Source: a bacterium 1XD21-70 (GTDB lineage: Bacteria; Bacillota; Clostridia; Lachnospirales; Lachnospiraceae). Taken from it: a stretch of 64,000 bases of DNA. This document shows positions 1-64,000 of the stretch, one piece after another (position 1 is the stretch's first letter; the number at the start of each line of letters is the position of its first letter). The position numbers were made by a program, and so were the translations under genes. Below the pieces are notes generated by a model. It saw only the letters and a list, made by a program, of their open reading frames with translations, was not told the origin of the DNA and ran no database searches. The stretch lies in assembly GCA_003669055.1 (NCBI GenBank), contig RAYB01000012.1:62001-126000 (forward strand). The letters are read 5' to 3'.

Positions 1-2
1 TC

Positions 3-428
3 CCCGCCCACTTTTCCTCCAATCTGGCAGTCCGAAACTATGCCCTGACTGCCCTGGATATCCGGGAAAACAGGCATTTGAATTCCAAGATCCCGCCGAC
101 TCCGCTGGCGGCCTTCCAAAACGACCCCTTCTTACTGTTAAAATCGGGAAATGACACCCGTACCCGGGCTGACAAGATCTGCCACCATGCCCGGTTTGCC
201 CCCCATGTCCGGTTTGAACTGGAACAGCAGATCACAGCCTACAACCTTTCCCGGTGCGGAATCGGGATCTCCTTCTGCGGAGACACCCTGATCTGCCATG
301 TTCCGGAAGACAAAAACCTGCTTTATTACAAGTTGGATAACCGGGATGCCGTCCGGGATGTGAATTTCTATTTTAAAAAGAACCGGTATATGACCAAGAT
401 TATCACAGAATTTCTTGATCTTGTCTAA
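3..428 (+). CDS. LysR-type regulator, C-terminal part (partial)
   Basis: The reading frame is open from the window edge, so the true start and the N-terminal DNA-binding domain lie outside. The visible 141 residues look like the second half of a LysR substrate-binding domain: an alternating strand/helix pattern, an SGNDTRTRADKIC segment, then a GIGISFCGD segment typical of the effector-cleft region, and a short basic end. By family knowledge it would be a cytoplasmic transcription regulator that responds to a small ligand. The effector and targets cannot be told from this fragment. It ends at a strong hairpin and converges on nanE. Confidence 0.7.
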   Translation, partial: PAHFSSNLAVRNYALTALDIRENRHLNSKIPPTPLAAFQNDPFLLLKSGNDTRTRADKICHHARFAPHVRFELEQQITAYNLSRCGIGISFCGDTLICHVPEDKNLLYYKLDNRDAVRDVNFYFKKNRYMTKIITEFLDLV

Positions 429-475
429 ACAAAAGCACCGGCCGGCAGACTAAACTGCCGGCCGGTGCTTTTGTT
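428..475. terminator. Bidirectional Rho-independent terminator
   Basis: A perfect 21-bp inverted repeat (428-448 with 455-475) has a 6-base loop. It is GC-rich in the centre and flanked by A-rich and T-rich ends, so it can terminate both the LysR-type gene and the convergent nanE operon. Confidence 0.9.
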
Positions 476-501
476 TCCCGGTCCGTCTGGCACATCCGCA
501 A

Positions 502-1260
502 TCAGGACATCCCTCCGTCCGTATTACATCTGTCCCCTGCCCCATATTCTTTAAGGGCTCCCACATACCTTTCCGTAATGATTTCCGGCCTGGTGATGGA
601 CGTGCCAACCACCACTGCATGGGCACCTGCCTTTAAGGCCATCACAGCCTCCTCTTCCCGGGCAATTTTCCCCTCCGCAATCACCGGGATATCGGTGATT
701 GCGCAGATCCTGCGGATCAGTTCCAGGTTGACCGTTTTTACGCACTCGCTTTCTTTGGTATATCCGGACAATGTGGTGGAAATCAGGTCAAATCCCATCG
801 GAATGACTGCTTCGGCCTCCTCGATGGTGGAAATCTCCCCCATCACCATAACATCCGGATAATCTTCCCGGATCCTGGCCAGGATCTGCCCCACCGTTTC
901 CCCACCGGGGCGCTGCCGGGGCGTGGCATCTATGGCAACAATTTCAATCCCCGTTTCCAAAATCTCCCTGGCGCTCTCATAGGTTGGTGTTATGTAAACT
1001 TCATAATCATCCCGGAATTGTTTATTAATGCCGATGATCGGAAGAGAGACCCTCTCCTTGATCTTTGTAATATTATCCACACCTGTAGCCCGGATTCCTG
1101 CTGCTCCGCCCTGGCAGGCAGCTGCCGCGAAGGCAGCCATGATCTCTGCCCCATACATAGGCCAGCCTACCCTTGCCTGGCAGGATACGATCAGCTTTCC
1201 TTTCAGCTGCCGCAGCACCTCTTCCTTCCTCCGGCTGTTGTTTGTTGCTGCCTGGTTCAT
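502..1260 (-). CDS. nanE: N-acetylmannosamine-6-phosphate 2-epimerase
   Basis: Cytoplasmic TIM-barrel enzyme that converts ManNAc-6-P to GlcNAc-6-P in sialic acid and amino-sugar catabolism. The 252-residue protein shows the family landmarks: LIVSCQARVGWPMYG near the start, GAAGIRATGV, PIIGINK, VYITPT, IDATPRQRP, and VIAEGKI followed by VVVGTSITRP. The start at 1260 is chosen because its ATG overlaps the stop of the upstream PTS gene (TGATG), which implies translational coupling; a longer upstream frame would lie inside that gene. It is the last gene of the rpiR-EIIB-EIICD-nanE strand. Confidence 0.93.
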   Translation of the reverse strand: MNQAATNNSRRKEEVLRQLKGKLIVSCQARVGWPMYGAEIMAAFAAAACQGGAAGIRATGVDNITKIKERVSLPIIGINKQFRDDYEVYITPTYESAREILETGIEIVAIDATPRQRPGGETVGQILARIREDYPDVMVMGEISTIEEAEAVIPMGFDLISTTLSGYTKESECVKTVNLELIRRICAITDIPVIAEGKIAREEEAVMALKAGAHAVVVGTSITRPEIITERYVGALKEYGAGDRCNTDGGMS

Positions 1261-2855
1261 CAAAAGAGCCCCACCGCCTTTCCTGCGATACCCAACACAA
1301 AGCTTACGATCATGCAAGTATACATTCCTTTTTTCTGTTTCACAAGAATCCAGTAATAGGACAGCACCAATAGCAAGGGCAGGATGCTTGGCATCAGGGA
1401 ATTGATGATATCCTGAAGAATGATCTCCTTTTCCCCAATCATCCATACACAGGCGACATCCAGCTTCACGAAGCCCACAATCATGGCTCCCACTGCCATC
1501 ATGCCCACAATCGTGGCGCCTTCCACAAAGCGTTCGATCAGGTCACTGCTCTTCATCTTCACCACCAGGTTTGTCCCCAGCCCATAGCCATGCTTGATGA
1601 ACAGCCACCGGGAACAGACATTGAGCGCCACATTGGGGATCAGGAACAAGAACGGCCCTGCCGGGTTCCCCTCCAGCGCAAGCGCCGCGCCGAGTGCGGC
1701 AAAAACAGTCATAAACGTAGCTTTGAACACCGAATCCCCGATGCTGGACAAAGGCCCCATCAGCGCAGCCTTTGTGGAAGAAATGGCTTCCGGGGAAATG
1801 GGCTTTCCTGCTGCCCTCTGCTCTTCCAATGCCAGGGATACGCCCAGCACTGCATTGCCTGTATAGGGATGGCAGTTGAAGAATTCATTGTGCCGCAGGA
1901 TCGCTTCCTGGAAATCCTCCTGTTTGGGATACAACGCCCGCAAGGCCGGAATCATGGCATAGCAAAAACCCAGGGAGCAGTACCGCTCATAATTGATCGT
2001 TGTCATGGAGAAGAAGGAGCGCCGGAATACCTTTTTTAACACTTTGTTATCTAAAATCCTCTCGGAAGGAGCCTCTTCCTCCTCTTCCTCCAGATCAAAG
2101 CCACTGTCAAACCCGTCCTCTCCCTGCTGCCGCTTTTCCATGGTATGCATGGCAAACACAACTGCCACTGCAATAATCGCGGCCGCCAGCACATTCAGCC
2201 CCAGATACACGGAGCACACGAAGCCAAGGGCAAAAAACGGCCAGTATTTCTTGAAGTTCATCATTTTTAACAGCATGGCCATTCCCACCGCCGGAAGGAT
2301 GCCGGATGCCACTTTCAGCCCGTCGGTCAGCACCACCGGCATAGAAGCAACCACCTGGTTGACAAACTCACTCCCAAACCGGATGGCCAGGAATGTCGGG
2401 ATAAAAAATACCAGGAAAAACACGGCCAGGCCGCACATCTGCATCCTTTCCACCATCTTGTAATCCCCGGAACGCACATATTTGTCCGCACCATGGATCA
2501 GGATAATGTTCAGGTTCCACGCAAACATGATCAGCAGCTGGGCCAGCAGCCCGATCGGCAGTGCCAGGGCAATGCCGACTTCTGCGTTCCCTCCGTTTAG
2601 GACGGCAAATACCGTAGAGAGGATTCCCGCGATCTGGGCGTTCGGCGGCACGCTCCCGCCTACCGGGATAACCCCCATATACATCAGTTCCACGCTTCCC
2701 CCCACTAAAAGCCCGGTCTGGATATCCCCCAGCACCAGTCCGATTAGAGGTCCTGCAAAGATCGGCCGGGATATCATCCAATAGCCATAGCCGTAGTTTT
2801 CCAAAATCAGGATCGCAATAAATGCACTTAATATCAGCACCTGTACCATACTCAT
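1260..2855 (-). CDS. Mannose-family PTS permease, fused EIIC-EIID
   Basis: Membrane part of a mannose/fructose/sorbose-type sugar phosphotransferase system. Residues about 1-245 form a hydrophobic EIIC domain (GLVLGDIQTGLLVGGSVELMYMG region). A strongly acidic linker (DLEEEEEEAPSE, about 255-268) joins it to an EIID domain with the usual RRSFFSMTTINYER entry, HNEFFNCHPYTGNAVLG and AALMGPLSSIGDSVF motifs. EIIC and EIID are normally separate proteins, so the fusion is a notable variant. AAGGAGGG sits 7 bp upstream of the ATG. With nanE and murQ nearby, the substrate is probably an N-acetylated amino sugar such as ManNAc or MurNAc, but this is inference. Confidence 0.9.
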   Translation of the reverse strand: MSMVQVLILSAFIAILILENYGYGYWMISRPIFAGPLIGLVLGDIQTGLLVGGSVELMYMGVIPVGGSVPPNAQIAGILSTVFAVLNGGNAEVGIALALPIGLLAQLLIMFAWNLNIILIHGADKYVRSGDYKMVERMQMCGLAVFFLVFFIPTFLAIRFGSEFVNQVVASMPVVLTDGLKVASGILPAVGMAMLLKMMNFKKYWPFFALGFVCSVYLGLNVLAAAIIAVAVVFAMHTMEKRQQGEDGFDSGFDLEEEEEEAPSERILDNKVLKKVFRRSFFSMTTINYERYCSLGFCYAMIPALRALYPKQEDFQEAILRHNEFFNCHPYTGNAVLGVSLALEEQRAAGKPISPEAISSTKAALMGPLSSIGDSVFKATFMTVFAALGAALALEGNPAGPFLFLIPNVALNVCSRWLFIKHGYGLGTNLVVKMKSSDLIERFVEGATIVGMMAVGAMIVGFVKLDVACVWMIGEKEIILQDIINSLMPSILPLLLVLSYYWILVKQKKGMYTCMIVSFVLGIAGKAVGLF

Positions 2856-2883
2856 TAAAATACCCTCCTTGGTAAAAAACTCG

Positions 2884-3348
2884 TCACATCAGCTTCATCA
2901 GGTCTTCTTTAGAATCCGTGGGGGTCGTCCGGTTCTCCAGCTTTACCCCTAATTCACTCAGCCTTTGGAAAATTTCTTCCATTTCCGGATCCACATACAC
3001 GGTTTTGGAAATCTGCCTCCGGCCTTCCTTAAAGTAAAGCCCGCCCACATTGATTTCCTTTAATTCAATCCCCTTCCTGCAAAGGGAAAGCAGGGCGGAA
3101 GGATGTTTTACTACCACGAAAATTTTCCGTTTCTCATACTTTTTCAGAAGTTCTGCCCCCTTTTCCTCATTGCAGACCATGCACTTCACACCCGCAGGGC
3201 ATGCCATCTGGAGCAGGGATACCTGGAATTTGTCTTCTGCCACTTCATTGTCAATTACCATGATTGCCTCACTCTTATAAGCAACACTCCAGGCGTAAGC
3301 CACCTGGCCATGGATCAGGCGCTCATCAATTCTTGCTATGGTAATCAT
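2884..3348 (-). CDS. Mannose-family PTS component EIIB
   Basis: Cytoplasmic phosphocarrier of 154 residues. The N-terminal IARIDERLIHGQV motif contains the phosphorylated histidine (His13) of mannose-class EIIB proteins. The start at 3348 is preferred over an upstream ATG in the same frame because GGAGGG lies just before it and it gives the normal family length. The gene is followed 28 bp later by the EIIC-EIID fusion. Its EIIA partner is encoded 2.2 kb away on the other strand (5535-5945), so the complex is split between two divergent transcription units. Confidence 0.92.
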   Translation of the reverse strand: MITIARIDERLIHGQVAYAWSVAYKSEAIMVIDNEVAEDKFQVSLLQMACPAGVKCMVCNEEKGAELLKKYEKRKIFVVVKHPSALLSLCRKGIELKEINVGGLYFKEGRRQISKTVYVDPEMEEIFQRLSELGVKLENRTTPTDSKEDLMKLM

Positions 3349-3485
3349 AATTTGTAACCCTCCTTTCTCATTTCCGAACTGCCAGAATGAAAAGTGATCT
3401 TGTTTCCAAACTATCCGAGCGGAAAGTAGTCCTGCCTCCAAACTACCAGAGCAGAAAGTAAATGTCAATATTAATGCTTAATTGC

Positions 3486-3498
3486 GAAATTTTATTTC
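3486..3498. promoter_or_regulatory. Putative RpiR-type operator, copy 1
   Basis: GAAATTTTATTTC is an inverted repeat (GAAAT, 3-base spacer, ATTTC) just behind the regulator gene and upstream of EIIB. An almost identical element (12 of 13 bases, opposite strand) lies upstream of murQ at 4464-4476. This suggests that one regulator controls both halves of the locus. Confidence 0.45.
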
Positions 3499-3501
3499 AA
3501 A

Positions 3502-4350
3502 TTATGAAACATTATTGGATGAAATCCGGGTTTGCTGAATCTTCTGGATGTTTTCATCATAATTTAGAGAACAATACAGGGCATACAGAAGGTCAATAAT
3601 ATAGAGTTGAGCCGTTCTCGAAGCCATAGCCCCGCTCCTGAAAACCGTCTCCTTCGCAGTCACAAACAGGTTGTAATCTGCAATCCGGTTCAGGGAATTT
3701 TCCCCGCTGGAGGTCACCGCCACCACGGGTGTCCCGTTCTTTTGCAGAATCCCCGCAATCTGTATCATCTCTTTGGTTTCCCCGGAGTAGGAAACGATAA
3801 TCCCCACATGGGAGGCATCGGAATTCACGGCCTGGACATACTGCCGGTCGTAAAGCTGGTAGGTAATTACATTTTTCCCGATGCGCATGAATTTAAACTG
3901 CCCGTCCATAGCCACCATATTGGAGGCACCCGCCCCGTAAAAATCAATAATAGCTGCCTTCTCCATCAGGCGCACCACATCCATGAGCACCTTTTCATTG
4001 ACCAGCACCCGGGTTTCCTCAATGGTCTTTACCGCAATGTTGGTAATCTTTTCTATGATGGCACGGGGGCTGTCATCCTTCTCAATAGTAGTGGTATCCA
4101 AAAGGTTCAGCTTCATATCCTGGAAATATTTGGTCTCCTCTGCCAGCAGTACCTTAAACCTGGCAAACCCTTTGATATCGATCTTCTTGCAGAGCCGCAC
4201 GATTGTAGCCGGGGAGGTGAAGGATTCCCTGGCCAGGTCATATACGGTATACTCCATTACCTTTTTGGGATATTTTAAGATGTATTCCCTTACCTGGTTC
4301 TCTGCCACCGACAGGTTCCGATTGTCCCGCAGTTTAATTAAAACACTCAT
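3502..4350 (-). CDS. RpiR/MurR-family transcription regulator
   Basis: 282 residues. The N-terminal helix-turn-helix (about 1-80, with YTVYDLARESFTSPATIVRLCKKIDIKGFARFK) is typical of RpiR proteins. Residues about 120-260 form a SIS sugar-phosphate isomerase fold (IDFYGAGASNMVAMD, GIIVSYSGETKEMI, VAVTSSGENSL). Such proteins bind phosphosugars and usually repress amino-sugar catabolic genes. Placed between EIIB and murQ, it most likely senses MurNAc-6-P, ManNAc-6-P or GlcNAc-6-P and controls both divergent units. The ATG at 4350 follows a GGAGGAAAC sequence. Confidence 0.9.
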   Translation of the reverse strand: MSVLIKLRDNRNLSVAENQVREYILKYPKKVMEYTVYDLARESFTSPATIVRLCKKIDIKGFARFKVLLAEETKYFQDMKLNLLDTTTIEKDDSPRAIIEKITNIAVKTIEETRVLVNEKVLMDVVRLMEKAAIIDFYGAGASNMVAMDGQFKFMRIGKNVITYQLYDRQYVQAVNSDASHVGIIVSYSGETKEMIQIAGILQKNGTPVVAVTSSGENSLNRIADYNLFVTAKETVFRSGAMASRTAQLYIIDLLYALYCSLNYDENIQKIQQTRISSNNVS

Positions 4351-4463
4351 GTCTGTTTCCTCCTTTGCTCTGCACCGGGCTTCTGAATATTTCTGAATGT
4401 CACAGATAATATTTGTTTTGCCCTGATCCTCCTTTTTAGTATGCCTTAATTCTTTCAGGATGT

Positions 4464-4495
4464 AAAATAAAATTTCAATTTATTTATAAATATTT
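4464..4495. promoter_or_regulatory. AT-rich control region upstream of murQ
   Basis: It holds AAAATAAAATTTC (reverse complement GAAATTTTATTTT, matching the element at 3486-3498), followed by the palindromes ATTTATAAAT (4482-4491) and AAATATTT (4488-4495). It lies between the divergent rpiR and murQ genes and is the likely operator of both. I see no textbook -35/-10 pair with ideal spacing. Confidence 0.4.
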
Positions 4496-4558
4496 GATTT
4501 TTTATTTCAGGCATGTATAATGGAAGATGGGAACGGAAGGCAAAAGAAAGGAGCGCCT

Positions 4559-5491
4559 ATGAATGCAGATCATTTAAGAAAACTGGAAACGGAATTGCCC
4601 AATCCTGATACCCGTGGGATTGACGGCATGGATACCCTGGAAATACTCGCCGCCATCAACAGGGAGGATGGGAAAATCGCGGCAGTGATACAAAATTGTC
4701 TGCCTGCCCTGGCAGAAATGGTTGACCACATTTATTCCTGCCTGGAAAACGGAGGCCGCCTTTTCTACATCGGAGCCGGAACCTCCGGCCGCTTAGGGGT
4801 ATTGGATGCCTCGGAGTGCCCGCCCACTTACGGCGTCTCCCCGGACCTGGTCCAGGGAATCATTGCCGGTGGGGACAGTGCACTAAAAAAGTCCAGCGAG
4901 CAGGCAGAAGACAGCCCGGAAAACGGAAAAAATGACCTGATCCTCCACAACCTCACCGGACGGGATGCCGTCATCGGGCTGGCCGCGAGCGGACGTACCC
5001 CCTATGTGATCGGCGCGCTGGACTATGCCCGGTCTGTCGGCGCCTACACGGGAGCCATCTCCTGTGTATCCCATGCCAAGCTGTCCGGGCACGCCCAGAC
5101 CGCCATAGAAGCCGTGACCGGCCCGGAAGCTATCACCGGCTCCACCAGGATGAAAGCCGGCACGGCACAGAAAATGATCCTCAATATGGTTTCCACCTCG
5201 GTTATGGTAAAAATGGGGAAGGTCTACCGCAACCTGATGGTAGATGTCCAGCCAACCAATGAAAAACTGGCTGTCCGCGCCTCCTCCATCCTCCAGGAAT
5301 GCTTAGGATGCAGCAGCGAGCGAGCCAAAGACCTTCTAAGCGCATCCAAAAACCAGGTGAAGCTGGCTATCTTGATGGGCCTAACGGATCTTCCTGCCGA
5401 ACCTGCACAGACATATCTGGAAAAAGCAAAGGGAAGGCTTAATAAGGCCGTTGCCCTCTGGCGGGCAGAAAATGAAGCAGCCCCCCTATAA
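4559..5491 (+). CDS. murQ: N-acetylmuramic acid 6-phosphate etherase
   Basis: Cytoplasmic lyase that cleaves the lactyl ether of MurNAc-6-P, giving GlcNAc-6-P and D-lactate in cell-wall sugar recycling. The 310-residue SIS-fold protein carries IGAGTSGRLGVLDASECPPTYG, the GLAASGRTPYV segment and the TGSTRMKAGTAQKMILNM block, all diagnostic for MurQ. The start at 4559 follows AAAGGAG; a longer frame adds 13 unsupported residues. The PTS EIIA gene follows after 43 bp, so etherase and transporter component are probably co-transcribed. The product GlcNAc-6-P is also the NanE product, so the two divergent arms converge on one metabolite. Confidence 0.95.
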   Translation: MNADHLRKLETELPNPDTRGIDGMDTLEILAAINREDGKIAAVIQNCLPALAEMVDHIYSCLENGGRLFYIGAGTSGRLGVLDASECPPTYGVSPDLVQGIIAGGDSALKKSSEQAEDSPENGKNDLILHNLTGRDAVIGLAASGRTPYVIGALDYARSVGAYTGAISCVSHAKLSGHAQTAIEAVTGPEAITGSTRMKAGTAQKMILNMVSTSVMVKMGKVYRNLMVDVQPTNEKLAVRASSILQECLGCSSERAKDLLSASKNQVKLAILMGLTDLPAEPAQTYLEKAKGRLNKAVALWRAENEAAPL

Positions 5492-5534
5492 TATTTATAG
5501 AAAACACTTCAGCACCCATAGAATGGAGAAAAAT

Positions 5535-5945
5535 ATGACAGGAATATTACTGGTTTCTCACGGAAATTATGCCCAGGCCATGATGGAGACTGCCCAGATG
5601 GTCTTAGGCGCTCAGGAAAAACTCCTTGCCGTAGGGCTTACTCCTTCCAAAAGCCCCGAAATGCTAAAGGAAGAGATCTGCCAGGCCATCCAGGCACTAG
5701 GAGGGGACGGCCTGCTTGTCTTCACTGACATCACCTCCGGCACTCCCTTTAACACGGTTGCCTTGCTGTCACAAGAGCATTCCTTCCGCCACTTTACAGG
5801 AATCAACCTCCCTCTTCTCATAGAGACCCTAATCAGCCGCCCCTATTCCTCCTTAGGCACACTGGCCGACACCTTAAAAGAAAAAGCCGCCTCAACCTTT
5901 GTGGATGTAGACGAACGGTTAAAAGAAAGCAGCGGCACCCTTTGA
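5535..5945 (+). CDS. Mannose-family PTS component EIIA
   Basis: 136-residue phosphocarrier. ILLVSHGNYAQAM near the start holds the phosphorylated His9 of mannose-class EIIA proteins. LLVFTDITSGTPFNTVA and the GINLPLLIE segment are also typical. The start at 5535 (GGAG 7-10 bp upstream) is preferred to longer versions in the same frame; a start four codons earlier (5523) is possible. It completes the EIIB and EIICD proteins encoded on the other strand and sits directly behind murQ. That is the main argument that the PTS imports a murein-derived or other N-acetylated sugar. Confidence 0.9.
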   Translation: MTGILLVSHGNYAQAMMETAQMVLGAQEKLLAVGLTPSKSPEMLKEEICQAIQALGGDGLLVFTDITSGTPFNTVALLSQEHSFRHFTGINLPLLIETLISRPYSSLGTLADTLKEKAASTFVDVDERLKESSGTL

Positions 5946-5979
5946 CCCTCCCCAGGATGCCCCTAAGGCAGCACCAAAA

Positions 5980-6010
5980 AAAGAGCCAGGGTTCTTCCTC
6001 CTGGCTCTTT
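5980..6010. terminator. Bidirectional terminator
   Basis: An 11-bp perfect stem (AAAGAGCCAGG, 5980-5990, with 6000-6010), a 9-base loop, an A-run before and T-rich end after. It lies between the convergent EIIA and solute-binding protein genes. Confidence 0.85.
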
Positions 6011-6016
6011 AATCCC

Positions 6017-7345
6017 TCACTCTTTCCCTTTCCTGACCGACTCCTCCTGGATCCGGTCAAGTTCCGCCATGCACTCATCCACGGTAGCCCCTTGTAAGAG
6101 TTCCCGCACAATCAGGCAAAGGTTTCCCCATTGCTCCATCTTCATACTGGCATTGGAAGCCAGCACATAGACATTCTCCTCCATCTTTTTATTCAGGGGT
6201 TCTAACGCCGGGATACAGTCCACCTCCACGTTTTTCGTTGAAGGGATTACCCGGTTGGTCTCGCAGTAAAGCTTCATCGCCTCGTCAGACAGGATAATTT
6301 CAAAAACCCTCTTGGTATCCTCCAGATGCTTCGCATCCGCACAAATGGCATAACCCGTGATCGGAACCACCGGCATTTGCCCCCGGCTGCTGGGAAAGCC
6401 GATTACCTGCATCTCAAAATCAGGTTTTCCATAGGCTGTGTCCGCATTGGCGGCTGCCCAGTAGCCCACCACGATCGGTGTCTTCTGAGCCAAAAAATCC
6501 GGCCCTTCTCCCTCTATGGCCTCATAGGTATAAGCCGCTTCGGCATCAATATACCCTTTGTCAATCATCTCCTGCAAAAACTCAAAACCAGGACGCATAT
6601 AATCGCTGTATTTGCTTTCCCCACTATTAAGCGCTTCAATTTCTGCCTGGGTATTCTCCCCGTTATACAAATCGGCAAATGCCTGGGCAAAGACAAACGT
6701 TTCCAGCCACCAGCGGTTGGCGCCAACCGGCGTCTCAATGCCGTTTTCTTTAAATACCCGGCAGCACTCCATAAATTCCTCCGGAGTATTCGGAAGATCC
6801 AGATTATATTGGTCAAACATATCCTTATTCACGAACAGGCCGTAAACCACAATCTCCTGCGGAATCGCTACCAGCTTCCCGTTTACCGTGTTCGCCGCCT
6901 TCACCACATCCCGCAGATTTTTCGTACACTCTAAGCCGGAGAGATCCAACAGTTCCCCCTCCTCGCCCAATACCTGAATACAGTCTGGGTTGAGCAGGTA
7001 AAAATCATCCATATTATTGCGCACCCGGTCCAGTGTCACATCGTCGTAAGTTTTTTCCTGATAGTTCTCCGCTGTATAGGTCCGGTATTCTACCGTCAGC
7101 CCCAGCTTCTCCTCTGCCATGATTACTGTCATGTCAAAAGCCGTCCTTGCGACATTATCCACCCCTGGCTTTGATTTTTCCATCGGCCCGAATACATTCA
7201 CTATTTTATGGTTGCCCTCATCATCAGCTATCAGGTTCTGCGGCAAATCATGTTTTGCGGAACAGGCAGCCACAGCCGATATGGCAGATCCTACCAAGCA
7301 AACCGCCAATACCCTTCGGATTCCCCTTTTTATGACCTTCTCCAT
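6017..7345 (-). CDS. Lipoprotein solute-binding protein (ABC sugar-binding type)
   Basis: 442 residues. The N-terminus has basic residues, a hydrophobic stretch and a lipobox-like SAVAAC (Cys28), so it is probably a lipid-anchored extracytoplasmic protein. The body has the layout of family 1 extracellular solute-binding proteins (for example TPIVVGYWAAANAD and VPITGYAICADAKHLEDTKRVFEIIL). No permease or ATPase gene is next to it. It follows a sensor kinase gene by 3 bp (GGAG before the ATG), so it may serve as a ligand-sensing partner of that kinase rather than as a transporter part. That role is inference. Confidence 0.85.
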   Translation of the reverse strand: MEKVIKRGIRRVLAVCLVGSAISAVAACSAKHDLPQNLIADDEGNHKIVNVFGPMEKSKPGVDNVARTAFDMTVIMAEEKLGLTVEYRTYTAENYQEKTYDDVTLDRVRNNMDDFYLLNPDCIQVLGEEGELLDLSGLECTKNLRDVVKAANTVNGKLVAIPQEIVVYGLFVNKDMFDQYNLDLPNTPEEFMECCRVFKENGIETPVGANRWWLETFVFAQAFADLYNGENTQAEIEALNSGESKYSDYMRPGFEFLQEMIDKGYIDAEAAYTYEAIEGEGPDFLAQKTPIVVGYWAAANADTAYGKPDFEMQVIGFPSSRGQMPVVPITGYAICADAKHLEDTKRVFEIILSDEAMKLYCETNRVIPSTKNVEVDCIPALEPLNKKMEENVYVLASNASMKMEQWGNLCLIVRELLQGATVDECMAELDRIQEESVRKGKE

Positions 7346-7348
7346 TTC

Positions 7349-9934
7349 TTACTCCATTCTTCGTATCCATTGATTTAAAGTTTTCTTTAAAAGAGCCATA
7401 TCAATCGGCTTTGAGATATGGACATTCATGCCGGCATCCAACGCATCTTTTACGTCCTCCGCAAACGCATTGGCAGTCATAGCAATAATCGGGATTTCCC
7501 TTGCATCCCCGCGTTTGAGTTTCCGGATTGCCCTTGAAGCCTCATAGCCATTCATAACCGGCATCTGGACATCCATCAAAATGGCGTCAAACTCGCCTTC
7601 CAGCGCCCGTTCAAAGCGTTCTACCGCAAGCTGGCCGTTTTCCACGATTTCACATGTCGCCCCTTCCACGTCCAGGAGTTCGGACAAGATTTCTGCATTG
7701 ATCTCATTGTCCTCCGCAACCAGAAGGGATAACCCCTCCAGGCTGTCATTTCCTGCCGCTTCCTCCGCCGGATTGCCTGTGTTCCCTCCGGCTTTCATTT
7801 CAAGAATCTTCTCCTTAAATGTAGATACAAAAAACGGTTTTGCAAGAATTCCGGCATTCTCCACATGATGGATCTCGTCTTCCACATCAGCGCCGTCATA
7901 AGCGGTCAGAAACAGGATCGGCAATGTGCCAGATATTGTGCCCCGGATCTGCTTTGCCGTCTCAACCCCATCCATATCAGGCATTTTCCAGTCCAGAAGA
8001 ACCATCTGATATTCCTGGCCGGTATGGAAGGCTTCCCGGAGGCAAAGAAGAGCCTCTTCCCCGCTCAAAGCAGTATCCACCACCACATCCATATTCTTCA
8101 TAAGCATCTGGATATTCTCACAGACCTCCTTATCATCATCTATCGCCAAGATCCGGGAAATCCCGCTCTTCTCCCAAAATTCACGGTCCGCCTGGCCGTC
8201 CGGTATGCGCAGTTCCAGTTCTACCCGGAAAATGCTCCCCTTGTCAACCTCACTGGATACCGTAATGCTCCCGCCCATCAATTCTACGATATTTTTGGTG
8301 ATCGCCATGCCAAGGCCTGTTCCCTGCACTTTGTTTGTGGTACTGTTCTCCGCCCTGGTAAATGCCTCAAAGATTGTCTTTAAGTATTCCGGCGTCATTC
8401 CATATCCATCGTCCTCCACCTCAATCCGGATATGTTCATACTGGCCGGAACGTTGCGGCAGGCCGATAATCCGGAACCAGATATTGCCTCCCCTGGGGGT
8501 ATATTTCACTGCATTAGAAAGCAGGTTAATCAGGATCTGGTTGATGCGGGTCTCATCCCCCACCAGGCATTCATGCTTGATGCCGGTCACCGTCACATCA
8601 AAGCTTTGGTTCCGTGCATTTGCCATCGGCCTGATAATGGCATCCACTGAGGATACCAGGTTGTTCAGCGTAAATTCCCCGATCGTCAAAACCACTTTTC
8701 CGCTCTCTATCTTTGAAACGTCCAGGACATCATTGATCAGGCTAAGCAGGTGCTGTCCCGATGCCATAATCTTTCTTGTATACTCCCGCACCTTCGCCGG
8801 GTTCTCCGCATCTTTAGCCAGCAAAGTTGTAAAGCCCAGGATGGCATTCATGGGCGTGCGGATATCATGGGACATGTTGGACAAAAATGTCGTCTTGGAT
8901 TTACTTGCAATCTGCGCAGCCTGGAGCGCTTCCGCCAGCTGTTTGTTATGGATCTCCCGCTCCGCCTCCCTCTCCCTGCGGATCCGGTTCTGCTGCCTCT
9001 GGTTAAAATAATATAAAAGGCAGCAAAGAAAAAATGCTACCAGCATTACCAGGACAACAACTATGATATTCTGATTGACTGCCTTGCCCTCCTGCTGGAT
9101 CGCCTCAATCGGGACATAGCCAATCAAATAAATCCCCCCGCCATTGACTGCCCACATATAGATCAGGGAGTCCTTATCCCGGATATCATGGTAAAACATG
9201 ATGTTTTTCCCGCCATCGATAGCCGCTTCCACCTCTGCCTGCAGTTCCGGTTCCATAATATCATTTGCCCGGTAAAAATCCTGCAGGTTCAAATGGCCGG
9301 CAATCCGTTCCCCCATCCCTTTGGGCTTTAATACCAGCCTCTCACTCTTTGCATCCATGATGTAAAGCATTGCCTTGCCGTTATAAAAACTCCCCGGCAG
9401 TGCCTCGTCAAAAGAATCGTAGATATATTCCATATAAAGGGAGGCGATCTCTTTTTCATCCTTTAGCACCGGGCATTTGATCGTATATGCCCATGTCCCC
9501 AGGCTGTTCAGGTACGATTGGGACACTAAAAGCCCATCTACCCTTTTTCCCGCAGAAAAATCCAGGCTTTCTTCCGAGAAGGTTTCTCCCACATTGGAAA
9601 CCCCCTCTGTCTCTCCTTCCAGGATCAGCGAAATCCTTACCATCGTCCCATTCTTTTTATAGGAACGAACGAATTCCTCCGGATCTTCAATCATAGTGAG
9701 TTCCTGGGCAATCAGCTTCTGGAAATCTGCCTCTTTGTTCAGAATCGCTTCTATCGTGCCCTTGATCAGCCCTAAACTTTCACTTAAATTGTGGATCGCA
9801 GAAGTGGACATCTCTGCTGAAATCCTCCTTGCCACTGAAAACACAACCATCCCCAAAATACAAAATACCAGAACAATGGAAAAAATCAAAGGAAACCCTC
9901 TGTCCTTCCTGTTTTCCTTTTGCTTCCTACTCAT
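7349..9934 (-). CDS. Membrane hybrid histidine kinase with two receiver domains
   Basis: Order: N-terminal transmembrane segment, extracytoplasmic sensor of about 250 residues, second transmembrane segment (IIVVVLVMLVAFFLCCLLYY), coiled linker, HisKA with SNMSHDIRTPMN (His about 356), HATPase with NLLSNAVKYT and GTGLGMAI, then two receiver domains (LLDWKMPDMDG and ILMDVQMPVMNG hold the phosphoacceptor Asp residues). There is no DNA-binding output, so the phosphate must pass to a separate partner or act through protein contacts. The start at 9934 has GGAG upstream; 9946 is an alternative. The downstream lipoprotein gene begins 3 bp after the stop. Confidence 0.9.
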   Translation of the reverse strand: MSRKQKENRKDRGFPLIFSIVLVFCILGMVVFSVARRISAEMSTSAIHNLSESLGLIKGTIEAILNKEADFQKLIAQELTMIEDPEEFVRSYKKNGTMVRISLILEGETEGVSNVGETFSEESLDFSAGKRVDGLLVSQSYLNSLGTWAYTIKCPVLKDEKEIASLYMEYIYDSFDEALPGSFYNGKAMLYIMDAKSERLVLKPKGMGERIAGHLNLQDFYRANDIMEPELQAEVEAAIDGGKNIMFYHDIRDKDSLIYMWAVNGGGIYLIGYVPIEAIQQEGKAVNQNIIVVVLVMLVAFFLCCLLYYFNQRQQNRIRREREAEREIHNKQLAEALQAAQIASKSKTTFLSNMSHDIRTPMNAILGFTTLLAKDAENPAKVREYTRKIMASGQHLLSLINDVLDVSKIESGKVVLTIGEFTLNNLVSSVDAIIRPMANARNQSFDVTVTGIKHECLVGDETRINQILINLLSNAVKYTPRGGNIWFRIIGLPQRSGQYEHIRIEVEDDGYGMTPEYLKTIFEAFTRAENSTTNKVQGTGLGMAITKNIVELMGGSITVSSEVDKGSIFRVELELRIPDGQADREFWEKSGISRILAIDDDKEVCENIQMLMKNMDVVVDTALSGEEALLCLREAFHTGQEYQMVLLDWKMPDMDGVETAKQIRGTISGTLPILFLTAYDGADVEDEIHHVENAGILAKPFFVSTFKEKILEMKAGGNTGNPAEEAAGNDSLEGLSLLVAEDNEINAEILSELLDVEGATCEIVENGQLAVERFERALEGEFDAILMDVQMPVMNGYEASRAIRKLKRGDAREIPIIAMTANAFAEDVKDALDAGMNVHISKPIDMALLKKTLNQWIRRME

Positions 9935-10075
9935 CCTCGTCTCCATCTCACAACTACAAAAACATTGCCGGTGCACTCTATATTTTATTTTTATAATATA
10001 CCACGATTATATGCTAAAGTCAAAATATACGTTTATGATTTTTATGCCTGATTTTAAGCCTTCTGCCAATCTCCT

Positions 10076-10777
10076 TCACAGTTCTACACGCACCATTCGA
10101 TACCCTATCCCCACATGTGTCTGGATATATTGCGGTGACCCGGAGGGCTTCTCCAGCTTTTTACGCAGGGTTGCCATATACACCCGCAGGGAGCCCACGT
10201 CATTTTCCCAGCTGCTGCCCCAGACACTCTGGGTAATGAATTTATGCGTCAGCACTTTGCCGGTGTTCTGAGCCAGCAGGCACAAAAGCCGGTATTCAAT
10301 GGGAGTCAGGTGCATTTCCTCCTCACCCAGGTAAGCACAGCCGGATCCATAATCAATCCGCAGGCGGCCATTGGCAAACATGGCCTGGGCACTGCTGCCG
10401 GCCTGCATCAACGCCAGCCGCCGCTGGGTCACGCGCAGCCGCGCCAGCAACTCCTCCACGGAAAACGGCTTTGTCAGGTAATCATCGGCACCCGCGTCCA
10501 GTGCATCAATCTTGTCATTATCTTCGCTCCTGGCACTGATGACAATAATCGGCACATGGGACCAGCTGCGTACCCGCCGGATCACCTCCACCCCGTCGAT
10601 GTCCGGCAGCCCCAAATCCAGCAGGATGATGTCCGGATTGCGGGAAGCCGCCTCCCTCACGGCATCCTCCCCGTTGGCGGCAACCGCAAAACGGTAGTCA
10701 TGGGCTTTTAATGTTGTGGTAATCAGGTTGCGTACCGGCGCATCGTCCTCCACCACCAAAATCTGAAGCTTGCTCAT
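10076..10777 (-). CDS. kdpE: KdpE-type response regulator
   Basis: 233 residues: receiver domain with acidic pocket (VVEDD) and phosphoacceptor Asp54 in ILLDLGLPDIDG, Lys in LTKPF, and an OmpR/PhoB winged helix (LTPIEYRLLCLLAQNTGKVLTH, GIGYRM at the end). The gene starts 2 bp after the kdpD stop, so both are co-translated. In well-studied bacteria KdpE activates kdpFABC at low potassium. No kdpFABC is visible here, and the upstream operon encodes KtrA and KtrB, so Ktr control is the natural inference. Confidence 0.9.
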   Translation of the reverse strand: MSKLQILVVEDDAPVRNLITTTLKAHDYRFAVAANGEDAVREAASRNPDIILLDLGLPDIDGVEVIRRVRSWSHVPIIVISARSEDNDKIDALDAGADDYLTKPFSVEELLARLRVTQRRLALMQAGSSAQAMFANGRLRIDYGSGCAYLGEEEMHLTPIEYRLLCLLAQNTGKVLTHKFITQSVWGSSWENDVGSLRVYMATLRKKLEKPSGSPQYIQTHVGIGYRMVRVEL

Positions 10778-10779
10778 TC

Positions 10780-13374
10780 TTATCCGACCTCCTCCAGCGG
10801 AAGCGTGAAACTGAAAACCGCTCCTTGGGGCTTGTTGTCTTTCACGTGGATGGTTCCGCCGTGCGCCTCAACAATCGCCCTGCAAAGATATAGCCCCAGC
10901 CCTAAGCTGCGGCGGTTATCCGCAATATTATCCGCGCCGCAGTAAAATTTATCAAAAATCTTTTCCTTCTCTTTGTCCAAAATCCCACTGCCCGTATCTG
11001 CAATCTGCACTACGGCCATAGGCCCGTTCCTCCTGGTAGTGACCGTAACCGAAGAACCGGGCGCCGTATATTTCAATGCATTATCCACGATATTCACAAT
11101 GACCTGGACTACCAGTTTCGCATCCGTCCTGACCAGCAAAAGTTCCTCTCCGTCTTCCACGTGCACCTGGTGCCGCCCGGCCTTCCTGCTGACATGCGCC
11201 ATCGCCTCCTCCACAATATCCCCAAGAAGTTCCGTGGAGGTGTGTAATACCATCCGCCCGTCCTCAATGCGGGTGGCATACAAAAGGTTTTCCACCAGGT
11301 TGATCAGCCACATGGAATCATCATAGATATCCTGGTAAAGCAGCCTTTTTGTCTCTTCGTCAAAATTCCGGCCATTGCTGAGCAAATTGTCCGCATTTCC
11401 GGATATAGTGGTCAGCGGAGTTCTCAGGTCATGGGAAATCGTCCGCAGCAGGTTGCCCCGCAGCCGCTCGTTCTCGACCAGGATCGCCGCTGCTTCCTTC
11501 TCACGGGCATTCTTTTCATTCTCCAGTGCAAGGGCACATTCCCCCAGGATGGACAATAATATGCCATGCTCCGAAGCATCCGGCGGATTGTCCTCTACCT
11601 CAATCCCCACCACGCCATAGACCTGCTCCTTGACCCTCAGAGCCAGATACAGATACCGGGCATCCGAGAGTGTATCCGTCGTCGCCCCTGCGGAATGATT
11701 ATTCCTCAGCACCCATTCAGCTGCCTCCCGTTCCTTTTCCAAATCATAGCCGAAAGCCGACGCCGTTTCTGACAGAAACAGATAAGGGGCAGAAAGCTGC
11801 CCGCCCTCATTGGCAAAAATCACAAGATTCCTGCCTAAAAGCTTCCTAAGCTGCTGCGCCGCCGCATTCATAATCTCCGCCTTATCTCCTGCTTTTGACA
11901 GTTGCTGGTCTGTGTCAAACAGGATCTTTGCCCGATGGGCAATCCTCGCTGACTGCCCTGCCTGCCTTTTATAGCGGATGGCAAAGGTTCCCGTTATATA
12001 TGCTGTCAGGAACATGACCACAAAAGTCACCGGATAGCCGGTCTCATAAGCTGTCAGTGAAAAACGCGGGGAAGTAAACAGGAAATTAAAGATAAACACA
12101 CTGGCAATGGAAGAAACCAAGCTATATGCCGGGTGGGAAACCACAACCGAGGTCAGCAAAACCCCAAGAATATATACCATGATAATATTCGCTTCCGTAA
12201 AGCCCAGCCGGTAAAATCCCAGCCCCAGAACCGTCGCCCCGGCCAGAATCCCCACACTCCTGGCCGTATTTTCCACTATTTCCTCCCGGCGGGAATGCCT
12301 CACCCTCCGGGGGCGGTACCCTGTATCCGCACTCTTATCGGGAATAATATGGATATCCATCTCCGGGGCGTAGGAAATCAGCTGCTCTGTTAGTGTCGGC
12401 TTACCAAACAGGTGCTTGCGGGTCATGGCACTTCGCCCAAGGACGATTTTTGTAATACCAAAAATCCGGGCAAATTCCGCAATCTGATAGGGCACATCCT
12501 CTCCATATACCATTTCAATCTGTGCCCCCAGCTGGCTTGCCAGTTCCCGGTTATCCCGCAGCCGCTGCCGGTTCTCCGCCGATGCCGCGCCAAAGTCCGG
12601 AGTCTCCACAAAAAGGGCCGTGAACTGGCTGTTGAAAGCGCGCGCCATCCGGGCTGCCGTGCGTATAATCCGGGCATTGGAGGGGGCGGTAGAAAGGCAG
12701 ACCAGGATATGCTCATCCGTGTGGAAACCGTTCTTCTCCTGGCGTTCATCCGCCAGGCGCCTTACACGGTCAGCACAACGCCGCAGGGCAATTTCCCGCA
12801 GGGCAGTCAGCTGCTCCACGGTAAAAAAGGAGTCTGCCGTACCGGACTCCTTTAACCGTTCCATCAATTCTTGAGGTTCTATATCGATCAATTCCACCTG
12901 GTCTGCCTGGTCAAAAACGGAATCCGGGATCCTGTCCCAGGCAGCTATGCCGGTAATCGAAGTCACTGTATCATGCAAACTCTCGATATTCCCCACATTG
13001 ACCGTGGTATAGACATCAATCCCGGATTCCAGCAACTCGTTAATGTCCTGATAGCGCCGGCGGTGGCGGCTGCCTGCCCCATTTGAATGAGCCAGTTCAT
13101 CCACCAAAATCAAATCCGGCCGTCTGGCCAGGGCCTGGTCTAAGTCAAACGCCGCCCTCCCTTCCTGTTCCAAGGGGGGCAGCAGTTCAAATTCCCCCAG
13201 CAGCGCCTCAGACTCTTTGGAGGAATGAACCATAACAGTACCAACCAAAACATCTACACCCTGCGCTTTTGCCCTCAACGCTGCTTTCAGCATGGCCTTT
13301 GTCTTGCCGATGCTCTCAGCGTAGCTGAAAAAAATCTTCAGATGTCCCCTTGCCGGCTGCTGCACTGCAATCAC
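10780..13374 (-). CDS. kdpD: KdpD sensor histidine kinase
   Basis: 864 residues in the standard KdpD order: N-terminal KdpD domain (about 10-215, with LVDELAHSN), universal-stress-like domain (about 235-350), four clustered transmembrane helices (about 385-480), GAF-like region, HisKA (TISHDLRTPLTT, His648) and HATPase (NIVDNALKYTAPG, LGLGLYL). The Walker A-like stretch reads SYAESIGKTKA, so the first glycine of the usual G-x4-GKT is replaced. Start is a GTG after a G-rich ribosome site; a second GTG three codons later (13365) has better spacing. It senses potassium limitation or osmotic stress in known systems. Confidence 0.92.
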   Translation of the reverse strand: MIAVQQPARGHLKIFFSYAESIGKTKAMLKAALRAKAQGVDVLVGTVMVHSSKESEALLGEFELLPPLEQEGRAAFDLDQALARRPDLILVDELAHSNGAGSRHRRRYQDINELLESGIDVYTTVNVGNIESLHDTVTSITGIAAWDRIPDSVFDQADQVELIDIEPQELMERLKESGTADSFFTVEQLTALREIALRRCADRVRRLADERQEKNGFHTDEHILVCLSTAPSNARIIRTAARMARAFNSQFTALFVETPDFGAASAENRQRLRDNRELASQLGAQIEMVYGEDVPYQIAEFARIFGITKIVLGRSAMTRKHLFGKPTLTEQLISYAPEMDIHIIPDKSADTGYRPRRVRHSRREEIVENTARSVGILAGATVLGLGFYRLGFTEANIIMVYILGVLLTSVVVSHPAYSLVSSIASVFIFNFLFTSPRFSLTAYETGYPVTFVVMFLTAYITGTFAIRYKRQAGQSARIAHRAKILFDTDQQLSKAGDKAEIMNAAAQQLRKLLGRNLVIFANEGGQLSAPYLFLSETASAFGYDLEKEREAAEWVLRNNHSAGATTDTLSDARYLYLALRVKEQVYGVVGIEVEDNPPDASEHGILLSILGECALALENEKNAREKEAAAILVENERLRGNLLRTISHDLRTPLTTISGNADNLLSNGRNFDEETKRLLYQDIYDDSMWLINLVENLLYATRIEDGRMVLHTSTELLGDIVEEAMAHVSRKAGRHQVHVEDGEELLLVRTDAKLVVQVIVNIVDNALKYTAPGSSVTVTTRRNGPMAVVQIADTGSGILDKEKEKIFDKFYCGADNIADNRRSLGLGLYLCRAIVEAHGGTIHVKDNKPQGAVFSFTLPLEEVG

Positions 13375-13438
13375 CCCCCTGCTGTAAATCCCCCTGTATG
13401 CTTCTTACTATGGATTTTATCACAGAACCGGAAAATGT

Positions 13439-13552
13439 TCAATCAAAGAAGGACGCAAAGCATCTTTCAATAAAGGCCTGGATTCTCCCCATCATAAAGT
13501 AGCCAAGGAAAAAAATCCCCAACGTGGAGCCGAGTAACAAAATTTCTTTCAT
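13439..13552 (-). CDS. 37-residue membrane peptide between ktrA and kdpD
   Basis: A short frame with a strong ribosome site (GAGGAGGTG, 8 bp before the ATG). The peptide has an N-terminal hydrophobic helix (ILLLGSTLGIFFLGYFMMG) followed by a basic/aromatic tail (RIQAFIERCFASFFD), so a single-pass membrane micropeptide is likely. It lies between the potassium channel subunit gene ktrA and kdpD, 54 bp after ktrA. By position and size it recalls KdpF, the small subunit that stabilises KdpFABC, but I see no sequence identity that would prove this. It is too short for standard gene calling. Confidence 0.6.
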   Translation of the reverse strand: MKEILLLGSTLGIFFLGYFMMGRIQAFIERCFASFFD

Positions 13553-13605
13553 TCGTAACACCTCCTCATGAAAAATGGTTCCCCAAATCTCCAAACCAGC
13601 CTGCA

Positions 13606-14253
13606 TCAGATACGGAAACACTTCTGAACCGCTTTGGGCTTTCCCAAAACCAGTATCGACTGCCCCCTGCCGAAAACGGTATCCGGCACTACATTCATAT
13701 TCAGCTTGCCATTCTCTCTGATCCCCAGGATATTAATCCCGTATTTTTTGCGTATATCCAGCTGGACAATGCTGTTCCCGCCCCACTCATCAGGGACAGA
13801 CAATTCAAAAATGGAGCATTCTTTGTCCAATTCAATATAATCCAGGATATGTTCGGAAGTACAGCGGATCGCCGTCCAGGCTGCCAGCTGCTTTTCCGGA
13901 TACACCACTTCATCCGCACCGTTCCGCAGCAGAAATTTCTCCTGCACCCCCCGGGATGCCCTGGCAATCACCTTTTTCGCCCCAAGTTCCTTAAGAAGGG
14001 ACGCCGTTTCCAATGAATTCTGGAAATTGTCGCCAATCGTTACGATACAGGCATCAAAATTACGGATTCCCAGGGAAGAAAGGAACTCTTCGCTGGTACT
14101 GTCGCCAATCTGCGCGCTTGTCACAAAAGGCAGCGCGGCATTGACCCGTTCCTCGTCATGATCCACTGCCATGACCTGGTGGTTTAAATCGCTAAGCTTC
14201 CTGGCTATCTGCCTGCCAAATCTTCCCAGCCCAATCAACAATATCGCTTTCAT
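13606..14253 (-). CDS. ktrA: KtrA/TrkA-type potassium channel gating protein
   Basis: 215 residues. An RCK_N Rossmann domain begins ILLIGLGRFGRQIARKL (nucleotide-binding GxGxxG) with VDHDEERV at the second strand; an RCK_C domain makes up about 130-215. It forms the cytoplasmic ring that gates KtrB. AGAAGGAGG precedes the ATG. The gene follows ktrB by 15 bp and belongs to the ktrB-ktrA-micropeptide-kdpD-kdpE run. Confidence 0.92.
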   Translation of the reverse strand: MKAILLIGLGRFGRQIARKLSDLNHQVMAVDHDEERVNAALPFVTSAQIGDSTSEEFLSSLGIRNFDACIVTIGDNFQNSLETASLLKELGAKKVIARASRGVQEKFLLRNGADEVVYPEKQLAAWTAIRCTSEHILDYIELDKECSIFELSVPDEWGGNSIVQLDIRKKYGINILGIRENGKLNMNVVPDTVFGRGQSILVLGKPKAVQKCFRI

Positions 14254-14268
14254 CCCTGCCTCCTTCTG

Positions 14269-15600
14269 CTACCCTACCGTCATCTTCTCCTGTGGCAGCC
14301 TCGCCGTATTCCCTTTCCTATTGCCCGACAATGCCGCAAAAATCAATGTCAGGCCGCCAACCCTTCCTATGTACATCAGCAGAATCAGGATCATCCGGGA
14401 CAACAGCCCCAGCTGCGGTGTCAGACCCAATGTCAGCCCCACCGTTGCCACTGCCGAGGAGGTTTCAAACAGGCACTCCAAAAGCCCAGCCCCCTCCACA
14501 CGGCTGATTACCAGCCCTCCGCCCAGAAAAAGCACCAGGTACATCATCAGGATCGTCACCGCATTGCGTACCGTATCCCCATCCAGCCTCCGACCGAAAA
14601 AATGGGCGTGTTCCCTGTGCCGGAACACGGAAACCGCTGTGGACAGCAGCACGGCAAAGGTTGTCGTTTTCATGCCGCCGGCCGTGGAGCCAGGGGATCC
14701 CCCCACCAGCATCAGCAGGATCATAATGGCCAGGCCGGCCTCGCTCATGCCGGTTAATTCTATCGTATTGAACCCTGCCGTCCTCGCCGTAACAGACTGG
14801 AACAAAGAGCCTAATATACGTTCCCTTAAAGGGTACCCGGACAGTTCAAAGAAGAAGAAATATACTGCCGGAATTACCACCAGAAATGCCGTAACGCTCA
14901 GGACCACCTTGCTCTGCATCCGGTATTTCCGGATGTGATGCCGGTTGGACGTGATGTCCTCCCAGGTCAGAAAGCCGATCCCCCCGGTTACGATCAAAGC
15001 CATAACCGTGAAATTGACCACCTGGTTTGAGGCAAAGGATGTCAGTGACGAATAAGGCGACCTGCTGCCCATCAGGTCAAATCCGGCATTGCAGAAAGCA
15101 GATATGGAATGGAACAGGGCATACCAAATCCCCCGTCCGATTCCAAACTCCCGGCAAAAGGATGGAGCCATAAATGCAGCACCCAGTATTTCCAAGAAAA
15201 CCGTCACCCTTATGATATAGCCGGTCAGCCTGACAATCCCCCCTACCTGATGGGCACTAATTGCCTCCTGCATGGTGCTTCGCTGTTTGAGGCTGATCTT
15301 TTTTCCGGAAATCACGGCAACCGCCACGGCAACCGTTATCACCCCCATGCCTCCGACCTGTATCAGCAGAAGAATCACCGCCTGCCCGAAACCGGTCCAG
15401 CAGGTTGCCGTATCCTTCACCACCAGCCCGGTGACACAGACCGCAGAGGTTGCCGTGAACAATGCATCCACAAAAGCCACTTCCTGTCCGTCCCGGACGG
15501 CGAAGGGAAGCATGAGCAGCAGGCTTCCGCCAAAAATCACTGTCGCAAAGCCAAGGATGATAATCTGTGACGAGGATAATCTCTTTTCCAGCGCTCCCAT
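14269..15600 (-). CDS. ktrB: KtrB/TrkH-type potassium transporter
   Basis: 443-residue integral membrane protein with four pore-loop repeats recognisable by filter glycines (TSAVCVTGL, SAFCNAGFDL, TARTAGFNTI, SAVATVGLTLG). It moves K+ (often with Na+) across the cytoplasmic membrane with KtrA. The start at 15600 is preferred because AAGGAG lies 9 bp upstream; a longer frame adds 24 residues unlike the family. First gene of the potassium operon. Confidence 0.93.
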   Translation of the reverse strand: MGALEKRLSSSQIIILGFATVIFGGSLLLMLPFAVRDGQEVAFVDALFTATSAVCVTGLVVKDTATCWTGFGQAVILLLIQVGGMGVITVAVAVAVISGKKISLKQRSTMQEAISAHQVGGIVRLTGYIIRVTVFLEILGAAFMAPSFCREFGIGRGIWYALFHSISAFCNAGFDLMGSRSPYSSLTSFASNQVVNFTVMALIVTGGIGFLTWEDITSNRHHIRKYRMQSKVVLSVTAFLVVIPAVYFFFFELSGYPLRERILGSLFQSVTARTAGFNTIELTGMSEAGLAIMILLMLVGGSPGSTAGGMKTTTFAVLLSTAVSVFRHREHAHFFGRRLDGDTVRNAVTILMMYLVLFLGGGLVISRVEGAGLLECLFETSSAVATVGLTLGLTPQLGLLSRMILILLMYIGRVGGLTLIFAALSGNRKGNTARLPQEKMTVG

Positions 15601-15696
15601 TCCCGCATCTCCTTCCGCCCTGTACTTTATATTACCATTATGCCACTTTAAACATGAAATGTGCATTAACATCCATTCTCTGGCATTAAGATTGTA

Positions 15697-16503
15697 TTAA
15701 ACCCCTTTTCCCTCTACTTTAAAGGTTCCCCTCCCCTGCTTTCTGCCGAAAGCCTCTACCCTTTCCACCAGCCCGCGCACCAGGTCTGCCGACACCACAT
15801 CATATTGGCAGCCTCCCTCCCCGGGGGCAATGCTAAAGGATACATCCCCGCGCACTGTCGTCGGATCCATGTTCCAGGCTTTGCAGGAACTGTGAACCTG
15901 CCGGACCCCCGTCTTTTCCATCAATTCACAGGCATTGTTGCTGTTGACCCCGCTCCCCGCCAGGATCTGTATTTTTCCGCCAAAGCACCTTTGCAGCTCA
16001 CCGATCCGTTCCATTCCCTGGATTGCCGTCGGCTTGCCCCCACTGGTCAGCACACGGTCCACCCCCATACGAATCAGCCGTTCCATGGCAATATAAGGGT
16101 TTTGGCAGCAGTCAAAGGCACGGTGGAACACGGCCTCTTTTCCGAAGCCTTTGATCTGTTCCACAAGCCTTTGGTTCTTCTCCTCATCCAGGGAGGCATC
16201 CTCCCTCAGGCAGCCGAAGGCAATTCCGTCTGCCCCTTGTTCCAGCAGGTTGCGGCATTCCCTTTCCATTGCCGCAAACTCCTCTTCCCTGTAACAGAAC
16301 CCGGCGCCGCGGGGACGTAGCATGGCGATCACTGCCAAACCAGGAAACTGTTCCTTAACCAGGCCGAGCACCGCTGCCGTGGGGGTCAATCCCCCCATCA
16401 TCAATGCACTGTTCAGTTCGATCCGCCCTGCCCCGCCCAAGGCCGCCTGTTTCGCATCATAATAGCTGCCGCAGCATATCTCTGCCATATAGTTTTCTGC
16501 CAT
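15697..16503 (-). CDS. cutC: CutC family protein
   Basis: 268-residue TIM-barrel protein. Family marks include the start EICCGSYYDAKQAALGGAGRIELN, MLRPRGAGFCY, GADGIAFGCL, VFHRAFD and RVLTSGGKPTA. CutC was linked to copper homeostasis in E. coli, but that role is disputed and the reaction is unknown. GGAGCGGAGGG precedes the chosen ATG; a longer frame adds 29 residues without support. The gene stands alone between the potassium operon and a divergent signalling operon. Confidence 0.9.
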   Translation of the reverse strand: MAENYMAEICCGSYYDAKQAALGGAGRIELNSALMMGGLTPTAAVLGLVKEQFPGLAVIAMLRPRGAGFCYREEEFAAMERECRNLLEQGADGIAFGCLREDASLDEEKNQRLVEQIKGFGKEAVFHRAFDCCQNPYIAMERLIRMGVDRVLTSGGKPTAIQGMERIGELQRCFGGKIQILAGSGVNSNNACELMEKTGVRQVHSSCKAWNMDPTTVRGDVSFSIAPGEGGCQYDVVSADLVRGLVERVEAFGRKQGRGTFKVEGKGV

Positions 16504-16645
16504 CTTTGTATCCCTCCGCTCCTCTGTTTTGTTAACAGTGTAACCGAAAGAAGGCAAATCCACAAGCAAATCAAGCCTCCTTTCCCCCACGGTTCACATA
16601 CCATAAATAAAGAATGTAAATTATAAATATCAAGTAACATTTGAC

Positions 16646-16674
16646 TTGATTTTATTATGATCCTGCTTTAGAAT
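16646..16674 (+). promoter_or_regulatory. Sigma-70 promoter for the receiver/kinase operon
   Basis: TTGATT (16646-16651) and TAGAAT (16669-16674) are separated by 17 bp, about 50 bp before the start of the receiver gene. Confidence 0.55.
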
Positions 16675-16726
16675 ATATCTTAATAGGGTTTGGGTAATCC
16701 CAAGAGTATAGAAGGAGGCTGCTGTT

Positions 16727-17089
16727 ATGCGCAAACGGATTTTGGTAGTGGATGATGACGCAATGAATTTAAAAAGGACCCAGTTGATTCTCGAGAAGTT
16801 TTATAATGTACTTCTTGCAGAATCCGGAAGAGAGGCCCTTGAAAAAATTAAATATGAAAAAATCGACTTGATACTTCTTGATATTGCAATGCCGATCATG
16901 GATGGCCTTGAAACCTTTAAACGCATGAAAGATGCCGATGTGGATATTCCTGTTATTTTCCTGACAGCATCCGGATATGAAGATGATGTGCGGACTGCCA
17001 TCAGTTTAGGCGCTGTCAATTACCTCAAAAAACCGTTTTTCCCGCAAGATCTGCTTAAAAGGGTCTCTATAGGATTGGAGGAGCAATGA
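16727..17089 (+). CDS. Stand-alone receiver domain protein (CheY-like)
   Basis: 120 residues making a single receiver domain: acidic residues in VVDDDAMN, phosphoacceptor Asp52 in LILLDIAMPIMDG, Thr in FLTAS, Lys in LKKPF. There is no output domain, so it probably shuttles phosphate or acts by binding a partner. The gene overlaps the following hybrid kinase by 4 bp (ATGA), which points to coupled translation and to a phosphorelay with that kinase's Hpt domain. GAAGGAGG lies upstream of the ATG. Confidence 0.92.
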   Translation: MRKRILVVDDDAMNLKRTQLILEKFYNVLLAESGREALEKIKYEKIDLILLDIAMPIMDGLETFKRMKDADVDIPVIFLTASGYEDDVRTAISLGAVNYLKKPFFPQDLLKRVSIGLEEQ

Positions 17090-19938
17090 GAACAAAAGGT
17101 CAGACAAGTATACATCTGCTTCTGGCCAGCATTGTTACCATGTTTGGGGTAATGCTGATTTTGATAACCCTTGCTTTATCGTGGGAGCTGTGGATGGTTC
17201 CTGTAATTATATTCGGCAATACCCTTGTATGGTGCCTTCATATCGGAAGGGCTGGTTCGGAAACATTTTATGAAAATTTATGTTCCGGGCTGATGATGAT
17301 CGGTTTCTTCTTTTTTGGAGTACATAAGGTCACTCTCTTTGACATCCCTTATGTGGCCTGTATGATTATCCTTGTTTTTTCCATGTTTAATAAACGGCGG
17401 CTGTTGTATATGACAGCCGCCCTGTATATACTGGAACTGGTTTATCATATTTTTATCCTGCATACTATCACCTCTGACATGGGTACAGACAACATAGTCC
17501 GCCTGGGGATGGGCGCTACCGTGATCGCAGGTTCGATGTCAATTGCAATTTACCGGATCAACAGGCGGCGGGATGCAAGGGCACGCTATGACAAAACCCT
17601 TGCCCAGCTGGAGACCGCGGGGCGTCAGAATGCAGAGTTTTTGTCCAATGTATCCCACGAGCTTAGGACTCCGATCAATATGGTGCTTGGAATCAGTGAG
17701 GTTATACTGGAAAAGGACATTTCCCCGGAAATACGGACAGACATGCAATCCATACAGATGGCCGGGAAACGCCTGTCCAACCAGATCAACAATATGCTTG
17801 ACTACACAGAAATCGTAGAGGGGACGCTGACTGCAGCAAATGAGCCATACCAGATCAATTCGCTGCTCAATGACATCGTTACCATGACCGCTATGCAAAA
17901 CAGCAAGCATCAGCTGGAAATGGTATTTGACCTGGATCCCCAAATACCTTCTGTCCTGATCGGCGATGTGGAAAAACTTTCGCATATCCTTAAAATCCTT
18001 CTGGAAAATTCTATCAAATTTACAGAAGAAGGCGGGATCAATGTCTGCATCCAGTTCCGCCGGGAAACCTACGGCATTAATATGATCATAGACATCCATG
18101 ATACCGGCATCGGCATGACGGCTTCCCAGCTTGCCCAGATGTGCGATGACTTTTATCAGGCAGATTCCGGAAGCAGCCGTTTTGCCGGAGGATTGGGTCT
18201 TGGCCTCCCCATTGCCCGCGGCCTTCTGCATGCCATGGGTGGGTTCATCCATTTTGACAGTAAGGAACAGCAGGGATTACAGGCTCAAATCACCATTCCC
18301 CAGGGAGTAGCGGATGAAACGCCTGCCATGATACTTTCCCGGCCGGATAAGCTATGTATCGCATGCTATTTCCATCCGGAGAAATATAACAGCGACGAAG
18401 TACGAAGATACTATGACAATATGATCCTGCACATGATAAAGGGGCTCCACCTTGAGGGATACCAGGCCCATAATTTTGAAGGCCTGCAAAAGCTTCAGAG
18501 CAGCTATCCGCTGACCCATATGTTCATCGCACAGGCGGAATATGAAGAGAATTCTTCTTACTATGAGAGCCTTTCTGACAAGCTTCAGGTTATCATAATC
18601 GCCGAACGTGAGTTCATGCTGAGCCGGAACAGCAGGCTCTTGGTCATCCACAAGCCATTCTTTGCCCTTTCCGTGGTGAACCTGCTAAACGGCGAGGTGA
18701 AGGCAAATGGGTTTGAAGAGGCGCAGGCTGCCGGCCGCAAGCCGTTCTCCTGTGAGGGTGTCCGGGTTCTGGCTGTTGACGATGAAGAGATGAACCTTGT
18801 GGTTGCCAAAGGGGTGTTAGGCAGCTATGGGATACAGGTAGATACCTGCCTCAGCGGAAGAGAGGCTGTGGAACGGTGTGCTACAACTCCCTATGATATT
18901 ATTTTCCTGGATCATATGATGCCTGGCTTTGACGGTGTGGAAACCCTAAAGCAGATCCGCCAGCTCAACAATGGGGCTTTTGAGGAACTGCCCATCATCG
19001 CCCTGACTGCAAACACCATCAGCGGTGCCAGAGAAATGTTCCGCAACGAAGGGTTCACCGAATTTATACCAAAGCCCATCGAGCGTGCCCTCTTAGAACG
19101 TGTACTGCGCAAAGTGCTTCCGATGCATCAAGTCCAGTATGGCGAAGCACCTGTGGCCAATGAAGAACCTTTAGAAGAGGCCATTCCTCCTACTGCTGCT
19201 CCTGCCGCTAAAAAGAAAAGGAAGAAGCGGAAGAAGAATGCCGTACCGGCAAATTCCCCCTCCAGGGAAAACACTGCTTTAAAAACGGGTGCTCCAGAGA
19301 ATAAAGCACCGGAGGAAAGCCGTTCTTTACAAGACAAAGCACCGGATGCTCCCCCCGCGGAAAAATCAAAAGGCAATGCCTCTGACCGGTTCCCGGCAGA
19401 GAACCGCAAAGATCCCGAAGATGCTGCCCCTGGCAGATCCTTTGCGGAGGGCAAAAAGGCTGCGAAGGATAGTACCCCTGACCCATTCTCCTCAGAGGAT
19501 GAACGTTATCCGGAGGAGGCTCCCGGCAGTTCCTTCGCAGATGATGGAAGCGGTCAGGAAGATACCCTTTTGGCAAGCAGCTCTGCCCTGCCTTATGACT
19601 CTCTCTTCCACATCGGCATCAATGTACAGCTGGGCCTGGATTACTGCTGTGGCGAAGAAGAATTTTATCTGGAAATGCTGCGGATGTTTTTCTCCCAGGC
19701 TGCAGAAAAGAAGGCAGAAATCATTTCCTTGTATGACACTGCAAATTGGGAAGACTATACGGTCAAAGTGCACGCACTAAAAAGCACATCCCTGACCATT
19801 GGCGCAGAACGTCTGGCAGACCAGGCAAAATTGTTGGAATTAGCCGGCAAAGAGGGGAACCTTGGATATATCCGGCATAGCCACCCTGAACTGCTGCGCC
19901 TGTATGATGAACTCTGCGATACCCTTGCCGGATTATAA
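17086..19938 (+). CDS. Hybrid histidine kinase with receiver and C-terminal Hpt
   Basis: 950 residues: five to six N-terminal transmembrane helices (about 8-160), HisKA with LSNVSHELRTPINM (His191), HATPase (NSIKFTEEGG, GLGLGLPIARG), a degenerate receiver-like region (about 415-540), a full receiver (Asp609 in IFLDHMMPGFDG), a long charged low-complexity linker rich in Lys, Pro, Ser, Ala and Glu (about 690-825), and an Hpt domain (KVHALKSTSL, His896). It can therefore run a complete phosphorelay to a separate receiver, most simply the 120-residue receiver encoded just upstream. No DNA-binding domain is present in either protein. Confidence 0.9.
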   Translation: MRTKGQTSIHLLLASIVTMFGVMLILITLALSWELWMVPVIIFGNTLVWCLHIGRAGSETFYENLCSGLMMIGFFFFGVHKVTLFDIPYVACMIILVFSMFNKRRLLYMTAALYILELVYHIFILHTITSDMGTDNIVRLGMGATVIAGSMSIAIYRINRRRDARARYDKTLAQLETAGRQNAEFLSNVSHELRTPINMVLGISEVILEKDISPEIRTDMQSIQMAGKRLSNQINNMLDYTEIVEGTLTAANEPYQINSLLNDIVTMTAMQNSKHQLEMVFDLDPQIPSVLIGDVEKLSHILKILLENSIKFTEEGGINVCIQFRRETYGINMIIDIHDTGIGMTASQLAQMCDDFYQADSGSSRFAGGLGLGLPIARGLLHAMGGFIHFDSKEQQGLQAQITIPQGVADETPAMILSRPDKLCIACYFHPEKYNSDEVRRYYDNMILHMIKGLHLEGYQAHNFEGLQKLQSSYPLTHMFIAQAEYEENSSYYESLSDKLQVIIIAEREFMLSRNSRLLVIHKPFFALSVVNLLNGEVKANGFEEAQAAGRKPFSCEGVRVLAVDDEEMNLVVAKGVLGSYGIQVDTCLSGREAVERCATTPYDIIFLDHMMPGFDGVETLKQIRQLNNGAFEELPIIALTANTISGAREMFRNEGFTEFIPKPIERALLERVLRKVLPMHQVQYGEAPVANEEPLEEAIPPTAAPAAKKKRKKRKKNAVPANSPSRENTALKTGAPENKAPEESRSLQDKAPDAPPAEKSKGNASDRFPAENRKDPEDAAPGRSFAEGKKAAKDSTPDPFSSEDERYPEEAPGSSFADDGSGQEDTLLASSSALPYDSLFHIGINVQLGLDYCCGEEEFYLEMLRMFFSQAAEKKAEIISLYDTANWEDYTVKVHALKSTSLTIGAERLADQAKLLELAGKEGNLGYIRHSHPELLRLYDELCDTLAGL

Positions 19939-19963
19939 ATGAAAAACAGGAGGAAGTACTGGT

Positions 19964-22663
19964 GTGTTAAAAAAGTGGAATGAAATAATCTTTGACCATA
20001 AGATCAGCCTTCAAGAACGTATGTTCCGTGTAACCACAGGCATCTGCACAGTTGCGCTGGTCATTATCCTGCTTATGGGAAGGAGTCTCTCTAATCTGGT
20101 GATTTTGGCCGTCAGTCTTGCCTGTATAGCCGCGATTGTGAAAATCAGCATCCATAAGGAATGTATCCATACAGGTTCCACGGCTATAGCGGTGCTGCTT
20201 CTTTTGCTTTTCCCGGTAAGCTTTTTTACCGCAGGCGGGTTTTTCAGCGGAGTCCCTGAGTGGTTCGTGCTTTGCTTTATCTATATCAGCATTACACTGC
20301 AAGGAAGACGCAAGGCAGTCTTTTTCCTGTTCTGTGCGGCAGAGACACTGCTATGTTATTACATGGCATATTTTTACCCGGAACTTACCTCGCACAATAC
20401 ATTGAGCCACTCCTATTTTTGTTCTGCCATCTCCGTTATCCTGGTCGGCATTATGGCCAGCATACTGCTTTTATTCGTAACCGGGCTTTATGAAAAGGAA
20501 AATGAGATTTCCAAGCAGCAAAAAAAGGAGATTGAGGAGTTAAACAAAGCGGAAAACAATTTCTTTTCCAGCATGAGCCACGAAATCCGTACACCCATCA
20601 ACACCATCATCGGGCTGAATGAAATCATCCTTCGTGGAGACATCCCGGATGATGTCGCCGAAAATGCACGGAATATCCAAAGCGCCAGCAAAATGCTGCT
20701 TACACTTATCAACGATATTCTGGACTTGTCCAAAATCAAATCCGGAAAAATGGAGATTGTAAATGTCTCCTATGAGACAGGAGCCCTTTTTTCGGAAATC
20801 GTTAATATGATCTGGATCAAGGCCAGAGAAAAGGGGCTGGAATTCCAGCTGCATGTGGATTCCTCTATCCCCAGCATGCTCTGCGGCGATGAGATACGTA
20901 TCAAACAAATCCTTATCAACCTGCTAAATAACGCGATCAAATATACCAGCAAAGGTTCTGTTTCCCTCTCTATCTGGTGTGAGCATTTAATGCTTAACCG
21001 GGTGCGTGTCTGGTATTCGGTGGAAGACACCGGGCAAGGGGTAAAAAAGGAAAATATCCCCTATATTTTCAATGCATTTAAAAGGGTGAATGAAGAAAAA
21101 AACCGCCACATAGAAGGCACTGGCTTAGGGCTCAGCATTGTCCATCAGCTAGTGGAACTGATGGGCGGGGAGATCAGTGTCAACAGCGTCTATACCAAGG
21201 GTTCCACATTCCTTGTCATGCTGGAGCAAGATATCGTCGATGATAAAGAATTAGGCACATTTACCCTCGCCTCCCGTGTGAGGGCAAAAGAAGGGGAGCA
21301 ATACAAGCAAAGCTTTGAAGCGCCGGATTCCCATATTCTTGTTGTTGATGACAATGAAATGAACCTGATGGTGGTGCGGAAGCTGCTTTCGGCCACCAAG
21401 ATCCACCTGGACACGGCACTAAGTGCTGTTGACTGCCTGAGGCTGACACAAATCCAGCACTACGACGCGATTTTGATGGATCACCTGATGCCGGAGATGG
21501 ACGGAATCCAATGCCTCCATGCACTGCGCACGCAGCCGGCCGGTTTATGCCGGGATGTCCCTGTGATCGCGCTGACTGCCAACGCCGGAAGTGACAACCA
21601 GCTGCTCTACCGCAAAGAAGGCTTTAGCGGCTATCTGGCAAAACCGGTCAGCGGCGCCTTGCTCGAAGCCTCTGTCTTAAGCATCCTGCCAAAAGAACTG
21701 GTAAAGCTAAATGAAACCACCAATCAGTCGGAGATTGGAAAGGACGTTTTAATCTTTGAGCAGACGAAAAGAGTGTCTGTCATGGTAACGACAGACAGCG
21801 TATGCGACCTTCCGGAAGAACTAAGGAAAGAGTTCAACCTTCCTGTCTGCCCCTATTATGTCTGTGCGGACAGCGGGCGGTTCCTGGATGAACTGGAACT
21901 AAAAGCCGATGAACTGCTCTCACATGTAACCGCCGGGAAAAATGCTTTCTCCCAGCCGCCCAGCGTGGAAGACTATGAAAAATTCTTTGCCGAAAGGCTG
22001 ACCGAAGCCCAAAATGTGATCCATATTACCATGGCAAAGCATGTCAGCCAGGGATACAACAACGCCCTGGAAGCAGCGAAATCCTTTGAAAATGTCACGG
22101 TCCTCGATTCCGGCCATCTTTCCAGCAGCATGGGTCTGGTTGTATTGTATGCTGCTTATAAAGCAGAAAACCATGCCACGAAGGCAGAAATCATCAGAAC
22201 CGTAAAACGGCTGAGACGCTACATTTCATCTGCTTTTATTATTGACAATACCCATTTTATGTGCCAGTCCGGAAAAATATCCCGGCGTGTACAGGTTGTC
22301 TGCGATGCGCTGCTGCTGCATCCTATTATCGTACTCAAAAACAGCAAGATCGTGGTTGGCGGAATGGAGATGGGAAGCTTTTACCACGTTGCAAAACACT
22401 ATGTCAAAAAAATATTTACGAATACCAGAAACATAGACCGCCGGATCCTGTTCATTACCTACGCCGGAATGGACACCAAAAAACTCCGCTATCTCCAGGC
22501 TCTGGTACAGCAACACTGTCCCTTTGAGCGTGTTTATGTGCAGAGGGCGTCTTCTGCCATCGCCATCAACTGCGGCCCCGGATCCTTTGGCCTGTTGTTC
22601 ATGAGAAAGAACGAGGACACCCTTTCCCTCTCCGAAGCATCAAAGCCGGATGGAAATCCATAG
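19964..22663 (+). CDS. Hybrid histidine kinase-receiver fused to a DegV domain
   Basis: 899 residues, GTG start after CAGGAGGAA. N-terminal 170 residues hold about six transmembrane helices; HisKA with SMSHEIRTPINT (His206); HATPase (NLLNNAIKYTSKG, GTGLGLSIV); receiver at about 456-570 with Asp506 in ILMDHLMPEMDG; then residues about 603-883 form a complete DegV (EDD) fold: VTTDSVCDLPEEL, FSQPPSVEDY, VLDSGHLSSSMGL, GKISRR and CGPGSFGLLF. DegV (FakB-type) proteins bind a fatty acid for phosphorylation by FakA. The architecture suggests a kinase whose activity is tied to fatty-acid binding, which is inference. Third gene of the signalling operon. Confidence 0.9.
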   Translation: MLKKWNEIIFDHKISLQERMFRVTTGICTVALVIILLMGRSLSNLVILAVSLACIAAIVKISIHKECIHTGSTAIAVLLLLLFPVSFFTAGGFFSGVPEWFVLCFIYISITLQGRRKAVFFLFCAAETLLCYYMAYFYPELTSHNTLSHSYFCSAISVILVGIMASILLLFVTGLYEKENEISKQQKKEIEELNKAENNFFSSMSHEIRTPINTIIGLNEIILRGDIPDDVAENARNIQSASKMLLTLINDILDLSKIKSGKMEIVNVSYETGALFSEIVNMIWIKAREKGLEFQLHVDSSIPSMLCGDEIRIKQILINLLNNAIKYTSKGSVSLSIWCEHLMLNRVRVWYSVEDTGQGVKKENIPYIFNAFKRVNEEKNRHIEGTGLGLSIVHQLVELMGGEISVNSVYTKGSTFLVMLEQDIVDDKELGTFTLASRVRAKEGEQYKQSFEAPDSHILVVDDNEMNLMVVRKLLSATKIHLDTALSAVDCLRLTQIQHYDAILMDHLMPEMDGIQCLHALRTQPAGLCRDVPVIALTANAGSDNQLLYRKEGFSGYLAKPVSGALLEASVLSILPKELVKLNETTNQSEIGKDVLIFEQTKRVSVMVTTDSVCDLPEELRKEFNLPVCPYYVCADSGRFLDELELKADELLSHVTAGKNAFSQPPSVEDYEKFFAERLTEAQNVIHITMAKHVSQGYNNALEAAKSFENVTVLDSGHLSSSMGLVVLYAAYKAENHATKAEIIRTVKRLRRYISSAFIIDNTHFMCQSGKISRRVQVVCDALLLHPIIVLKNSKIVVGGMEMGSFYHVAKHYVKKIFTNTRNIDRRILFITYAGMDTKKLRYLQALVQQHCPFERVYVQRASSAIAINCGPGSFGLLFMRKNEDTLSLSEASKPDGNP

Positions 22664-22684
22664 GTATTTCTTTCTAAAATTAAA

Positions 22685-22718
22685 GCTGCTGCAATGCCGT
22701 CGCCGGTATCGCAGCAGC
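22685..22718. terminator. Terminator between kinase operon and treC
   Basis: An 8-bp perfect stem, GCTGCTGC (22685-22692) with GCAGCAGC (22711-22718), with AAA before and a T-rich tract after. It serves the plus-strand kinase operon and possibly the convergent treC. Confidence 0.7.
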
Positions 22719-22721
22719 CCT

Positions 22722-24392
22722 TTATTCTTTTACATTTCCCAAAACCACCAATTCAAACGGCTCCATCGTATACGTTCCCTTTTCCAGGTTCGGTTTCCCG
22801 TTTTCGGCCGATAAGCAATAATTCCTCATCAGTACCGGATAGCGGCTCCACTCCCCGGACATCTTAATTCTTTGCTTTGTCCCGCCCATATTACAAAACA
22901 CCGCCATCTGCTGTTTTCCCAGTTTCCTTTGGTAAGCCAGCACCATATCCGTCCCTGTCTCTAAAAATGAGATTTCGCCTTTTGCAATCACCGGATACTC
23001 TTTTCTCATAGCAATCAGCTTTTTATAAAATGCAAGGATAGAACCGTCGTCCTTTTGCTGCGCTTCTACCGTGATTTCCTTCCTAAATCCGGCAGACATC
23101 GGAATCCATGGCTCTGCCCCGGAAAATCCGCCGTACTCCCCTCCTCCCCACTGCATAGGAGTTCTGCTGTTGTCCCGTGACCTTGCCGATAAAACCTCAA
23201 GGGCTTCCTCTTCCGTCTTCCCTTCCTCCAGCAAAATCCGGTAATAATTCAGGCTTTCCACATCCCGGTATTGTTCTATGGAAGGGTAATGCGCATTCAG
23301 CATCCCGATTTCTTCCCCCTGATAGATATACGGGGTTCCCCGCATCAGGTGGATCATGCCTGCCAGCATTTTCGCCGACTCTCTCCAATAAACCTTTTCA
23401 TCCCCCAGCCTGCTTACGATACGGGGCTGGTCATGGTTGCACCAAAACAAGGCATTCCAACCGCCCCCTTCCTGCATCCCCATCTGCCATTCCCTAAAAA
23501 GTTCTTTCAATTTCTTGTAATCTGCTTCCATAAGCGCCCATTTGTCCCCATCCTTATAGTCCACCTTCAGATGGTGGAAATTAAAGCACATGGAAAGTTC
23601 TTTTTCCTCTGGTGCAGAATACCGGATGCAATGCCCCAGCGATGTGGATGACATCTCCCCGACCGTTACAAAACCTTCAATGCCCGTATCCTTTACCAGT
23701 TCTTTCAGATACTCATGGATATGGGGCCCGTCACTGTAAAACCTCCTCCCGTCCCCCTCAAAGTCATCTTCCATCTTCCCTGGCTTGGACACCAGGTTGA
23801 TCACGTCAAAGCGAAAACCCTGGATCCCCTTTTCCTTCCAGAACCGGATGATCTCCTTTAATTCTTCCCGGACCTCCGGGTTATCCCAATTTAAATCTGC
23901 CTGTGTCACATCGTATAACCGGAGATACCATTTTTTTAAACCGGGCACATATTCCCATGCCGATCCGCCGAATTTTGATTGCCAGTTTGTGGGGGCGCGG
24001 CCTGGCGTGCCCTCCTTGAAAATATAATACTTTTGGTATTTCTCATCTCCTGCCAGGGCTTTTTGGAACCATTCATGCTGCGTGGATGTATGGTTAAATA
24101 CCATATCCAGCATAATCCCCATGCCACGCCCTTTGCTCTGGCGAACCAAATCCTCTAAGTCTTCCATGGTTCCAAACAGGGGGTTGATTCTCCGGTAATC
24201 TGCCACATCATATCCATTATCTCTCTGGGGGGAGATAAAAACCGGGGTCAGCCACAGATAATCCACCCCCAGTTCCTGCAGATAATCCAATTTCTCGATT
24301 ATCCCGGGGATGTCTCCAAAGCCATCCCCGTTGGTATCCCGAAATGATTTCGGGTATATCTGATAAACTACTTTGCTGCTGAAATCTGCCAT
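22722..24392 (-). CDS. treC: Trehalose-6-phosphate hydrolase (GH13)
   Basis: 556 residues, the normal length for GH13 phospho-alpha-glucosidases. Catalytic residues are visible: nucleophile Asp196 (GFRFDVINLVSKPG), acid/base Glu246 (FVTVGEMSST) and Asp321 (WCNHDQPR). The N-terminus VVYQIYPKSFRDTNGDGFGDI is typical of the oligo-1,6-glucosidase/TreC group. It hydrolyses trehalose-6-phosphate to glucose and glucose-6-phosphate in the cytoplasm. The neighbouring trehalose-type PTS and TreR regulator set the substrate. The start at 24392 is preferred to a longer frame that would overlap the PTS gene. Confidence 0.92.
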   Translation of the reverse strand: MADFSSKVVYQIYPKSFRDTNGDGFGDIPGIIEKLDYLQELGVDYLWLTPVFISPQRDNGYDVADYRRINPLFGTMEDLEDLVRQSKGRGMGIMLDMVFNHTSTQHEWFQKALAGDEKYQKYYIFKEGTPGRAPTNWQSKFGGSAWEYVPGLKKWYLRLYDVTQADLNWDNPEVREELKEIIRFWKEKGIQGFRFDVINLVSKPGKMEDDFEGDGRRFYSDGPHIHEYLKELVKDTGIEGFVTVGEMSSTSLGHCIRYSAPEEKELSMCFNFHHLKVDYKDGDKWALMEADYKKLKELFREWQMGMQEGGGWNALFWCNHDQPRIVSRLGDEKVYWRESAKMLAGMIHLMRGTPYIYQGEEIGMLNAHYPSIEQYRDVESLNYYRILLEEGKTEEEALEVLSARSRDNSRTPMQWGGGEYGGFSGAEPWIPMSAGFRKEITVEAQQKDDGSILAFYKKLIAMRKEYPVIAKGEISFLETGTDMVLAYQRKLGKQQMAVFCNMGGTKQRIKMSGEWSRYPVLMRNYCLSAENGKPNLEKGTYTMEPFELVVLGNVKE

Positions 24393-24421
24393 CTCGTGCC
24401 TCGCCTTCCTTGTGCCTGGAT

Positions 24422-26356
24422 CTATTGAAATGTTACCACTGCTGTCTCTTTTTCTTTTACATCTATTCCTGTATGGAACCGGATATCCTGGGCATCCCCT
24501 TTGCTGCTGATAATGCATACGGTGACATCCCGGTAGCCCGCTTCCTTGATTTTTGCGCGGTCAAATTTGATTAGGGGGGTTCCTGCACTGACCTTCTGCC
24601 CTTCCTCCACCAGATATTCAAACCCGTCCCCCTTCATACTTACGGTATCAATTCCGATATGCAGCAGAACCTCCATGCCATTTGCTAACCTTAATCCGCA
24701 AGCATGGCGTGAATCCGGCATCAATGCCACAACCTGCGCATCCGCCGGTGCGTACAGTGTCTCTGTTTCCGGAATGACCGCCATGCCATCGCCCAAAACC
24801 CCTTGGGAAAAAACACCGTCTCCCACTTCTGCCAAGGGAATCGCCCTTCCAGATAAAAATGCAGTTAATTTTCCGTTTGCTGTGCCTGCACCTGCTTCGG
24901 GTACGATTTTGGCCGATTCTGCTTCCCCATTTGCCTGCCCCGACGCCGGAAGGCGTTTCTTCCCCACAATGGTCGTCATCAAAAACGGTATGGCAAAGGC
25001 AATCGCCATGCACAACGCAAAGGAAACCATAAACTGGGGCTGGATGGATAAGATGCCGGGAACCCCGCCTACACCGATGGCATTTGCCGTTGTCCCTGTG
25101 GCCACGCAGACAACTGCCGCGATACCAGAGCCGGCCATCCCGCAGGCAAAGGGGAAGCCTCTTTTTAAGTTCACACCGAAAATTGCCGGTTCTGTAACAC
25201 CGAGGTAACAGGAAATGCACGCCGGAATATTTACCTCCTGTGCTTCGGGATCCTTTCTCTGCAGCCAGGCCATTCCCAGCACCGCGGAGCCCTGGGCGAT
25301 ATTTGACAAGGCAATCATCGGCCACAGCATCGTTCCGCCATAGTCTGCAATCAGCTGTAAATCAATGGCGTTTGACATATGATGGAGCCCTGTGATCACC
25401 AGCGGGGCATAGATCACACCAAATATAGCGCCGAATACTATCTTAAAGGAGCCCGTGATCCCGGCAAATACCAATGCGGAGACCGCCGCCCCCACCTTCC
25501 AGCCAACCGGCCCCAGCACAAAATGGGCAGCCATTACTGACAGCAGCAAGCTGCAGAAAGGAACCACAATCATGGAGACCACCTGGGGCGTAACCTTGCG
25601 GAAAAATTTTTCCAGGTACACCAGGGTGAATGCTGCCAAAACCGCAGGGATCACCTGCCCCTGATAACCGATCATATTGACCTTAAAACCGCCAAAATTC
25701 CATTGGGGAATCTCTGCTGCTGCCGTCCCTGCAACCGCATATGCGTTAAGCAGCTGCCCGGAGACCAATGTCAGGCCAAGGACAATGCCCAGCATCTGGG
25801 TGGTGCCCATCTTCTTTGTCACCGACCAGCAGATGCCAACCGGGAGCATATGGAAAACCGCCTCCCCGATCAGCCACAGAAAACTGTCAATGCCCGCCCA
25901 GAACTGGCTGATGTCACACAGGGTCTTCGTTCCGTTCTCAAACAAGTACAGGCTGTCAATGCAGTTCCTAAAGCCGAGAATCAAGCCGCCTGTAATAATC
26001 GCCGGAATAAGGGGTGCAAAAATCTCTGCCAAAGCAGTAATCACTCTCTGCAGCACGTTCTGGTTTTTCTTGGCCGCCTGCTTAACCGCATCCTTGGACA
26101 CCCCTTCTATGCCTGCCTCCTTTACAAAATCATTGTAAAAATCAGCCACCGTGTTCCCGATAATCACCTGAAACTGTCCTGACTGTGTAAAACTCCCCTT
26201 TACCACCTTCATGGCTTCAATCGCCTTTACATCTGCTTTCCCCGGCTCTGCCAAGGCAAACCGCATCCTTGTCATGCAATGCGATACTGCCGCAATGTTC
26301 TCTCTTCCGCCCACCAGGCGCAGCAGCTGTTTTGCGTCCTCTGCATATCTTCCCAT
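24422..26356 (-). CDS. treB: Trehalose PTS permease EIIBCA
   Basis: 644 residues in the order EIIB (phospho-Cys27 in VSHCMTRMRF), EIIC membrane domain (about 105-470, with GLHHMSNAIDLQL and GVTEPAIFGVNLK), linker, and EIIA (LLHIGIDTV carries the phospho-His). The EIIC signature and gene context fit the trehalose/sucrose branch of the glucose superfamily. It imports trehalose as trehalose-6-phosphate for TreC. Unlike E. coli TreB it carries its own EIIA domain. It is transcribed from a clear promoter with an operator in the spacer. Confidence 0.92.
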   Translation of the reverse strand: MGRYAEDAKQLLRLVGGRENIAAVSHCMTRMRFALAEPGKADVKAIEAMKVVKGSFTQSGQFQVIIGNTVADFYNDFVKEAGIEGVSKDAVKQAAKKNQNVLQRVITALAEIFAPLIPAIITGGLILGFRNCIDSLYLFENGTKTLCDISQFWAGIDSFLWLIGEAVFHMLPVGICWSVTKKMGTTQMLGIVLGLTLVSGQLLNAYAVAGTAAAEIPQWNFGGFKVNMIGYQGQVIPAVLAAFTLVYLEKFFRKVTPQVVSMIVVPFCSLLLSVMAAHFVLGPVGWKVGAAVSALVFAGITGSFKIVFGAIFGVIYAPLVITGLHHMSNAIDLQLIADYGGTMLWPMIALSNIAQGSAVLGMAWLQRKDPEAQEVNIPACISCYLGVTEPAIFGVNLKRGFPFACGMAGSGIAAVVCVATGTTANAIGVGGVPGILSIQPQFMVSFALCMAIAFAIPFLMTTIVGKKRLPASGQANGEAESAKIVPEAGAGTANGKLTAFLSGRAIPLAEVGDGVFSQGVLGDGMAVIPETETLYAPADAQVVALMPDSRHACGLRLANGMEVLLHIGIDTVSMKGDGFEYLVEEGQKVSAGTPLIKFDRAKIKEAGYRDVTVCIISSKGDAQDIRFHTGIDVKEKETAVVTFQ

Positions 26357-26380
26357 AGCTCAAACCCTCCGCTTGTTTTT

Positions 26381-26464
26381 ACTTGTTTAAACATGTTGTT
26401 GATTCTGTTATATCATACTTGTTTGAACATGTCAATCTCTTTTTGAATATTTGTTCAAACAAGT
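26381..26464. promoter_or_regulatory. Three TreR-type operators
   Basis: Three near-palindromic 16-bp elements: ACTTGTTTAAACATGT (26381-26396), ACTTGTTTGAACATGT (26417-26432) and ATTTGTTCAAACAAGT (26449-26464). Starts are 36 and 32 bp apart. The middle copy fills the spacer of the treB promoter and the last lies just upstream of the treR -35 box, so occupancy should repress both directions. Confidence 0.8.
26407..26435 (-). promoter_or_regulatory. treB-treC promoter
   Basis: On the minus strand TTGACA (26435-26430) and TATAAC (26412-26407) are spaced by exactly 17 bp. The spacer holds the second TreR-type operator. Confidence 0.85.
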
Positions 26465-26466
26465 TG

Positions 26467-26495
26467 TTGACTTTTTCTTTCTTTGTTCCTATAAT
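26467..26495 (+). promoter_or_regulatory. treR promoter
   Basis: TTGACT (26467-26472) and TATAAT (26490-26495) with a 17-bp spacer, directly downstream of the third operator. This suggests autoregulation of treR. Confidence 0.85.
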
Positions 26496-26553
26496 AAAAA
26501 TACGGGTTTTGCCCTAGAACCCGCAAAACACACGATCACCAGAGGGAAATAAA

Positions 26554-27285
26554 ATGCCAAAAGCAAGATACGAAAATATTTATAAAGACTTAAAGCAGAA
26601 AATCGAAGCCAATGTTTTCACCTATCAGGAACTTTTACCGTCAGAAAACACTTTGATCCAAACCTATAGCTGTTCCCGCAATACCCTTCGCCGGGCAGTC
26701 AGCCGCTTAGTGACTGACGGTTACGTACAGACCATGCAGGGAAAAGGGGTGCGCAATATCTATCAGCCTATCGCGCAAGCGGCCTTCACTATCGGAGAAA
26801 TCGAAAGTTTTCGTGAATCCGCCGCGCGGAACGGCCACCACCCCCTTACAGAAGTCCTTCTGTTTACGGAATTTGCAGTCAGCGAAAAACAGTCCCTGTA
26901 CACCGGCTTTCCTGCAGGAACCGATATTTATTATATCCAGCGCCTCCATTACTTAGATGATATGCCATTGATCCTTAACCACAATTACTTCTTAAAAGAG
27001 GCCGTCCCCGGCCTCACTAAAGAAATTGCGGAAAATTCCATCTATCAATATCTGGAAAACACCTTGCATATGACGATTGTAAACAGCAAGCGGATTATGA
27101 CGGTAGAAAAGATGACAGAAATAGATGAAAAGCACCTGATGATGAATGCCCAGGATTATAATTGTATGGCTGTGGTCACCAGCCATACCTACAACAGTGA
27201 CGGTGTAATGTTTGAATATACGCAGTCCCGGCATCGCCCGGACTATTTCCGGTTTTATGAAAACGCGGTGAGGAAACCGACTTAA
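26554..27285 (+). CDS. treR: Trehalose operon repressor (GntR family)
   Basis: 243 residues: a winged helix-turn-helix at about 1-70 (LLPSENTLIQTYSCSRNTLRRAVSRLVTDGYVQTMQGKG) and a UTRA effector domain (about 90-235). It is divergent from treB-treC, and three operators lie between them. In relatives the effector is trehalose-6-phosphate. The start is supported by AGAGGGAAAT upstream. Confidence 0.9.
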   Translation: MPKARYENIYKDLKQKIEANVFTYQELLPSENTLIQTYSCSRNTLRRAVSRLVTDGYVQTMQGKGVRNIYQPIAQAAFTIGEIESFRESAARNGHHPLTEVLLFTEFAVSEKQSLYTGFPAGTDIYYIQRLHYLDDMPLILNHNYFLKEAVPGLTKEIAENSIYQYLENTLHMTIVNSKRIMTVEKMTEIDEKHLMMNAQDYNCMAVVTSHTYNSDGVMFEYTQSRHRPDYFRFYENAVRKPT

Positions 27286-27288
27286 AAT

Positions 27289-28251
27289 TCATGCCCGGCC
27301 TCCGCTGCCCGGTCTTTCAAACAGGCTGAGCTGTCCGTCCACCACGGACTTCATTTTCCGCACAGTCACTTTATCGCCCGGCTCCACTGCCCCGCACAAG
27401 AGCGGGGACAGAAGGTCATAGCGTTCCGTGCGCGAGCGGACTGCTGCCTTGCTGAAATTGGCATAGCAATAGAGGCAGCCGTTTCTGCAGGTGTTGTATG
27501 TTCCCACCTCTACGCTCTCTGCACACCCGCATTCCTTCCTCTGGTTTTTATCTTTCCCGGCCAGGACCCGGCAGCCGGTGATTTCCTCGATCAGCCGGGG
27601 ATCAATGCAGCTTCCGTGGCGGATCCCCACCTCTTCTAAGCCTATGCCCTCTGCACAGGATTCCACCGCCATGCCGTGTTCCCTGGCGATAGCTGCCAGC
27701 TGCCCGGCAAAGGGTTTCAGTTCCCCATTGGGCAATTCCCTCACCTGCAAAGCATCCATGCTTTTTTGAATCTTGGCATACGAATCCACAAAGCTGACCA
27801 CCACCCGCTCCGTATACCCTTCCAGCCCCTGGGCTATGGCCGCAAAAGCTCTCCGGTGGTAGTCCGGCGTGTAGGACGGATTGAACAGAATCGGGTCATA
27901 CCGCCAAATCACCCGCTTTTTCCCAATCATCCGGGAAAGCTTCCGGAACCGTTCCATCAGCACGGCCTGCTTGCCGAAAAGCCCCGGCTCCACATCCCTG
28001 CCGTAACCGTTCATGGTAAACTGAACATAATAAGGATACTTCTCAATCAGTTCCAGCCTCTCCATCATGGCCGCAGGGTTTTTCGTCCAGAACACTATAC
28101 AGTCAACTGCTTTCGGCGATAAATCGACCATGCTCACCTGCCGTTCATTCATGGGATTACGCACATACAAATACCCTTCCCGAAGCCGGTGGCAGAACCA
28201 GTCAAAATAGTAATTGGGGATATCGGTCCGTCTGCTGACACTTAAAATCAT
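27289..28251 (-). CDS. DUF1848 family protein with Cys cluster
   Basis: 320 residues of the DUF1848 family, of unknown function. It begins ILSVSRRTDIPNYYFDWF. CIVFWTKNPAAM and RYDPILF are conserved-looking blocks. The C-terminal part holds a Cys cluster (CGCAES, then NTCRNGCLYCYANFS) that may bind an iron-sulfur centre, in the manner of radical-SAM-related proteins, though the position is C-terminal. GGGAGG precedes the ATG at 28251; a longer frame adds 11 residues. It converges on treR with a 3-bp gap and seems functionally unrelated to it. Confidence 0.8.
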   Translation of the reverse strand: MILSVSRRTDIPNYYFDWFCHRLREGYLYVRNPMNERQVSMVDLSPKAVDCIVFWTKNPAAMMERLELIEKYPYYVQFTMNGYGRDVEPGLFGKQAVLMERFRKLSRMIGKKRVIWRYDPILFNPSYTPDYHRRAFAAIAQGLEGYTERVVVSFVDSYAKIQKSMDALQVRELPNGELKPFAGQLAAIAREHGMAVESCAEGIGLEEVGIRHGSCIDPRLIEEITGCRVLAGKDKNQRKECGCAESVEVGTYNTCRNGCLYCYANFSKAAVRSRTERYDLLSPLLCGAVEPGDKVTVRKMKSVVDGQLSLFERPGSGGRA

Positions 28252-28302
28252 AGCTGGTGCCTCCCTTGCCCTCTGGCTTCCCATGAAATAAATCCTTTTG
28301 TT

Positions 28303-28923
28303 TTAAACTAACTGATACATCCCTTTTCCTAACTTTTTGACAAATCCGGAGGCTTCACTTTGGTTCAAAACCCTTTGCAGCTGCCTTGCACTGCAATGAA
28401 GATGAAAAGCAGTCTGTTCTATTCCTTTTAATGTTTTATCGTTGCATTTATACTTCATGTAGGATATGACCCGTTCTGTAAGAGAAGAAGGAATGGCATC
28501 CATAGCGGTTATTTCTCTAATTTTGGCAGAAAGGCTGCTGCATATGAGTATGAGAAACTGATTATTGGAAAACAACATTTCCTTATGTTTTTCTATCAAA
28601 AATGAGATACAAATCAGCTTTTCAGCCGCTTCCGCATAAATATTGCTGCTCCTGGGATAAAAAATCTCCATATCCCCGAGAAAGTAATCTGTAGTTCCGG
28701 TTGACAAGGAATAGCGCGTACCATCATCACGAATAAGGTAGATATTGATAGAACCCTGTTCCACAATTTGAAATAGTAATTCATTCTGAAAAGGCGAACT
28801 CACCAATTCGCCTTTTTCATATTTTATAAGGTAAAAATCTATATCCGACGAATCAAGTACTGCATGGTATTTACTCTTCGCAATGTAGCTAATAATCTTC
28901 TCTTTATCATAGATCCTTTCCAT
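28303..28923 (-). CDS. Crp/Fnr-like transcription regulator
   Basis: 206 residues: a cyclic-nucleotide-binding-type beta-barrel (about 20-120, with VEQGSINIYLIRDDG and YFLGDMEIF), a dimer helix and a C-terminal helix-turn-helix (GIEQTAFHLHCSARQLQRVLNQ). It lacks the Cys set of Fnr, so an iron-sulfur sensor is unlikely; it resembles YeiL-type members. It is divergent from a MATE exporter 87 bp away, and a perfect GACATATGTC palindrome lies in between. Local control of the exporter is the simplest reading. Confidence 0.82.
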   Translation of the reverse strand: MERIYDKEKIISYIAKSKYHAVLDSSDIDFYLIKYEKGELVSSPFQNELLFQIVEQGSINIYLIRDDGTRYSLSTGTTDYFLGDMEIFYPRSSNIYAEAAEKLICISFLIEKHKEMLFSNNQFLILICSSLSAKIREITAMDAIPSSLTERVISYMKYKCNDKTLKGIEQTAFHLHCSARQLQRVLNQSEASGFVKKLGKGMYQLV

Positions 28924-28940
28924 AAAACCACCTGCAACCG

Positions 28941-28980
28941 GACATATGTCTTGTTTTCTGAATTTATTTTATCTTATAAT
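28941..28980 (+). promoter_or_regulatory. MATE promoter with palindrome
   Basis: The GACATATGTC palindrome (28941-28950) abuts TTGTTT (28951-28956) and TATAAT (28975-28980), spacer 18 bp. It is a candidate site for the divergent Crp/Fnr-like protein. Confidence 0.5.
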
Positions 28981-29010
28981 ATTAAAAAAATCAAGGGAGG
29001 AAAAGAAAAC

Positions 29011-30348
29011 ATGACATCTGTTTTTGAAGAAAAGAATCTTTCCAAAGCAATTATGAGAGTTGGGCTGCCTGCTATGTTGGGGCAGCTTACAACACTGATT
29101 TATAATATCGCCGATACATTTTTTGTTTCTTTAACAAAAGAACCCGCGATGATTGCGGCTGTAACATTGTGTGCGCCAATATTGCTTATTATTATGTCTA
29201 TTGCCTGTATTTTCGGAATGGGAGGCAGCAGTGTAATTGCCCGGTTACTGGGAGAAGAAAAACGGGAAGAATCTGGCACAACGATGAATTTCTGTGTATA
29301 CGCAATAGGAATCGCAGGCATTATTACACTTGCTTTGGAGCTGGCTTTCTTGCAGCCATTGGCAAAACTATCCGGTGCAGATGCGGATAATGCGGCTTAT
29401 ACCTACGATTATCTGAAATGGATTTTTATCGGTGCTCCTTTTATTATGTTGGCAAATGGATTCGTCCACTTGTTCCGCTCGGTTGGCCTGATTAAAGAAA
29501 GCACTATGGGTCTGGTGCTTGGAAATGTAATTAATATGGTGCTGGATTATGTTTTTATTGCCATTCTTGGCTGGGGAACCGCAGGAGCCGCGCTTGCAAC
29601 AGCTTTAGGATTTGTATGTGCAACGATATACTATATTATTTGCATGATCCGTGAAAAATATAAGGGAAATCAATTAGTGCCATTGACACTGAAACGTTTT
29701 TCACCAAATGCAGCAATGGTTCGGAATGTGATAAGTATCGGTATCCCCGGCGCTCTCATCACAGTGCTTATGAGTGTTTCCAATATTGTGCTGAACAATT
29801 ATATCAGTATTTATGGGTCTGATGCAGTAGCTTCTTATGGAATTGCATACAAACTTGATATGGTTCCGATTTTGCTGTCAGTAGGATTATCACAGGGGGT
29901 TGCCCCTTTAGTGGGCTATTGTTATGGGGGGAATGAGCGAAAACGAATGTTTAATATCGTAAAGTATACGATACTATACGGAGGGTTCATGGGTGCAATC
30001 TTTACTGCCGCCTTTATCCTTCTGGGAAAACAGCTTGCCGCCATGTTCCTTCAAAATGATGTTTTAATTGAACAGACAGGATACTTTCTGAAAATCCTCT
30101 GCCTGTCGGCTCCCATGCTTGGTGTTATCAATATGATGACGAGTTATTTTCAGGCATTAGGAAAAGCAATCAAATCTCTGACCATTACCGTTCTAAGAAA
30201 TGCCATACTGTTTATTCCAGGCGTCATCATTTTGAATTACTTTTGGAAACTGAATGGCGTGATTGCAGCACAGCCTGTTGTTGAAACTGCTTTAGCAATC
30301 ATTTGCATCATTATGTATATTCAAGATACAAATTCGGTCAGCAACTAA
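29011..30348 (+). CDS. MATE family multidrug/cation exporter
   Basis: 445 residues with twelve predicted membrane helices in two MATE repeats (PAMLGQLTTLIYNIADTFFV near the start; GSDAVASYGIAYKLDMVPILLSVGLSQGVAPLVGYCYG opening the second half). MATE proteins expel drugs or other organics using Na+ or H+ gradients; the substrate is unknown. The start at 29011 follows AAGGGAGGAAAAG; a longer frame would overlap the divergent regulator. It is probably controlled by the Crp/Fnr-like protein. Confidence 0.9.
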   Translation: MTSVFEEKNLSKAIMRVGLPAMLGQLTTLIYNIADTFFVSLTKEPAMIAAVTLCAPILLIIMSIACIFGMGGSSVIARLLGEEKREESGTTMNFCVYAIGIAGIITLALELAFLQPLAKLSGADADNAAYTYDYLKWIFIGAPFIMLANGFVHLFRSVGLIKESTMGLVLGNVINMVLDYVFIAILGWGTAGAALATALGFVCATIYYIICMIREKYKGNQLVPLTLKRFSPNAAMVRNVISIGIPGALITVLMSVSNIVLNNYISIYGSDAVASYGIAYKLDMVPILLSVGLSQGVAPLVGYCYGGNERKRMFNIVKYTILYGGFMGAIFTAAFILLGKQLAAMFLQNDVLIEQTGYFLKILCLSAPMLGVINMMTSYFQALGKAIKSLTITVLRNAILFIPGVIILNYFWKLNGVIAAQPVVETALAIICIIMYIQDTNSVSN

Positions 30349-30387
30349 AATTCTGGGCTATACAACCCGGCACTTCATCCCCCCGCA

Positions 30388-30594
30388 TTAGCGCTGATAT
30401 ATCTTCCCCAGGCACATCTGGTCAATTTCCGCCTGGACGGTTGCCATTTGCTCTTTTACATCTTTCTGCGCGTCCTCATCATGGTTCTGTATAGCTAACA
30501 GCATCAGCATATTCAGGGTACAAAGCTGCTCCTTTAAGCTGTTCAGCGTTTTGCTGCGCTTGATCGAATTTGGCTTGGAATGATGTTCTTTCAT
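30388..30594 (-). CDS. Small helical protein, unknown
   Basis: 68 residues, rich in Lys, Gln, Glu and Met, predicted mostly helical and perhaps coiled coil (LKEQLCTLNMLMLLAIQNHDEDAQKDVKEQMATVQAEIDQM). AGGAG precedes the ATG and the start overlaps the stop of the upstream small gene by ATGA, so the pair is translationally coupled. I do not recognise the family. Such short pairs are common in remnants of conjugative elements, but nothing here proves that origin. Confidence 0.5.
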   Translation of the reverse strand: MKEHHSKPNSIKRSKTLNSLKEQLCTLNMLMLLAIQNHDEDAQKDVKEQMATVQAEIDQMCLGKIYQR

Positions 30595-30761
30595 TTTGTT
30601 CTCCTCATATCAGGGCTGGCGCTGTAGTTCGGTAAGCAGTTTCCATCGTATCGGTACAACTGAATCTGAACCTGGGGGAAATTTTCGTTATCCAGGTGAA
30701 TGGTCAGGCCGATCTCTTCCTTTTTTGTGGGCTGCTCATCGGTAAACTCCTCAGCAGTCAT
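30591..30761 (-). CDS. Small protein, possibly the tail of a decayed gene
   Basis: 56 residues from an ATG at 30761 without a convincing ribosome site. The frame stays open only 12 codons further upstream, to a TGA. The sequence (IGLTIHLDNENFPQVQIQLYR) looks like a real beta-rich domain end, so this may be the C-terminal remnant of a larger gene. It overlaps the next small gene by ATGA. Confidence 0.4.
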   Translation of the reverse strand: MTAEEFTDEQPTKKEEIGLTIHLDNENFPQVQIQLYRYDGNCLPNYSASPDMRRTK

Positions 30762-30863
30762 ATTTTGCAGTGAAGATTGAAGATTTCCGCCCCCTCATCC
30801 TCCTTCTGATTCGGAATAGGGTCATTATAGCAGGCAAACTTAAAAGCTAGTTAAAAAACGAAC

Positions 30864-30900
30864 GCTTGCTATTGACGCTTTTTCAAAAGCATGCTATCAT
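30864..30900 (+). promoter_or_regulatory. marR promoter and putative operator
   Basis: TTGACG (30872-30877) and TATCAT (30895-30900) with a 17-bp spacer. GCTTGCTATT (30864-30873) overlaps the -35 box. Its reverse complement AATAGCAAGC recurs at 31391-31400 upstream of the MATE gene that follows marR, suggesting a MarR binding site. Confidence 0.65.
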
Positions 30901-30924
30901 TATGATTGTCAGGAGGGACAGATA

Positions 30925-31347
30925 ATGGAAAAACCACAGGACTGCGGAATGCTGATCAAGCAAATCAATGACGAACTGCTGAAAAACGCTAACAATGCAT
31001 TGCGGTTACAGAATATAACTTTGGCGCAGTTAGAGGTTCTGGTTCAACTGAGCCAAGCCCCAAAGGGACAGTACTCCCTAAAGGAGTTGGAGCAGATTCT
31101 TCACGTAGCCCAGTCCACGGCAGCGGGAATCATTTCCCGGCTGGAGCAGAAAGGCTTTGTGGCGGGTCTGGGAGATGCAGCAGATCGGCGAATCAAACAG
31201 GTACAAATCACATCCGCAGGCGTGGAATGTGTCCGCAACGCCCTGCACCACCGGGTTAAAGCTGAGGAACTGCTTCTCTCCAACCTGACAGAAGCCGAGC
31301 GGGACATCTTTTATATGCTCTTAAAAAAAGTGCGGGATTCCCTGTAA
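30925..31347 (+). CDS. MarR family regulator
   Basis: 140 residues with the MarR winged-helix layout: QLSQAPKGQYSLKELEQILHVAQSTAAGIISRLEQKGFV (recognition helix and turn), then the wing DAADRRIKQVQIT. It usually represses a neighbouring efflux gene and is released by ligands. The ATG follows CAGGAGGG. The MATE gene 90 bp downstream is the likely target, and the same AATAGCAAGC motif lies before both genes. Confidence 0.9.
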   Translation: MEKPQDCGMLIKQINDELLKNANNALRLQNITLAQLEVLVQLSQAPKGQYSLKELEQILHVAQSTAAGIISRLEQKGFVAGLGDAADRRIKQVQITSAGVECVRNALHHRVKAEELLLSNLTEAERDIFYMLLKKVRDSL

Positions 31348-31352
31348 AACTG

Positions 31353-31404
31353 CTGCCGCCATTTATCGGCGGCAGGCTTTCACTCAAATAAATAGCAAGC
31401 TATT
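31353..31404 (+). promoter_or_regulatory. Hairpin and putative MarR operator before MATE gene
   Basis: CTGCCGCC (31353-31360) pairs with GGCGGCAG (31368-31375), loop of 7, weakly T-rich after: an attenuator or terminator. AATAGCAAGCTATT (31391-31404) is a palindrome sharing AATAGCAAGC with the marR promoter. Confidence 0.5.
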
Positions 31405-31437
31405 AAAAGTATCCTATTGAATTAAGGAGGAATCACA

Positions 31438-32826
31438 ATGAACAATACAAACACAATGGAAGTTTTTGAAAAGGCGCCTGTTCCGAAGGCAGTGCTGAAA
31501 AATACGCTCCCCGCCATGGCTGCTATGCTGATGGTGCTGATCTACAACTTGGCAGACACCTTTTTCATTGGTCAGACCCATAATGATATCCTGGTAGCAG
31601 CGGTATCCCTGGCCACGCCGGTCTTTCTCATCTTCATGGCAGTGGGAACGGTGTTTGGCATCGGCGGCACTTCGGTGATCTCCCGTGCCTTTGGACAGGG
31701 ACGGCAAGAGTACGCAAAAAAGGTGTGCGCTTTCTGTCTGTGGAGCTGCATGGCGACAGGGTTTGTGATGTCTGCCGGATTCCTGCTCTTTATGGAGCAG
31801 ATTCTGACCCTGATCGGAGCCAGCGCGGATACCTGGGAACCGGCGAAAACCTACTTAACCATCGTTGCCTTAGGCGGCCCTTTCGTTCTGATCTCCAACT
31901 GCTTCTCCAATATCCTCCGGGCAGAGGGTCAGCCCAACAAGGCAATGGCAGGTCAGGTTTTGGGAAATCTGCTCAATGTAGTCCTGGATCCCCTTATGAT
32001 CCTGACCTTCCGCTGGGGGATTGCAGGTGCGGCGATTGCCACTGTCATTGGAAACGGAGTGGGAGCCGGGTACTATATCCTCTACTATCTCCGGGGGCAG
32101 TCGAATCTCAGCATTCACATCCGGGACTTTTCCGTGAAAGATCAGATTTGCGCCAATGTGCTGGCCATTGGCATTCCTGCCTCTCTTGGTTCTCTTCTGA
32201 TGAGCGTGTCGCAGATCGTGGTCAACGCCCGGATGGCGGGCTACGGCGACATGGCTGTGGCGGGAATGGGGGTGGCCATGAAAGTTACCATGATTACCGG
32301 CATGGTCTGTATTGGCTTCGGCCAGGGAGTCCAGCCGCTTCTTGGCTACTGCGTGGGGGCAAAGCTGTGGGAGCGGTTCAGGAAGATCATGCGCTTCTCT
32401 GTCCTCTTTGCTCTGGCTCTCAGCGCTGTCATGACCGGGCTGTGCTATTTGCTCCGGGACGCTGTCATCCGGGTGTTCCTGACCGATACGGCCTCCTTTG
32501 GTTATGCAATCACCTTCACCAATATCCTGCTGACCACCAGTTTTCTGTTCGGCATATTCTACGTGATGACCAATGCGCTCCAGGCCATGGGGGCGGCAGT
32601 GCAGGCTCTCATTATCAATCTCAGCCGCCAGGGAATCGTTTATATCCCGGCTCTGTTCATTCTGCAAGCTGCCCTGGACATTAACGGGCTGGCCTGGGCG
32701 CAGCCCTTGGCTGATTTGCTCTCCACTGCGCTGGTGGCAGTACTCTACTTGTGGACTTCCCGAAAAAGGATGGCAGAACCGGGAACCTCCGGTGAAAAAA
32801 ATTTGATTTCTGTTGGTTCCTTTTAA
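31438..32826 (+). CDS. MATE family multidrug exporter
   Basis: 462 residues, twelve predicted membrane helices in two halves (MLMVLIYNLADTFFIGQT near the start, IGGTSVISRAFGQG, and MAVAGMGVAMKVTMITGMVCIGFGQGVQPLLGY in the second half). AAGGAGG precedes the ATG. Controlled in all likelihood by the MarR protein encoded upstream. It is a different MATE subtype from the one at 29011. Substrate unknown. Confidence 0.92.
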   Translation: MNNTNTMEVFEKAPVPKAVLKNTLPAMAAMLMVLIYNLADTFFIGQTHNDILVAAVSLATPVFLIFMAVGTVFGIGGTSVISRAFGQGRQEYAKKVCAFCLWSCMATGFVMSAGFLLFMEQILTLIGASADTWEPAKTYLTIVALGGPFVLISNCFSNILRAEGQPNKAMAGQVLGNLLNVVLDPLMILTFRWGIAGAAIATVIGNGVGAGYYILYYLRGQSNLSIHIRDFSVKDQICANVLAIGIPASLGSLLMSVSQIVVNARMAGYGDMAVAGMGVAMKVTMITGMVCIGFGQGVQPLLGYCVGAKLWERFRKIMRFSVLFALALSAVMTGLCYLLRDAVIRVFLTDTASFGYAITFTNILLTTSFLFGIFYVMTNALQAMGAAVQALIINLSRQGIVYIPALFILQAALDINGLAWAQPLADLLSTALVAVLYLWTSRKRMAEPGTSGEKNLISVGSF

Positions 32827-32901
32827 GTTGTTTTTGAGTTCGGTATCTATACTGATAGCAGGATTTTCATTAGAAAGTTCTGCCGGAAGGAGGTGCCTGT
32901 G

Positions 32902-33387
32902 ATGGGGTTTCAAAAAATGGGATCCGGGCTGCTGTTACTGTTGCTGCTGCTGTTATCTGGCTGCGCCGGCATAGATACTGCGCCGCCTGAGGAGACGAGC
33001 GAAGAAGAACTTTCCCTTACGGCACTGTTTCAGACAGAAAGCGGGGATGCCCTCTATGGCAGCGCCGCCTGCTTTTCCACGGAGACAAGCAGCGATTGCT
33101 TCCCAGTGGACGATCATGGGATAGTCCGTGTTTCCGGTTTGCCGAGAAGCGGGGAACTGGTGCTGACTCTATTTGACCCACAGCAAAAGGTACAAGGCAC
33201 TATGACCCTTTTCTTTGGCCAAGGCGCTGTGATCGATGCCACTACCAGCAAAGACGGCGCGGGATACATTACCATCAGAGAGGACACCGGCGAAGTGGCC
33301 ATGATGTTTGTTCTGACGGAAAACGGCGCCTTACAATGCACGCTTTGGCTGGCAAAAACGATTCCGTCCCCTGCGGATTTCCCTTAG
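32902..33387 (+). CDS. Small lipoprotein, unknown
   Basis: 161 residues. The start at 32902 lies 8 bp after AAGGAGG. The signal peptide is a poly-leucine stretch ending in a lipobox LSGC (Cys20). The remainder is a compact beta-rich domain (LTALFQTESGDALYGSAACF, VSGLPRSGELVLTLFD). It sits 16 bp before a response-regulator gene and so is probably the first gene of a three-gene operon with the two-component pair. It may be an extracytoplasmic partner of the sensor kinase, which is inference from position only. Confidence 0.7.
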   Translation: MGFQKMGSGLLLLLLLLLSGCAGIDTAPPEETSEEELSLTALFQTESGDALYGSAACFSTETSSDCFPVDDHGIVRVSGLPRSGELVLTLFDPQQKVQGTMTLFFGQGAVIDATTSKDGAGYITIREDTGEVAMMFVLTENGALQCTLWLAKTIPSPADFP

Positions 33388-33403
33388 AAAAGGAGGATGC
33401 TCT

Positions 33404-34078
33404 ATGCGAATTTTAGTGGCTGATGACGAACCGGAGATGGCCATGGTTCTGAAGGCTCTGCTCAAGCGGGAACACTATTTTGTGGATGTGGTTTACGATG
33501 GACAGGACGCTTTGGACTATGGTCTTTCAGAAAATTATGGCTGTATCATCCTGGACATTATGATGCCCCGGCTGGATGGTATCCAGGCTTTACAGGCTCT
33601 GCGAGCCAAAAATGTCGCCACGCCGGTGCTGCTTCTGACGGCAAAAAGCCAGGTGGAAGACCGGGTGGCCGGACTGGACAGCGGGGCGGACGACTACCTG
33701 CCCAAGCCCTTTGACAACCGGGAATTGCTTGCCAGGGTACGGGCCCTGACCCGCAGAGGCGGAGGGTACACCCCTCATGTTCTAACTGCCGGAAATGTCA
33801 CATTGGACTGCTCCACCTTTGAACTGAAATGCGGTTCCTCCTGTATCCGGCTGGGCAACCGGGAGTTTCAAATGCTGGAACTGCTCATGCGGCAGGAGGG
33901 GCGGCTGATCTCCACCGGGCAGTTTATGGAGTATATCTGGGGCTACGACAGCGAGGCAGAGATCAATGTGGTATGGGCCTATATTTCCTATCTTCGCCGC
34001 AAGCTGGAGGCGATAGGCGGGAACGTCCGTATTACCGCCCGCCGGAGCCAGGGATACTTGCTGGAGGAAACCACATGA
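33404..34078 (+). CDS. OmpR-family response regulator
   Basis: 224 residues: receiver domain with acidic pocket VADDEP, phosphoacceptor Asp51 (IILDIMMPRLDG), Thr in LLTAK and Lys in LPKPF, followed by a winged helix (LGNREFQMLELLMRQEGRLIS, ARRSQGYLL). It overlaps the kinase gene by ATGA, so the two are translationally coupled. Targets are unknown; the preceding lipoprotein and MATE genes are candidates. Confidence 0.92.
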   Translation: MRILVADDEPEMAMVLKALLKREHYFVDVVYDGQDALDYGLSENYGCIILDIMMPRLDGIQALQALRAKNVATPVLLLTAKSQVEDRVAGLDSGADDYLPKPFDNRELLARVRALTRRGGGYTPHVLTAGNVTLDCSTFELKCGSSCIRLGNREFQMLELLMRQEGRLISTGQFMEYIWGYDSEAEINVVWAYISYLRRKLEAIGGNVRITARRSQGYLLEETT

Positions 34079-35307
34079 TCTCCTCACTGCGCCGGAAATT
34101 TATTCTGATCGCCATGGCCTCCCTGGTGGGAACCATGGTCGTTCTCTGCACAGCCATTGCCATAGGCAATCACTGTATCGTCACCAATCGAGTCGATCAT
34201 GTGATTTCCGTTCTGCGCCAGAATAACGGGAACTTTCTGCCGCCTGACCCCTGCTTTGACCCCTCAGATTTTGATTTTCAGATTACCCCGGAAACCCCTT
34301 TTGAGACACGGTATTTCCTTGTGGAATTGACCGCGCAAAGGGAAATCCAATCAGTCAACTTAGAGCACATCGCCGCATTAGACCGCCAGACAGTGGTGGA
34401 CGCCATCAGCCAGATCATCCATACCGGGGCTGAACGGGGATATGTCGGCCATTACCGTTTTGGCGTGTTCCCAAATGAGGACGGAGGAAATACTATGATC
34501 GTTCTGGATTGTTTCCTCCAGCTTCAATCGGCGAATAATATGCTGCGCATCACAATCCTCATATTTTTGATTTATGTCCTGATTGTTTTTATCCTGCTGC
34601 TCTTTTTTTCCAGGCGGGCGATTCGGCCTTTTGTGGATAATCTGGAACGGCAGAGGCAGTTTATCACCGATGCCTCCCATGAACTCAAAACACCGTTGGC
34701 CATTCTGTCTGCGAATATCGGGCTGCTGGAAGATACCTGGGGAGCGGACAAATGGCTGGACAGCGCAAAAGCGCAGATCACCCGTCTGGACAGGCTGATT
34801 AAAAATCTGGTGGAACTGGCCCGCACAGAGGAGACCATCCGAGAAGATGCAGTGGAAATGTTTTCTGTCAGTGAGATTGCCCAGGCAAGCACAGACGCCT
34901 TTCAGCCATTGGCCGAAGCAGACGGAAAATCCTTATTGGCGGAAATTGCAGATGGAATCAGCACAAAGGGGGTTCAAAATAATTTCTTCCGTCTGTTTTC
35001 CATTCTGCTGGACAATGCAGTCAAATACTGTGACACGGCGGGGACAATCCGCCTGTCTGTGTCCATGCGGGGACGCAACATCTGTATTGCCGTATCCAAC
35101 CCCTGCACAGGGGTGGATACGAACCAGCTATCCCGGTACTTTGACCGTTTCTACCGGGCAGATTCCTCCCGCGCCCGGTCTACCGGCGGTTATGGCATCG
35201 GCCTGTCTACTGCCAGAGCCATTGTCACCCGGCACAAAGGCCGTATTTCCAACCACTATGCAGACGGCGTAATCACCTTTACCGCAGTGATACCACAGGT
35301 GGGCTGA
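34075..35307 (+). CDS. Sensor histidine kinase
   Basis: 410 residues: a first membrane helix (about 8-30), an extracytoplasmic loop of about 130 residues, a second helix (LIFLIYVLIVFILLLFF), HisKA with ITDASHELKTPLAIL (His202), and HATPase (LLDNAVKYCDTAG, GGYGIGLSTARAI). The start overlaps the response regulator stop (ATGA). The sensed signal is unknown. It marks the left edge of the accessory island. Confidence 0.92.
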   Translation: MISSLRRKFILIAMASLVGTMVVLCTAIAIGNHCIVTNRVDHVISVLRQNNGNFLPPDPCFDPSDFDFQITPETPFETRYFLVELTAQREIQSVNLEHIAALDRQTVVDAISQIIHTGAERGYVGHYRFGVFPNEDGGNTMIVLDCFLQLQSANNMLRITILIFLIYVLIVFILLLFFSRRAIRPFVDNLERQRQFITDASHELKTPLAILSANIGLLEDTWGADKWLDSAKAQITRLDRLIKNLVELARTEETIREDAVEMFSVSEIAQASTDAFQPLAEADGKSLLAEIADGISTKGVQNNFFRLFSILLDNAVKYCDTAGTIRLSVSMRGRNICIAVSNPCTGVDTNQLSRYFDRFYRADSSRARSTGGYGIGLSTARAIVTRHKGRISNHYADGVITFTAVIPQVG

Positions 35308-35460
35308 CGCTTTGCGGCTGATTGTCACTGTCAGGTCTGGAAGCCACCGGACACTGTAACCAGAAAAATTTCCTGTTTCATGTTAAAGCTTTATTCTATC
35401 ATCTCAGTCCCGTCAGCTTCCGTGATTTTGCTGCCATATAAGGAAAGCAATTTGAATTTA

Positions 35461-35502
35461 TTCGTAAAATTTACAAATATTTATTTGACGCCCTCCTATA
35501 AT
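35461..35502 (+). promoter_or_regulatory. Island operator-promoter, copy 1
   Basis: TTCGTAAAATTTACAAA (35461-35477; core GTAAAATTTAC 35464-35474), then 22 bp, then -10 TATAAT (35497-35502). No good -35 hexamer lies at the standard distance. It drives the 35576-38874 pair. Confidence 0.75.
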
Positions 35503-35575
35503 CGTGTTAGGATAGAAGCGCAGAGGCACGCCAAAGATGCAAAATCCAAAATTTAAAGAAAGGTGCAGGAAAAGC

Positions 35576-36868
35576 ATGAAGGAAGAAAGCAAGGCACGCA
35601 GGGAATTATTTTTTAATGATTCCGAGACAGCCGAGACAAATATCATTAAAAAATTTGAGAGATATGAAAAGAGCCTGCTGTGGAAGAAAGCAGAGAACTA
35701 TCAAAAGAACCTGCTGTGCATCCAGGATATCGCAGACAGGCTCCTTGGATACATGAAAGGGCATCAAACCTCTTTTGAGCCGGAGATCACGGACGAGAAC
35801 GGAAAATTCAGCCAGGAGAAGCTCTCCGGTTTTGTGGAAGGGCTTTTATCCCGTTGGGCAGCAAAGCAGCGGGAGGGCACATTCACGGATCCGTCCACAG
35901 AAGAAAGCATAGCGGAGCCCTATATCCGGGTGCGGCAGGAACTGTATGGCAGCTATCTCTATGTGGTCATGCGGTGCAGCCTGTGCAAGAAGGATTATGC
36001 CCTGGTGACAGGCAGAGAAATGGAGGAGAGGACGGATTTCGCTTTCCTGCTGGAGCAGGCGAAGCGGCTTTGGCAAAACTGGTGTGTCATGGAAAAACCG
36101 GAGGGGGGCAAAAGGAACGAACTGTTCTGGGGCTATGATGATCAGTTCGGCCTCCATCTTTACCGCGTCCTCTCATGTCCGAAAGCAGGTTACAACAATG
36201 GCCTTGATCTGGTTGGGCGTTTGCCTGTGGATCGCCCCGCTTTCCTGACAGATGAAGGCAATGTGAAACGGAATCGATTCAAAAGCATCTACCTGAACCG
36301 CAGACCCTCGTCATTGTCGAAGAAGGCGGAGGAAGCGGCACAGCCGGAGGAATACATCGCCGGGGACAGCCGCGAAGGTGAGGACAGCTATGGCACGGAA
36401 GACGGCTATGACGGTGAGGACGGTTATGACACCGAAAATAACTATGACGAAGAGGACGATTATGATATCGAGGACGACTATGACATCGAATACAGCTATG
36501 ACGAAGAGGATGATTATCGCGATGATATGTACTTCTCGGAATACCGTGACGATGCATGGTATGAGGCAGAGGAGCGTGAGGTACAGAAGCAGGTGGATAT
36601 CGAGTATCTGGCCTTGTCCTTTGAGTCCTCGGGTGAATATGTCCGGCACTGCAGACGCTTCGTGGAACTGTTTGAGCAGGCGGGACAGGATGTCCTGAGG
36701 GGCTTCTGCGAAGATCTGGAAGAGATCGTGGCTCTGTATCTGGCAGAGCAGGATATCCCGCCCGTGATGGATACGGATAAGGCACTGGACGTATACAGCG
36801 GCATCTACGATGGCCCTTACCGGCAGGCAGAGCGCTACTCAAGGGGGATACGATGGAAAAATCTATGA
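35576..36868 (+). CDS. Island family A protein, acidic-linker type
   Basis: 430 residues, no recognised domain, no signal peptide. It is paralogous to 46485-47798: shared blocks are YMKGHQTSFEPEITDENGKF, RQELYGSYLYVVMRCSLCKK, RTDFAFLLEQAKR, then near the C-terminus CRRFVELFEQAG, DLEEIVALYL and DKALDVYS. The middle differs completely: here it is a Tyr/Asp/Glu-rich repeat (YDEEDDYDIEDDYDIEYSY). A start at 35537 is also possible, but that stretch aligns with the untranslated leaders of sister genes, so 35576 is chosen. It overlaps the next gene by 16 bp. Cytoplasmic; function unknown. Confidence 0.75.
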   Translation: MKEESKARRELFFNDSETAETNIIKKFERYEKSLLWKKAENYQKNLLCIQDIADRLLGYMKGHQTSFEPEITDENGKFSQEKLSGFVEGLLSRWAAKQREGTFTDPSTEESIAEPYIRVRQELYGSYLYVVMRCSLCKKDYALVTGREMEERTDFAFLLEQAKRLWQNWCVMEKPEGGKRNELFWGYDDQFGLHLYRVLSCPKAGYNNGLDLVGRLPVDRPAFLTDEGNVKRNRFKSIYLNRRPSSLSKKAEEAAQPEEYIAGDSREGEDSYGTEDGYDGEDGYDTENNYDEEDDYDIEDDYDIEYSYDEEDDYRDDMYFSEYRDDAWYEAEEREVQKQVDIEYLALSFESSGEYVRHCRRFVELFEQAGQDVLRGFCEDLEEIVALYLAEQDIPPVMDTDKALDVYSGIYDGPYRQAERYSRGIRWKNL

Positions 36869-38874
36869 GGGGAATTCGTGAGACCTACTTCTATGACCTG
36901 ATTGACGACTATCGGAAACAAGGGGAAAAATCTTTCCTGTACAGAAGCTTTTGGGCCGAGAACATCAGGGAACTGCTGAAAGAGAGCCTGCCGCCGCTTT
37001 CGAAGAAGAATTTCAGGAAACAGATGGAGAAACTGAGCAGAGGGTTCCTTGCGTTTCTGGCAGATGAAAAGAACGAACCGGAGCAGATGAGGGAACATTT
37101 CGCCCAGCTTCCGGAAGAGGTGAAAAAACTGCTGGAAGTGCATCTCCCACAGCTTCCGGAGAGCACCGTAAAGCTTTTGAAGGAACACTTTGGACAGCTT
37201 CCGGAAGAGATGAAAGAACGGTTGACGGGACGCTTTTCCTGGCTTTTGGAAGAAGAGACCTCATGGCTGAAGTACGGAGCCAAAATCAGGGGGCTTCTGA
37301 AAGAAAATATGCTGGAGCGCCCGGAGTGGGCACGTGAAGTGCTGATACGAAAACCACCCCAGAGGGCAGAGAACGGACAAGGGACAGAACAGGAAAAGGA
37401 GAAACAGAAGAAGGAGCGCCGGGATTTCTGGAAGGAACTTATGCAAAACGATGCCGGCTATGAAGCAGGCCTGATTACGGATGCGGAATATTACCTGTGG
37501 CTGACAGAGTATCTGGCAGTACGCGATATCTATTATAAAGATATCAGCATAGCTGACGGACACACATGGCTGTATAAGCTGCTGTGTATGGGGCTGGGAC
37601 GGGAACTTGAGGAGTCTGTGAGGCTTGACGAAATCCGGAAGCTTGAAAAAGAGATTCAGAAACTGGAAAAAGAGACCCAAAAACTGGAAAAAGAAATTAT
37701 GGAGAGGAAAGAATCTTTGGAGCGCGAAGGAGCCGAAATGCCTGAAATTCTTAAGAAGCTTGAAAAATCCCGGGCGCGCAAAGAATCCAGAAAACTCGAA
37801 AAAATCAGGGAACTTGAAACGCTTAAAAAGCCCAGAGAACCCGGGGAACCCAAAACACTTCAAAAGAGCGGCCAGAACATCCGCGATAAGGCGGGCGTAG
37901 AGCGAGATCTGGCAGAACTGGCAGAGAAGGTTTGGAGCGAGGCAAAAACAGGTGGCAAAGAAATTTCCAACCGTCTGCACGACCTGAAAATCAAAATAAG
38001 AACCAAAAAAGGCATCCGGACGGTGGACTACCTGCCATGGCTGACCGGAAAGCTGGAAAAGATGGCAGTTCACATTAAGATTAAGACCTGGCTGCAAGAC
38101 AATGGGTATCCCCTCGGGGAGGAGGACGAGCTTAAGAATCTTTTGCAGGAACGCCGGAAGCAGGACTTCTCCCTGCGGCTTTTCGGAGCATACTGTGACA
38201 GTGAGAAAGGTTATGATTTCATCGGAAAGGGAGAAGGCGGCAAGGAATCCGATGAAGGCTGGACAGTGAGAAACGGGTTCTGTGTGTGGGAGCCGGATGG
38301 CTTTGAGAATTACCGCCAGGCACTTTTGCAGGCTTTGGAGCAGGAAGGCAAGGAAAATTTCTACTTTCCGCTGGCCATGGATCTGCATAGCGGCTGTGTC
38401 TTTTTCCTGGCAGGGAAGGAATACTACGCGAAAGTGTATGAGGAGAGCGAAAAGGCGGAACTGAAAAAGAAATATGATAAGGAAGATGCCTTTTTCTGCT
38501 ACGACTTTCTGCGTCTGGACAAGAAAAACTCCGATGATCCGGAAGTGGCATTCCAGCTGCAGCCCACCTTTCACGAAAATGCCGGAAAAAGCTATGAAGA
38601 TGTTCTGAGCAAATTCAAATGGTACTGCGGAAGCGGACGTGGCATACAGATGGAGTCCCAGAATATAGACAACGGAATCGGATATTACTATGAGGATATG
38701 GACAAGATTCCCCGCCAAAAAATCAAGGCATGTAATGAAGAGGGTTTCATTGGTATCCCGAAAGCGTTTTGGTGGGCTTTTGATGGCTTGGAGGACGTGG
38801 AGCCAAGTCCAATGGCGAAGAACGACTTCCAACGGACACAGAGAAAGTTTGCTAAAGACATCCTGCGCCGCTGA
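36853..38874 (+). CDS. Large coiled-coil protein, unknown
   Basis: 673 residues, overlapping family A by 16 bp and therefore probably made with it. Residues about 60-135 hold three or four degenerate helical repeats built around LPEEVKKLL, LPESTVKLLKEHF and LPEEMKERL. Residues about 255-345 are a very strong coiled coil of LEKE-type heptads. The C-terminal 280 residues look globular (FSLRLFGAYCDSEKGYDF, GYYYEDMDKIP, GIPKAFWWAFDGL). No signal peptide or membrane segment. No family recognised. A scaffold or effector role with the family A protein is speculation. Confidence 0.75.
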   Translation: MEKSMRGIRETYFYDLIDDYRKQGEKSFLYRSFWAENIRELLKESLPPLSKKNFRKQMEKLSRGFLAFLADEKNEPEQMREHFAQLPEEVKKLLEVHLPQLPESTVKLLKEHFGQLPEEMKERLTGRFSWLLEEETSWLKYGAKIRGLLKENMLERPEWAREVLIRKPPQRAENGQGTEQEKEKQKKERRDFWKELMQNDAGYEAGLITDAEYYLWLTEYLAVRDIYYKDISIADGHTWLYKLLCMGLGRELEESVRLDEIRKLEKEIQKLEKETQKLEKEIMERKESLEREGAEMPEILKKLEKSRARKESRKLEKIRELETLKKPREPGEPKTLQKSGQNIRDKAGVERDLAELAEKVWSEAKTGGKEISNRLHDLKIKIRTKKGIRTVDYLPWLTGKLEKMAVHIKIKTWLQDNGYPLGEEDELKNLLQERRKQDFSLRLFGAYCDSEKGYDFIGKGEGGKESDEGWTVRNGFCVWEPDGFENYRQALLQALEQEGKENFYFPLAMDLHSGCVFFLAGKEYYAKVYEESEKAELKKKYDKEDAFFCYDFLRLDKKNSDDPEVAFQLQPTFHENAGKSYEDVLSKFKWYCGSGRGIQMESQNIDNGIGYYYEDMDKIPRQKIKACNEEGFIGIPKAFWWAFDGLEDVEPSPMAKNDFQRTQRKFAKDILRR

Positions 38875-38967
38875 GGTGAAGGAAATCTTACGGCAGGCTG
38901 GCAAAGCGGATGTATTTACTGTTGACGGGGCGTTCTGTTAAAATACAATGATTCAGACAAAAATGTG

Positions 38968-39025
38968 GCTATCCCAAAAGGTGTCAGAGAGACTGACATG
39001 AAAGCCTTTGCGGGATAGCCTTTTT
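38968..39025 (+). terminator. Long-stem terminator after the 35.5-38.9 kb unit
   Basis: GGCTATCCC (38968-38976) pairs with GGGATAGCC (39012-39020), with an inner stem TGTCAG/CTGACA, followed by TTTTTC. Curiously the same stretch reads as an LRR-type peptide (VAIPKGVRETDMKAFAG) in frame 1. Confidence 0.7.
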
Positions 39026-39027
39026 CT

Positions 39028-39140
39028 GTACTGCTGTGCATTGGGGAAGGATGGCAGACTGGCCATTCCGGGGAGCGTCACTAAAATCGCTGACAGTGCC
39101 TTTAGAAGTTACATTGGTCTGGCCAGCGAGCCGCGTTGGC
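39028..39140 (+). pseudogene. Remnant of a BspA-type leucine-rich-repeat gene
   Basis: A short open stretch reads LGKDGRLAIPGSVTKIADSAFRSYIGL, one clear LRR_5 repeat of the kind found in the four LRR genes further right. It has no start, no ribosome site, and the upstream LRR-like stretch is in another frame. It is best read as a decayed fragment of a deleted LRR gene. Confidence 0.55.
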
Positions 39141-39267
39141 GGACAGTTTCATGTTGTGTCCTCCCCTGTTCTGGGGTTGATTGGAGTATGGCCTGGTTTG
39201 TTGTCTGTTATATCCTCCCCTATCTGCCGCATCCTTGGGGTTGGCTCCATAGTTTCCTTTAATTTTA

Positions 39268-39309
39268 TCTGTAATAATTACGAACTCTACTTTAAAAACC
39301 TACTATACT
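39268..39309 (+). promoter_or_regulatory. Island operator-promoter, copy 2 (divergent)
   Basis: TCTGTAATAATTACGAA, core GTAATAATTAC (39271-39281), keeps the palindrome but differs in the centre. After 22 bp comes -10 TATACT (39304-39309), followed by the conserved CTGTAAGGC. It precedes the 39387 gene. Confidence 0.6.
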
Positions 39310-39386
39310 ATTCACTGTAAGGCAAACACCTTGATAAGAAATTGAAAAAGGCAACCAATTCTACCCAAAAGAAAGGATGGACGTTT

Positions 39387-39749
39387 ATGAAAACCTTCAA
39401 CAGCAGCGAAAAAAGTTACCGCAAGCAGCGCGCTTTAGCCTACATTGTATATATGATGGCGGGAAGTTACTTTTCCTTGGGCAGTTCCAACCGCAGGCCC
39501 TCAAACCTGTATCTGCATTATGCGGAAATGCCCCGGGAAAAGCAATATCAATACGAATCCCGCGTCATCTCTTCCATGGAGGCACTCGGCAAGGAATTTT
39601 TGCAGAGCATCGCCACTCTCCGCTGCAATGTCCGCTGCAAATTCTGCGGCGATGACATCCTCCTGGAGTTTTGCACCGGTGGCTTTGAAGGCCTCCAGTG
39701 CCGCATCCAAAAAAACTGCACTTTTCAGCTTGCCCCCATAGGGGGGTGA
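39387..39749 (+). CDS. Small Cys-rich protein, unknown
   Basis: 120 residues. The N-terminal part is basic and helical. The C-terminal part contains a cluster of six Cys (RCNVRCKFCGDDILLEFCTGGFEGLQC, then NCTF) that may bind zinc. The start at 39387 is chosen because GAAAGGATGG precedes it. Its own copy of the island operator lies 80 bp upstream. Family unknown; possible roles such as nucleic-acid binding are guesses. Confidence 0.6.
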   Translation: MKTFNSSEKSYRKQRALAYIVYMMAGSYFSLGSSNRRPSNLYLHYAEMPREKQYQYESRVISSMEALGKEFLQSIATLRCNVRCKFCGDDILLEFCTGGFEGLQCRIQKNCTFQLAPIGG

Positions 39750-39924
39750 GTTGTTGTATCCATATGAAAATTGCGGATCAGCCTATGTAGGCTTACCCGC
39801 CGTCAGGTATTGAAAGAAGGCCGCTGTGCAGGCATCCTGTAAACGGATAAGGCGATATCCACCCTGAAAGGCAGGGACGGAAGATATGACGCGGTTTTGA
39901 TAGATTTGCCGCACCAAAATAACT

Positions 39925-39966
39925 CATGTAAAATTTACAAACAGCAATTTGCATACTCACTATAAT
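39925..39966 (+). promoter_or_regulatory. Island operator-promoter, copy 3
   Basis: CATGTAAAATTTACAAA, core 39928-39938, then 22 bp, then -10 TATAAT (39961-39966) and the conserved TTTGTAAGGC. It drives the ClpP-like gene and probably the two genes behind it. Confidence 0.75.
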
Positions 39967-40028
39967 GTGATTTGTAAGGCAGGTCTCCTGGAAACCAGAA
40001 CCTGCGGAAAAAGAAAAGGAGGATCAAC

Positions 40029-40625
40029 ATGTACAACCCAAACGAAGCAAGCATCATCAAGGAATCATCCTACGGCTACCACCTCATCCCCATCCGGGAC
40101 GAGATGCTGTCCCACCGGGAAGTGGAACTGGTGGGGGAAGTGGACGCGGCCACAGTGAACGCCCTGATCCGCCAGCTGCGCCACTTACAGCGTCAGGATC
40201 CAGAGGCTCCCGTCACCCTGTATATCAACAGCCCCGGAGGAAGCGTGGACAGCGGCATGGCGCTTTACGACGTGATGCAGGCAGTGAGCTGCCCCATCCG
40301 GACGGTCTGTGTGGGGCTGGCGGCCTCCATGGCAGCCCTGCTCTTTGTCTCAGGCGCAGAACGCGACATGCTGCCCCACAGCCGCCTTATGATCCACGAC
40401 CCGCTGATTGTCCAGACCGGCGGCAGCGCCCTGAGGCTGAAAGCAGTCAGCGATGACCTGATGGAGACGAGACAGATTATCGCCAAAGTCATCGCGGACC
40501 ACTCCGGCAAGAGCATGGAGGAGATCCTGGCCAAGACCGCCAACGACAGCTACTTCCGGGCAAAGGATGCCATCGAGTTCGGCCTTGCGGACAGAATCAT
40601 CACAAGCCTTGCGGACAGCAGATGA
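40029..40625 (+). CDS. ClpP-like serine protease
   Basis: 198 residues of the ClpP family. The catalytic triad is visible: Ser100 in VGLAASMAAL, His123 in LMIHDPL, Asp173 in TANDSYF. YINSPGGSVDSGMALYDVM and the GLADRIITS end are also typical. It has no propeptide or targeting signal. Housekeeping ClpP normally sits with clpX or tig; here the partner gene is a VirD4-like ATPase 172 bp downstream, and an island operator lies upstream. It is probably a specialised ClpP paralogue. A sister copy at 55693 has lost the active site. Strong AAAAGGAGG before the ATG. Confidence 0.9.
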   Translation: MYNPNEASIIKESSYGYHLIPIRDEMLSHREVELVGEVDAATVNALIRQLRHLQRQDPEAPVTLYINSPGGSVDSGMALYDVMQAVSCPIRTVCVGLAASMAALLFVSGAERDMLPHSRLMIHDPLIVQTGGSALRLKAVSDDLMETRQIIAKVIADHSGKSMEEILAKTANDSYFRAKDAIEFGLADRIITSLADSR

Positions 40626-40797
40626 CTCCGCAGCACATGGGAATCCAATGCAGCGCCTCCCGGCAGCCGCCGGATGGCAGCCGGAGGCTGCCAATCTTAG
40701 CAACAGCATCTGCCGCACCCCTGTACTGTATGGGCTATGGGCGGAACTTTATATAATACAAAACAAACTTTTGCTACCATGAATAGGAGGGAATAAA

Positions 40798-42102
40798 ATG
40801 TATAACAACATCAAAACCAAACGTATCCTTGCGAAGAACATCCTCGCCAGCAACGACACCTGGGCCACAGGCATCAACAACAACGATCTGCTGATAGGCC
40901 CGCCTGGAGGCGGCAAGACCAGGGGCTATGTGGTGCCCAACATCCTCCACGCCCAGGACAGCCTGATCGTGGCCGACACCAAAGGGAACCTCCGCAGGCT
41001 GTATGGAGACCATCTGGAGAGGAACGGCTACAAGGTCATGCATCTGGACTTCACGGACGTGGCTGAGACCCCCTGGGGCTACAACCCCCTGTCCTATATC
41101 CGGAAGTGCCGGGATGCCGAACTCAACCGGAACGGGGACTACTACAATGAACAGGACATAAAAAAACTGGCTCAGGCTCTCTGCCCGTGCATGAACAGCA
41201 AAGAACCCTTCTGGGACCAGGTGGCTCAGATGTATTTGGAGGCGATCGTCCTCTTTGTAATGAACCTGCTGCCCCAGGAGCAGCATAACCTGTACGAAGT
41301 GTACACCTTCCTTTCAAAGATGGGAACCGAGGGGCTGGAAAACATAATAGAGGAGGAGTGCACCACCCATCCCGACAGCGCCTTTGCACGCAAAATCGGG
41401 ATGATCCGGCAGAACACAAAGGCAGAGAAAATGGATGCCAGCATCAAGGGAATCCTGGCTCAGCACCTGAACGTGGTGACCTACTCCGGCGTGAAGCGGA
41501 TGTTCCGCATGAAAGAGCAGGTGGACATGAATGCCTTCCTGGAAGGAAAAACGGCTCTGTTCCTGTCCGTCAGCGACTCCGACCGCAGCCAGGATGCCCT
41601 GATAAACCTCTTCTACACCCAGGCATTGCAGTACCTCATGTCCGCCGCCGACAAACAGCCGGACAGCCGCCTCCCCATTCCGGTGCGCTTCATCCTGGAT
41701 GACTTCAGCACCAACACCGTGATTCCGGATTTCGACAAAATCATAGCAGTAATCCGCTCCCGGGAAATCTATGTCAGCATAGTCATCCAGAGCCTCTCCC
41801 AGCTGGAAGGGCTCTACGGCCACGCGAAGTCCCAGACCATCATCAACAGCTGCGACCACTGCCTGTACCTGGGCGGCACGGACACCCAGACAGCCAAGTA
41901 CTTTGCCGAAAAGTTCAACTGCCAGGTCTCCACGGTTCTGAACCTGCCCCTGGACACCATGTTCATCTTCGAGAGGGGCACCGAGCCACGCAGGACACAG
42001 AAGTATGAACTGGCTCAGGATGAAGTCTACCGCAGCCTGATGGAATGCATAGAACGGATGCCAACAGGAGCAGGAGCAGAACCCAGAAAGGAGGCTATAT
42101 GA
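40798..42102 (+). CDS. TraG/VirD4-like ATPase without membrane anchor
   Basis: 434 residues related to type IV secretion coupling proteins. Walker A is IGPPGGGKT (Lys40), followed by VVPNIL and LIVADTKG; Walker B-like RFILDDFSTNTVIPDFDKII matches the VirD4 LDEF block; QSLSQLEGLYG and CDHCLYLGG fit the sensor region. Normal VirD4 proteins have two N-terminal membrane helices and about 600 residues; both the helices and an obvious all-alpha cap are absent or reduced here. No relaxase or mating-channel genes are in view, so it may have been co-opted. It overlaps the next gene by ATGA. TAGGAGGG before the ATG. Confidence 0.88.
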   Translation: MYNNIKTKRILAKNILASNDTWATGINNNDLLIGPPGGGKTRGYVVPNILHAQDSLIVADTKGNLRRLYGDHLERNGYKVMHLDFTDVAETPWGYNPLSYIRKCRDAELNRNGDYYNEQDIKKLAQALCPCMNSKEPFWDQVAQMYLEAIVLFVMNLLPQEQHNLYEVYTFLSKMGTEGLENIIEEECTTHPDSAFARKIGMIRQNTKAEKMDASIKGILAQHLNVVTYSGVKRMFRMKEQVDMNAFLEGKTALFLSVSDSDRSQDALINLFYTQALQYLMSAADKQPDSRLPIPVRFILDDFSTNTVIPDFDKIIAVIRSREIYVSIVIQSLSQLEGLYGHAKSQTIINSCDHCLYLGGTDTQTAKYFAEKFNCQVSTVLNLPLDTMFIFERGTEPRRTQKYELAQDEVYRSLMECIERMPTGAGAEPRKEAI

Positions 42103-43214
42103 AAAACGAAGGCAGGATGCTCCTGACAATGGAGGAGCGTCTGGAGCGGTCGGCAGGGTCTTTGGCGGCTTCGCCCGAGGCCGCTGCCAAGCTGGTGGAA
42201 CGGTTCTCCCGGATTCCCGCATTCCAGGTCTTCTTCGGGAAGCCCGATGTGGATGCCATGTATGGGCTGACCGGGGAGTTCTGGGATCATCCGGCTGTGG
42301 ACATGGGCAGCTACTACGGCTTCAGCCATAGCTTCCGTCTTGCAATTGAACACGACAACGGTTCCTTTCAGCTATCCCCGCCAGGCATGCCCATGGCGGA
42401 GAACCGGAATCCCTATAAGCCGGTTTGGGGCGTCAGGACGAACAACTCCATAGCCCTGCTGGGGCTGATGCTGCTGGACCATGCAAAGGGCAGCCTAAGA
42501 CCCAAGAATATCTACCACTGCATGCGGATGACACTGGGACAGTACCTGGATGCCCTGGCGGATCTGGACTTTCAAAAAAACGCAAGACAGGATTCAAGCC
42601 AGGAGGAGTCTCGGAGTTGGAGGGAATCGCTCCTAAAGGGTTATGACGGCTCCATCCCCCTGGTGAAGGCGCTGTCAGGCATCCTTGGGCGTTACATCAC
42701 CGCCTGGCAGGAGTTCGACCATCTGGATCATATCATCCGCTGCATAGGCGCCCTCTCCTGCTATCTGGAACAGGAAGAGGCAGGGAGAACCCTCCCTTTG
42801 GAGGAGGCGGGCAGGGTTCGGCATTTCCGGGAGGCACTCTGCCAGTACAGCCCTGATCTGGAGGGGTGGGAACTGGTGGAAATGAACAAGCGATACCTGG
42901 ATCCCCGCGGGTATTATTTCAGCTTGGCCTATGAGTATCCGGAAAATGTGCCGGATCCCGGCAGCAAAGACGTCGCCCCGGGAACCCTGCGCAGCCAGAT
43001 TTTCCTCTCCGAGCGGGATTACAGCCCCAAGTCTCTTCTGAAACTGGCCGCCAAGTCGCCTTCCCCGGATCTGCAGGCACTTCTGGAGAAGTACGTCTGC
43101 GGCGAACGGCTGGCATCCGCTATGAGGGAGATCAATATAGCGGTGGCAGATTTGTATGTCCTGTTTGTGGAGCCCTATCTGCGGATGGGGGCATACTGCT
43201 GCAAAAACCATTGA
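42099..43214 (+). CDS. Island family B protein, unknown
   Basis: 371 residues, translationally coupled to the VirD4-like gene (ATGA overlap; AAAGGAGG upstream). A close paralogue is at 56146-57270; shared stretches include GLTGEFW, HSFRLAIEHDN, YHCMRMTLGQYLDAL, TAWQEFDHLDHI, LSCYLEQEEA and VPDPGSKDVAPGTLRSQIFLS. Mostly helical, no membrane segment, no signal peptide, no known catalytic motif. Conservation of the operon link with ClpP and the ATPase suggests it works with them, perhaps as substrate adaptor or effector. That is inference. Confidence 0.8.
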   Translation: MKNEGRMLLTMEERLERSAGSLAASPEAAAKLVERFSRIPAFQVFFGKPDVDAMYGLTGEFWDHPAVDMGSYYGFSHSFRLAIEHDNGSFQLSPPGMPMAENRNPYKPVWGVRTNNSIALLGLMLLDHAKGSLRPKNIYHCMRMTLGQYLDALADLDFQKNARQDSSQEESRSWRESLLKGYDGSIPLVKALSGILGRYITAWQEFDHLDHIIRCIGALSCYLEQEEAGRTLPLEEAGRVRHFREALCQYSPDLEGWELVEMNKRYLDPRGYYFSLAYEYPENVPDPGSKDVAPGTLRSQIFLSERDYSPKSLLKLAAKSPSPDLQALLEKYVCGERLASAMREINIAVADLYVLFVEPYLRMGAYCCKNH

Positions 43215-43546
43215 GGATAAGGAGCCAATAACTTCCCGGCAACAGCCGCAGCATGTGTGCTGCTGCGGCTGTTTCTGCCAGCTTCCATTGCCTCTTCCGG
43301 CCCATCCTTATTGCTGTTCCACCATTTTTCCCATTCCTCTGGTGATACATCCCCCGCCACAACGTGCAGAAACATCTGTTTCATCTCGCCCTGAAATCCC
43401 ATCTCTATCCCCCTCTTCCCCTGCTCGTTCCGCCATTGCATACTGAAGCCTGCAACCATGCTGCCTATCCCGTTTCTCTCTGCAATATAAGCTGCTTCCC
43501 TGTCCCCTGCTGTTTGTTCCGCTGCATGGTAAATATAGCCAATTCC
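43175..43546 (-). pseudogene. Truncated copy of the EWEKWW gene family
   Basis: An open stretch with no convincing start overlaps the end of family B on the other strand. It keeps IYHAAEQTA, then MKQMFLHVVAGDVSPEEWEKWWNSN, which align with the fuller but frameshifted relative at 57694-58480. About 50 residues in the middle of the relative are missing here, and the part after WNSN is unrelated. Probably a decayed fragment. Confidence 0.5.
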
Positions 43547-43578
43547 CGGCGGGCTTCCGTGCCGAAACACCTCTTTGC

Positions 43579-45033
43579 TTACGGCAGAAAATACCCCGCC
43601 ATCCCTGTAAGCACTTCTGTCCTTTCTCCACATTCCGGGCATGTATAAGTCCCGAAATAGTAGCAAAGACGTTCCACGCCTTCCGTATCATCAAGAAGCA
43701 TAAATAGGTTGAACAGCCAGGAGTTTACATCCGCCAGGCTTTCACCATCCCACTTCTTTACCGGTACATCCGCCTTTTCAATCCGCTTAGAAGGATCAAA
43801 GTAACCGAATTCAATCTCTTCATCGCAGCTTTCACAGCCAGGGCAGACGATATAGCACGATTCTAGTTCCGACATGGCCAGCAGAAACGCAAGCCTTCTC
43901 TCCCCCATGATTGCCGTTACGGCAAAAGCAAACCCACGTCTTAAGCTGATATGTTTTTCCCGTACAACATCCATATGTCCTGCCAGGAAATTGGTGGCCA
44001 TGCCCCGGATCTGCAGGATGGCATTCTCATAGTTCTCCCCCACATCGTCCTCCTCGGGCCTGCTGCCAAACACATCTGTGGTCAGGCAGCTTCCGACCGC
44101 CAAAATCCCCCGAAACATCCACTCTGTATCATTCTCCTTTTCCCAGCCCTCCATCAGTCTGGCAAGATAAGGGACAGCCAGCCAGGTGGCGGGGTAAAAA
44201 CTCATCTGATGCCACAGGCTTTCACAGAGATTATCAAAGGCCAATTCATAATTTGTCTTCGGCGCATTGTCCAGGCGGCGAAGCTTAAAGGTTTCATGGG
44301 CGTCTTCCCGCTCTCCCATCAGAATAGCCAGGTACTCCCTCACATCTCCATAAGCGCCCCTGTAAGTTTCCCATAAAATGGAATCGAGTTCCTGGAGCGT
44401 ATAAGGATGCTGCCCCGCCTTCCGCCTAACTGCCTGAAAAGGCACACCCATACAGGGATGCCCGCCTGCCCTCTTTGATTTGGATACTGCCTTCTTTTCC
44501 GGTTCCTTTGCCTTAAGGCAATGTTCCGGTAAATGAACCTCTTTGATCCCGCAATCCAAAAATAAGCTGGCATCAAAAATTTCGCTGCCTTCCAGCGAAA
44601 GCCGGGTCAGACGGAACAGCTTCCGGATATCCTCCATATGTAAAAGTTTAGGACAGTGGAGCAGGCTGAGGCTTCTTAAATTTACCAGATTTTTAAAGAA
44701 TGCACAGTCAATCACTCCGCAGGCCGAAATCTCCAGGCTTTCCAGGGCAGTGCAGGCCGTTAAAAAGGAGAAATCATTAACCTGCATGGCGGAAATGGCC
44801 AGCTTTTTCAGCCGTGACATTTTTCCGATCACATGAAAGTCTCCCCTTGCGATCTCAAGCCGCTCCGGAAGCGGATCGCGAAGGGGATCAATCAGCTTCT
44901 GGTAAACCGGGCGTCCGCCACAGGCCAGATTCTTTATTTTCTGGAAGTCATAAAGATTCTCCGGCACCCTGCCAAGGATCTGGGCAACGTAAGTGAGCAG
45001 AACCGGGTCAATTGTTATTTTATTTTGTTCCAT
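43579..45033 (-). CDS. N-terminal LRR protein with HEAT-like C-terminus
   Basis: 484 residues. The N-terminal half (about 30-175) has leucine-rich repeats (LKKLAISAMQVNDFSFL, LESLEISACGVIDCAFF, LRSLSLLHCPKLLHM). This LRR module is shared with 58505-60232. The C-terminal half is alpha-helical with a HEAT-like pattern and two Cys pairs (CPGCESC, YTCPECGE) that may bind zinc. GAGGAGG precedes the ATG at 45033. It lies opposite to the palindrome-controlled genes and has no such operator. Layout (shared recognition part, variable end, beside small genes) resembles immunity-type genes, but no family is recognised. Confidence 0.7.
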   Translation of the reverse strand: MEQNKITIDPVLLTYVAQILGRVPENLYDFQKIKNLACGGRPVYQKLIDPLRDPLPERLEIARGDFHVIGKMSRLKKLAISAMQVNDFSFLTACTALESLEISACGVIDCAFFKNLVNLRSLSLLHCPKLLHMEDIRKLFRLTRLSLEGSEIFDASLFLDCGIKEVHLPEHCLKAKEPEKKAVSKSKRAGGHPCMGVPFQAVRRKAGQHPYTLQELDSILWETYRGAYGDVREYLAILMGEREDAHETFKLRRLDNAPKTNYELAFDNLCESLWHQMSFYPATWLAVPYLARLMEGWEKENDTEWMFRGILAVGSCLTTDVFGSRPEEDDVGENYENAILQIRGMATNFLAGHMDVVREKHISLRRGFAFAVTAIMGERRLAFLLAMSELESCYIVCPGCESCDEEIEFGYFDPSKRIEKADVPVKKWDGESLADVNSWLFNLFMLLDDTEGVERLCYYFGTYTCPECGERTEVLTGMAGYFLP

Positions 45034-45046
45034 ATCGTCTACCTCC

Positions 45047-45103
45047 TCAAAATGGTTTTGATGTATTCTCCTGCTGCAATCGCCAGTTTGCAATATCATC
45101 CAT
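45047..45103 (-). CDS. Possible short leader ORF
   Basis: 18 codons (MDDIANWRLQQENTSKPF) with a good AAAGGAGG site, ending right before the ribosome site of the LRR/HEAT gene. It could be a leader peptide or chance. The rest of the 45034-45248 gap shows only a weak 22-codon frame. Confidence 0.25.
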   Translation of the reverse strand: MDDIANWRLQQENTSKPF

Positions 45104-45248
45104 TAATCTTTTCCTCCTTTTGTTGCTCCATTATTCGGCTACACGAATACTATATCTCAATAGCCTGGATGGTACACACAAAACCTGCAATCATCCCAAA
45201 TAGCATTGCGCTGCCCATAGGCCTCACTGCCTCGTCTGCTCACTTGGC

Positions 45249-46052
45249 TCACTCAGAATCATTGGGGGTAAGGGAAATTTCATAAGCCTTTTTCTCCAGG
45301 TACTCCCAGTTCTCATTATCAACCGGTTCATAGGATGTCCATGCCACTTGAAGCTGGTTTTCCGATATATAAAATCTAATACGGGTTTCCACCCCATCAC
45401 TTGTATCAATATCCGGTTCCGTCACATAATCAAAAGTGTAAAACGCATGTTTCTGCGTCCAGTCCAACGTGTCCCGGTAATAAATCGCCGCATTTTCCGC
45501 AGGTATCTTTATCAGTCCGAACAGCTTCTCGCTTTCTTCTTTTCCAGGAACATAGAAATAACATCTTGTCTCATTTGAGGCGATGTAAAATTCATTTTCT
45601 CCTGCCTTGTCCTGAAACAGTATCTCGCCATCACTCAGATCGATCAAGAGCAGATCGCTTTCTTCCAGCCATCCTTCCACATAGCCATTGTGATGGGGAG
45701 CCGTCCAATGCTCCGCACAAACCCAGGTTTTCCCCTCTTCCTGTACGCTCCCGCGCATCGCTTTGCTCCCCACATCGGGATAACTGTACAATACCGAACC
45801 ATTTTCATCCAGGATATGCATATCGTAGTCATAGGTTTTCTTGTAATCATCCGCTTTTTCCCACTGAAGATAGCAGGAACTTCCCTCAATGGGAGATTTT
45901 TCATCATAAGTATAGCAATCCCTGTTATCGCCGGACGGATATATTACTTCATACTTTATGGCACCTGCTGTTGGGTCACAACCGGTCAGCATCAGAGCAA
46001 ATATTACGGCACAGCATAAAGAAAAAATACGGCACACAGCTTTTCTTTTCAT
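45249..46052 (-). CDS. Lipoprotein, unknown
   Basis: 267 residues. Signal peptide with basic start and hydrophobic core, ending in lipobox LTGC (Cys25). The mature part is beta-rich with many aromatic and acidic residues (CYLQWEKADDYKKTYDYDMHILDENGSVLYSYPDVG) and looks like an extracytoplasmic binding domain. AAAGGAGAGGGG precedes the ATG. It is upstream of and on the same strand as the LRR/HEAT gene. No family recognised. Confidence 0.7.
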   Translation of the reverse strand: MKRKAVCRIFSLCCAVIFALMLTGCDPTAGAIKYEVIYPSGDNRDCYTYDEKSPIEGSSCYLQWEKADDYKKTYDYDMHILDENGSVLYSYPDVGSKAMRGSVQEEGKTWVCAEHWTAPHHNGYVEGWLEESDLLLIDLSDGEILFQDKAGENEFYIASNETRCYFYVPGKEESEKLFGLIKIPAENAAIYYRDTLDWTQKHAFYTFDYVTEPDIDTSDGVETRIRFYISENQLQVAWTSYEPVDNENWEYLEKKAYEISLTPNDSE

Positions 46053-46186
46053 ATCTATCCCCTCTCCTTTTCATGCCGCCTGTCACGTATACAGCAGGAC
46101 ATAAAATCCTGCCAGCACAAGGACAGTGATGTACAAATCCCCACAATCCAATCTTTTCCTTATTGTTGATAACTCTTTTTCATTAC

Positions 46187-46238
46187 AAAAAGACGCTCTT
46201 TGCCATACAGTTTCCTGCGGGCATAAGAGCGCCTTTTT
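46187..46238. terminator. Hairpin in a 430-bp gene-free stretch
   Basis: AAAAAGaCGCTCTT pairs with AAGAGCGcCTTTTTT (one mismatched pair), with A- and T-runs outside, so it can terminate in either direction. The rest of 46053-46484 shows no gene I can support. Confidence 0.5.
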
Positions 46239-46448
46239 TGATGGTATAAAATTGAGCATAACAAAATTGTGGGGCTGCATCGTCATAGTGCTCCCTTGCT
46301 TGGGAATGGCACAGATCATCATATTTGTCAAATTCTCTTTCTAAAAAATCGCTCAAAATATTAATGTAATTATAGCAGAAATTTGTCTGTCACACAAGGG
46401 GAGTAATATGTCGGTTCAGAACGGAATGTCCCCCGCCGGTATATTCAA

Positions 46449-46485
46449 GAATCCGATCGCGGCAAAAATTACCGCGTATCGGATT
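46449..46485 (-). terminator. Hairpin directly behind the family A gene
   Basis: GAATCCGAT plus GCGG pair with CCGC plus ATCGGATTC around a short A/T loop, immediately after the stop codon. It has no clear T-run on the minus strand, so terminator function is uncertain. Confidence 0.45.
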
Positions 46486-47798
46486 CACAGGGCTTTCCAT
46501 TGCAGTTCCCTCCCATAAGATTTCGCCAGCCGAAGGGATCCTCCACAGACGCGGCTGTACACATCCAGCGCCTTATCCATATCCGCCAGGGGGGCGATCT
46601 TACGCTGACCCAGATACAAATTCACGATCTCTTCCAGTTCCTCACAGAAATCCCGGGAGATCTGTGCCCCTGCCTTCTGAAAGAGTTCCACAAAGCGCCG
46701 GCAGGCAGAGCAATACTCGTCCATCCCCTCAAAATGCTGAACCAGAAACAGCAGATACATGTTCCTGGTCTCCAACTCTCCCTCCTGCTCATACTCAGCT
46801 TCCCACCATGCGATGCGATCCTCCTCATCCAACTCATCCAGAGGGCTCCAGAAATCGTCTTCTCCGGGGTCAGGGAAGGCATTGGCAAAGCTGTAGTCAT
46901 CATCCCAATCCTCATAAAAAAGGCCATCGCTGTCCATATCTGACACATCCGTTTCCTCCGGCTGCCCTGTCATAACCGGCTCATCCGCTTTCTCCGGCTG
47001 TTTTGTCTCCCCAGACCCTTCTATTTCTTCTAGCTGTTCCGCCTCTCTTGGCTGTTCTATTTCTTCCAGCTGTTCTGTCCCCCCTGGCTCTTCTATTCCC
47101 TCTGGCTTTTCTGTCTCCCCTGGCTCTTCTATTCCCTCTGGCTGTTCTGTTTTCCCCGGCTCTTCTATTCCCTCTAACCCTTCTGTCTCCCCCGGTTCTG
47201 CCGTCTGGCTGTAGAGCCAGTTTTCGGCTCTCAGATGCGGAGGGGTCAGAGCCCAGTCGTCATCCAGGGTTCTTACGTTCAGTTCCATAAAGGTAAGGTA
47301 ATGGTTAATGGGAGAATAGAGGTGGAAGCCGAAATGCCCGTCATAGCCCCCGCACGGTTCGTTCCGGCTGGTTCCGTCCGGCCCGTCTATCATACACCAG
47401 CTTCGGGAGAACCGCTTTGCCTGCTCCAGCAGAAAGGCGAAATCCGTCCGTTCCTTTTGCTCAATGCCCCGGGCGTAGAAGTAGCCCTCCTGGCACAGGC
47501 TGCACCGCATGACCAGATAGAGGTACAGGCCGTACAGTTCCCGCCGCGTCCGCAGGTAGGACTTCACCCAGCTTTCCTTAGCATAGGGATTCGCGCGCAG
47601 TTTCTCTTCCCAAAGGGAAAGCATCTCCTCCACCAGGCCGCGGAGTTTTTCCGGACAAAACTCCCCCTTCCTATCTGTAATCTCCCGCCGAAAGGAGTAA
47701 TCGTAGCCCTTCATGTGGCGCATAAGTTCATCCGCCGCCTCCTGCAGGCTTTGAAGGTTTTTTTCATAGATTTCCAGCTTTTCCTTAGACAGTTCCAT
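46485..47798 (-). CDS. Island family A protein, Pro/Glu-linker type
   Basis: 437 residues, paralogue of 35576-36868. Shared blocks: HMKGYDYSFRREITDRKGEF, RRELYGLYLYLVMRCSLC, RTDFAFLLEQAKR, CRRFVELFQKAG, ELEEIVNLYL, DKALDVYS. Between about residues 215 and 300 lies a repeat array of degenerate 11-12-residue units (EEPGETEKPEGI type), where the sister has Tyr/Asp/Glu repeats. So both keep conserved ends and a rapidly changing acidic linker. It is the only minus-strand gene in the island that uses the palindrome, sharing it with LRR1. Cytoplasmic, function unknown. Confidence 0.72.
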   Translation of the reverse strand: MELSKEKLEIYEKNLQSLQEAADELMRHMKGYDYSFRREITDRKGEFCPEKLRGLVEEMLSLWEEKLRANPYAKESWVKSYLRTRRELYGLYLYLVMRCSLCQEGYFYARGIEQKERTDFAFLLEQAKRFSRSWCMIDGPDGTSRNEPCGGYDGHFGFHLYSPINHYLTFMELNVRTLDDDWALTPPHLRAENWLYSQTAEPGETEGLEGIEEPGKTEQPEGIEEPGETEKPEGIEEPGGTEQLEEIEQPREAEQLEEIEGSGETKQPEKADEPVMTGQPEETDVSDMDSDGLFYEDWDDDYSFANAFPDPGEDDFWSPLDELDEEDRIAWWEAEYEQEGELETRNMYLLFLVQHFEGMDEYCSACRRFVELFQKAGAQISRDFCEELEEIVNLYLGQRKIAPLADMDKALDVYSRVCGGSLRLAKSYGRELQWKAL

Positions 47799-47868
47799 AC
47801 GTATTCACCGTTCCTTTCCTGAAATATGGATGGCGCGCGGGATTTCCCTCCACGGCCATCCTAATACA

Positions 47869-47933
47869 ATACTAGCAACACACAAAAAATCATTTGTAAA
47901 ATTTACAAATGATTTTTTGTGTCCCGGTATACT
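47869..47933. promoter_or_regulatory. Island operator-promoter, copy 4, bidirectional
   Basis: TTTGTAAAATTTACAAA (47893-47909, core 47896-47906). Forward -10 TATACT (47928-47933) and reverse -10 TAGTAT (47874-47869) are each exactly 21 bp from the core. It drives LRR1 rightward and family A leftward. Confidence 0.75.
47881..47921. repeat. Perfect 41-bp palindrome
   Basis: Two 20-bp arms mirror each other around one central base. It contains the island operator and extends it by 12 bp each side, including A6 and T6 tracts. Confidence 0.9.
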
Positions 47934-47998
47934 GATATTTGTAAGACGCACATGGACAACCCCAAATTCAGAAATGATAAAAACAGGAGGCAGAATAT

Positions 47999-49753
47999 AT
48001 GAAACAGAATCCGGATATCATCGCCCGGCACAGAGCGTACTATGCCAAAAATGGAATGGAACTCTCCGAAGACCTGAACACAATCCGTATCACGGCCAGG
48101 TTCCTGCCCGATAAATGGAACGATCTGACGGACGAAGAAATGGAGGACATGACACTTAAAGAAGTGGAACAGGAACGAAGGCGGAGGCAGGAGGACAGCT
48201 GGAAGTGGTTTGTCTCACGCCTGACTGGCCGGCTTCGGGAGGCCGGACTGCATGAGGCCGTCTATCTGAGCAACCCCATGTATCAGGACGTGGAGTACAG
48301 AGATTTTTCGGACTTCGCAGAAGCATACCTGGTTCAGTGTGACGAATCGGGAGCCGGTTTCGGAGAGTCTGAATGGGACGAGACCATGGGGGTCAGGCTG
48401 GTCAGCAGGCTTCCAAAGGAGATCATTGTGGACGAAGACCACCCTTATCTCTCCGCCCGGGACGGCGTGCTTTTTAATAAGGAACAGACAGAGCTGCTCT
48501 GGTATCCTTACGGGAGGGAAGGGGAGACCTATACGGTGCCTGATGGCGTCACAAAAATCGGCTACCGGGCATTTGCAGGGTATATGGCCACTGTCGCCAT
48601 GAGAAAGCAGGACGGGAGCAGGGTGGAACACCTCTGGCGCAGGGTATTTGGCAATTCCACAGACAGCGGCATGGATGCAGAGTATGAGATAAGACCGGCC
48701 TCCGTGGCAAAATACGTGTTCAACAGAAACCTGCGCCATGTGATCATGCCCGACACGGTGACAGTGATCGGGGAAAGTGCATTCGACCACTGCATTTTCC
48801 TGAACTCCGTAAAACTGTCCAATACCCTGGCGGAGATCGGCTCCAACGCATTCAAGGGCTGTAAAGAGATGAGGGAGATCAGCCTTCCTGACAGTCTGGA
48901 GCGTCTCATTGCGAAACGGCAGTATGAGTATGGCAGCAGGTACAAAACGGACTTCTTTCCTGACAATCTGGAACGGGTGAATTTCCTGGGCACCCGGTGC
49001 CGGCTCCAGCCGATTATAACACATAAAACATGGAAATTGGGCGTGCCGTCTATAACCGAACCCTACACCCCACAGTTTTTTTCTAAAATTTTCGGAAGCA
49101 AAAAAGACGTCACAATCACATTTGAAGCCGGGAACGAGCGGTTTTCCTCGGAAGGCGGCGTGATCTTTAATAAGGACAGGACAGAATTGATCTACTGTCC
49201 CCGGTGGAAAAGCGGCGTCTATACTGTCCCGAAGTCCGTTGTACGGATTGGGGAAGAAGCGTTTGGGACGCTCGCGTATGGAGCCTGCAACAAACTGACC
49301 CGGGTCATCTTCGCAGGCAGCGCGGTGACGGACATCGGGGACAGAGCGTTTTCCTACTGCAAGGCTCTGCGGGATATCGACCTTTGCAGCGTGGAGCATA
49401 TCGGGGATAAGGCGTTTTCCTGCTGCCAGGCTCTGACGCTTATTGATCTTGGCAGCGTGAAACACATCGGGGATAAGGCGTTTTTCGGCTGCAAGGCTCT
49501 GACGCATATCGGCCTTGGCAGCGTGGAGTACATCGGAGATGACGCATTCTCAGACTGTATTGCCCTGGAATCCACAGTCACAATCCCCAGAAGCTGCAGG
49601 CGCATGGGTTCCTTCACGTTTTCATGTTTTAAAAAGCTGACACCATCCTTAGAAACGCTGCGGGTTCCCCAGGGCACGAAGGTCATCCAGCCAGAAAACG
49701 CAATTTCCCGCATATGGAGCGGCGAATCCGTCCCCGGAATCGAACGCTATTGA
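47999..49753 (+). CDS. Cytosolic BspA-type LRR protein 1
   Basis: 584 residues. The N-terminal 150 residues (LSEDLNTIRITARFLPDKW, EDMTLKEVEQE, YQDVEYRDFSDF) are conserved in all three tandem copies and are not repeats. The rest is LRR_5 repeats with the AFxxCxxL pattern (IGESAFDHCIFLNSV, IGSNAFKGCKEM, IGDRAFSYCKAL). This copy has three consecutive 23-residue repeats near the C-terminus where sisters have two. BspA-like proteins are usually surface-exposed, but no signal peptide or anchor is present, so this one is cytosolic. GGAGG before the ATG. Function unknown. Confidence 0.85.
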   Translation: MKQNPDIIARHRAYYAKNGMELSEDLNTIRITARFLPDKWNDLTDEEMEDMTLKEVEQERRRRQEDSWKWFVSRLTGRLREAGLHEAVYLSNPMYQDVEYRDFSDFAEAYLVQCDESGAGFGESEWDETMGVRLVSRLPKEIIVDEDHPYLSARDGVLFNKEQTELLWYPYGREGETYTVPDGVTKIGYRAFAGYMATVAMRKQDGSRVEHLWRRVFGNSTDSGMDAEYEIRPASVAKYVFNRNLRHVIMPDTVTVIGESAFDHCIFLNSVKLSNTLAEIGSNAFKGCKEMREISLPDSLERLIAKRQYEYGSRYKTDFFPDNLERVNFLGTRCRLQPIITHKTWKLGVPSITEPYTPQFFSKIFGSKKDVTITFEAGNERFSSEGGVIFNKDRTELIYCPRWKSGVYTVPKSVVRIGEEAFGTLAYGACNKLTRVIFAGSAVTDIGDRAFSYCKALRDIDLCSVEHIGDKAFSCCQALTLIDLGSVKHIGDKAFFGCKALTHIGLGSVEYIGDDAFSDCIALESTVTIPRSCRRMGSFTFSCFKKLTPSLETLRVPQGTKVIQPENAISRIWSGESVPGIERY

Positions 49754-49780
49754 CAGGTGCAGGCGCCATGAAGAACATGC

Positions 49781-49805
49781 CGGACAGCGGCAGCGCTGCC
49801 GTCCG
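49781..49805 (+). repeat. Inverted repeat after LRR1
   Basis: CGGACAGC...GCTGCCGTCCG. Equivalent hairpins follow LRR2 (51865-51889) and LRR3 (53927-53951). They have no T-run, so they may stabilise mRNA ends rather than terminate. Confidence 0.55.
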
Positions 49806-49911
49806 AAAGAATATCATAGTTCCGATCTGCCTGAGCCGATGGGCGGCTTTTATGTCGTCAAAGGATAACTGCGCAGCGGCTTATTTTTCCGGACAATGAG
49901 AAATGATATGA

Positions 49912-49952
49912 TTTGTAAAATTTACAAACTGTTTTTTCAGGACTGATATAAT
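49912..49952 (+). promoter_or_regulatory. Island operator-promoter, copy 5
   Basis: TTTGTAAAATTTACAAA (49912-49928, core 49915-49925), 21 bp, then -10 TATAAT (49947-49952). Drives LRR2. Confidence 0.75.
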
Positions 49953-49974
49953 AGTATCTACAAGGCGCTCATGA

Positions 49975-50123
49975 AAAACTGAATGACCGTCCGAAGGAAA
50001 TCTTCTCCAGGGAAATACGCCGTAATGCCCGGATGGGGCTAGCGTATCAAAGGGAAGGGAAACGCCGTGAAGCGACAGCGGCGGCTTCGGGGAGAACGGC
50101 ACAAAACAACTGACAGAAACAGA
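49975..50123 (+). promoter_or_regulatory. Long leader of LRR2 with small ORF
   Basis: About 149 bp absent from the LRR1 leader but present before LRR3 (about 52037-52186) and, more diverged, before 55529. It contains a 19-codon frame (49983-50042, MTVRRKSSPGKYAVMPGWG), kept in LRR3 (52045-52104), and a possible stem GCCGT-GAAGC with GCTTC-ACGGC. A leader peptide or RNA regulator is possible. Confidence 0.4.
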
Positions 50124-50166
50124 ACAACCCCAAATTCAGAAATGGTAAAAACAGGAGGTAAAATAT

Positions 50167-51837
50167 ATGAAACAGAATCAGGATGCTATCACCCAAAAAA
50201 GGGCGTACTTTGCCGAAAATGGAATGGAACTCTCCGAAGACCTGAACACAATCCGCATCACGGCCAGGTTCCTGCCTGATGAATGGGACGATCTGACGGA
50301 CGAGGAAACGGAGGACATGACACTTAAAGAAGTGGAACAGGAACGAAAGCGGAAGCGGGAATATAGCTGGAAGTGGTTTGTCTCGCGCCTGACCTACCTG
50401 CTTCAGAGAGCCGGACTGCATAAGGCCGTCTATCTGAGCAATCCCATGTATCAGGATATGGAGTACAGAGATTTTTCGGATTTTGAGGAAGCATACCTGG
50501 TTCACTGCGATGAATCGGGAGCCGCCTTCGGAGAATCGGAATGGGACGAAACCATGGGAGTCAGGCTGGTCAGCTGGGTTCCAAAGGAGATCATTGTGGA
50601 TGAAGATCACCCTTATCTCTCCGCCCGGGACGGCGTGCTTTTTAATAAAGATCAGACAGAACTGCTCTGGTATCCTTACGGGAAGGAAGAAGAAACCTAT
50701 ACGGTTCCCAACGGCGTCACAAAAATAAGCTACCGGGCATTCGCAGGGTATATGACCACCGTTGCCATGAGAAAGCAGGACGGGAGCAGAGTGGAGCGCC
50801 TCTGGCGCAGGGTATTTCACAATCTCATAGACGGCGGCATGGATACGGAGTATGAGATAAGGCCGGCTTCCGTGGTGAAATACGTGTTCAACAGAAACCT
50901 GCGCCATGTGATCATGCCCGACACGGTGACGGTGATTGGAGAAAGTGCATTTGATCACTGCATTTTCCTCAACTCCGTAAAACTGTCCAATACGCTGGAG
51001 GAGATCGGCTCCGAGGCGTTCAAGGGCTGCAGGAAGATGAGGGAGATCAGCCTGCCTGACAGTCTGGAGCGTCTTATTGCACAGCAGCAGTATTATTACC
51101 ACAGGTACAGAGCAAACTTCTTCCCTGACAATCTGGAACGGGTGAATTTCCTGGGTACCCGGTGCCGGCTCCAGCCGATTATAACCAATAGAGCATGGAA
51201 ATCGGGCTGGCCGGATATAACCGAGCCCTACACCACAAAGTTTTTTTCCGAGATATTCAGAAGCAGAAAAGACGTCACGATCACATTTGAGGCCGGGAAC
51301 GAGCGGTTTTCCTCGGAAAGCGGCGTAATCTTTAATAAGGACAAGACGGAACTGATCTACTGCCCCAAGTGGAAAAGTGGTGTCTATACCGTTCCAAAGA
51401 CCGTTATACGGTTCGGAAGAGAAGCGTTTGCCGGATGTAGCGGGCTGACCCGGGTCATCTTTGCGGGCAGCGCGGTGACAGACATTGGGGACAAGGCGTT
51501 TTTCTACTGCAAGGCTCTGTGGGATATTGACCTGCGCAGCATAAAACACATCGGGGACAGGGCGTTTACCGGCTGCAAGGCTCTGACACGTATTAATCTG
51601 CACAGCGTGGAGCACATCGGAAACGAGGCATTTTCAGACTGCACCGCTCTGGATCCCACAATCACAATCCCCAGAAGCTGCAGGTGTATGAGTTCCTTTG
51701 CATTTTCACATTGGAAAAGACTGACAACCTCCTTAAAAACGCTGCGCGTTCCCCGGGAGACGGAGGTCATCTGTCTAGATAACGCATCTTCCCGCAGATG
51801 GGACGATAAACTCCTCCCCGAGATCGACCTCTATTGA
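50167..51837 (+). CDS. Cytosolic BspA-type LRR protein 2
   Basis: 556 residues, closely related to LRR1 and LRR3: the same 150-residue N-terminal domain, then LRR_5 repeats (IGESAFDHCIFL, IGSEAFKGCRKM, FGREAFAGCSGL, IGDKAFFYCKAL, IGDRAFTGCKAL, IGNEAFSDCTAL). It has one repeat fewer than LRR1 near the C-terminus. No signal peptide. AGGAGG upstream of the ATG, in a leader 149 bp longer than that of LRR1. Divergence between copies is concentrated in charged surface positions of the helices and in the HR-YRAN/GSRYKTD loop region, which hints at diversification for binding. That reading is inference. Confidence 0.85.
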   Translation: MKQNQDAITQKRAYFAENGMELSEDLNTIRITARFLPDEWDDLTDEETEDMTLKEVEQERKRKREYSWKWFVSRLTYLLQRAGLHKAVYLSNPMYQDMEYRDFSDFEEAYLVHCDESGAAFGESEWDETMGVRLVSWVPKEIIVDEDHPYLSARDGVLFNKDQTELLWYPYGKEEETYTVPNGVTKISYRAFAGYMTTVAMRKQDGSRVERLWRRVFHNLIDGGMDTEYEIRPASVVKYVFNRNLRHVIMPDTVTVIGESAFDHCIFLNSVKLSNTLEEIGSEAFKGCRKMREISLPDSLERLIAQQQYYYHRYRANFFPDNLERVNFLGTRCRLQPIITNRAWKSGWPDITEPYTTKFFSEIFRSRKDVTITFEAGNERFSSESGVIFNKDKTELIYCPKWKSGVYTVPKTVIRFGREAFAGCSGLTRVIFAGSAVTDIGDKAFFYCKALWDIDLRSIKHIGDRAFTGCKALTRINLHSVEHIGNEAFSDCTALDPTITIPRSCRCMSSFAFSHWKRLTTSLKTLRVPRETEVICLDNASSRRWDDKLLPEIDLY

Positions 51838-51973
51838 CAGGTGCAGGCGCCATAAAGAACATGCCGGACGGCGGCAGCGCTGCCGTCCGAAAGAATACTT
51901 CTACAAGGAAACCAGCGCTTGAGGCGGAGGCTGCGCAGCGGCTTATTTTTCCAAACGATGAGGAATGATATGA

Positions 51974-52014
51974 TTTGTAAAATTTACAAACTGTTTTTTC
52001 AGAACTGCTATAAT
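51974..52014 (+). promoter_or_regulatory. Island operator-promoter, copy 6
   Basis: TTTGTAAAATTTACAAA (51974-51990, core 51977-51987), 21 bp, then -10 TATAAT (52009-52014). Drives LRR3 and probably LRR4. Confidence 0.75.
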
Positions 52015-52228
52015 AGTATCTACAAGACGCACATAGAAAATTGAATGACCGTCCGAAGGGGAACTTCTTCAGGGAAATACGCCGTAATGCCCGGATGGGG
52101 CTAGCGTGTCAAAGGGAAGGGAAACGCCGTAAAGCGACAGCGGCGGCTTCGGGGAGAACGGCACAAAACAACTGACAGAAGCAGAACAACCCCAAATTCA
52201 GAAATGATAAAAACAGGAGGTAGAATAT

Positions 52229-53899
52229 ATGAAACAGAATCAGGACGCTATCACCCAAAAGAGGGCGTACTTTGCCGAAAATGGAATGGAACTCTCCGAA
52301 GACCTGAACACAATCCGCATCACAGCCAGGTTCCTGCCCGATAAACGGGACGATCTGACGGACGAGGAAATGGAGGACATGACACTTAAGCAAGTGGAAC
52401 AGGAACAAAAGCGGAAGTGGGAACATAGCTGGAAGTGGTTTGTCTGGCGCCTGATCATCCAGCTTCAGTCGGCCGGACTGCATGAGGCCGTCTATCTGAG
52501 CAATCCCAGGTATCAGGATGTGGAGTACAGGGATTTTTCGGACTTCGAGGAAGCGTACCTGGTTCACTGTGAAGAATCGGGAGCCGGCTTCGGAAAGTCC
52601 GAATGGGACAAGACCATGGGAGTCAGGCTGGTCAGCAGGCTTCCAAAGGAACTCATTGTAGACGAAGATCACCCTTATCTCTCTGTCCGGGACGGCGTAC
52701 TCTTTAACAAAGAACAGACAGAACTGCTCTGGTATCCCTACTGGAAGGAAGGGGAAACCTATACGGTGCCCGATGGCGTCACAAAAATCGGCTACCAGGC
52801 GTTCGCAGGGTATATGACCACCGTTGCAAAGAGAAAGCAGGACGGAAGCAGAGTGGACTACCTCTGGCGCAGGGTATTTGCCAATGTCACAGACAGCGGC
52901 ATGGATACAGAGTATGAGATAAGGCCGGCCTCTGTGGTGAAATACGTGTTCAACAGAAACCTGCGTCATGTGATCATGCCCGACACGGTGACGGTAATCG
53001 AGGAAAATGCATTCGATCACTGCATTTTCCTGAACTCCGTAAAATTGTCCAATGCGCTGGAAGAGATCAGATCCTACGCGTTTAAGGGATGCAAGGAGAT
53101 GAGAGAGATCAGCCTTCCTGACAGTCTGGAGCGTCTCATTGCAGAGCAGCGATATGGCAACAGGTACAGGGCAAGCTTCTTCCCTGATAATCTGGAACGG
53201 GTGAACTTCCTGGGTACCCGGTGCCGGCTCCAGCCGATTATAACACATAAAACATGGAAATTGGGCGTGCCGTATATAACCGAGCCGTACACTCCGCAGT
53301 TTTTTTATGATATATTCAGAAGTAAAAAAGACGTCACGATCACATTTGAGGCCGGAAACGAGCGGTTTTCCTCGGAGGGCGGCGTGATCTTTAATAAGGA
53401 CAGGACGGAACTGATCTACTGTCCCCAGTGGAAAAGCGGCGTCTATACTGTCCCAAAGACCGTTGTACGGATCGGGAAAGGAGCGTTTGCGAGAGTCAGC
53501 AGCGGGCCGACCCGGGTCATCTTCGCGGGCAGCGCGGTGACGGACATCGGGGATGAGGCATTTTCCTACTGCAAGGATCTGACGCATATCGACCTGCGCA
53601 GCATAAAACACATCGGGGACAGGGCGTTTGCCGGCTGCAAGGCTCTGACGCGCATCGATCTGCACAGCGTGGAGCACATCGGAAACGGGGCATTTTCAGA
53701 CTGCACCGCTCTGGGTTCCACAGTCACAATCCCCAGAAGCTGCAGGTCTATGAGTTCCTATGCGTTTTCACATTCTAAAAGGCTGGCAACATCCTTAGAA
53801 ACACTGCGCGTTTCCCAGGACACAAAGATCGTCCGTCCGGATAACATATTTTTACGCAGCTGGGGCGCTGAATTCGTTCCCAGAATCGACCGCTATTGA
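52229..53899 (+). CDS. Cytosolic BspA-type LRR protein 3
   Basis: 556 residues, third member of the tandem family with the same N-terminal domain and LRR_5 repeats (IEENAFDHCIFL, IRSYAFKGCKEM, IGDEAFSYCKDL, IGDRAFAGCKAL, IGNGAFSDCTAL). No export signal. The unit is a duplicate of the LRR2 unit. The next gene, LRR4, begins 118 bp later with its own ribosome site and no operator, so both may share one transcript. Confidence 0.85.
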   Translation: MKQNQDAITQKRAYFAENGMELSEDLNTIRITARFLPDKRDDLTDEEMEDMTLKQVEQEQKRKWEHSWKWFVWRLIIQLQSAGLHEAVYLSNPRYQDVEYRDFSDFEEAYLVHCEESGAGFGKSEWDKTMGVRLVSRLPKELIVDEDHPYLSVRDGVLFNKEQTELLWYPYWKEGETYTVPDGVTKIGYQAFAGYMTTVAKRKQDGSRVDYLWRRVFANVTDSGMDTEYEIRPASVVKYVFNRNLRHVIMPDTVTVIEENAFDHCIFLNSVKLSNALEEIRSYAFKGCKEMREISLPDSLERLIAEQRYGNRYRASFFPDNLERVNFLGTRCRLQPIITHKTWKLGVPYITEPYTPQFFYDIFRSKKDVTITFEAGNERFSSEGGVIFNKDRTELIYCPQWKSGVYTVPKTVVRIGKGAFARVSSGPTRVIFAGSAVTDIGDEAFSYCKDLTHIDLRSIKHIGDRAFAGCKALTRIDLHSVEHIGNGAFSDCTALGSTVTIPRSCRSMSSYAFSHSKRLATSLETLRVSQDTKIVRPDNIFLRSWGAEFVPRIDRY

Positions 53900-54017
53900 C
53901 GGACGCAGACACCATGAAGAACATTTCGGACGGCAATGCTGCTGCCGTCCGAAAGAACACTTCCACAAGGAAACAACACAAACAAAAAGCGAAACAAAAA
54001 AGGAAAGGAAATTACAT

Positions 54018-55277
54018 ATGTCTATGTCAGATATCAAGCGGAGCATTTTAAAAAATCAATTTGATGATTATGAAGAGCCGGAAGATTATGATTCCGAGCC
54101 GCCCAAGCCAGTGGATGATTTTTATATCATCGGAAAATGCCTGGGCAGATACAATGGCCCGGGAGGAAATGTGACCGTTCCGGAAGGCATCACAGAAATC
54201 GAGTACGGGACTTTTCAGAGCCGTGACAGCGTAACAGGCATCACCATCCCAAAGAGCGTTATCAGGATCTCCCCCGGAACCCTTCAGGATTGCATGAATC
54301 TGAGTGAAATCCGGGTGGACGCGGAAAATCCGTGCTATTGTGTCATCAACGGCCTGCTGCTGGAACGGGATGGCACGGTACTGCACAGCTGTCCTCCGAC
54401 AACGTCAGGCGTGCTAAAGATCCCAAAGAGCGTCACTGAGATCGGTGAAAAAGCCTTTGCATTCTGCAGTGGCCTGACCGATATCATCATCCCGGAAAGC
54501 GTCACCAGGATCGGTGACGAGGCCTTTGCGTCCTGCAGTGGCCTGACCGATATCATCATTCCGGAAAGTGTCACCAGGATCGGTGACGGAGCCTTTGCCC
54601 ACTGCAGCGGCCTGACGAGCGTGGCAATTCCAAAGTACACCACGCATATCGGCTGGCTTGCTTTTTGGGGTACGAATCTGACCCGCATTGTGATTCCGGA
54701 GAACGTTGCCAAAATTGCTGACGGAGCCTTTAACGGCTGCACAACTCTGAGTGAAATTCAGGTAGACGCAGGAAATTCGTTTTATTGCATCATCAATGGC
54801 CTGCTGCTGAGTCGGGACGGTTCCGTTCTGTATCAATGTCCGCCGGCAACGTCAGGCGTACTGACGATCCCGGAAAGTGTCGTTAAAATTGCTGACGGAG
54901 CCTTTTCCGCCTGCAAAGGCCTGACCGGGGTGATTATCCCGGAAGGGGTTACACGGATCGGCGAATATGCCTTTGCCGACTGCACAGGCCTGACTCATGT
55001 GAATATCCCGGAGGGGGTTACATGGATCAGCGAAGATGCCTTTGCCGGCTGCACGAGCCTGATCAATGTGACAGTTCCCAAAAGCGTTGTATATATCGGT
55101 GACGGAGCTTTTGAAAACACGGGCCTGGCGGAAGAAACCATTCAGGCCGCATATGACCAGGCAGAAGAGACAGATCTGGAGTCTATGACGTGGAATGATT
55201 TTCCAGACTGGGAGCCTCTTGCGGAGTCTATGATGCAGAATGATCTTTCGGACAACGAGGATGAAGATTATTCGTAA
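54018..55277 (+). CDS. Cytosolic BspA-type LRR protein 4
   Basis: 419 residues, a purer LRR_5 protein than LRR1-3 and lacking their N-terminal domain. After an acidic N-terminus (about 1-35) it has about a dozen 23-residue repeats of the type IPESVTRIGDEAFASCSGLTDI, with two almost identical in sequence, and a short non-repeat insert (GLLLERDGTVLHSCPP, repeated later as GLLLSRDGSVLYQCPP). The C-terminal 45 residues are acidic. AAGGAAATT precedes the ATG. No signal peptide. Such repeats bind proteins in other systems; partner unknown. Confidence 0.85.
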   Translation: MSMSDIKRSILKNQFDDYEEPEDYDSEPPKPVDDFYIIGKCLGRYNGPGGNVTVPEGITEIEYGTFQSRDSVTGITIPKSVIRISPGTLQDCMNLSEIRVDAENPCYCVINGLLLERDGTVLHSCPPTTSGVLKIPKSVTEIGEKAFAFCSGLTDIIIPESVTRIGDEAFASCSGLTDIIIPESVTRIGDGAFAHCSGLTSVAIPKYTTHIGWLAFWGTNLTRIVIPENVAKIADGAFNGCTTLSEIQVDAGNSFYCIINGLLLSRDGSVLYQCPPATSGVLTIPESVVKIADGAFSACKGLTGVIIPEGVTRIGEYAFADCTGLTHVNIPEGVTWISEDAFAGCTSLINVTVPKSVVYIGDGAFENTGLAEETIQAAYDQAEETDLESMTWNDFPDWEPLAESMMQNDLSDNEDEDYS

Positions 55278-55312
55278 AATTTACAGACTGTTTTTTTCAG
55301 ACCTGATATAGT
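55271..55312 (+). promoter_or_regulatory. Island operator-promoter, copy 7
   Basis: TTCGTAAAATTTACAGA (core 55274-55284), 22 bp, then -10 TATAGT (55307-55312). It overlaps the end of LRR4 and drives the 55529-57270 cassette. Confidence 0.7.
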
Positions 55313-55330
55313 AGTATCTGTAAAGCCCGC

Positions 55331-55477
55331 ATGGAAAACGGAATGACCATCCGAAGAGAATCTTCTTCAGGAAAATACGCCGTAATGCCTGAACCGGGCA
55401 GACGTGTCAAGGACAACGGAAACGCCGTGAAACGACAGCGGCGGCTTCGGAGGAGAACGGCACGGAAAAACCTATAG
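55331..55477 (+). CDS. Possible leader ORF of the second cassette
   Basis: 48 codons, starting MENGMTIRRESSSGKYAVMP. The first part matches the 19-codon frames before LRR2 and LRR3, with several synonymous differences. Here it runs on into an Arg-rich tail (VKRQRRLRRRTARKNL). No good ribosome site, so translation is uncertain. Confidence 0.3.
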   Translation: MENGMTIRRESSSGKYAVMPEPGRRVKDNGNAVKRQRRLRRRTARKNL

Positions 55478-55528
55478 AAACAAAGGAATGAAAAACTCAA
55501 AAATTAGGAAAACAGGAGGAAATGAAAA

Positions 55529-55651
55529 ATGGCTATTGATTGGGAATATTACCTTGACGCAGAGGGAGATGAACTTCAGGACGCATATGACCGGGCGGTG
55601 GAAGAGGCAGAGGAAATGCTCGGCTGGGACGAGGATTGGGACAACGATTGA
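55529..55651 (+). CDS. Small acidic 40-residue protein
   Basis: ACAGGAGGA lies 9 bp before the ATG. The product (MAIDWEYYLDAEGDEL and following, to GWDEDWDND) has about 17 Asp/Glu and only one Arg, so it is strongly acidic and perhaps DNA-mimic-like in charge. It occupies the first position after operator copy 7, ahead of the broken ClpP gene. Too short for standard gene calling. Family unknown. Confidence 0.55.
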   Translation: MAIDWEYYLDAEGDELQDAYDRAVEEAEEMLGWDEDWDND

Positions 55652-55692
55652 TGGAATTGAGAAATGCAATCCTGTAAAACAAGCAGAAACCT

Positions 55693-56038
55693 ATGTACAA
55701 TCCAAACGAGGCAAGAATCATCAGGGAATCATCCTACGGCTACCACCTCATCCCGATTCAGGACGAGATGCTGTCCCACCGGGAGGCGGAACTGGTCGGG
55801 GAGGTGGACGCGAACACAGTGAATGCTCTCATCCGGCGGCTGCGCCCTGAAGCTGAAAGCAATCAGCGATGATCTGATGGAAACCAGGCAGATCATTGCC
55901 AGGGTCATCGCAGAGCACTCCGGCAAGAACATGGAGGAAATTCTGGCAAAGACCGCAAACGATTGCTACTTCCGGGCGGAGGAAGCGGTCAAATTCGGGC
56001 TTGCTGACCGCATTATCACAAGCCTTGCGGACAAATAA
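55693..56038 (+). pseudogene. Internally deleted ClpP-like gene
   Basis: The first 51 codons match the start of the 40029 ClpP-like gene (MYNPNEARIIRESSYGYHLIP), and the 3' part (LKLKAISDDLMETRQIIARV to SLADK) matches its end. The middle 248 bp, with the catalytic Ser and His, is missing. The joint falls at GCGCC (55842-55846), which occurs at both borders in the intact gene (40178-40182 and 40426-40430), so a short-repeat deletion is likely. 248 is not a multiple of three, so the halves are out of frame. Confidence 0.85.
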
Positions 56039-56145
56039 CTCCGCGGCAGACAAAAATCCGATACAGCACATCCCGGCAGCCGCAGATGGCTGCCGGGAAA
56101 ACAGGAGAAGCCCGCAACCGGAGCGGAATATGGAAAGGAGGCTTT

Positions 56146-57270
56146 ATGAGAAACATGGAAAGAACGATTCTGCCGCTGGATGAGCGGCTGAAGATGGCGG
56201 CAAAATCTCAGGCGACCTCGCCTGAGGCCGCCGCAAGGCTGGTACAGCGGCTTTATGGGATACATACAGCGTATCTTTTTTGCGGAAATGCGAACTGTGA
56301 CATCATGGAAGGGCTAACCGGCGAGTTCTGGGAGTGCCTGGAGAATAATCTTCTTCATTACGGCGGCTTCTGCCACAGCTTTCGTCTGGCAATCGAGCAC
56401 GATAACGACTTTTTTGCGGCAATCTCATCTGATGCATCTGAGGAGGAAGCCTTTGACCCGTACCGGCCCGTCTGGGGCGTCCGGGCAAATAATGCCTTGG
56501 TTTTACTGGGACTGCTCCTGCTGGATCACGCAAAGGGCGGGATGAAATATCGAAATATATACTACTGTACGCGGATGACTCTGAAGCAGTATCTGGACGC
56601 CCTGGTGGATCTGAGTTTTCAGGAGGACGGAACGCAAGATGGAGATCGGGCGGAGAGTTTCTGGATTTGGCGGGAATCGTTTCTGAAAGGCAAAGACAAA
56701 GCCTGGAGCCTGAAAGAGGCTTTGGCCGACATCCTCAGGCGTTATATCGCCGCGTGGCAGGAATTTGATCATCTGAATCATATTCTCCGCTGCATGGGCG
56801 CTCTCTCCTGCTATCTGGAACAGGAAGAGGCAGAAAGAGTTCTCCCCCAGGAGGAAGAGGAGCGCATCCGGCGCTTCCGGAAGGCTCTCTGCCGGTATGG
56901 CACTGACCTGGAGGGATGGGAACTGGTGGAGACAGATAAGCGATACCTGGATCCGCTTGGGTATTATTTCTCTCTGGCCTGTGAATATCCGGAGGATGTG
57001 CCGGATCCCGGCAGCAAAGATGTCGCCCCGGGAACCCTGCGCAGCCAGATTTTCCTCTCTGATCGGAACTACAGGCCCAAAGCCTTAAGAAACCTTGCCG
57101 AAAAATCCCCCTCCCAGGATCTGCGGGAACTTTTGGAAAAGAGTATCTCCGAGGAGCGGCTGGCCCGTGCCATGCAGGAAATCAATATAGCGGTAACCGA
57201 TCTGTACATGCTGTTCGTGGAGCCCTATCTGCGCATGGGGGAATACCATTATGAGAGGCATCTGGAATAG
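56146..57270 (+). CDS. Island family B protein, second copy
   Basis: 374 residues, paralogue of 42099-43214 over its full length (GLTGEFWECL, HSFRLAIEHDND, YYCTRMTLKQYLDAL, AAWQEFDHLNHI, LSCYLEQEEA, VPDPGSKDVAPGTLRSQIFLS). GGAAAGGAGG precedes the ATG; the longer frame runs into the intergenic hairpin. Unlike the first copy it has no VirD4-like gene in front, and its ClpP is broken, yet the gene itself is intact. So family B may function without the other two. Function unknown. Confidence 0.8.
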   Translation: MRNMERTILPLDERLKMAAKSQATSPEAAARLVQRLYGIHTAYLFCGNANCDIMEGLTGEFWECLENNLLHYGGFCHSFRLAIEHDNDFFAAISSDASEEEAFDPYRPVWGVRANNALVLLGLLLLDHAKGGMKYRNIYYCTRMTLKQYLDALVDLSFQEDGTQDGDRAESFWIWRESFLKGKDKAWSLKEALADILRRYIAAWQEFDHLNHILRCMGALSCYLEQEEAERVLPQEEEERIRRFRKALCRYGTDLEGWELVETDKRYLDPLGYYFSLACEYPEDVPDPGSKDVAPGTLRSQIFLSDRNYRPKALRNLAEKSPSQDLRELLEKSISEERLARAMQEINIAVTDLYMLFVEPYLRMGEYHYERHLE

Positions 57271-57350
57271 GATTTGTCAGAAAGACACCAGAACCGGAAA
57301 AGAACATAACAAAATAAACTTTTCAATCATCCGGTTCTGATACAGAACGC

Positions 57351-57375
57351 GGCGGAAAGCAGAACCGCCTTTTTT
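57351..57375 (+). terminator. Terminator of the second cassette
   Basis: GGCGG (57351-57355) pairs with CCGCC (57365-57369), followed by TTTTTT. A further hairpin, GTTCTG/CAGAAC, lies at 57334-57348. Confidence 0.65.
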
Positions 57376-57689
57376 CTATACCTCAAAGCCAAAATTTTTT
57401 GCGGAAAGCTTTATAACATAATTGGGACGATAGATGTCCATATAAATTTTCAGGCTCTTTGCTGCAAAAAGTTTGGAATTGGAGGTGATTGTAATGTCTT
57501 TATCCATCAATGATGCCAAAATTTTCCGTTGATGCGTTCCACTGCGGCAGCATCCACGGCTTCCGTGCCATACTGGATCACGCCCCACCCATTACGCATC
57601 TTTTGAAAATATTCTCCCTGGCTGATATGGCCCGGTAAGCCTAAGATTCCGTATTGTATGGCATAGATAGGACAGAGATAACAGATCAT
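57376..57689 (-). pseudogene. Small gene broken by one frameshift
   Basis: The frame from ATG 57689 (MICYLCPIYAIQYGILGLPG) stops after about 60 codons, but the neighbouring frame continues with plausible protein (LASLMDKDITITSNSKLFAA to NFGFEV). They meet at an AAAATTTT tract, where a one-base change restores a single protein of about 104 residues. Family unknown; size and place fit an immunity-type gene. Confidence 0.5.
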
Positions 57690-57693
57690 GGCC

Positions 57694-58480
57694 TCATATC
57701 CGCCGCCCCTGAAATAACCGATAAACTGATTCTTTCCACTGTTCGGTTGTCCTTACGTTCTTATAGCTGAAAACTTTCGCCGGTTTCTGGCCGGGCGGCG
57801 TTCCCAGCAGGCTCTTCCAGCCAAAAGAAATGGATTCTGTCGGATGTTTCTCCAGATATTCCTCCCAAGGATGCCTGGCAGGCGCCGTTTTCCTGTGGCA
57901 GGCTTCCATGGCTTTCTGCCTGTCACGGATCTCCTCTTCCTGTGCTTTTTCCTCATAATAATCGGACGTCTTCACCGGGCGCCCCTGGGTATGGAAATAA
58001 TAGGCAGCACAGCCCTGTGTCTTTGTCATCCAGTAATAGTTTGCACTCCATAAAGCGGGCATAATCCGCCCCCGGTCTCCCCGGTTCAAAACCTCTTCCA
58101 GCTTAAGCCTATTGCTGTTCCACCATTTTTCCCACTCCTCCGGTTCTACTTCCCCCGCCGCAACGCGCAGAAACATCTGTTTCATCACGTTCTGAAATTC
58201 TATCCTTATTCTTCCTCTCCATTTCTTTCCGCCACTGCATACTGAAAGCCTGCGCTCATGCCGCATGTCCCATTGGAATGTACCTTATAATCTCTGTTAA
58301 ATTCATCCTCCGGCAGTAAATCCAGCTCTTCCTTTGGCAAGATGCCTTTCACGAACTTTACTTCCCCTGTTTCCTGGTTCCGACTGAGCAGGAACACGGT
58401 ACCTCCGCTGTTTTTTCTGCCGCATGGTAGATATGGTCAATTTCCTGTCGTGTCTCATCTGTTCCCGTTTTTCCCTTCAT
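57694..58480 (-). pseudogene. EWEKWW family gene with two frameshifts
   Basis: Three overlapping frames together make one protein: MKGKTGTDETRQEIDHIYHA from 58480; then TVFLLSRNQETGEVKFVKGI to AVAERNGEE; then IEFQNVMKQMFLRVAAGEVE, PEEWEKWWNSN, to the end at 57694. One shift lies near 58400 and one near 58205. The third part is an intact-looking 190-codon frame and might be translated by itself. A shorter relative is at 43175-43546. Confidence 0.6.
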
Positions 58481-58504
58481 ACCCTGCTCAAATTCCGTCC
58501 TCTT

Positions 58505-60232
58505 TTATATCGCTTCTCCAAGCCCTTCCATGACTTCCATAAGCTTCTTATACCCTGCCTCGCTGGCGGCTCCATAAAGCACTTCCAGGTCACCGCATTC
58601 CATGACCACAGCTATATTGTCAGAGGCATTACTGTAAAAACTCATATCCATACCCAACCAGCCAGAAAGCCCAAAGGGTTGTTTTTCAAGGCCTGACCGG
58701 ACGGTTTCCAGTTCTTCCTCTGTAAGCCAGTACATAAGCCCCTCCCCATGAAAAGCAAAGGCAAATACCGATTCATAAGCAAGGGCAGCCCTCAGAAATC
58801 CGCTGAGCGTTCCGGCGCACAAGGTCCATCTGTGGTCATTTATCTGATCCGCAGCCACATAAACCGGCGGGTCTGCTTTGGTCAGGTCTTTTCTTCGGAT
58901 TCCCGCCCGGCAGCACCCTTGATTTTCAATCAGGATTACCAGATAATCGCTGTCCTTTAACCAGTCCCATTGATCGAAATCTTCCGGCCTGATCCACTTA
59001 TCCTGTACCCTGTGTATCGCCTCCGTGCGCGCCGCCCTATTCCAAAACTCTTCCAGCACGGGAGGAAGGGGATTAAAATATTTTTTCACAACAGCCAGTT
59101 CTTCTGTGTATCCCTGCAGTTCTTCCACTCCATACAACTGCCGAATCATTTCCATATAATCTCTCTGATTCTGTCCCTGAGCGCTCGCATCCTGCGGCTC
59201 TGCTTCCTGTTCTTCCGTAAACAGGTAAGGGATCCCCTGCCACATAAGCTTTGGCATTTCTTCCAGCCTGTTGAAATAGAGGCAGATGATCTGGTCGTCT
59301 CCCCAGTAGCCGGATTCCGGCTTTCTGGTGCAGGCTGTGATATGATAATAACCGTCCGGCAGAGACAGCACCTGATCCTGTGGGAAATCCGGATTCCAGT
59401 CACTCAGCCACAGGTCTCCAAACTGCAGGGAACCGCCCCTTACCTCCACCGCCAGCCGGATCATCACCGGAAACTCTTTCTCCGCATTGGAATCCGGATA
59501 GCCGGGTCGGAACCAGAGAATAAAATCGCCTCCCGTACCCGTACAGAACGCCGTGATATCCCCTTTTCGGATATGCTCCCCCACCTGTTTCGGATTCGTG
59601 AATTCTGCTGTCAAAAAGTCGCTCCCCGGAACAACATATCTCATAACCTCTGGGGAAAACAGGACAATCCCCATGCCATCAATGCTCAAATGCGCTATAT
59701 CTCCCAGATGCAGCGGCTCCTCTGATGCCGGGCTGCCCTCAGAAAGAGCCCCCTCCCCACAGGGCTGCCCTGCCGCCTTTGGTTCTTCTGTTTTTTCTTC
59801 TTTTATCTCCTGGAGGCAAGACAGCTGTTCCAGCACCTCCCTATGTTTCAGCTGGCTATAAGGAGGCAGGAGGACTTTTTTCAGCGCCGGAAGTTCTGCC
59901 AGCAGGCGGCAGTCTGAAAAGTTGGTATCCTGCAGATCCAGGGTATTTAGACTTTTGCATCCGGCCAGAAAAGAATAGTCGTCGATTGCCACATCGTGAA
60001 GGGACAGCTGCTTTAGCTTTGCCATTTCCCCAATCAGAGAAAAATCATTTTCCTTTACTATGAGCCAGGAAGGAAGACGTATGTCCTCTACTTTTTTAAC
60101 AGCCGAAAAATTTCTCCTTCTGCTGTCCAGGCTTTTCATTTTCGTCAGATCGCTGAATGTCTGCAGGTCATGTCCTGTGTTTCTCTGAATCCAGATCACA
60201 AGTCTCGGATCGATCCCATACTGTTTCATCAC
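58505..60232 (-). CDS. N-terminal LRR protein with beta-rich C-terminus
   Basis: 575 residues. GTG start after AGGAGG; an ATG is the next codon. The N-terminal 145 residues hold the LRR module shared with 43579-45033 (LKQLSLHDVAIDDYSFL, LNTLDLQDTNFSDCRLL). After a Glu/Ser/Pro-rich linker comes a beta-rich domain (about 180-345: GMGIVLFSPEVMRYVVPG, YYHITACTRKPESGYWG), then a further domain that may be of immunity type (YLVILIENQGCCRAGI, MSFYSNASDNIAVVMECGD). No signal peptide. No palindrome upstream. Function unknown. Confidence 0.72.
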   Translation of the reverse strand: MMKQYGIDPRLVIWIQRNTGHDLQTFSDLTKMKSLDSRRRNFSAVKKVEDIRLPSWLIVKENDFSLIGEMAKLKQLSLHDVAIDDYSFLAGCKSLNTLDLQDTNFSDCRLLAELPALKKVLLPPYSQLKHREVLEQLSCLQEIKEEKTEEPKAAGQPCGEGALSEGSPASEEPLHLGDIAHLSIDGMGIVLFSPEVMRYVVPGSDFLTAEFTNPKQVGEHIRKGDITAFCTGTGGDFILWFRPGYPDSNAEKEFPVMIRLAVEVRGGSLQFGDLWLSDWNPDFPQDQVLSLPDGYYHITACTRKPESGYWGDDQIICLYFNRLEEMPKLMWQGIPYLFTEEQEAEPQDASAQGQNQRDYMEMIRQLYGVEELQGYTEELAVVKKYFNPLPPVLEEFWNRAARTEAIHRVQDKWIRPEDFDQWDWLKDSDYLVILIENQGCCRAGIRRKDLTKADPPVYVAADQINDHRWTLCAGTLSGFLRAALAYESVFAFAFHGEGLMYWLTEEELETVRSGLEKQPFGLSGWLGMDMSFYSNASDNIAVVMECGDLEVLYGAASEAGYKKLMEVMEGLGEAI

Positions 60233-60288
60233 TTTAAAAGTTCCTCCTAATTAAAAATCCTTGCTCACAACCGGCTCCGTTTCCCTGC

Positions 60289-60840
60289 TTATTCGACTTT
60301 CAGGTCATATTCTTCCGGCGACTTTATGTTGATTGTACAGAACCTGTATGTTTCTTTGTCTTCATATGCCCCTTTACAAATAAAACAGCCGTTCACAGTT
60401 TTGACAGACTGCCTTCGCACGATTTTTTTCAGTCCGTCAAACAGCTTCTTTGCCGCTGCATTGTCATAATGCATCGTTGCTGTCTCCGTGGGGAAGATTG
60501 CCGTTTCCTGGTACACGCCGTTTAAGTCTATATCTATCCGTTCTATATTTTCGTCACAAAGGGAAGTATATCGTATCCCTCCCCTCTCGTGGTCGCTCCA
60601 TCTGTATTCTTTCCAGGAGCAGGCAGTTGTTCCTGAAAATGCAAGAATCTGCTTATTGCCCTGATGGGAGCCGAAAAAATTAGTTCCCAGGTCTGGCAGG
60701 CTGGCAGCGTCCTTGAAAAAGACAGGGCCTTCATCTGAATATGTGGGCACATAATAAACATCAAACTTACTCTGAAATTCTTCCAGGATAGCCTGCAGAT
60801 CCTCTCGTTTGGCATAAAAGCGAAATCTCCGTACCTTCAT
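60289..60840 (-). CDS. Small unknown protein upstream of LRR gene
   Basis: 183 residues, alpha/beta composition (FRFYAKREDLQAILEEFQSKFDVYYVP, then TNFFGSHQGNKQILAF). GGAGG is well placed for the ATG at 60840; an ATG two codons earlier is too close to it. It runs in the same direction as the LRR gene 56 bp downstream. No family recognised. Its size, lack of signal and position in a strip of decaying small genes fit an immunity-like protein, without direct proof. Confidence 0.6.
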   Translation of the reverse strand: MKVRRFRFYAKREDLQAILEEFQSKFDVYYVPTYSDEGPVFFKDAASLPDLGTNFFGSHQGNKQILAFSGTTACSWKEYRWSDHERGGIRYTSLCDENIERIDIDLNGVYQETAIFPTETATMHYDNAAAKKLFDGLKKIVRRQSVKTVNGCFICKGAYEDKETYRFCTINIKSPEEYDLKVE

Positions 60841-60883
60841 ATGCATCTGCCTCCTTTCCAAACATTCCATGTCTGGACACCGA

Positions 60884-61037
60884 TTACCAGTTCTCCCGCA
60901 CCTCATCCATTACATCCCAAATTTCCGAAAGCGTCACAGGCGCCGTATTTCCCCAGCATTTCCACATAAAAGGCATATATCTCTCCCGGCTTTGCAGTTC
61001 TTTGTTTTAATATAGCCAAGCATTGATCCTTTTTCAT
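60884..61037 (-). pseudogene. Frameshifted small gene
   Basis: From ATG 61037 the frame gives MKKDQCLAILKQRTAKPGEI and so on; a shift at the GGGG tract near 60965 would join it to APVTLSEIWDVMDEVRENW in the next frame, making about 50 residues. GGGGAGG lies upstream. Probably decayed. Confidence 0.35.
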
Positions 61038-61041
61038 GGCT

Positions 61042-61199
61042 TCATTCCTCCCCAATGCCATAGATGGTCTTATCAATGTCTAATAGATGCGTTTCCACAT
61101 TCATCTTTTCTATAAATGAATCTCCTCGCTGATTATCTTTTTCATAAAATCCTCAAAAGAGCCGGCAACTGTCTGACATTCCTCAATTCCAGTTTTCAT
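61042..61199 (-). pseudogene. Frameshifted small gene
   Basis: AGGAGG precedes the ATG at 61199. The frame gives MKTGIEECQTVAGSFEDFMK and stops at 61110, but a one-base shift in the AAAAAG tract joins it to NQRGDSFIEKMNVETHLLDI, ending at 61042 (about 52 residues). Probably decayed. Confidence 0.35.
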
Positions 61200-61213
61200 A
61201 TTCGTTCCTCCTG

Positions 61214-62155
61214 CTATTGTGCCGAGAATGTAATGGGTTCCGAATCAGCGATGGTAGAATAGGAATCCGCATCATAAATATGGAATTTCAATTCCACTTC
61301 TTCAATTGCCTTAATTCCGTTTTCTTCCAAATCATTAGAAAATACCGTAATATCATCTATGGATTTCTTCCCATCATATACAGCAGCGGAAAAGAATGGG
61401 CTCATCATAAATCCATTGATGGACATATCATCCACGGAAATACCCACATTTTTCCCGGAATTATTTTCGACATACAGGAGAATAGCCGTTCCCCAAAAGC
61501 TGTTTTCGTCAACAGTCTTTCCAACAATTCTAATACCGTTTTGATTATACAATTCTGTTCCTGCATCATCTGGCATTGTATCCATATTGGCATACTCTGA
61601 TGTCTGGACGACCACGCATTCCGGTTCAAAAATGGTATCATATGTAGAGGAATCGTATACATGGAAATATATCTCGATTTTTCCTACATTCTCAATCCCC
61701 GCCGCCTTTAGCTGCATGCTGGAAAAATACATTGTTTCATTGGATTTTTTTCCTGCTGCAATTCCTGAAGAAAACAGGTCTGTAATCATATAATCATTGA
61801 CAATCAATGCATTACAACCAACCGTGACATCCTTGTCTGAATTATTTTCCAGCAGCAGCTTAATACCATCGCCCCAGATACTGTCAGTAACATATTCTGT
61901 TGCAGTGACGACAATACCGTCCTGATCAACGAGTACCTGCTCGTCAATTGTGACCGCTGCGCCTGATGAATCCCCTGAATCCTTTGAACCCTCTGAATCA
62001 TTAGAATCGCTTTTGTCAGCATCTTGCTTTTCCGTTCCTTCATTTGAAACAACCTGCTTGGTTTCCCCCGGATCTGACTGACCGCTCCCCAGTGCCATTG
62101 CCGCAAACACAGCCAAACACAGCACTGCGGCAATCCATTTCATGTTTCTTTTCAT
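61214..62155 (-). CDS. Secreted protein with two related domains
   Basis: 313 residues. Signal peptide (about 1-25, ending AAMA), a Ser/Asp/Glu/Lys-rich spacer (about 30-65), then two homologous beta-sandwich-like domains of about 110 residues. Each runs NQNGI or DQDGI, then a LLLENNS or LYVENNS strand, a membrane-facing-like INGFMMSPFFSA or VNDYMITDLFSS segment, and a final FHVYD or FHIYD strand. The lipobox position reads ALGSG without Cys, so it is secreted or membrane-held by the signal sequence. CTAGGGAGG before the ATG. Substrate unknown. Confidence 0.7.
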   Translation of the reverse strand: MKRNMKWIAAVLCLAVFAAMALGSGQSDPGETKQVVSNEGTEKQDADKSDSNDSEGSKDSGDSSGAAVTIDEQVLVDQDGIVVTATEYVTDSIWGDGIKLLLENNSDKDVTVGCNALIVNDYMITDLFSSGIAAGKKSNETMYFSSMQLKAAGIENVGKIEIYFHVYDSSTYDTIFEPECVVVQTSEYANMDTMPDDAGTELYNQNGIRIVGKTVDENSFWGTAILLYVENNSGKNVGISVDDMSINGFMMSPFFSAAVYDGKKSIDDITVFSNDLEENGIKAIEEVELKFHIYDADSYSTIADSEPITFSAQ

Positions 62156-62156
62156 C

Positions 62157-62498
62157 TTAAAATTCCTCCCTAGAGTATAATTTATATATAATACATACGG
62201 CAATCGTTTCAGCCAGAAATTCAGCGAAAATATCAAAAACATCAAATGTTCCCAGAATGAAAGACATTTTCTGAATCATTTCCATCGCCACTGAGAAAGG
62301 AAAAGCCATACCAAAGACCTTCCATACGCTTGCCGCATTATTACCAATGATACAAAATAACGCAAAAACCAGCGAATATCCCCACATCATATCCGGAAGA
62401 TAATTTCTGACAAGTTGTAAAAAGACACTGTCTGTCGGTAACACAGGCATACGGACTGTCCCACCAATGAAATCCGCTGCTTTTTTGATAAATATCAC
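62157..62498 (-). CDS. VanZ-like membrane protein
   Basis: 113 residues with three or four membrane helices. FSVAMEMIQ followed by GTFDVFDIFAEFLAETIA resembles the VanZ pattern (Glu and Gln on one helix, Asp-rich turn, next helix). GTG start with a weak ribosome site; an ATG 16 codons later is possible. It lies 1 bp before the secreted-protein gene and 6 bp after the next one, so the three form an operon. Confidence 0.65.
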   Translation of the reverse strand: MIFIKKAADFIGGTVRMPVLPTDSVFLQLVRNYLPDMMWGYSLVFALFCIIGNNAASVWKVFGMAFPFSVAMEMIQKMSFILGTFDVFDIFAEFLAETIAVCIIYKLYSREEF

Positions 62499-62504
62499 AT
62501 CCGG

Positions 62505-62960
62505 CTAGTTCTGAAAACCGCTTGTCCTCAAAGATTCCATTCTATGTTCTTTCAGTATTTCATTGACTTCAATGATATCACCTGGGCGTTCATTGAAGAT
62601 AATCATCAGCAGGGCATCCCTTGGAAGTTTCGCATACAGTTCCGGCATTTCATATTTCTTCAGCGCCCGCTGTGTTTGTGCCAAAGACATTTCGGCAGCA
62701 TAACATATCCGCAGAATGACATCTCTTTGTCTTGTTCTTTTTTCTCCGGACAGAAGCTTGTAGCCATACCTTTCCGGAACATCCGCCCGCAAAAAAACAA
62801 GCTGCTGCGTGAGATTTTTTTCGCTGAAAATATCTTTCATATATATGGCAAACTCCTCATCAGCCGGGCTTCCTGTATTTTCCCTGCAATAAGAGTCAAA
62901 ATTTTTTATATGCGTGCTTTGCAGCACCTTTTCCAATTCGTCTGTATTTTTCTCTCCCAT
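62505..62960 (-). CDS. Small probable DNA-binding protein
   Basis: 151 residues. The segment about 75-115 (RYGYKLLSGEKRTRQRDVILRICYAAEMSLAQTQRAL) has the layout of a helix-turn-helix, while the ends are helical and acidic. Start chosen at 62960 (GGGAGAG upstream); the longer frame runs into the divergent kinase gene. It faces a Ser/Thr kinase gene 54 bp away. Such pairs may mean that the kinase phosphorylates the regulator, which is inference. Confidence 0.6.
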   Translation of the reverse strand: MGEKNTDELEKVLQSTHIKNFDSYCRENTGSPADEEFAIYMKDIFSEKNLTQQLVFLRADVPERYGYKLLSGEKRTRQRDVILRICYAAEMSLAQTQRALKKYEMPELYAKLPRDALLMIIFNERPGDIIEVNEILKEHRMESLRTSGFQN

Positions 62961-63014
62961 AAGTCTCTCCCATCTGATATAATGTAGTAACAAAGCATTG
63001 AAAGGAATGATAGC

Positions 63015-64000
63015 ATGGATTATGCCCGCCGCCTTGAAATTTCTTACTATAATACCATTGCGACTATAAACGATGCGCATAAAATATATCTGGTTCAGCA
63101 CCGGGAAACAAATAAAATATACATCAAAAAAATATTGGATATTTACAATCCGCATATATACGAATATTTAATGGAACACCATATAACCGGCATCCCTAAG
63201 CTGTATAACATATATGAAGAAAGCGGACAACTCGTATTGATTGAAGAATTTATTTCAGGCATATCGCTGCAGGAAATGATTGACGTGCGGACGCTCACGC
63301 TTGACTTGATTGTCCGGTTTATGGGAGAACTGTGCAGCATTCTGGAAAAACTGCATTTTCTCAACCCGCCTATCATCCACAGGGACATTAAGCCTTCAAA
63401 CATTATTATCACGCCCTGCGCTCATGCCGTCTTGATTGATTTTAACGCTGCAAAACATTCAACTGATATAGCTGACCATGATACCGTACTTCTTGGGACA
63501 AAAGGCTATGCCGCCCCTGAACAGTATGGCTTTGGTTCCTCCACGTCCCAGACCGATATCTATGCGCTGGGTATTTTGTTAAAGGAACTTTCCCATGCCC
63601 TGCCTGTCCCGACAAATATATTTGATGCCGTCATCAGCAAATGCACCGAGATGAATCCGTCTGACAGGATGAAAACTGTACAGGAACTGAAAACCGAGAT
63701 CGAAAAATTGCAGAACCACAATAACGATAACCGCAGCACAGTGGGAACGCCGCAGAAAGATTTTGCCCCGCCCGGTTTCAGGACAAAAACTCCGTGGAAA
63801 ATGTTTACTGCATCTGTCATATATTTATTTATCTTTTGGATATGTCTTTCAATGGAAGTAAAAGATGCAACGGTTTTTCATCTTTGGCTGGAGAGAATCA
63901 CCGCTTTATTCATAATGCTCGCCTTTGTCTTTTGCTGTTTTAACTACCGCAATATACAACGATTCATTCCTTTATGTACGAATAAACATAAGATTGTTCG
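63015..64000 (+). CDS. Eukaryotic-type Ser/Thr protein kinase (partial)
   Basis: The frame starts at ATG 63015 (AAAGGAATG upstream) and is still open at the window edge. Kinase landmarks: IYIKKIL (ATP-lysine region), catalytic loop HRDIKPSNII, the magnesium loop as DFNAAK instead of DFG, and activation segment GTKGYAAPEQYG, then TDIYALGILLKEL. The glycine-rich loop is poor. After the kinase domain (about 255 residues) comes a polar linker, then two membrane helices (MFTASVIYLFIFWICL and LFIMLAFVFCCF). So it is a membrane-anchored kinase with its catalytic part in the cytoplasm. TATAAT at 62978-62983 is a candidate -10. Confidence 0.88.
   Translation, partial: MDYARRLEISYYNTIATINDAHKIYLVQHRETNKIYIKKILDIYNPHIYEYLMEHHITGIPKLYNIYEESGQLVLIEEFISGISLQEMIDVRTLTLDLIVRFMGELCSILEKLHFLNPPIIHRDIKPSNIIITPCAHAVLIDFNAAKHSTDIADHDTVLLGTKGYAAPEQYGFGSSTSQTDIYALGILLKELSHALPVPTNIFDAVISKCTEMNPSDRMKTVQELKTEIEKLQNHNNDNRSTVGTPQKDFAPPGFRTKTPWKMFTASVIYLFIFWICLSMEVKDATVFHLWLERITALFIMLAFVFCCFNYRNIQRFIPLCTNKHKIV

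Follow-up and report, generated by a model that had tools for sequence, protein, structure and literature searches.

The window analysed here, a 64,000-nt stretch of contig RAYB01000012.1 from the Lachnospiraceae bacterium 1XD21-70, contains an island of genes for two unrecognised protein families (A and B), a coiled-coil protein, a small Cys-rich protein, a ClpP-like protease, a VirD4-like ATPase and leucine-rich-repeat (LRR) proteins, interspersed with palindromes and structured leader RNAs (Table 1).

Table 1 Genes, palindromes, promoter elements and RNA copies of the island (window coordinates; spacing is counted from core end to −10 box).
Feature	Position	Strand	Details
Palindrome 1	35461–35477		exact core GTAAAATTTAC 35464–35474; ahead of family A/coiled-coil operon
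Palindrome 1 promoter	35485–35513		TTGACG 35485–35490; TATAAT 35497–35502, spacing 22 bp; TAGGAT 35508–35513
Family A protein	35537–36868	+	443 aa; no Pfam match
Coiled-coil protein	36853–38874	+	673 aa; no credible Pfam match
Palindrome 2	39268–39284		variant core GTAATAATTAC 39271–39281; TATACT 39304–39309, spacing 22 bp
Small 6-Cys protein	39387–39749	+	120 aa; no Pfam match
Palindrome 3	39925–39941		exact core GTAAAATTTAC 39928–39938; TATAAT 39961–39966, spacing 22 bp
ClpP-like protease	40029–40625	+	198 aa
VirD4-like ATPase, CD1115 family	40798–42102	+	434 aa; no hydrophobic anchor
Family B protein	42099–43214	+	371 aa from this start; all-helical fold predicted
Second family A protein	46485–47798	−	divergent from LRR1 over palindrome 4
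Palindrome 4	47893–47909		exact core GTAAAATTTAC 47896–47906; TATACT 47928–47933 (+), spacing 21 bp
Palindrome 4, minus side	47869–47874	−	TAGTAT; palindrome common to divergent LRR1 and second family A gene
LRR1 (BspA-type LRR_5)	47999–49753	+	584 aa
Palindrome 5	49912–49928		exact core GTAAAATTTAC 49915–49925; TATAAT 49947–49952, spacing 21 bp
Leader RNA copy 1	49968–50101	+	146.3 bits
LRR2	50167–51837	+	556 aa
Palindrome 6	51974–51990		exact core GTAAAATTTAC 51977–51987; TATAAT 52009–52014, spacing 21 bp
Leader RNA copy 2	52030–52163	+	149 bits
LRR3	52229–53899	+	556 aa
LRR4	54018–55277	+	419 aa
Palindrome 7	55271–55287		exact core GTAAAATTTAC 55274–55284; TATAGT 55307–55312, spacing 22 bp
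Leader RNA copy 3	55328–55462	+	127.9 bits
ClpP remnant	55693–56032	+	matches in two segments that differ in frame; central part missing
Second family B protein	56146–57270	+	374 aa from this start

The ClpP-like protease matches PF00574 (E = 7.7e-50) and retains Ser100 and His123 in all eight aligned sequences, while the presumed position of the ClpP Asp is changed in one of the eight (L053). It scores under the NCBIfam ClpP equivalog cut-off (TIGR00493, 146.9 bits vs 308.6). The second cassette pairs an intact family B gene with a ClpP remnant matching residues 1–51 and 127–196. VirD4 coupling proteins usually have an N-terminal membrane anchor. The island ATPase scores over the cut-off of the VirD4-like CD1115 conjugal transfer profile (NF045973, 269.5 bits vs 250) and is ~28–31% identical to ten plasmid relatives among the matches listed, but differs from that family in adjoining ClpP and in lacking an N-terminal anchor (largest 19-residue hydropathy mean, 1.35); no other transfer proteins were found among the 20 island-region proteins scanned. 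The encoded set as a whole (A, coiled coil, Cys, ClpP, VirD4-like, B and LRR) is devoid of strongly hydrophobic segments. Family B gave no fold match at E ≤ 0.001 (best, 0.13) and no match in phages; it is absent from 60 other relatives and, among 397 of the host's family, is present in the source genome alone. The structure model of family A is weak (pLDDT 57), a 77-aa protein had no Pfam match at E ≤ 1, and the PADLOC anti-phage defence models gave a single match with ten proteins (E = 0.064), short of membership.

All seven palindromes of the original prediction lie where it placed them, six with an exact core and one with a variant core at 39271, and each is followed by a −10 box 21–22 bp on. 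When TTTGTAAAATTTACAAA was sought with ≤3 mismatches, 12 strand-matches at six places were recovered in the window, compared with 0.17 ± 0.40 expected, and none of 100 shuffles reached 12. The core at 55274 overlaps the LRR4 stop codon. A TGTAAGGC-like element, said to follow the −10 box often, is present at 39271 and 39928. It has a degenerate form at 47896, 49915, 51977 and 55274 and is missing at 35464, where TTGACG-N17-TAGGAT stands in its place. Minus-strand genes were said to lack the palindrome, which is true of 43579–45099 and 45249–46052 but not of the family A gene at 46485–47798, which reads away from palindrome 4; on that side TAGTAT lies 21 bp off and TAGGAT follows.

In the whole 4.31-Mb source genome the exact core occurs nine times, six of them in the island, compared with three for a mirrored control, and a looser pattern gives ten matches (control, four). 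As far as the genome-wide search bears on it, the claim of a regulon thus stood: the core is not randomly placed, and the promoter recurs with the same gene families in other genomes. The claim has to be extended, however: two of the three exact cores outside the island have the same promoter layout, one ahead of another family B gene (C46) and one ahead of a CAP-domain gene (C36). An AAA protein with an RNA_pol_A_CTD domain adjoins the C46 family B gene.

Related loci and genomes of other species were also searched. Of 21 sequences examined, 16 carry the promoter, with 37 sites in all where block shuffles give about 1.0. The spacer is 21 or 22 bp at 36 of these sites, although 20–23 bp was allowed; the remaining five sequences had no site under the rule used. 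Some module genes elsewhere have no site, namely family A in L037 and L042 and ClpP in L048 and L050. A strict search of whole genomes returned 32 matches in 12 of 17 genomes vs four for the mirrored control, mostly ahead of the same gene families; this count omits L044, which comes from the same isolate as L039. Among 11 promoter loci inspected, L073 and L085 showed one and the same site, the second site of that contig being left out, and no reading frame was visible in L096 because of the contig end.

Alignment of the sites, which took in 16 of the 37, was complemented by an analysis of the palindrome arms, and these covary. Position 6 is complementary in 36 of 48 sites (24.4 when shuffled) and, with site kinship roughly controlled, in 26 of 34 less similar sites (17.4 when shuffled, p = 0.003); covariation is also seen at positions 1 and 8, but not at position 7. 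This pattern fits the expectation for a dimeric regulator. An extended −10 (TGnTATAMT) is present in 39 non-A sites, and most such promoters have no −35 consensus. The family A promoters of the site survey all carry a TAGGAT-like box (7/7), a consensus that is partly circular because the group was selected by that box.

A structured leader RNA of ~133 nt, absent from the original prediction, opens three operons of the window. The initial alignment comprised 10 of the 16 aligned sites, picked by eye because the leader aligned, and the model was built without L049. Compensatory changes are frequent, with 12 of 24 pairs doubly changed, and the covariation score of 0.347 compares with 0.216 in shuffles, of which none of 500 scored as high, and with at most 0.147 in slides; single leader sequences folded no better than shuffles. 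When folded afresh, ten mobile-type copies that the model had not used, taken from 14 listed (all except L117, L123, L124 and L130), gave the same core, and 11 of its 24 pairs are doubly changed in them. The RNA recurs in 14 of 18 genomes, partly in mobile-element-like settings, and several mobile-type copies adjoin XRE-like frames, as read by eye. In 12 of 16 island copies it starts 39–45 bp past the palindrome, while in L048, L050 and L101 it is present with no palindrome near. Rfam 15 covariance models matched the window three times, weakly and with miRNA families, in each case on palindrome 4, and matched nine loci four times; none of these matches lies on the leader RNA. The motif CACCTTGAAAAC presumably resembles boxA; the 16S gene sought for this comparison was not found in the source assembly.

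In the accessible text of two reports (PMC8955417, PMC11658703), conAn2 (of pLS20, with ConAn1) and canT (of Tn916) are conjugative-element RNAs near the operon start, canT as studied there being a 452-bp fragment. Like these and like EAR and put, the leader RNA is conserved and lies close behind the promoter, a likeness of position, with antitermination only predicted here; unlike conAn2 and canT, its copies also head short chromosomal operons. In the three window operons and their relatives this promoter-proximal RNA would most probably act on the elongating polymerase, perhaps as an antiterminator, or else on the first gene. That it is instead a riboswitch or translational control element is a serious possibility, to which we give somewhat less than an even chance: an RNA that folds compactly into several helices around a junction, and that in several copies stops a short way ahead of the first gene, suits such an element, whereas the start close behind the promoter does not, and a shared ligand is made less likely by the unlike genes, mobile-element-like ones included, that the RNA precedes.

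The promoter itself may be read in several ways. As a repressor operator over an extended −10 promoter, the palindrome would bind, for example, a Cro/CI-type (XRE) protein. An HTH_3 gene is divergent across a site-bearing intergenic region in Acetatifactor muris (L043), L046 and G067:C221, and the XRE-like frames beside RNA copies point the same way, but a repressor needs no such constancy as the nearly invariant spacing displays. Moreover, the A. muris XRE family has matches in 9 of 18 genomes and none in the source genome (E ≤ 1e-10), and its gene c30 was rejected as a general regulator. We consider repression unlikely, if still worth weighing. The likeness of the sites could also reflect shared ancestry in the main, promoter and gene having been duplicated together with no single regulator today. 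The LRR1–3 units are 85–89% alike in DNA, and their promoters are similar far past the palindrome itself; against this, unlike genes (A, Cys, ClpP, LRR and CAP) bear the site, spacers have diverged, symmetric changes are retained in both palindrome arms and the promoter persists across genera. We consider this explanation very improbable.

Zur or another Fur-family repressor, with the sites as zinc-responsive boxes, is suggested by the odd palindrome, as variant cores resemble the Zur box, TCGTAATNATTACGA, and by four Fur-family genes in the source genome. Places matching TCGTAATNATTACGA with ≤2 mismatches number eight, below the 14 of the control, and just one is an island site. The targets are not zinc-uptake genes, the promoter position differs, and no such core precedes znuA, where the best has three mismatches. 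Literature matches to the core strings, in the text accessible, do include Zur and FurC papers (PMC6336718, PMC10406281). With both the operator and the zinc-uptake targets of a Zur regulon wanting, a Zur/Fur operator is not supported and we deem it very improbable.

In class II activator promoters (of the CRP/FNR or LuxR type, or lambda CI at PRM), a dimer operator replaces the −35 box and keeps a constant spacing to the −10 box. The island palindrome likewise occupies the −35 place at a fixed distance, and the nearly uniform spacers and weak −35 are those of a class II-type promoter; it differs in its odd length and AT-richness, in the extended −10 and in the family A version, where it sits another turn upstream. 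We favour, with moderate confidence, the reading that all seven sites serve as operators in a single regulon, in which a class-II-like activator controls a ClpP/soluble-VirD4/LRR system with a promoter-proximal RNA. A putative homodimeric DNA-binding protein would bind the odd-length palindrome T[CT]GTAAWWWTTAC[GA]A, centred ~40 bp upstream of the predicted start at the place of the −35 hexamer, and would touch RNA polymerase. The near-fixed distance of 21–22 bp suggests such a contact, and it is from this spacing alone that we infer activation over repression. Family A genes would use a canonical TTGAC-N17-TAGGAT promoter, set back from the palindrome by another 11 bp (one helical turn), and one palindrome could serve two divergent genes.

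For the proteins, the adjacency of the ClpP and ATPase genes leads us to guess, from sequence, that the set unfolds and degrades proteins at the expense of ATP; a VirD4-like ATPase that fed ClpP would be a DNA-transfer motor redirected to protein handling. A bolder version, which we regard as a long shot, is that an uncatalogued antiterminator RNA class of gut-Clostridia mobile elements was adopted by a chromosomal system, with the soluble VirD4-derived ATPase as unfoldase of its own ClpP, the LRR proteins as recognition parts and a one-palindrome activator as switch. If the leader RNA is an antiterminator, it joins the small set of put, EAR, conAn2 and canT. In a literature search to which most subscription journals were closed, nothing was recognised as the island regulon or the leader RNA. 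On the favoured activator reading, an unannotated gene cluster becomes a defined regulon whose promoter code can be tested, and a structured RNA with no overlapping Rfam 15 match ties mobile-element-like DNA to a chromosomal ClpP/VirD4/LRR system. The promoter code occurs in the culturable A. muris as well as in MAGs.

The palindrome gave 12 strand-matches at six places in the window, well beyond the chance expectation of 0.17; none of 100 shuffles gave as many. All seven predicted palindromes were recovered, six as exact cores of the GTAAWWWTTAC type and one as a variant, and each core lies 21–22 bp from a -10 box. The accompanying claim that interspersed minus-strand genes lack the palindrome is true for only two of three such genes, because one family A gene (island protein without Pfam match) shares the palindrome at 47896 and uses it divergently. 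This palindrome sits in the middle of an inverted repeat whose arms, 21 bases each, match perfectly; the Rfam miRNA matches that fall on it are due to chance. In the assembly containing the window (G000:C137:62001-126000; 4.31 Mb, 137 contigs), the exact core occurs nine times, six of them in the island, versus three for the mirrored control, while a looser promoter pattern gave 10 matches versus four, one of the 10 being the reverse side of the 47896 palindrome. Exact cores with the promoter layout precede a third family B gene (contig C46) and a CAP-domain gene (C36), with CTGTAAGAC coming next after the layout at the C36 site; the core on C39 lies within a long open frame and lacks the layout.

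Across species, 37 promoter sites were identified in 21 sequences, compared with about 1.0 in shuffles (single bases within 500-base blocks, five rounds). The promoter was present in 16 of the 21 sequences and was not found under the same rule in L040, L041, L045, L048 and L050. Spacers were 22 bp in 26 promoters, 21 bp in 10 and 23 bp in one. A strict pattern applied to 17 whole genomes yielded 32 matches in 12 genomes, versus four mirrored, and the downstream genes were inspected at 11 of these loci, two of which (L073/L085) represent the same site. The site is absent at some module genes, namely family A in L037 and L042 and ClpP in L048 and L050. There is thus good support for a conserved regulon that spans species and has a palindromic operator at a fixed place in the promoter.

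Locations of features in the window and of loci in related sequences
Locus	Position (strand)	Feature
Window	46485-47798 (-)	family A gene, divergent from palindrome at 47896
Window	47880-47922	inverted repeat around palindrome 4
Window	49968-50101; 52030-52163; 55328-55462	leader RNA
Window	55693-56032	ClpP remnant, two frames, before intact second family B gene
Window	57694-63155 (-)	further genes, including one LRR_4-like
L010	13242-15242 (-)	AAA protein with RNA polymerase alpha C-terminal-type domain (PF03118, E 2.5e-21), directly upstream of third family B gene
L011	6016-7083	frame beyond window, reads by eye as Ser/Thr kinase
L063	1975-1991	CAGTAATCATTACTG, near-match to island core, downstream of own-genome Fur-family gene
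L043	14589-19982 (+)	Acetatifactor muris, 1797-aa giant frame: two AAA domains and peptidase M41 domain, adjoining module
L044	6995-11098 (+)	1367-aa frame joining LRR_5 repeats and family B
L048	7890-8024	leader RNA of ClpP operon, no palindrome
L050	7883-8015	leader RNA of ClpP operon, no palindrome
L119, L120, L121, L122, L128, L129, L131, L132, L133		leader RNA, mobile-element-like loci
L069		promoter, then LRR-like frame and giant AAA-type frame
L070, L092		promoter, then Zn-ribbon-like small protein, then CAP
L073/L085		promoter, then ClpP-VirD4
L081, L089		promoter, then 77-aa-type protein
L088		promoter, then family B
L071		promoter, then CAP
L087		promoter, then genes without a family here
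L096		promoter, then contig end; no gene visible

Promoter anatomy was analysed in 48 distinct sites (only spacers 21 and 22 allowed), of which 37 have a spacer of 22 and 11 a spacer of 21. Two-fold symmetry is kept at variable arm positions relative to shuffled sites: position 1 is symmetric in 35/48 versus 22.5, position 6 in 36/48 versus 24.4 (p 0.0009) and position 8 in 34/48 versus 27.3 (p 0.003), but not position 7 (28/48 versus 25.8, p 0.23). This test counts some palindromes in both reading directions and controls relatedness only roughly; the 34 less similar sites gave p values of 0.013 (position 1), 0.003 (6), 0.012 (8) and 0.31 (7). The 39 non-A sites show an extended -10 and no separate -35 consensus, because the stretch 16–18 bp upstream of the -10 is the palindrome flank. 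The nine A-type sites were selected for having a TAGGAT-like box. Irrespective of that selection, the box occurs at all seven promoters preceding family A genes in the 37-promoter set, although in degenerate form in L049 and L052. Family A promoters usually carry TTGAC 17 bp upstream of this box, and their -10 lies 11 bp, or one helical turn, past the TATAAT position. The fixed distance and the position within the promoter argue for a regulator that would act as an activator.

The leader RNA, common to the island and mobile-element-like loci, has a palindrome nearby in 13 of 16 island copies, at 39–45 bp in 12, and none in L101, L048 and L050. Fourteen other copies have no GTAAWWWTTAC core with fewer than two mismatches within 200 bases upstream, and thus RNA and operator are separable. 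Read by eye, eight of these 14 adjoin XRE-like frames, three recombinase-like and some replication-initiator-like frames. BLAST with one copy returned five plasmid records; in the one inspected, the RNA is followed by genes annotated as Cys_rich_VLP, RepA and recombinase.

Folding 10 of 16 aligned leaders with RNAalifold gave 24 pairs, 12 doubly changed. Paired cells (91.3% versus 85.1%), covariation score (0.347 versus 0.216) and double changes were never reached in 500 shuffles, and slid versions scored at most 0.147; pair types were ordinary (22 versus 20.7; 134/500 shuffles). Folded singly, leaders do not outdo their shuffled versions (z 0.36 and -0.68), and the evidence for the fold is therefore comparative. 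A search of 30 sources with model R1 (133 positions, nine sequences) gave 19 matches at E≤1; two of these are one place present twice, and a match at E 0.026 is probably chance. In 18 whole genomes, where scoring covered 150 candidates per genome, R1 gave at least 41 matches in 14 genomes (E≤0.01). Pair counts on R1 matches exceeded all shuffles, in an alignment made to R1 and hence biased towards it. Ten of the 14 mobile-type copies, none in R1, again yielded helices 1–4 when folded de novo (11/24 pairs doubly changed), but not helix 5. Rfam 15 had no match overlapping the RNA.

ClpP is divergent and keeps Ser100 and His123 in 8/8 aligned copies. The VirD4-like ATPase scores above the CD1115 cut-off and shows no hydrophobic anchor by hydropathy, the LRR proteins are BspA-type, and family B is predicted to be all-helical (pLDDT 76.9), its model having no PDB match at E≤0.001. 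The set looks cytoplasmic from its sequences, because the highest 19-residue hydropathy mean among 12 island proteins is 1.95 (ClpP). A single PADLOC defence match in 10 proteins (E 0.064) was rejected as not credible. The second cassette is a duplicate that has decayed in part and whose ClpP is broken; its VirD4 gene is lost save for a doubtful 31-residue match.

Family B is rare. A search of genome contigs found 18 loci in 17 isolates, mostly Lachnospiraceae, including Acetatifactor muris, with some Oscillospiraceae-type MAGs; it was found in 0/60 other relatives and, among 397 of the family, in the own genome only. Among the matches listed for 22 clustered sequences, family A is represented by 12 genes in 11 sequences, VirD4 is present in 12, and coiled coil and ClpP are present in 11 each; these genes are often neighbours. 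The L044 frame unites two island families in a naturally occurring fusion, and the A. muris AAA/M41 frame has relatives in G067 and G077.
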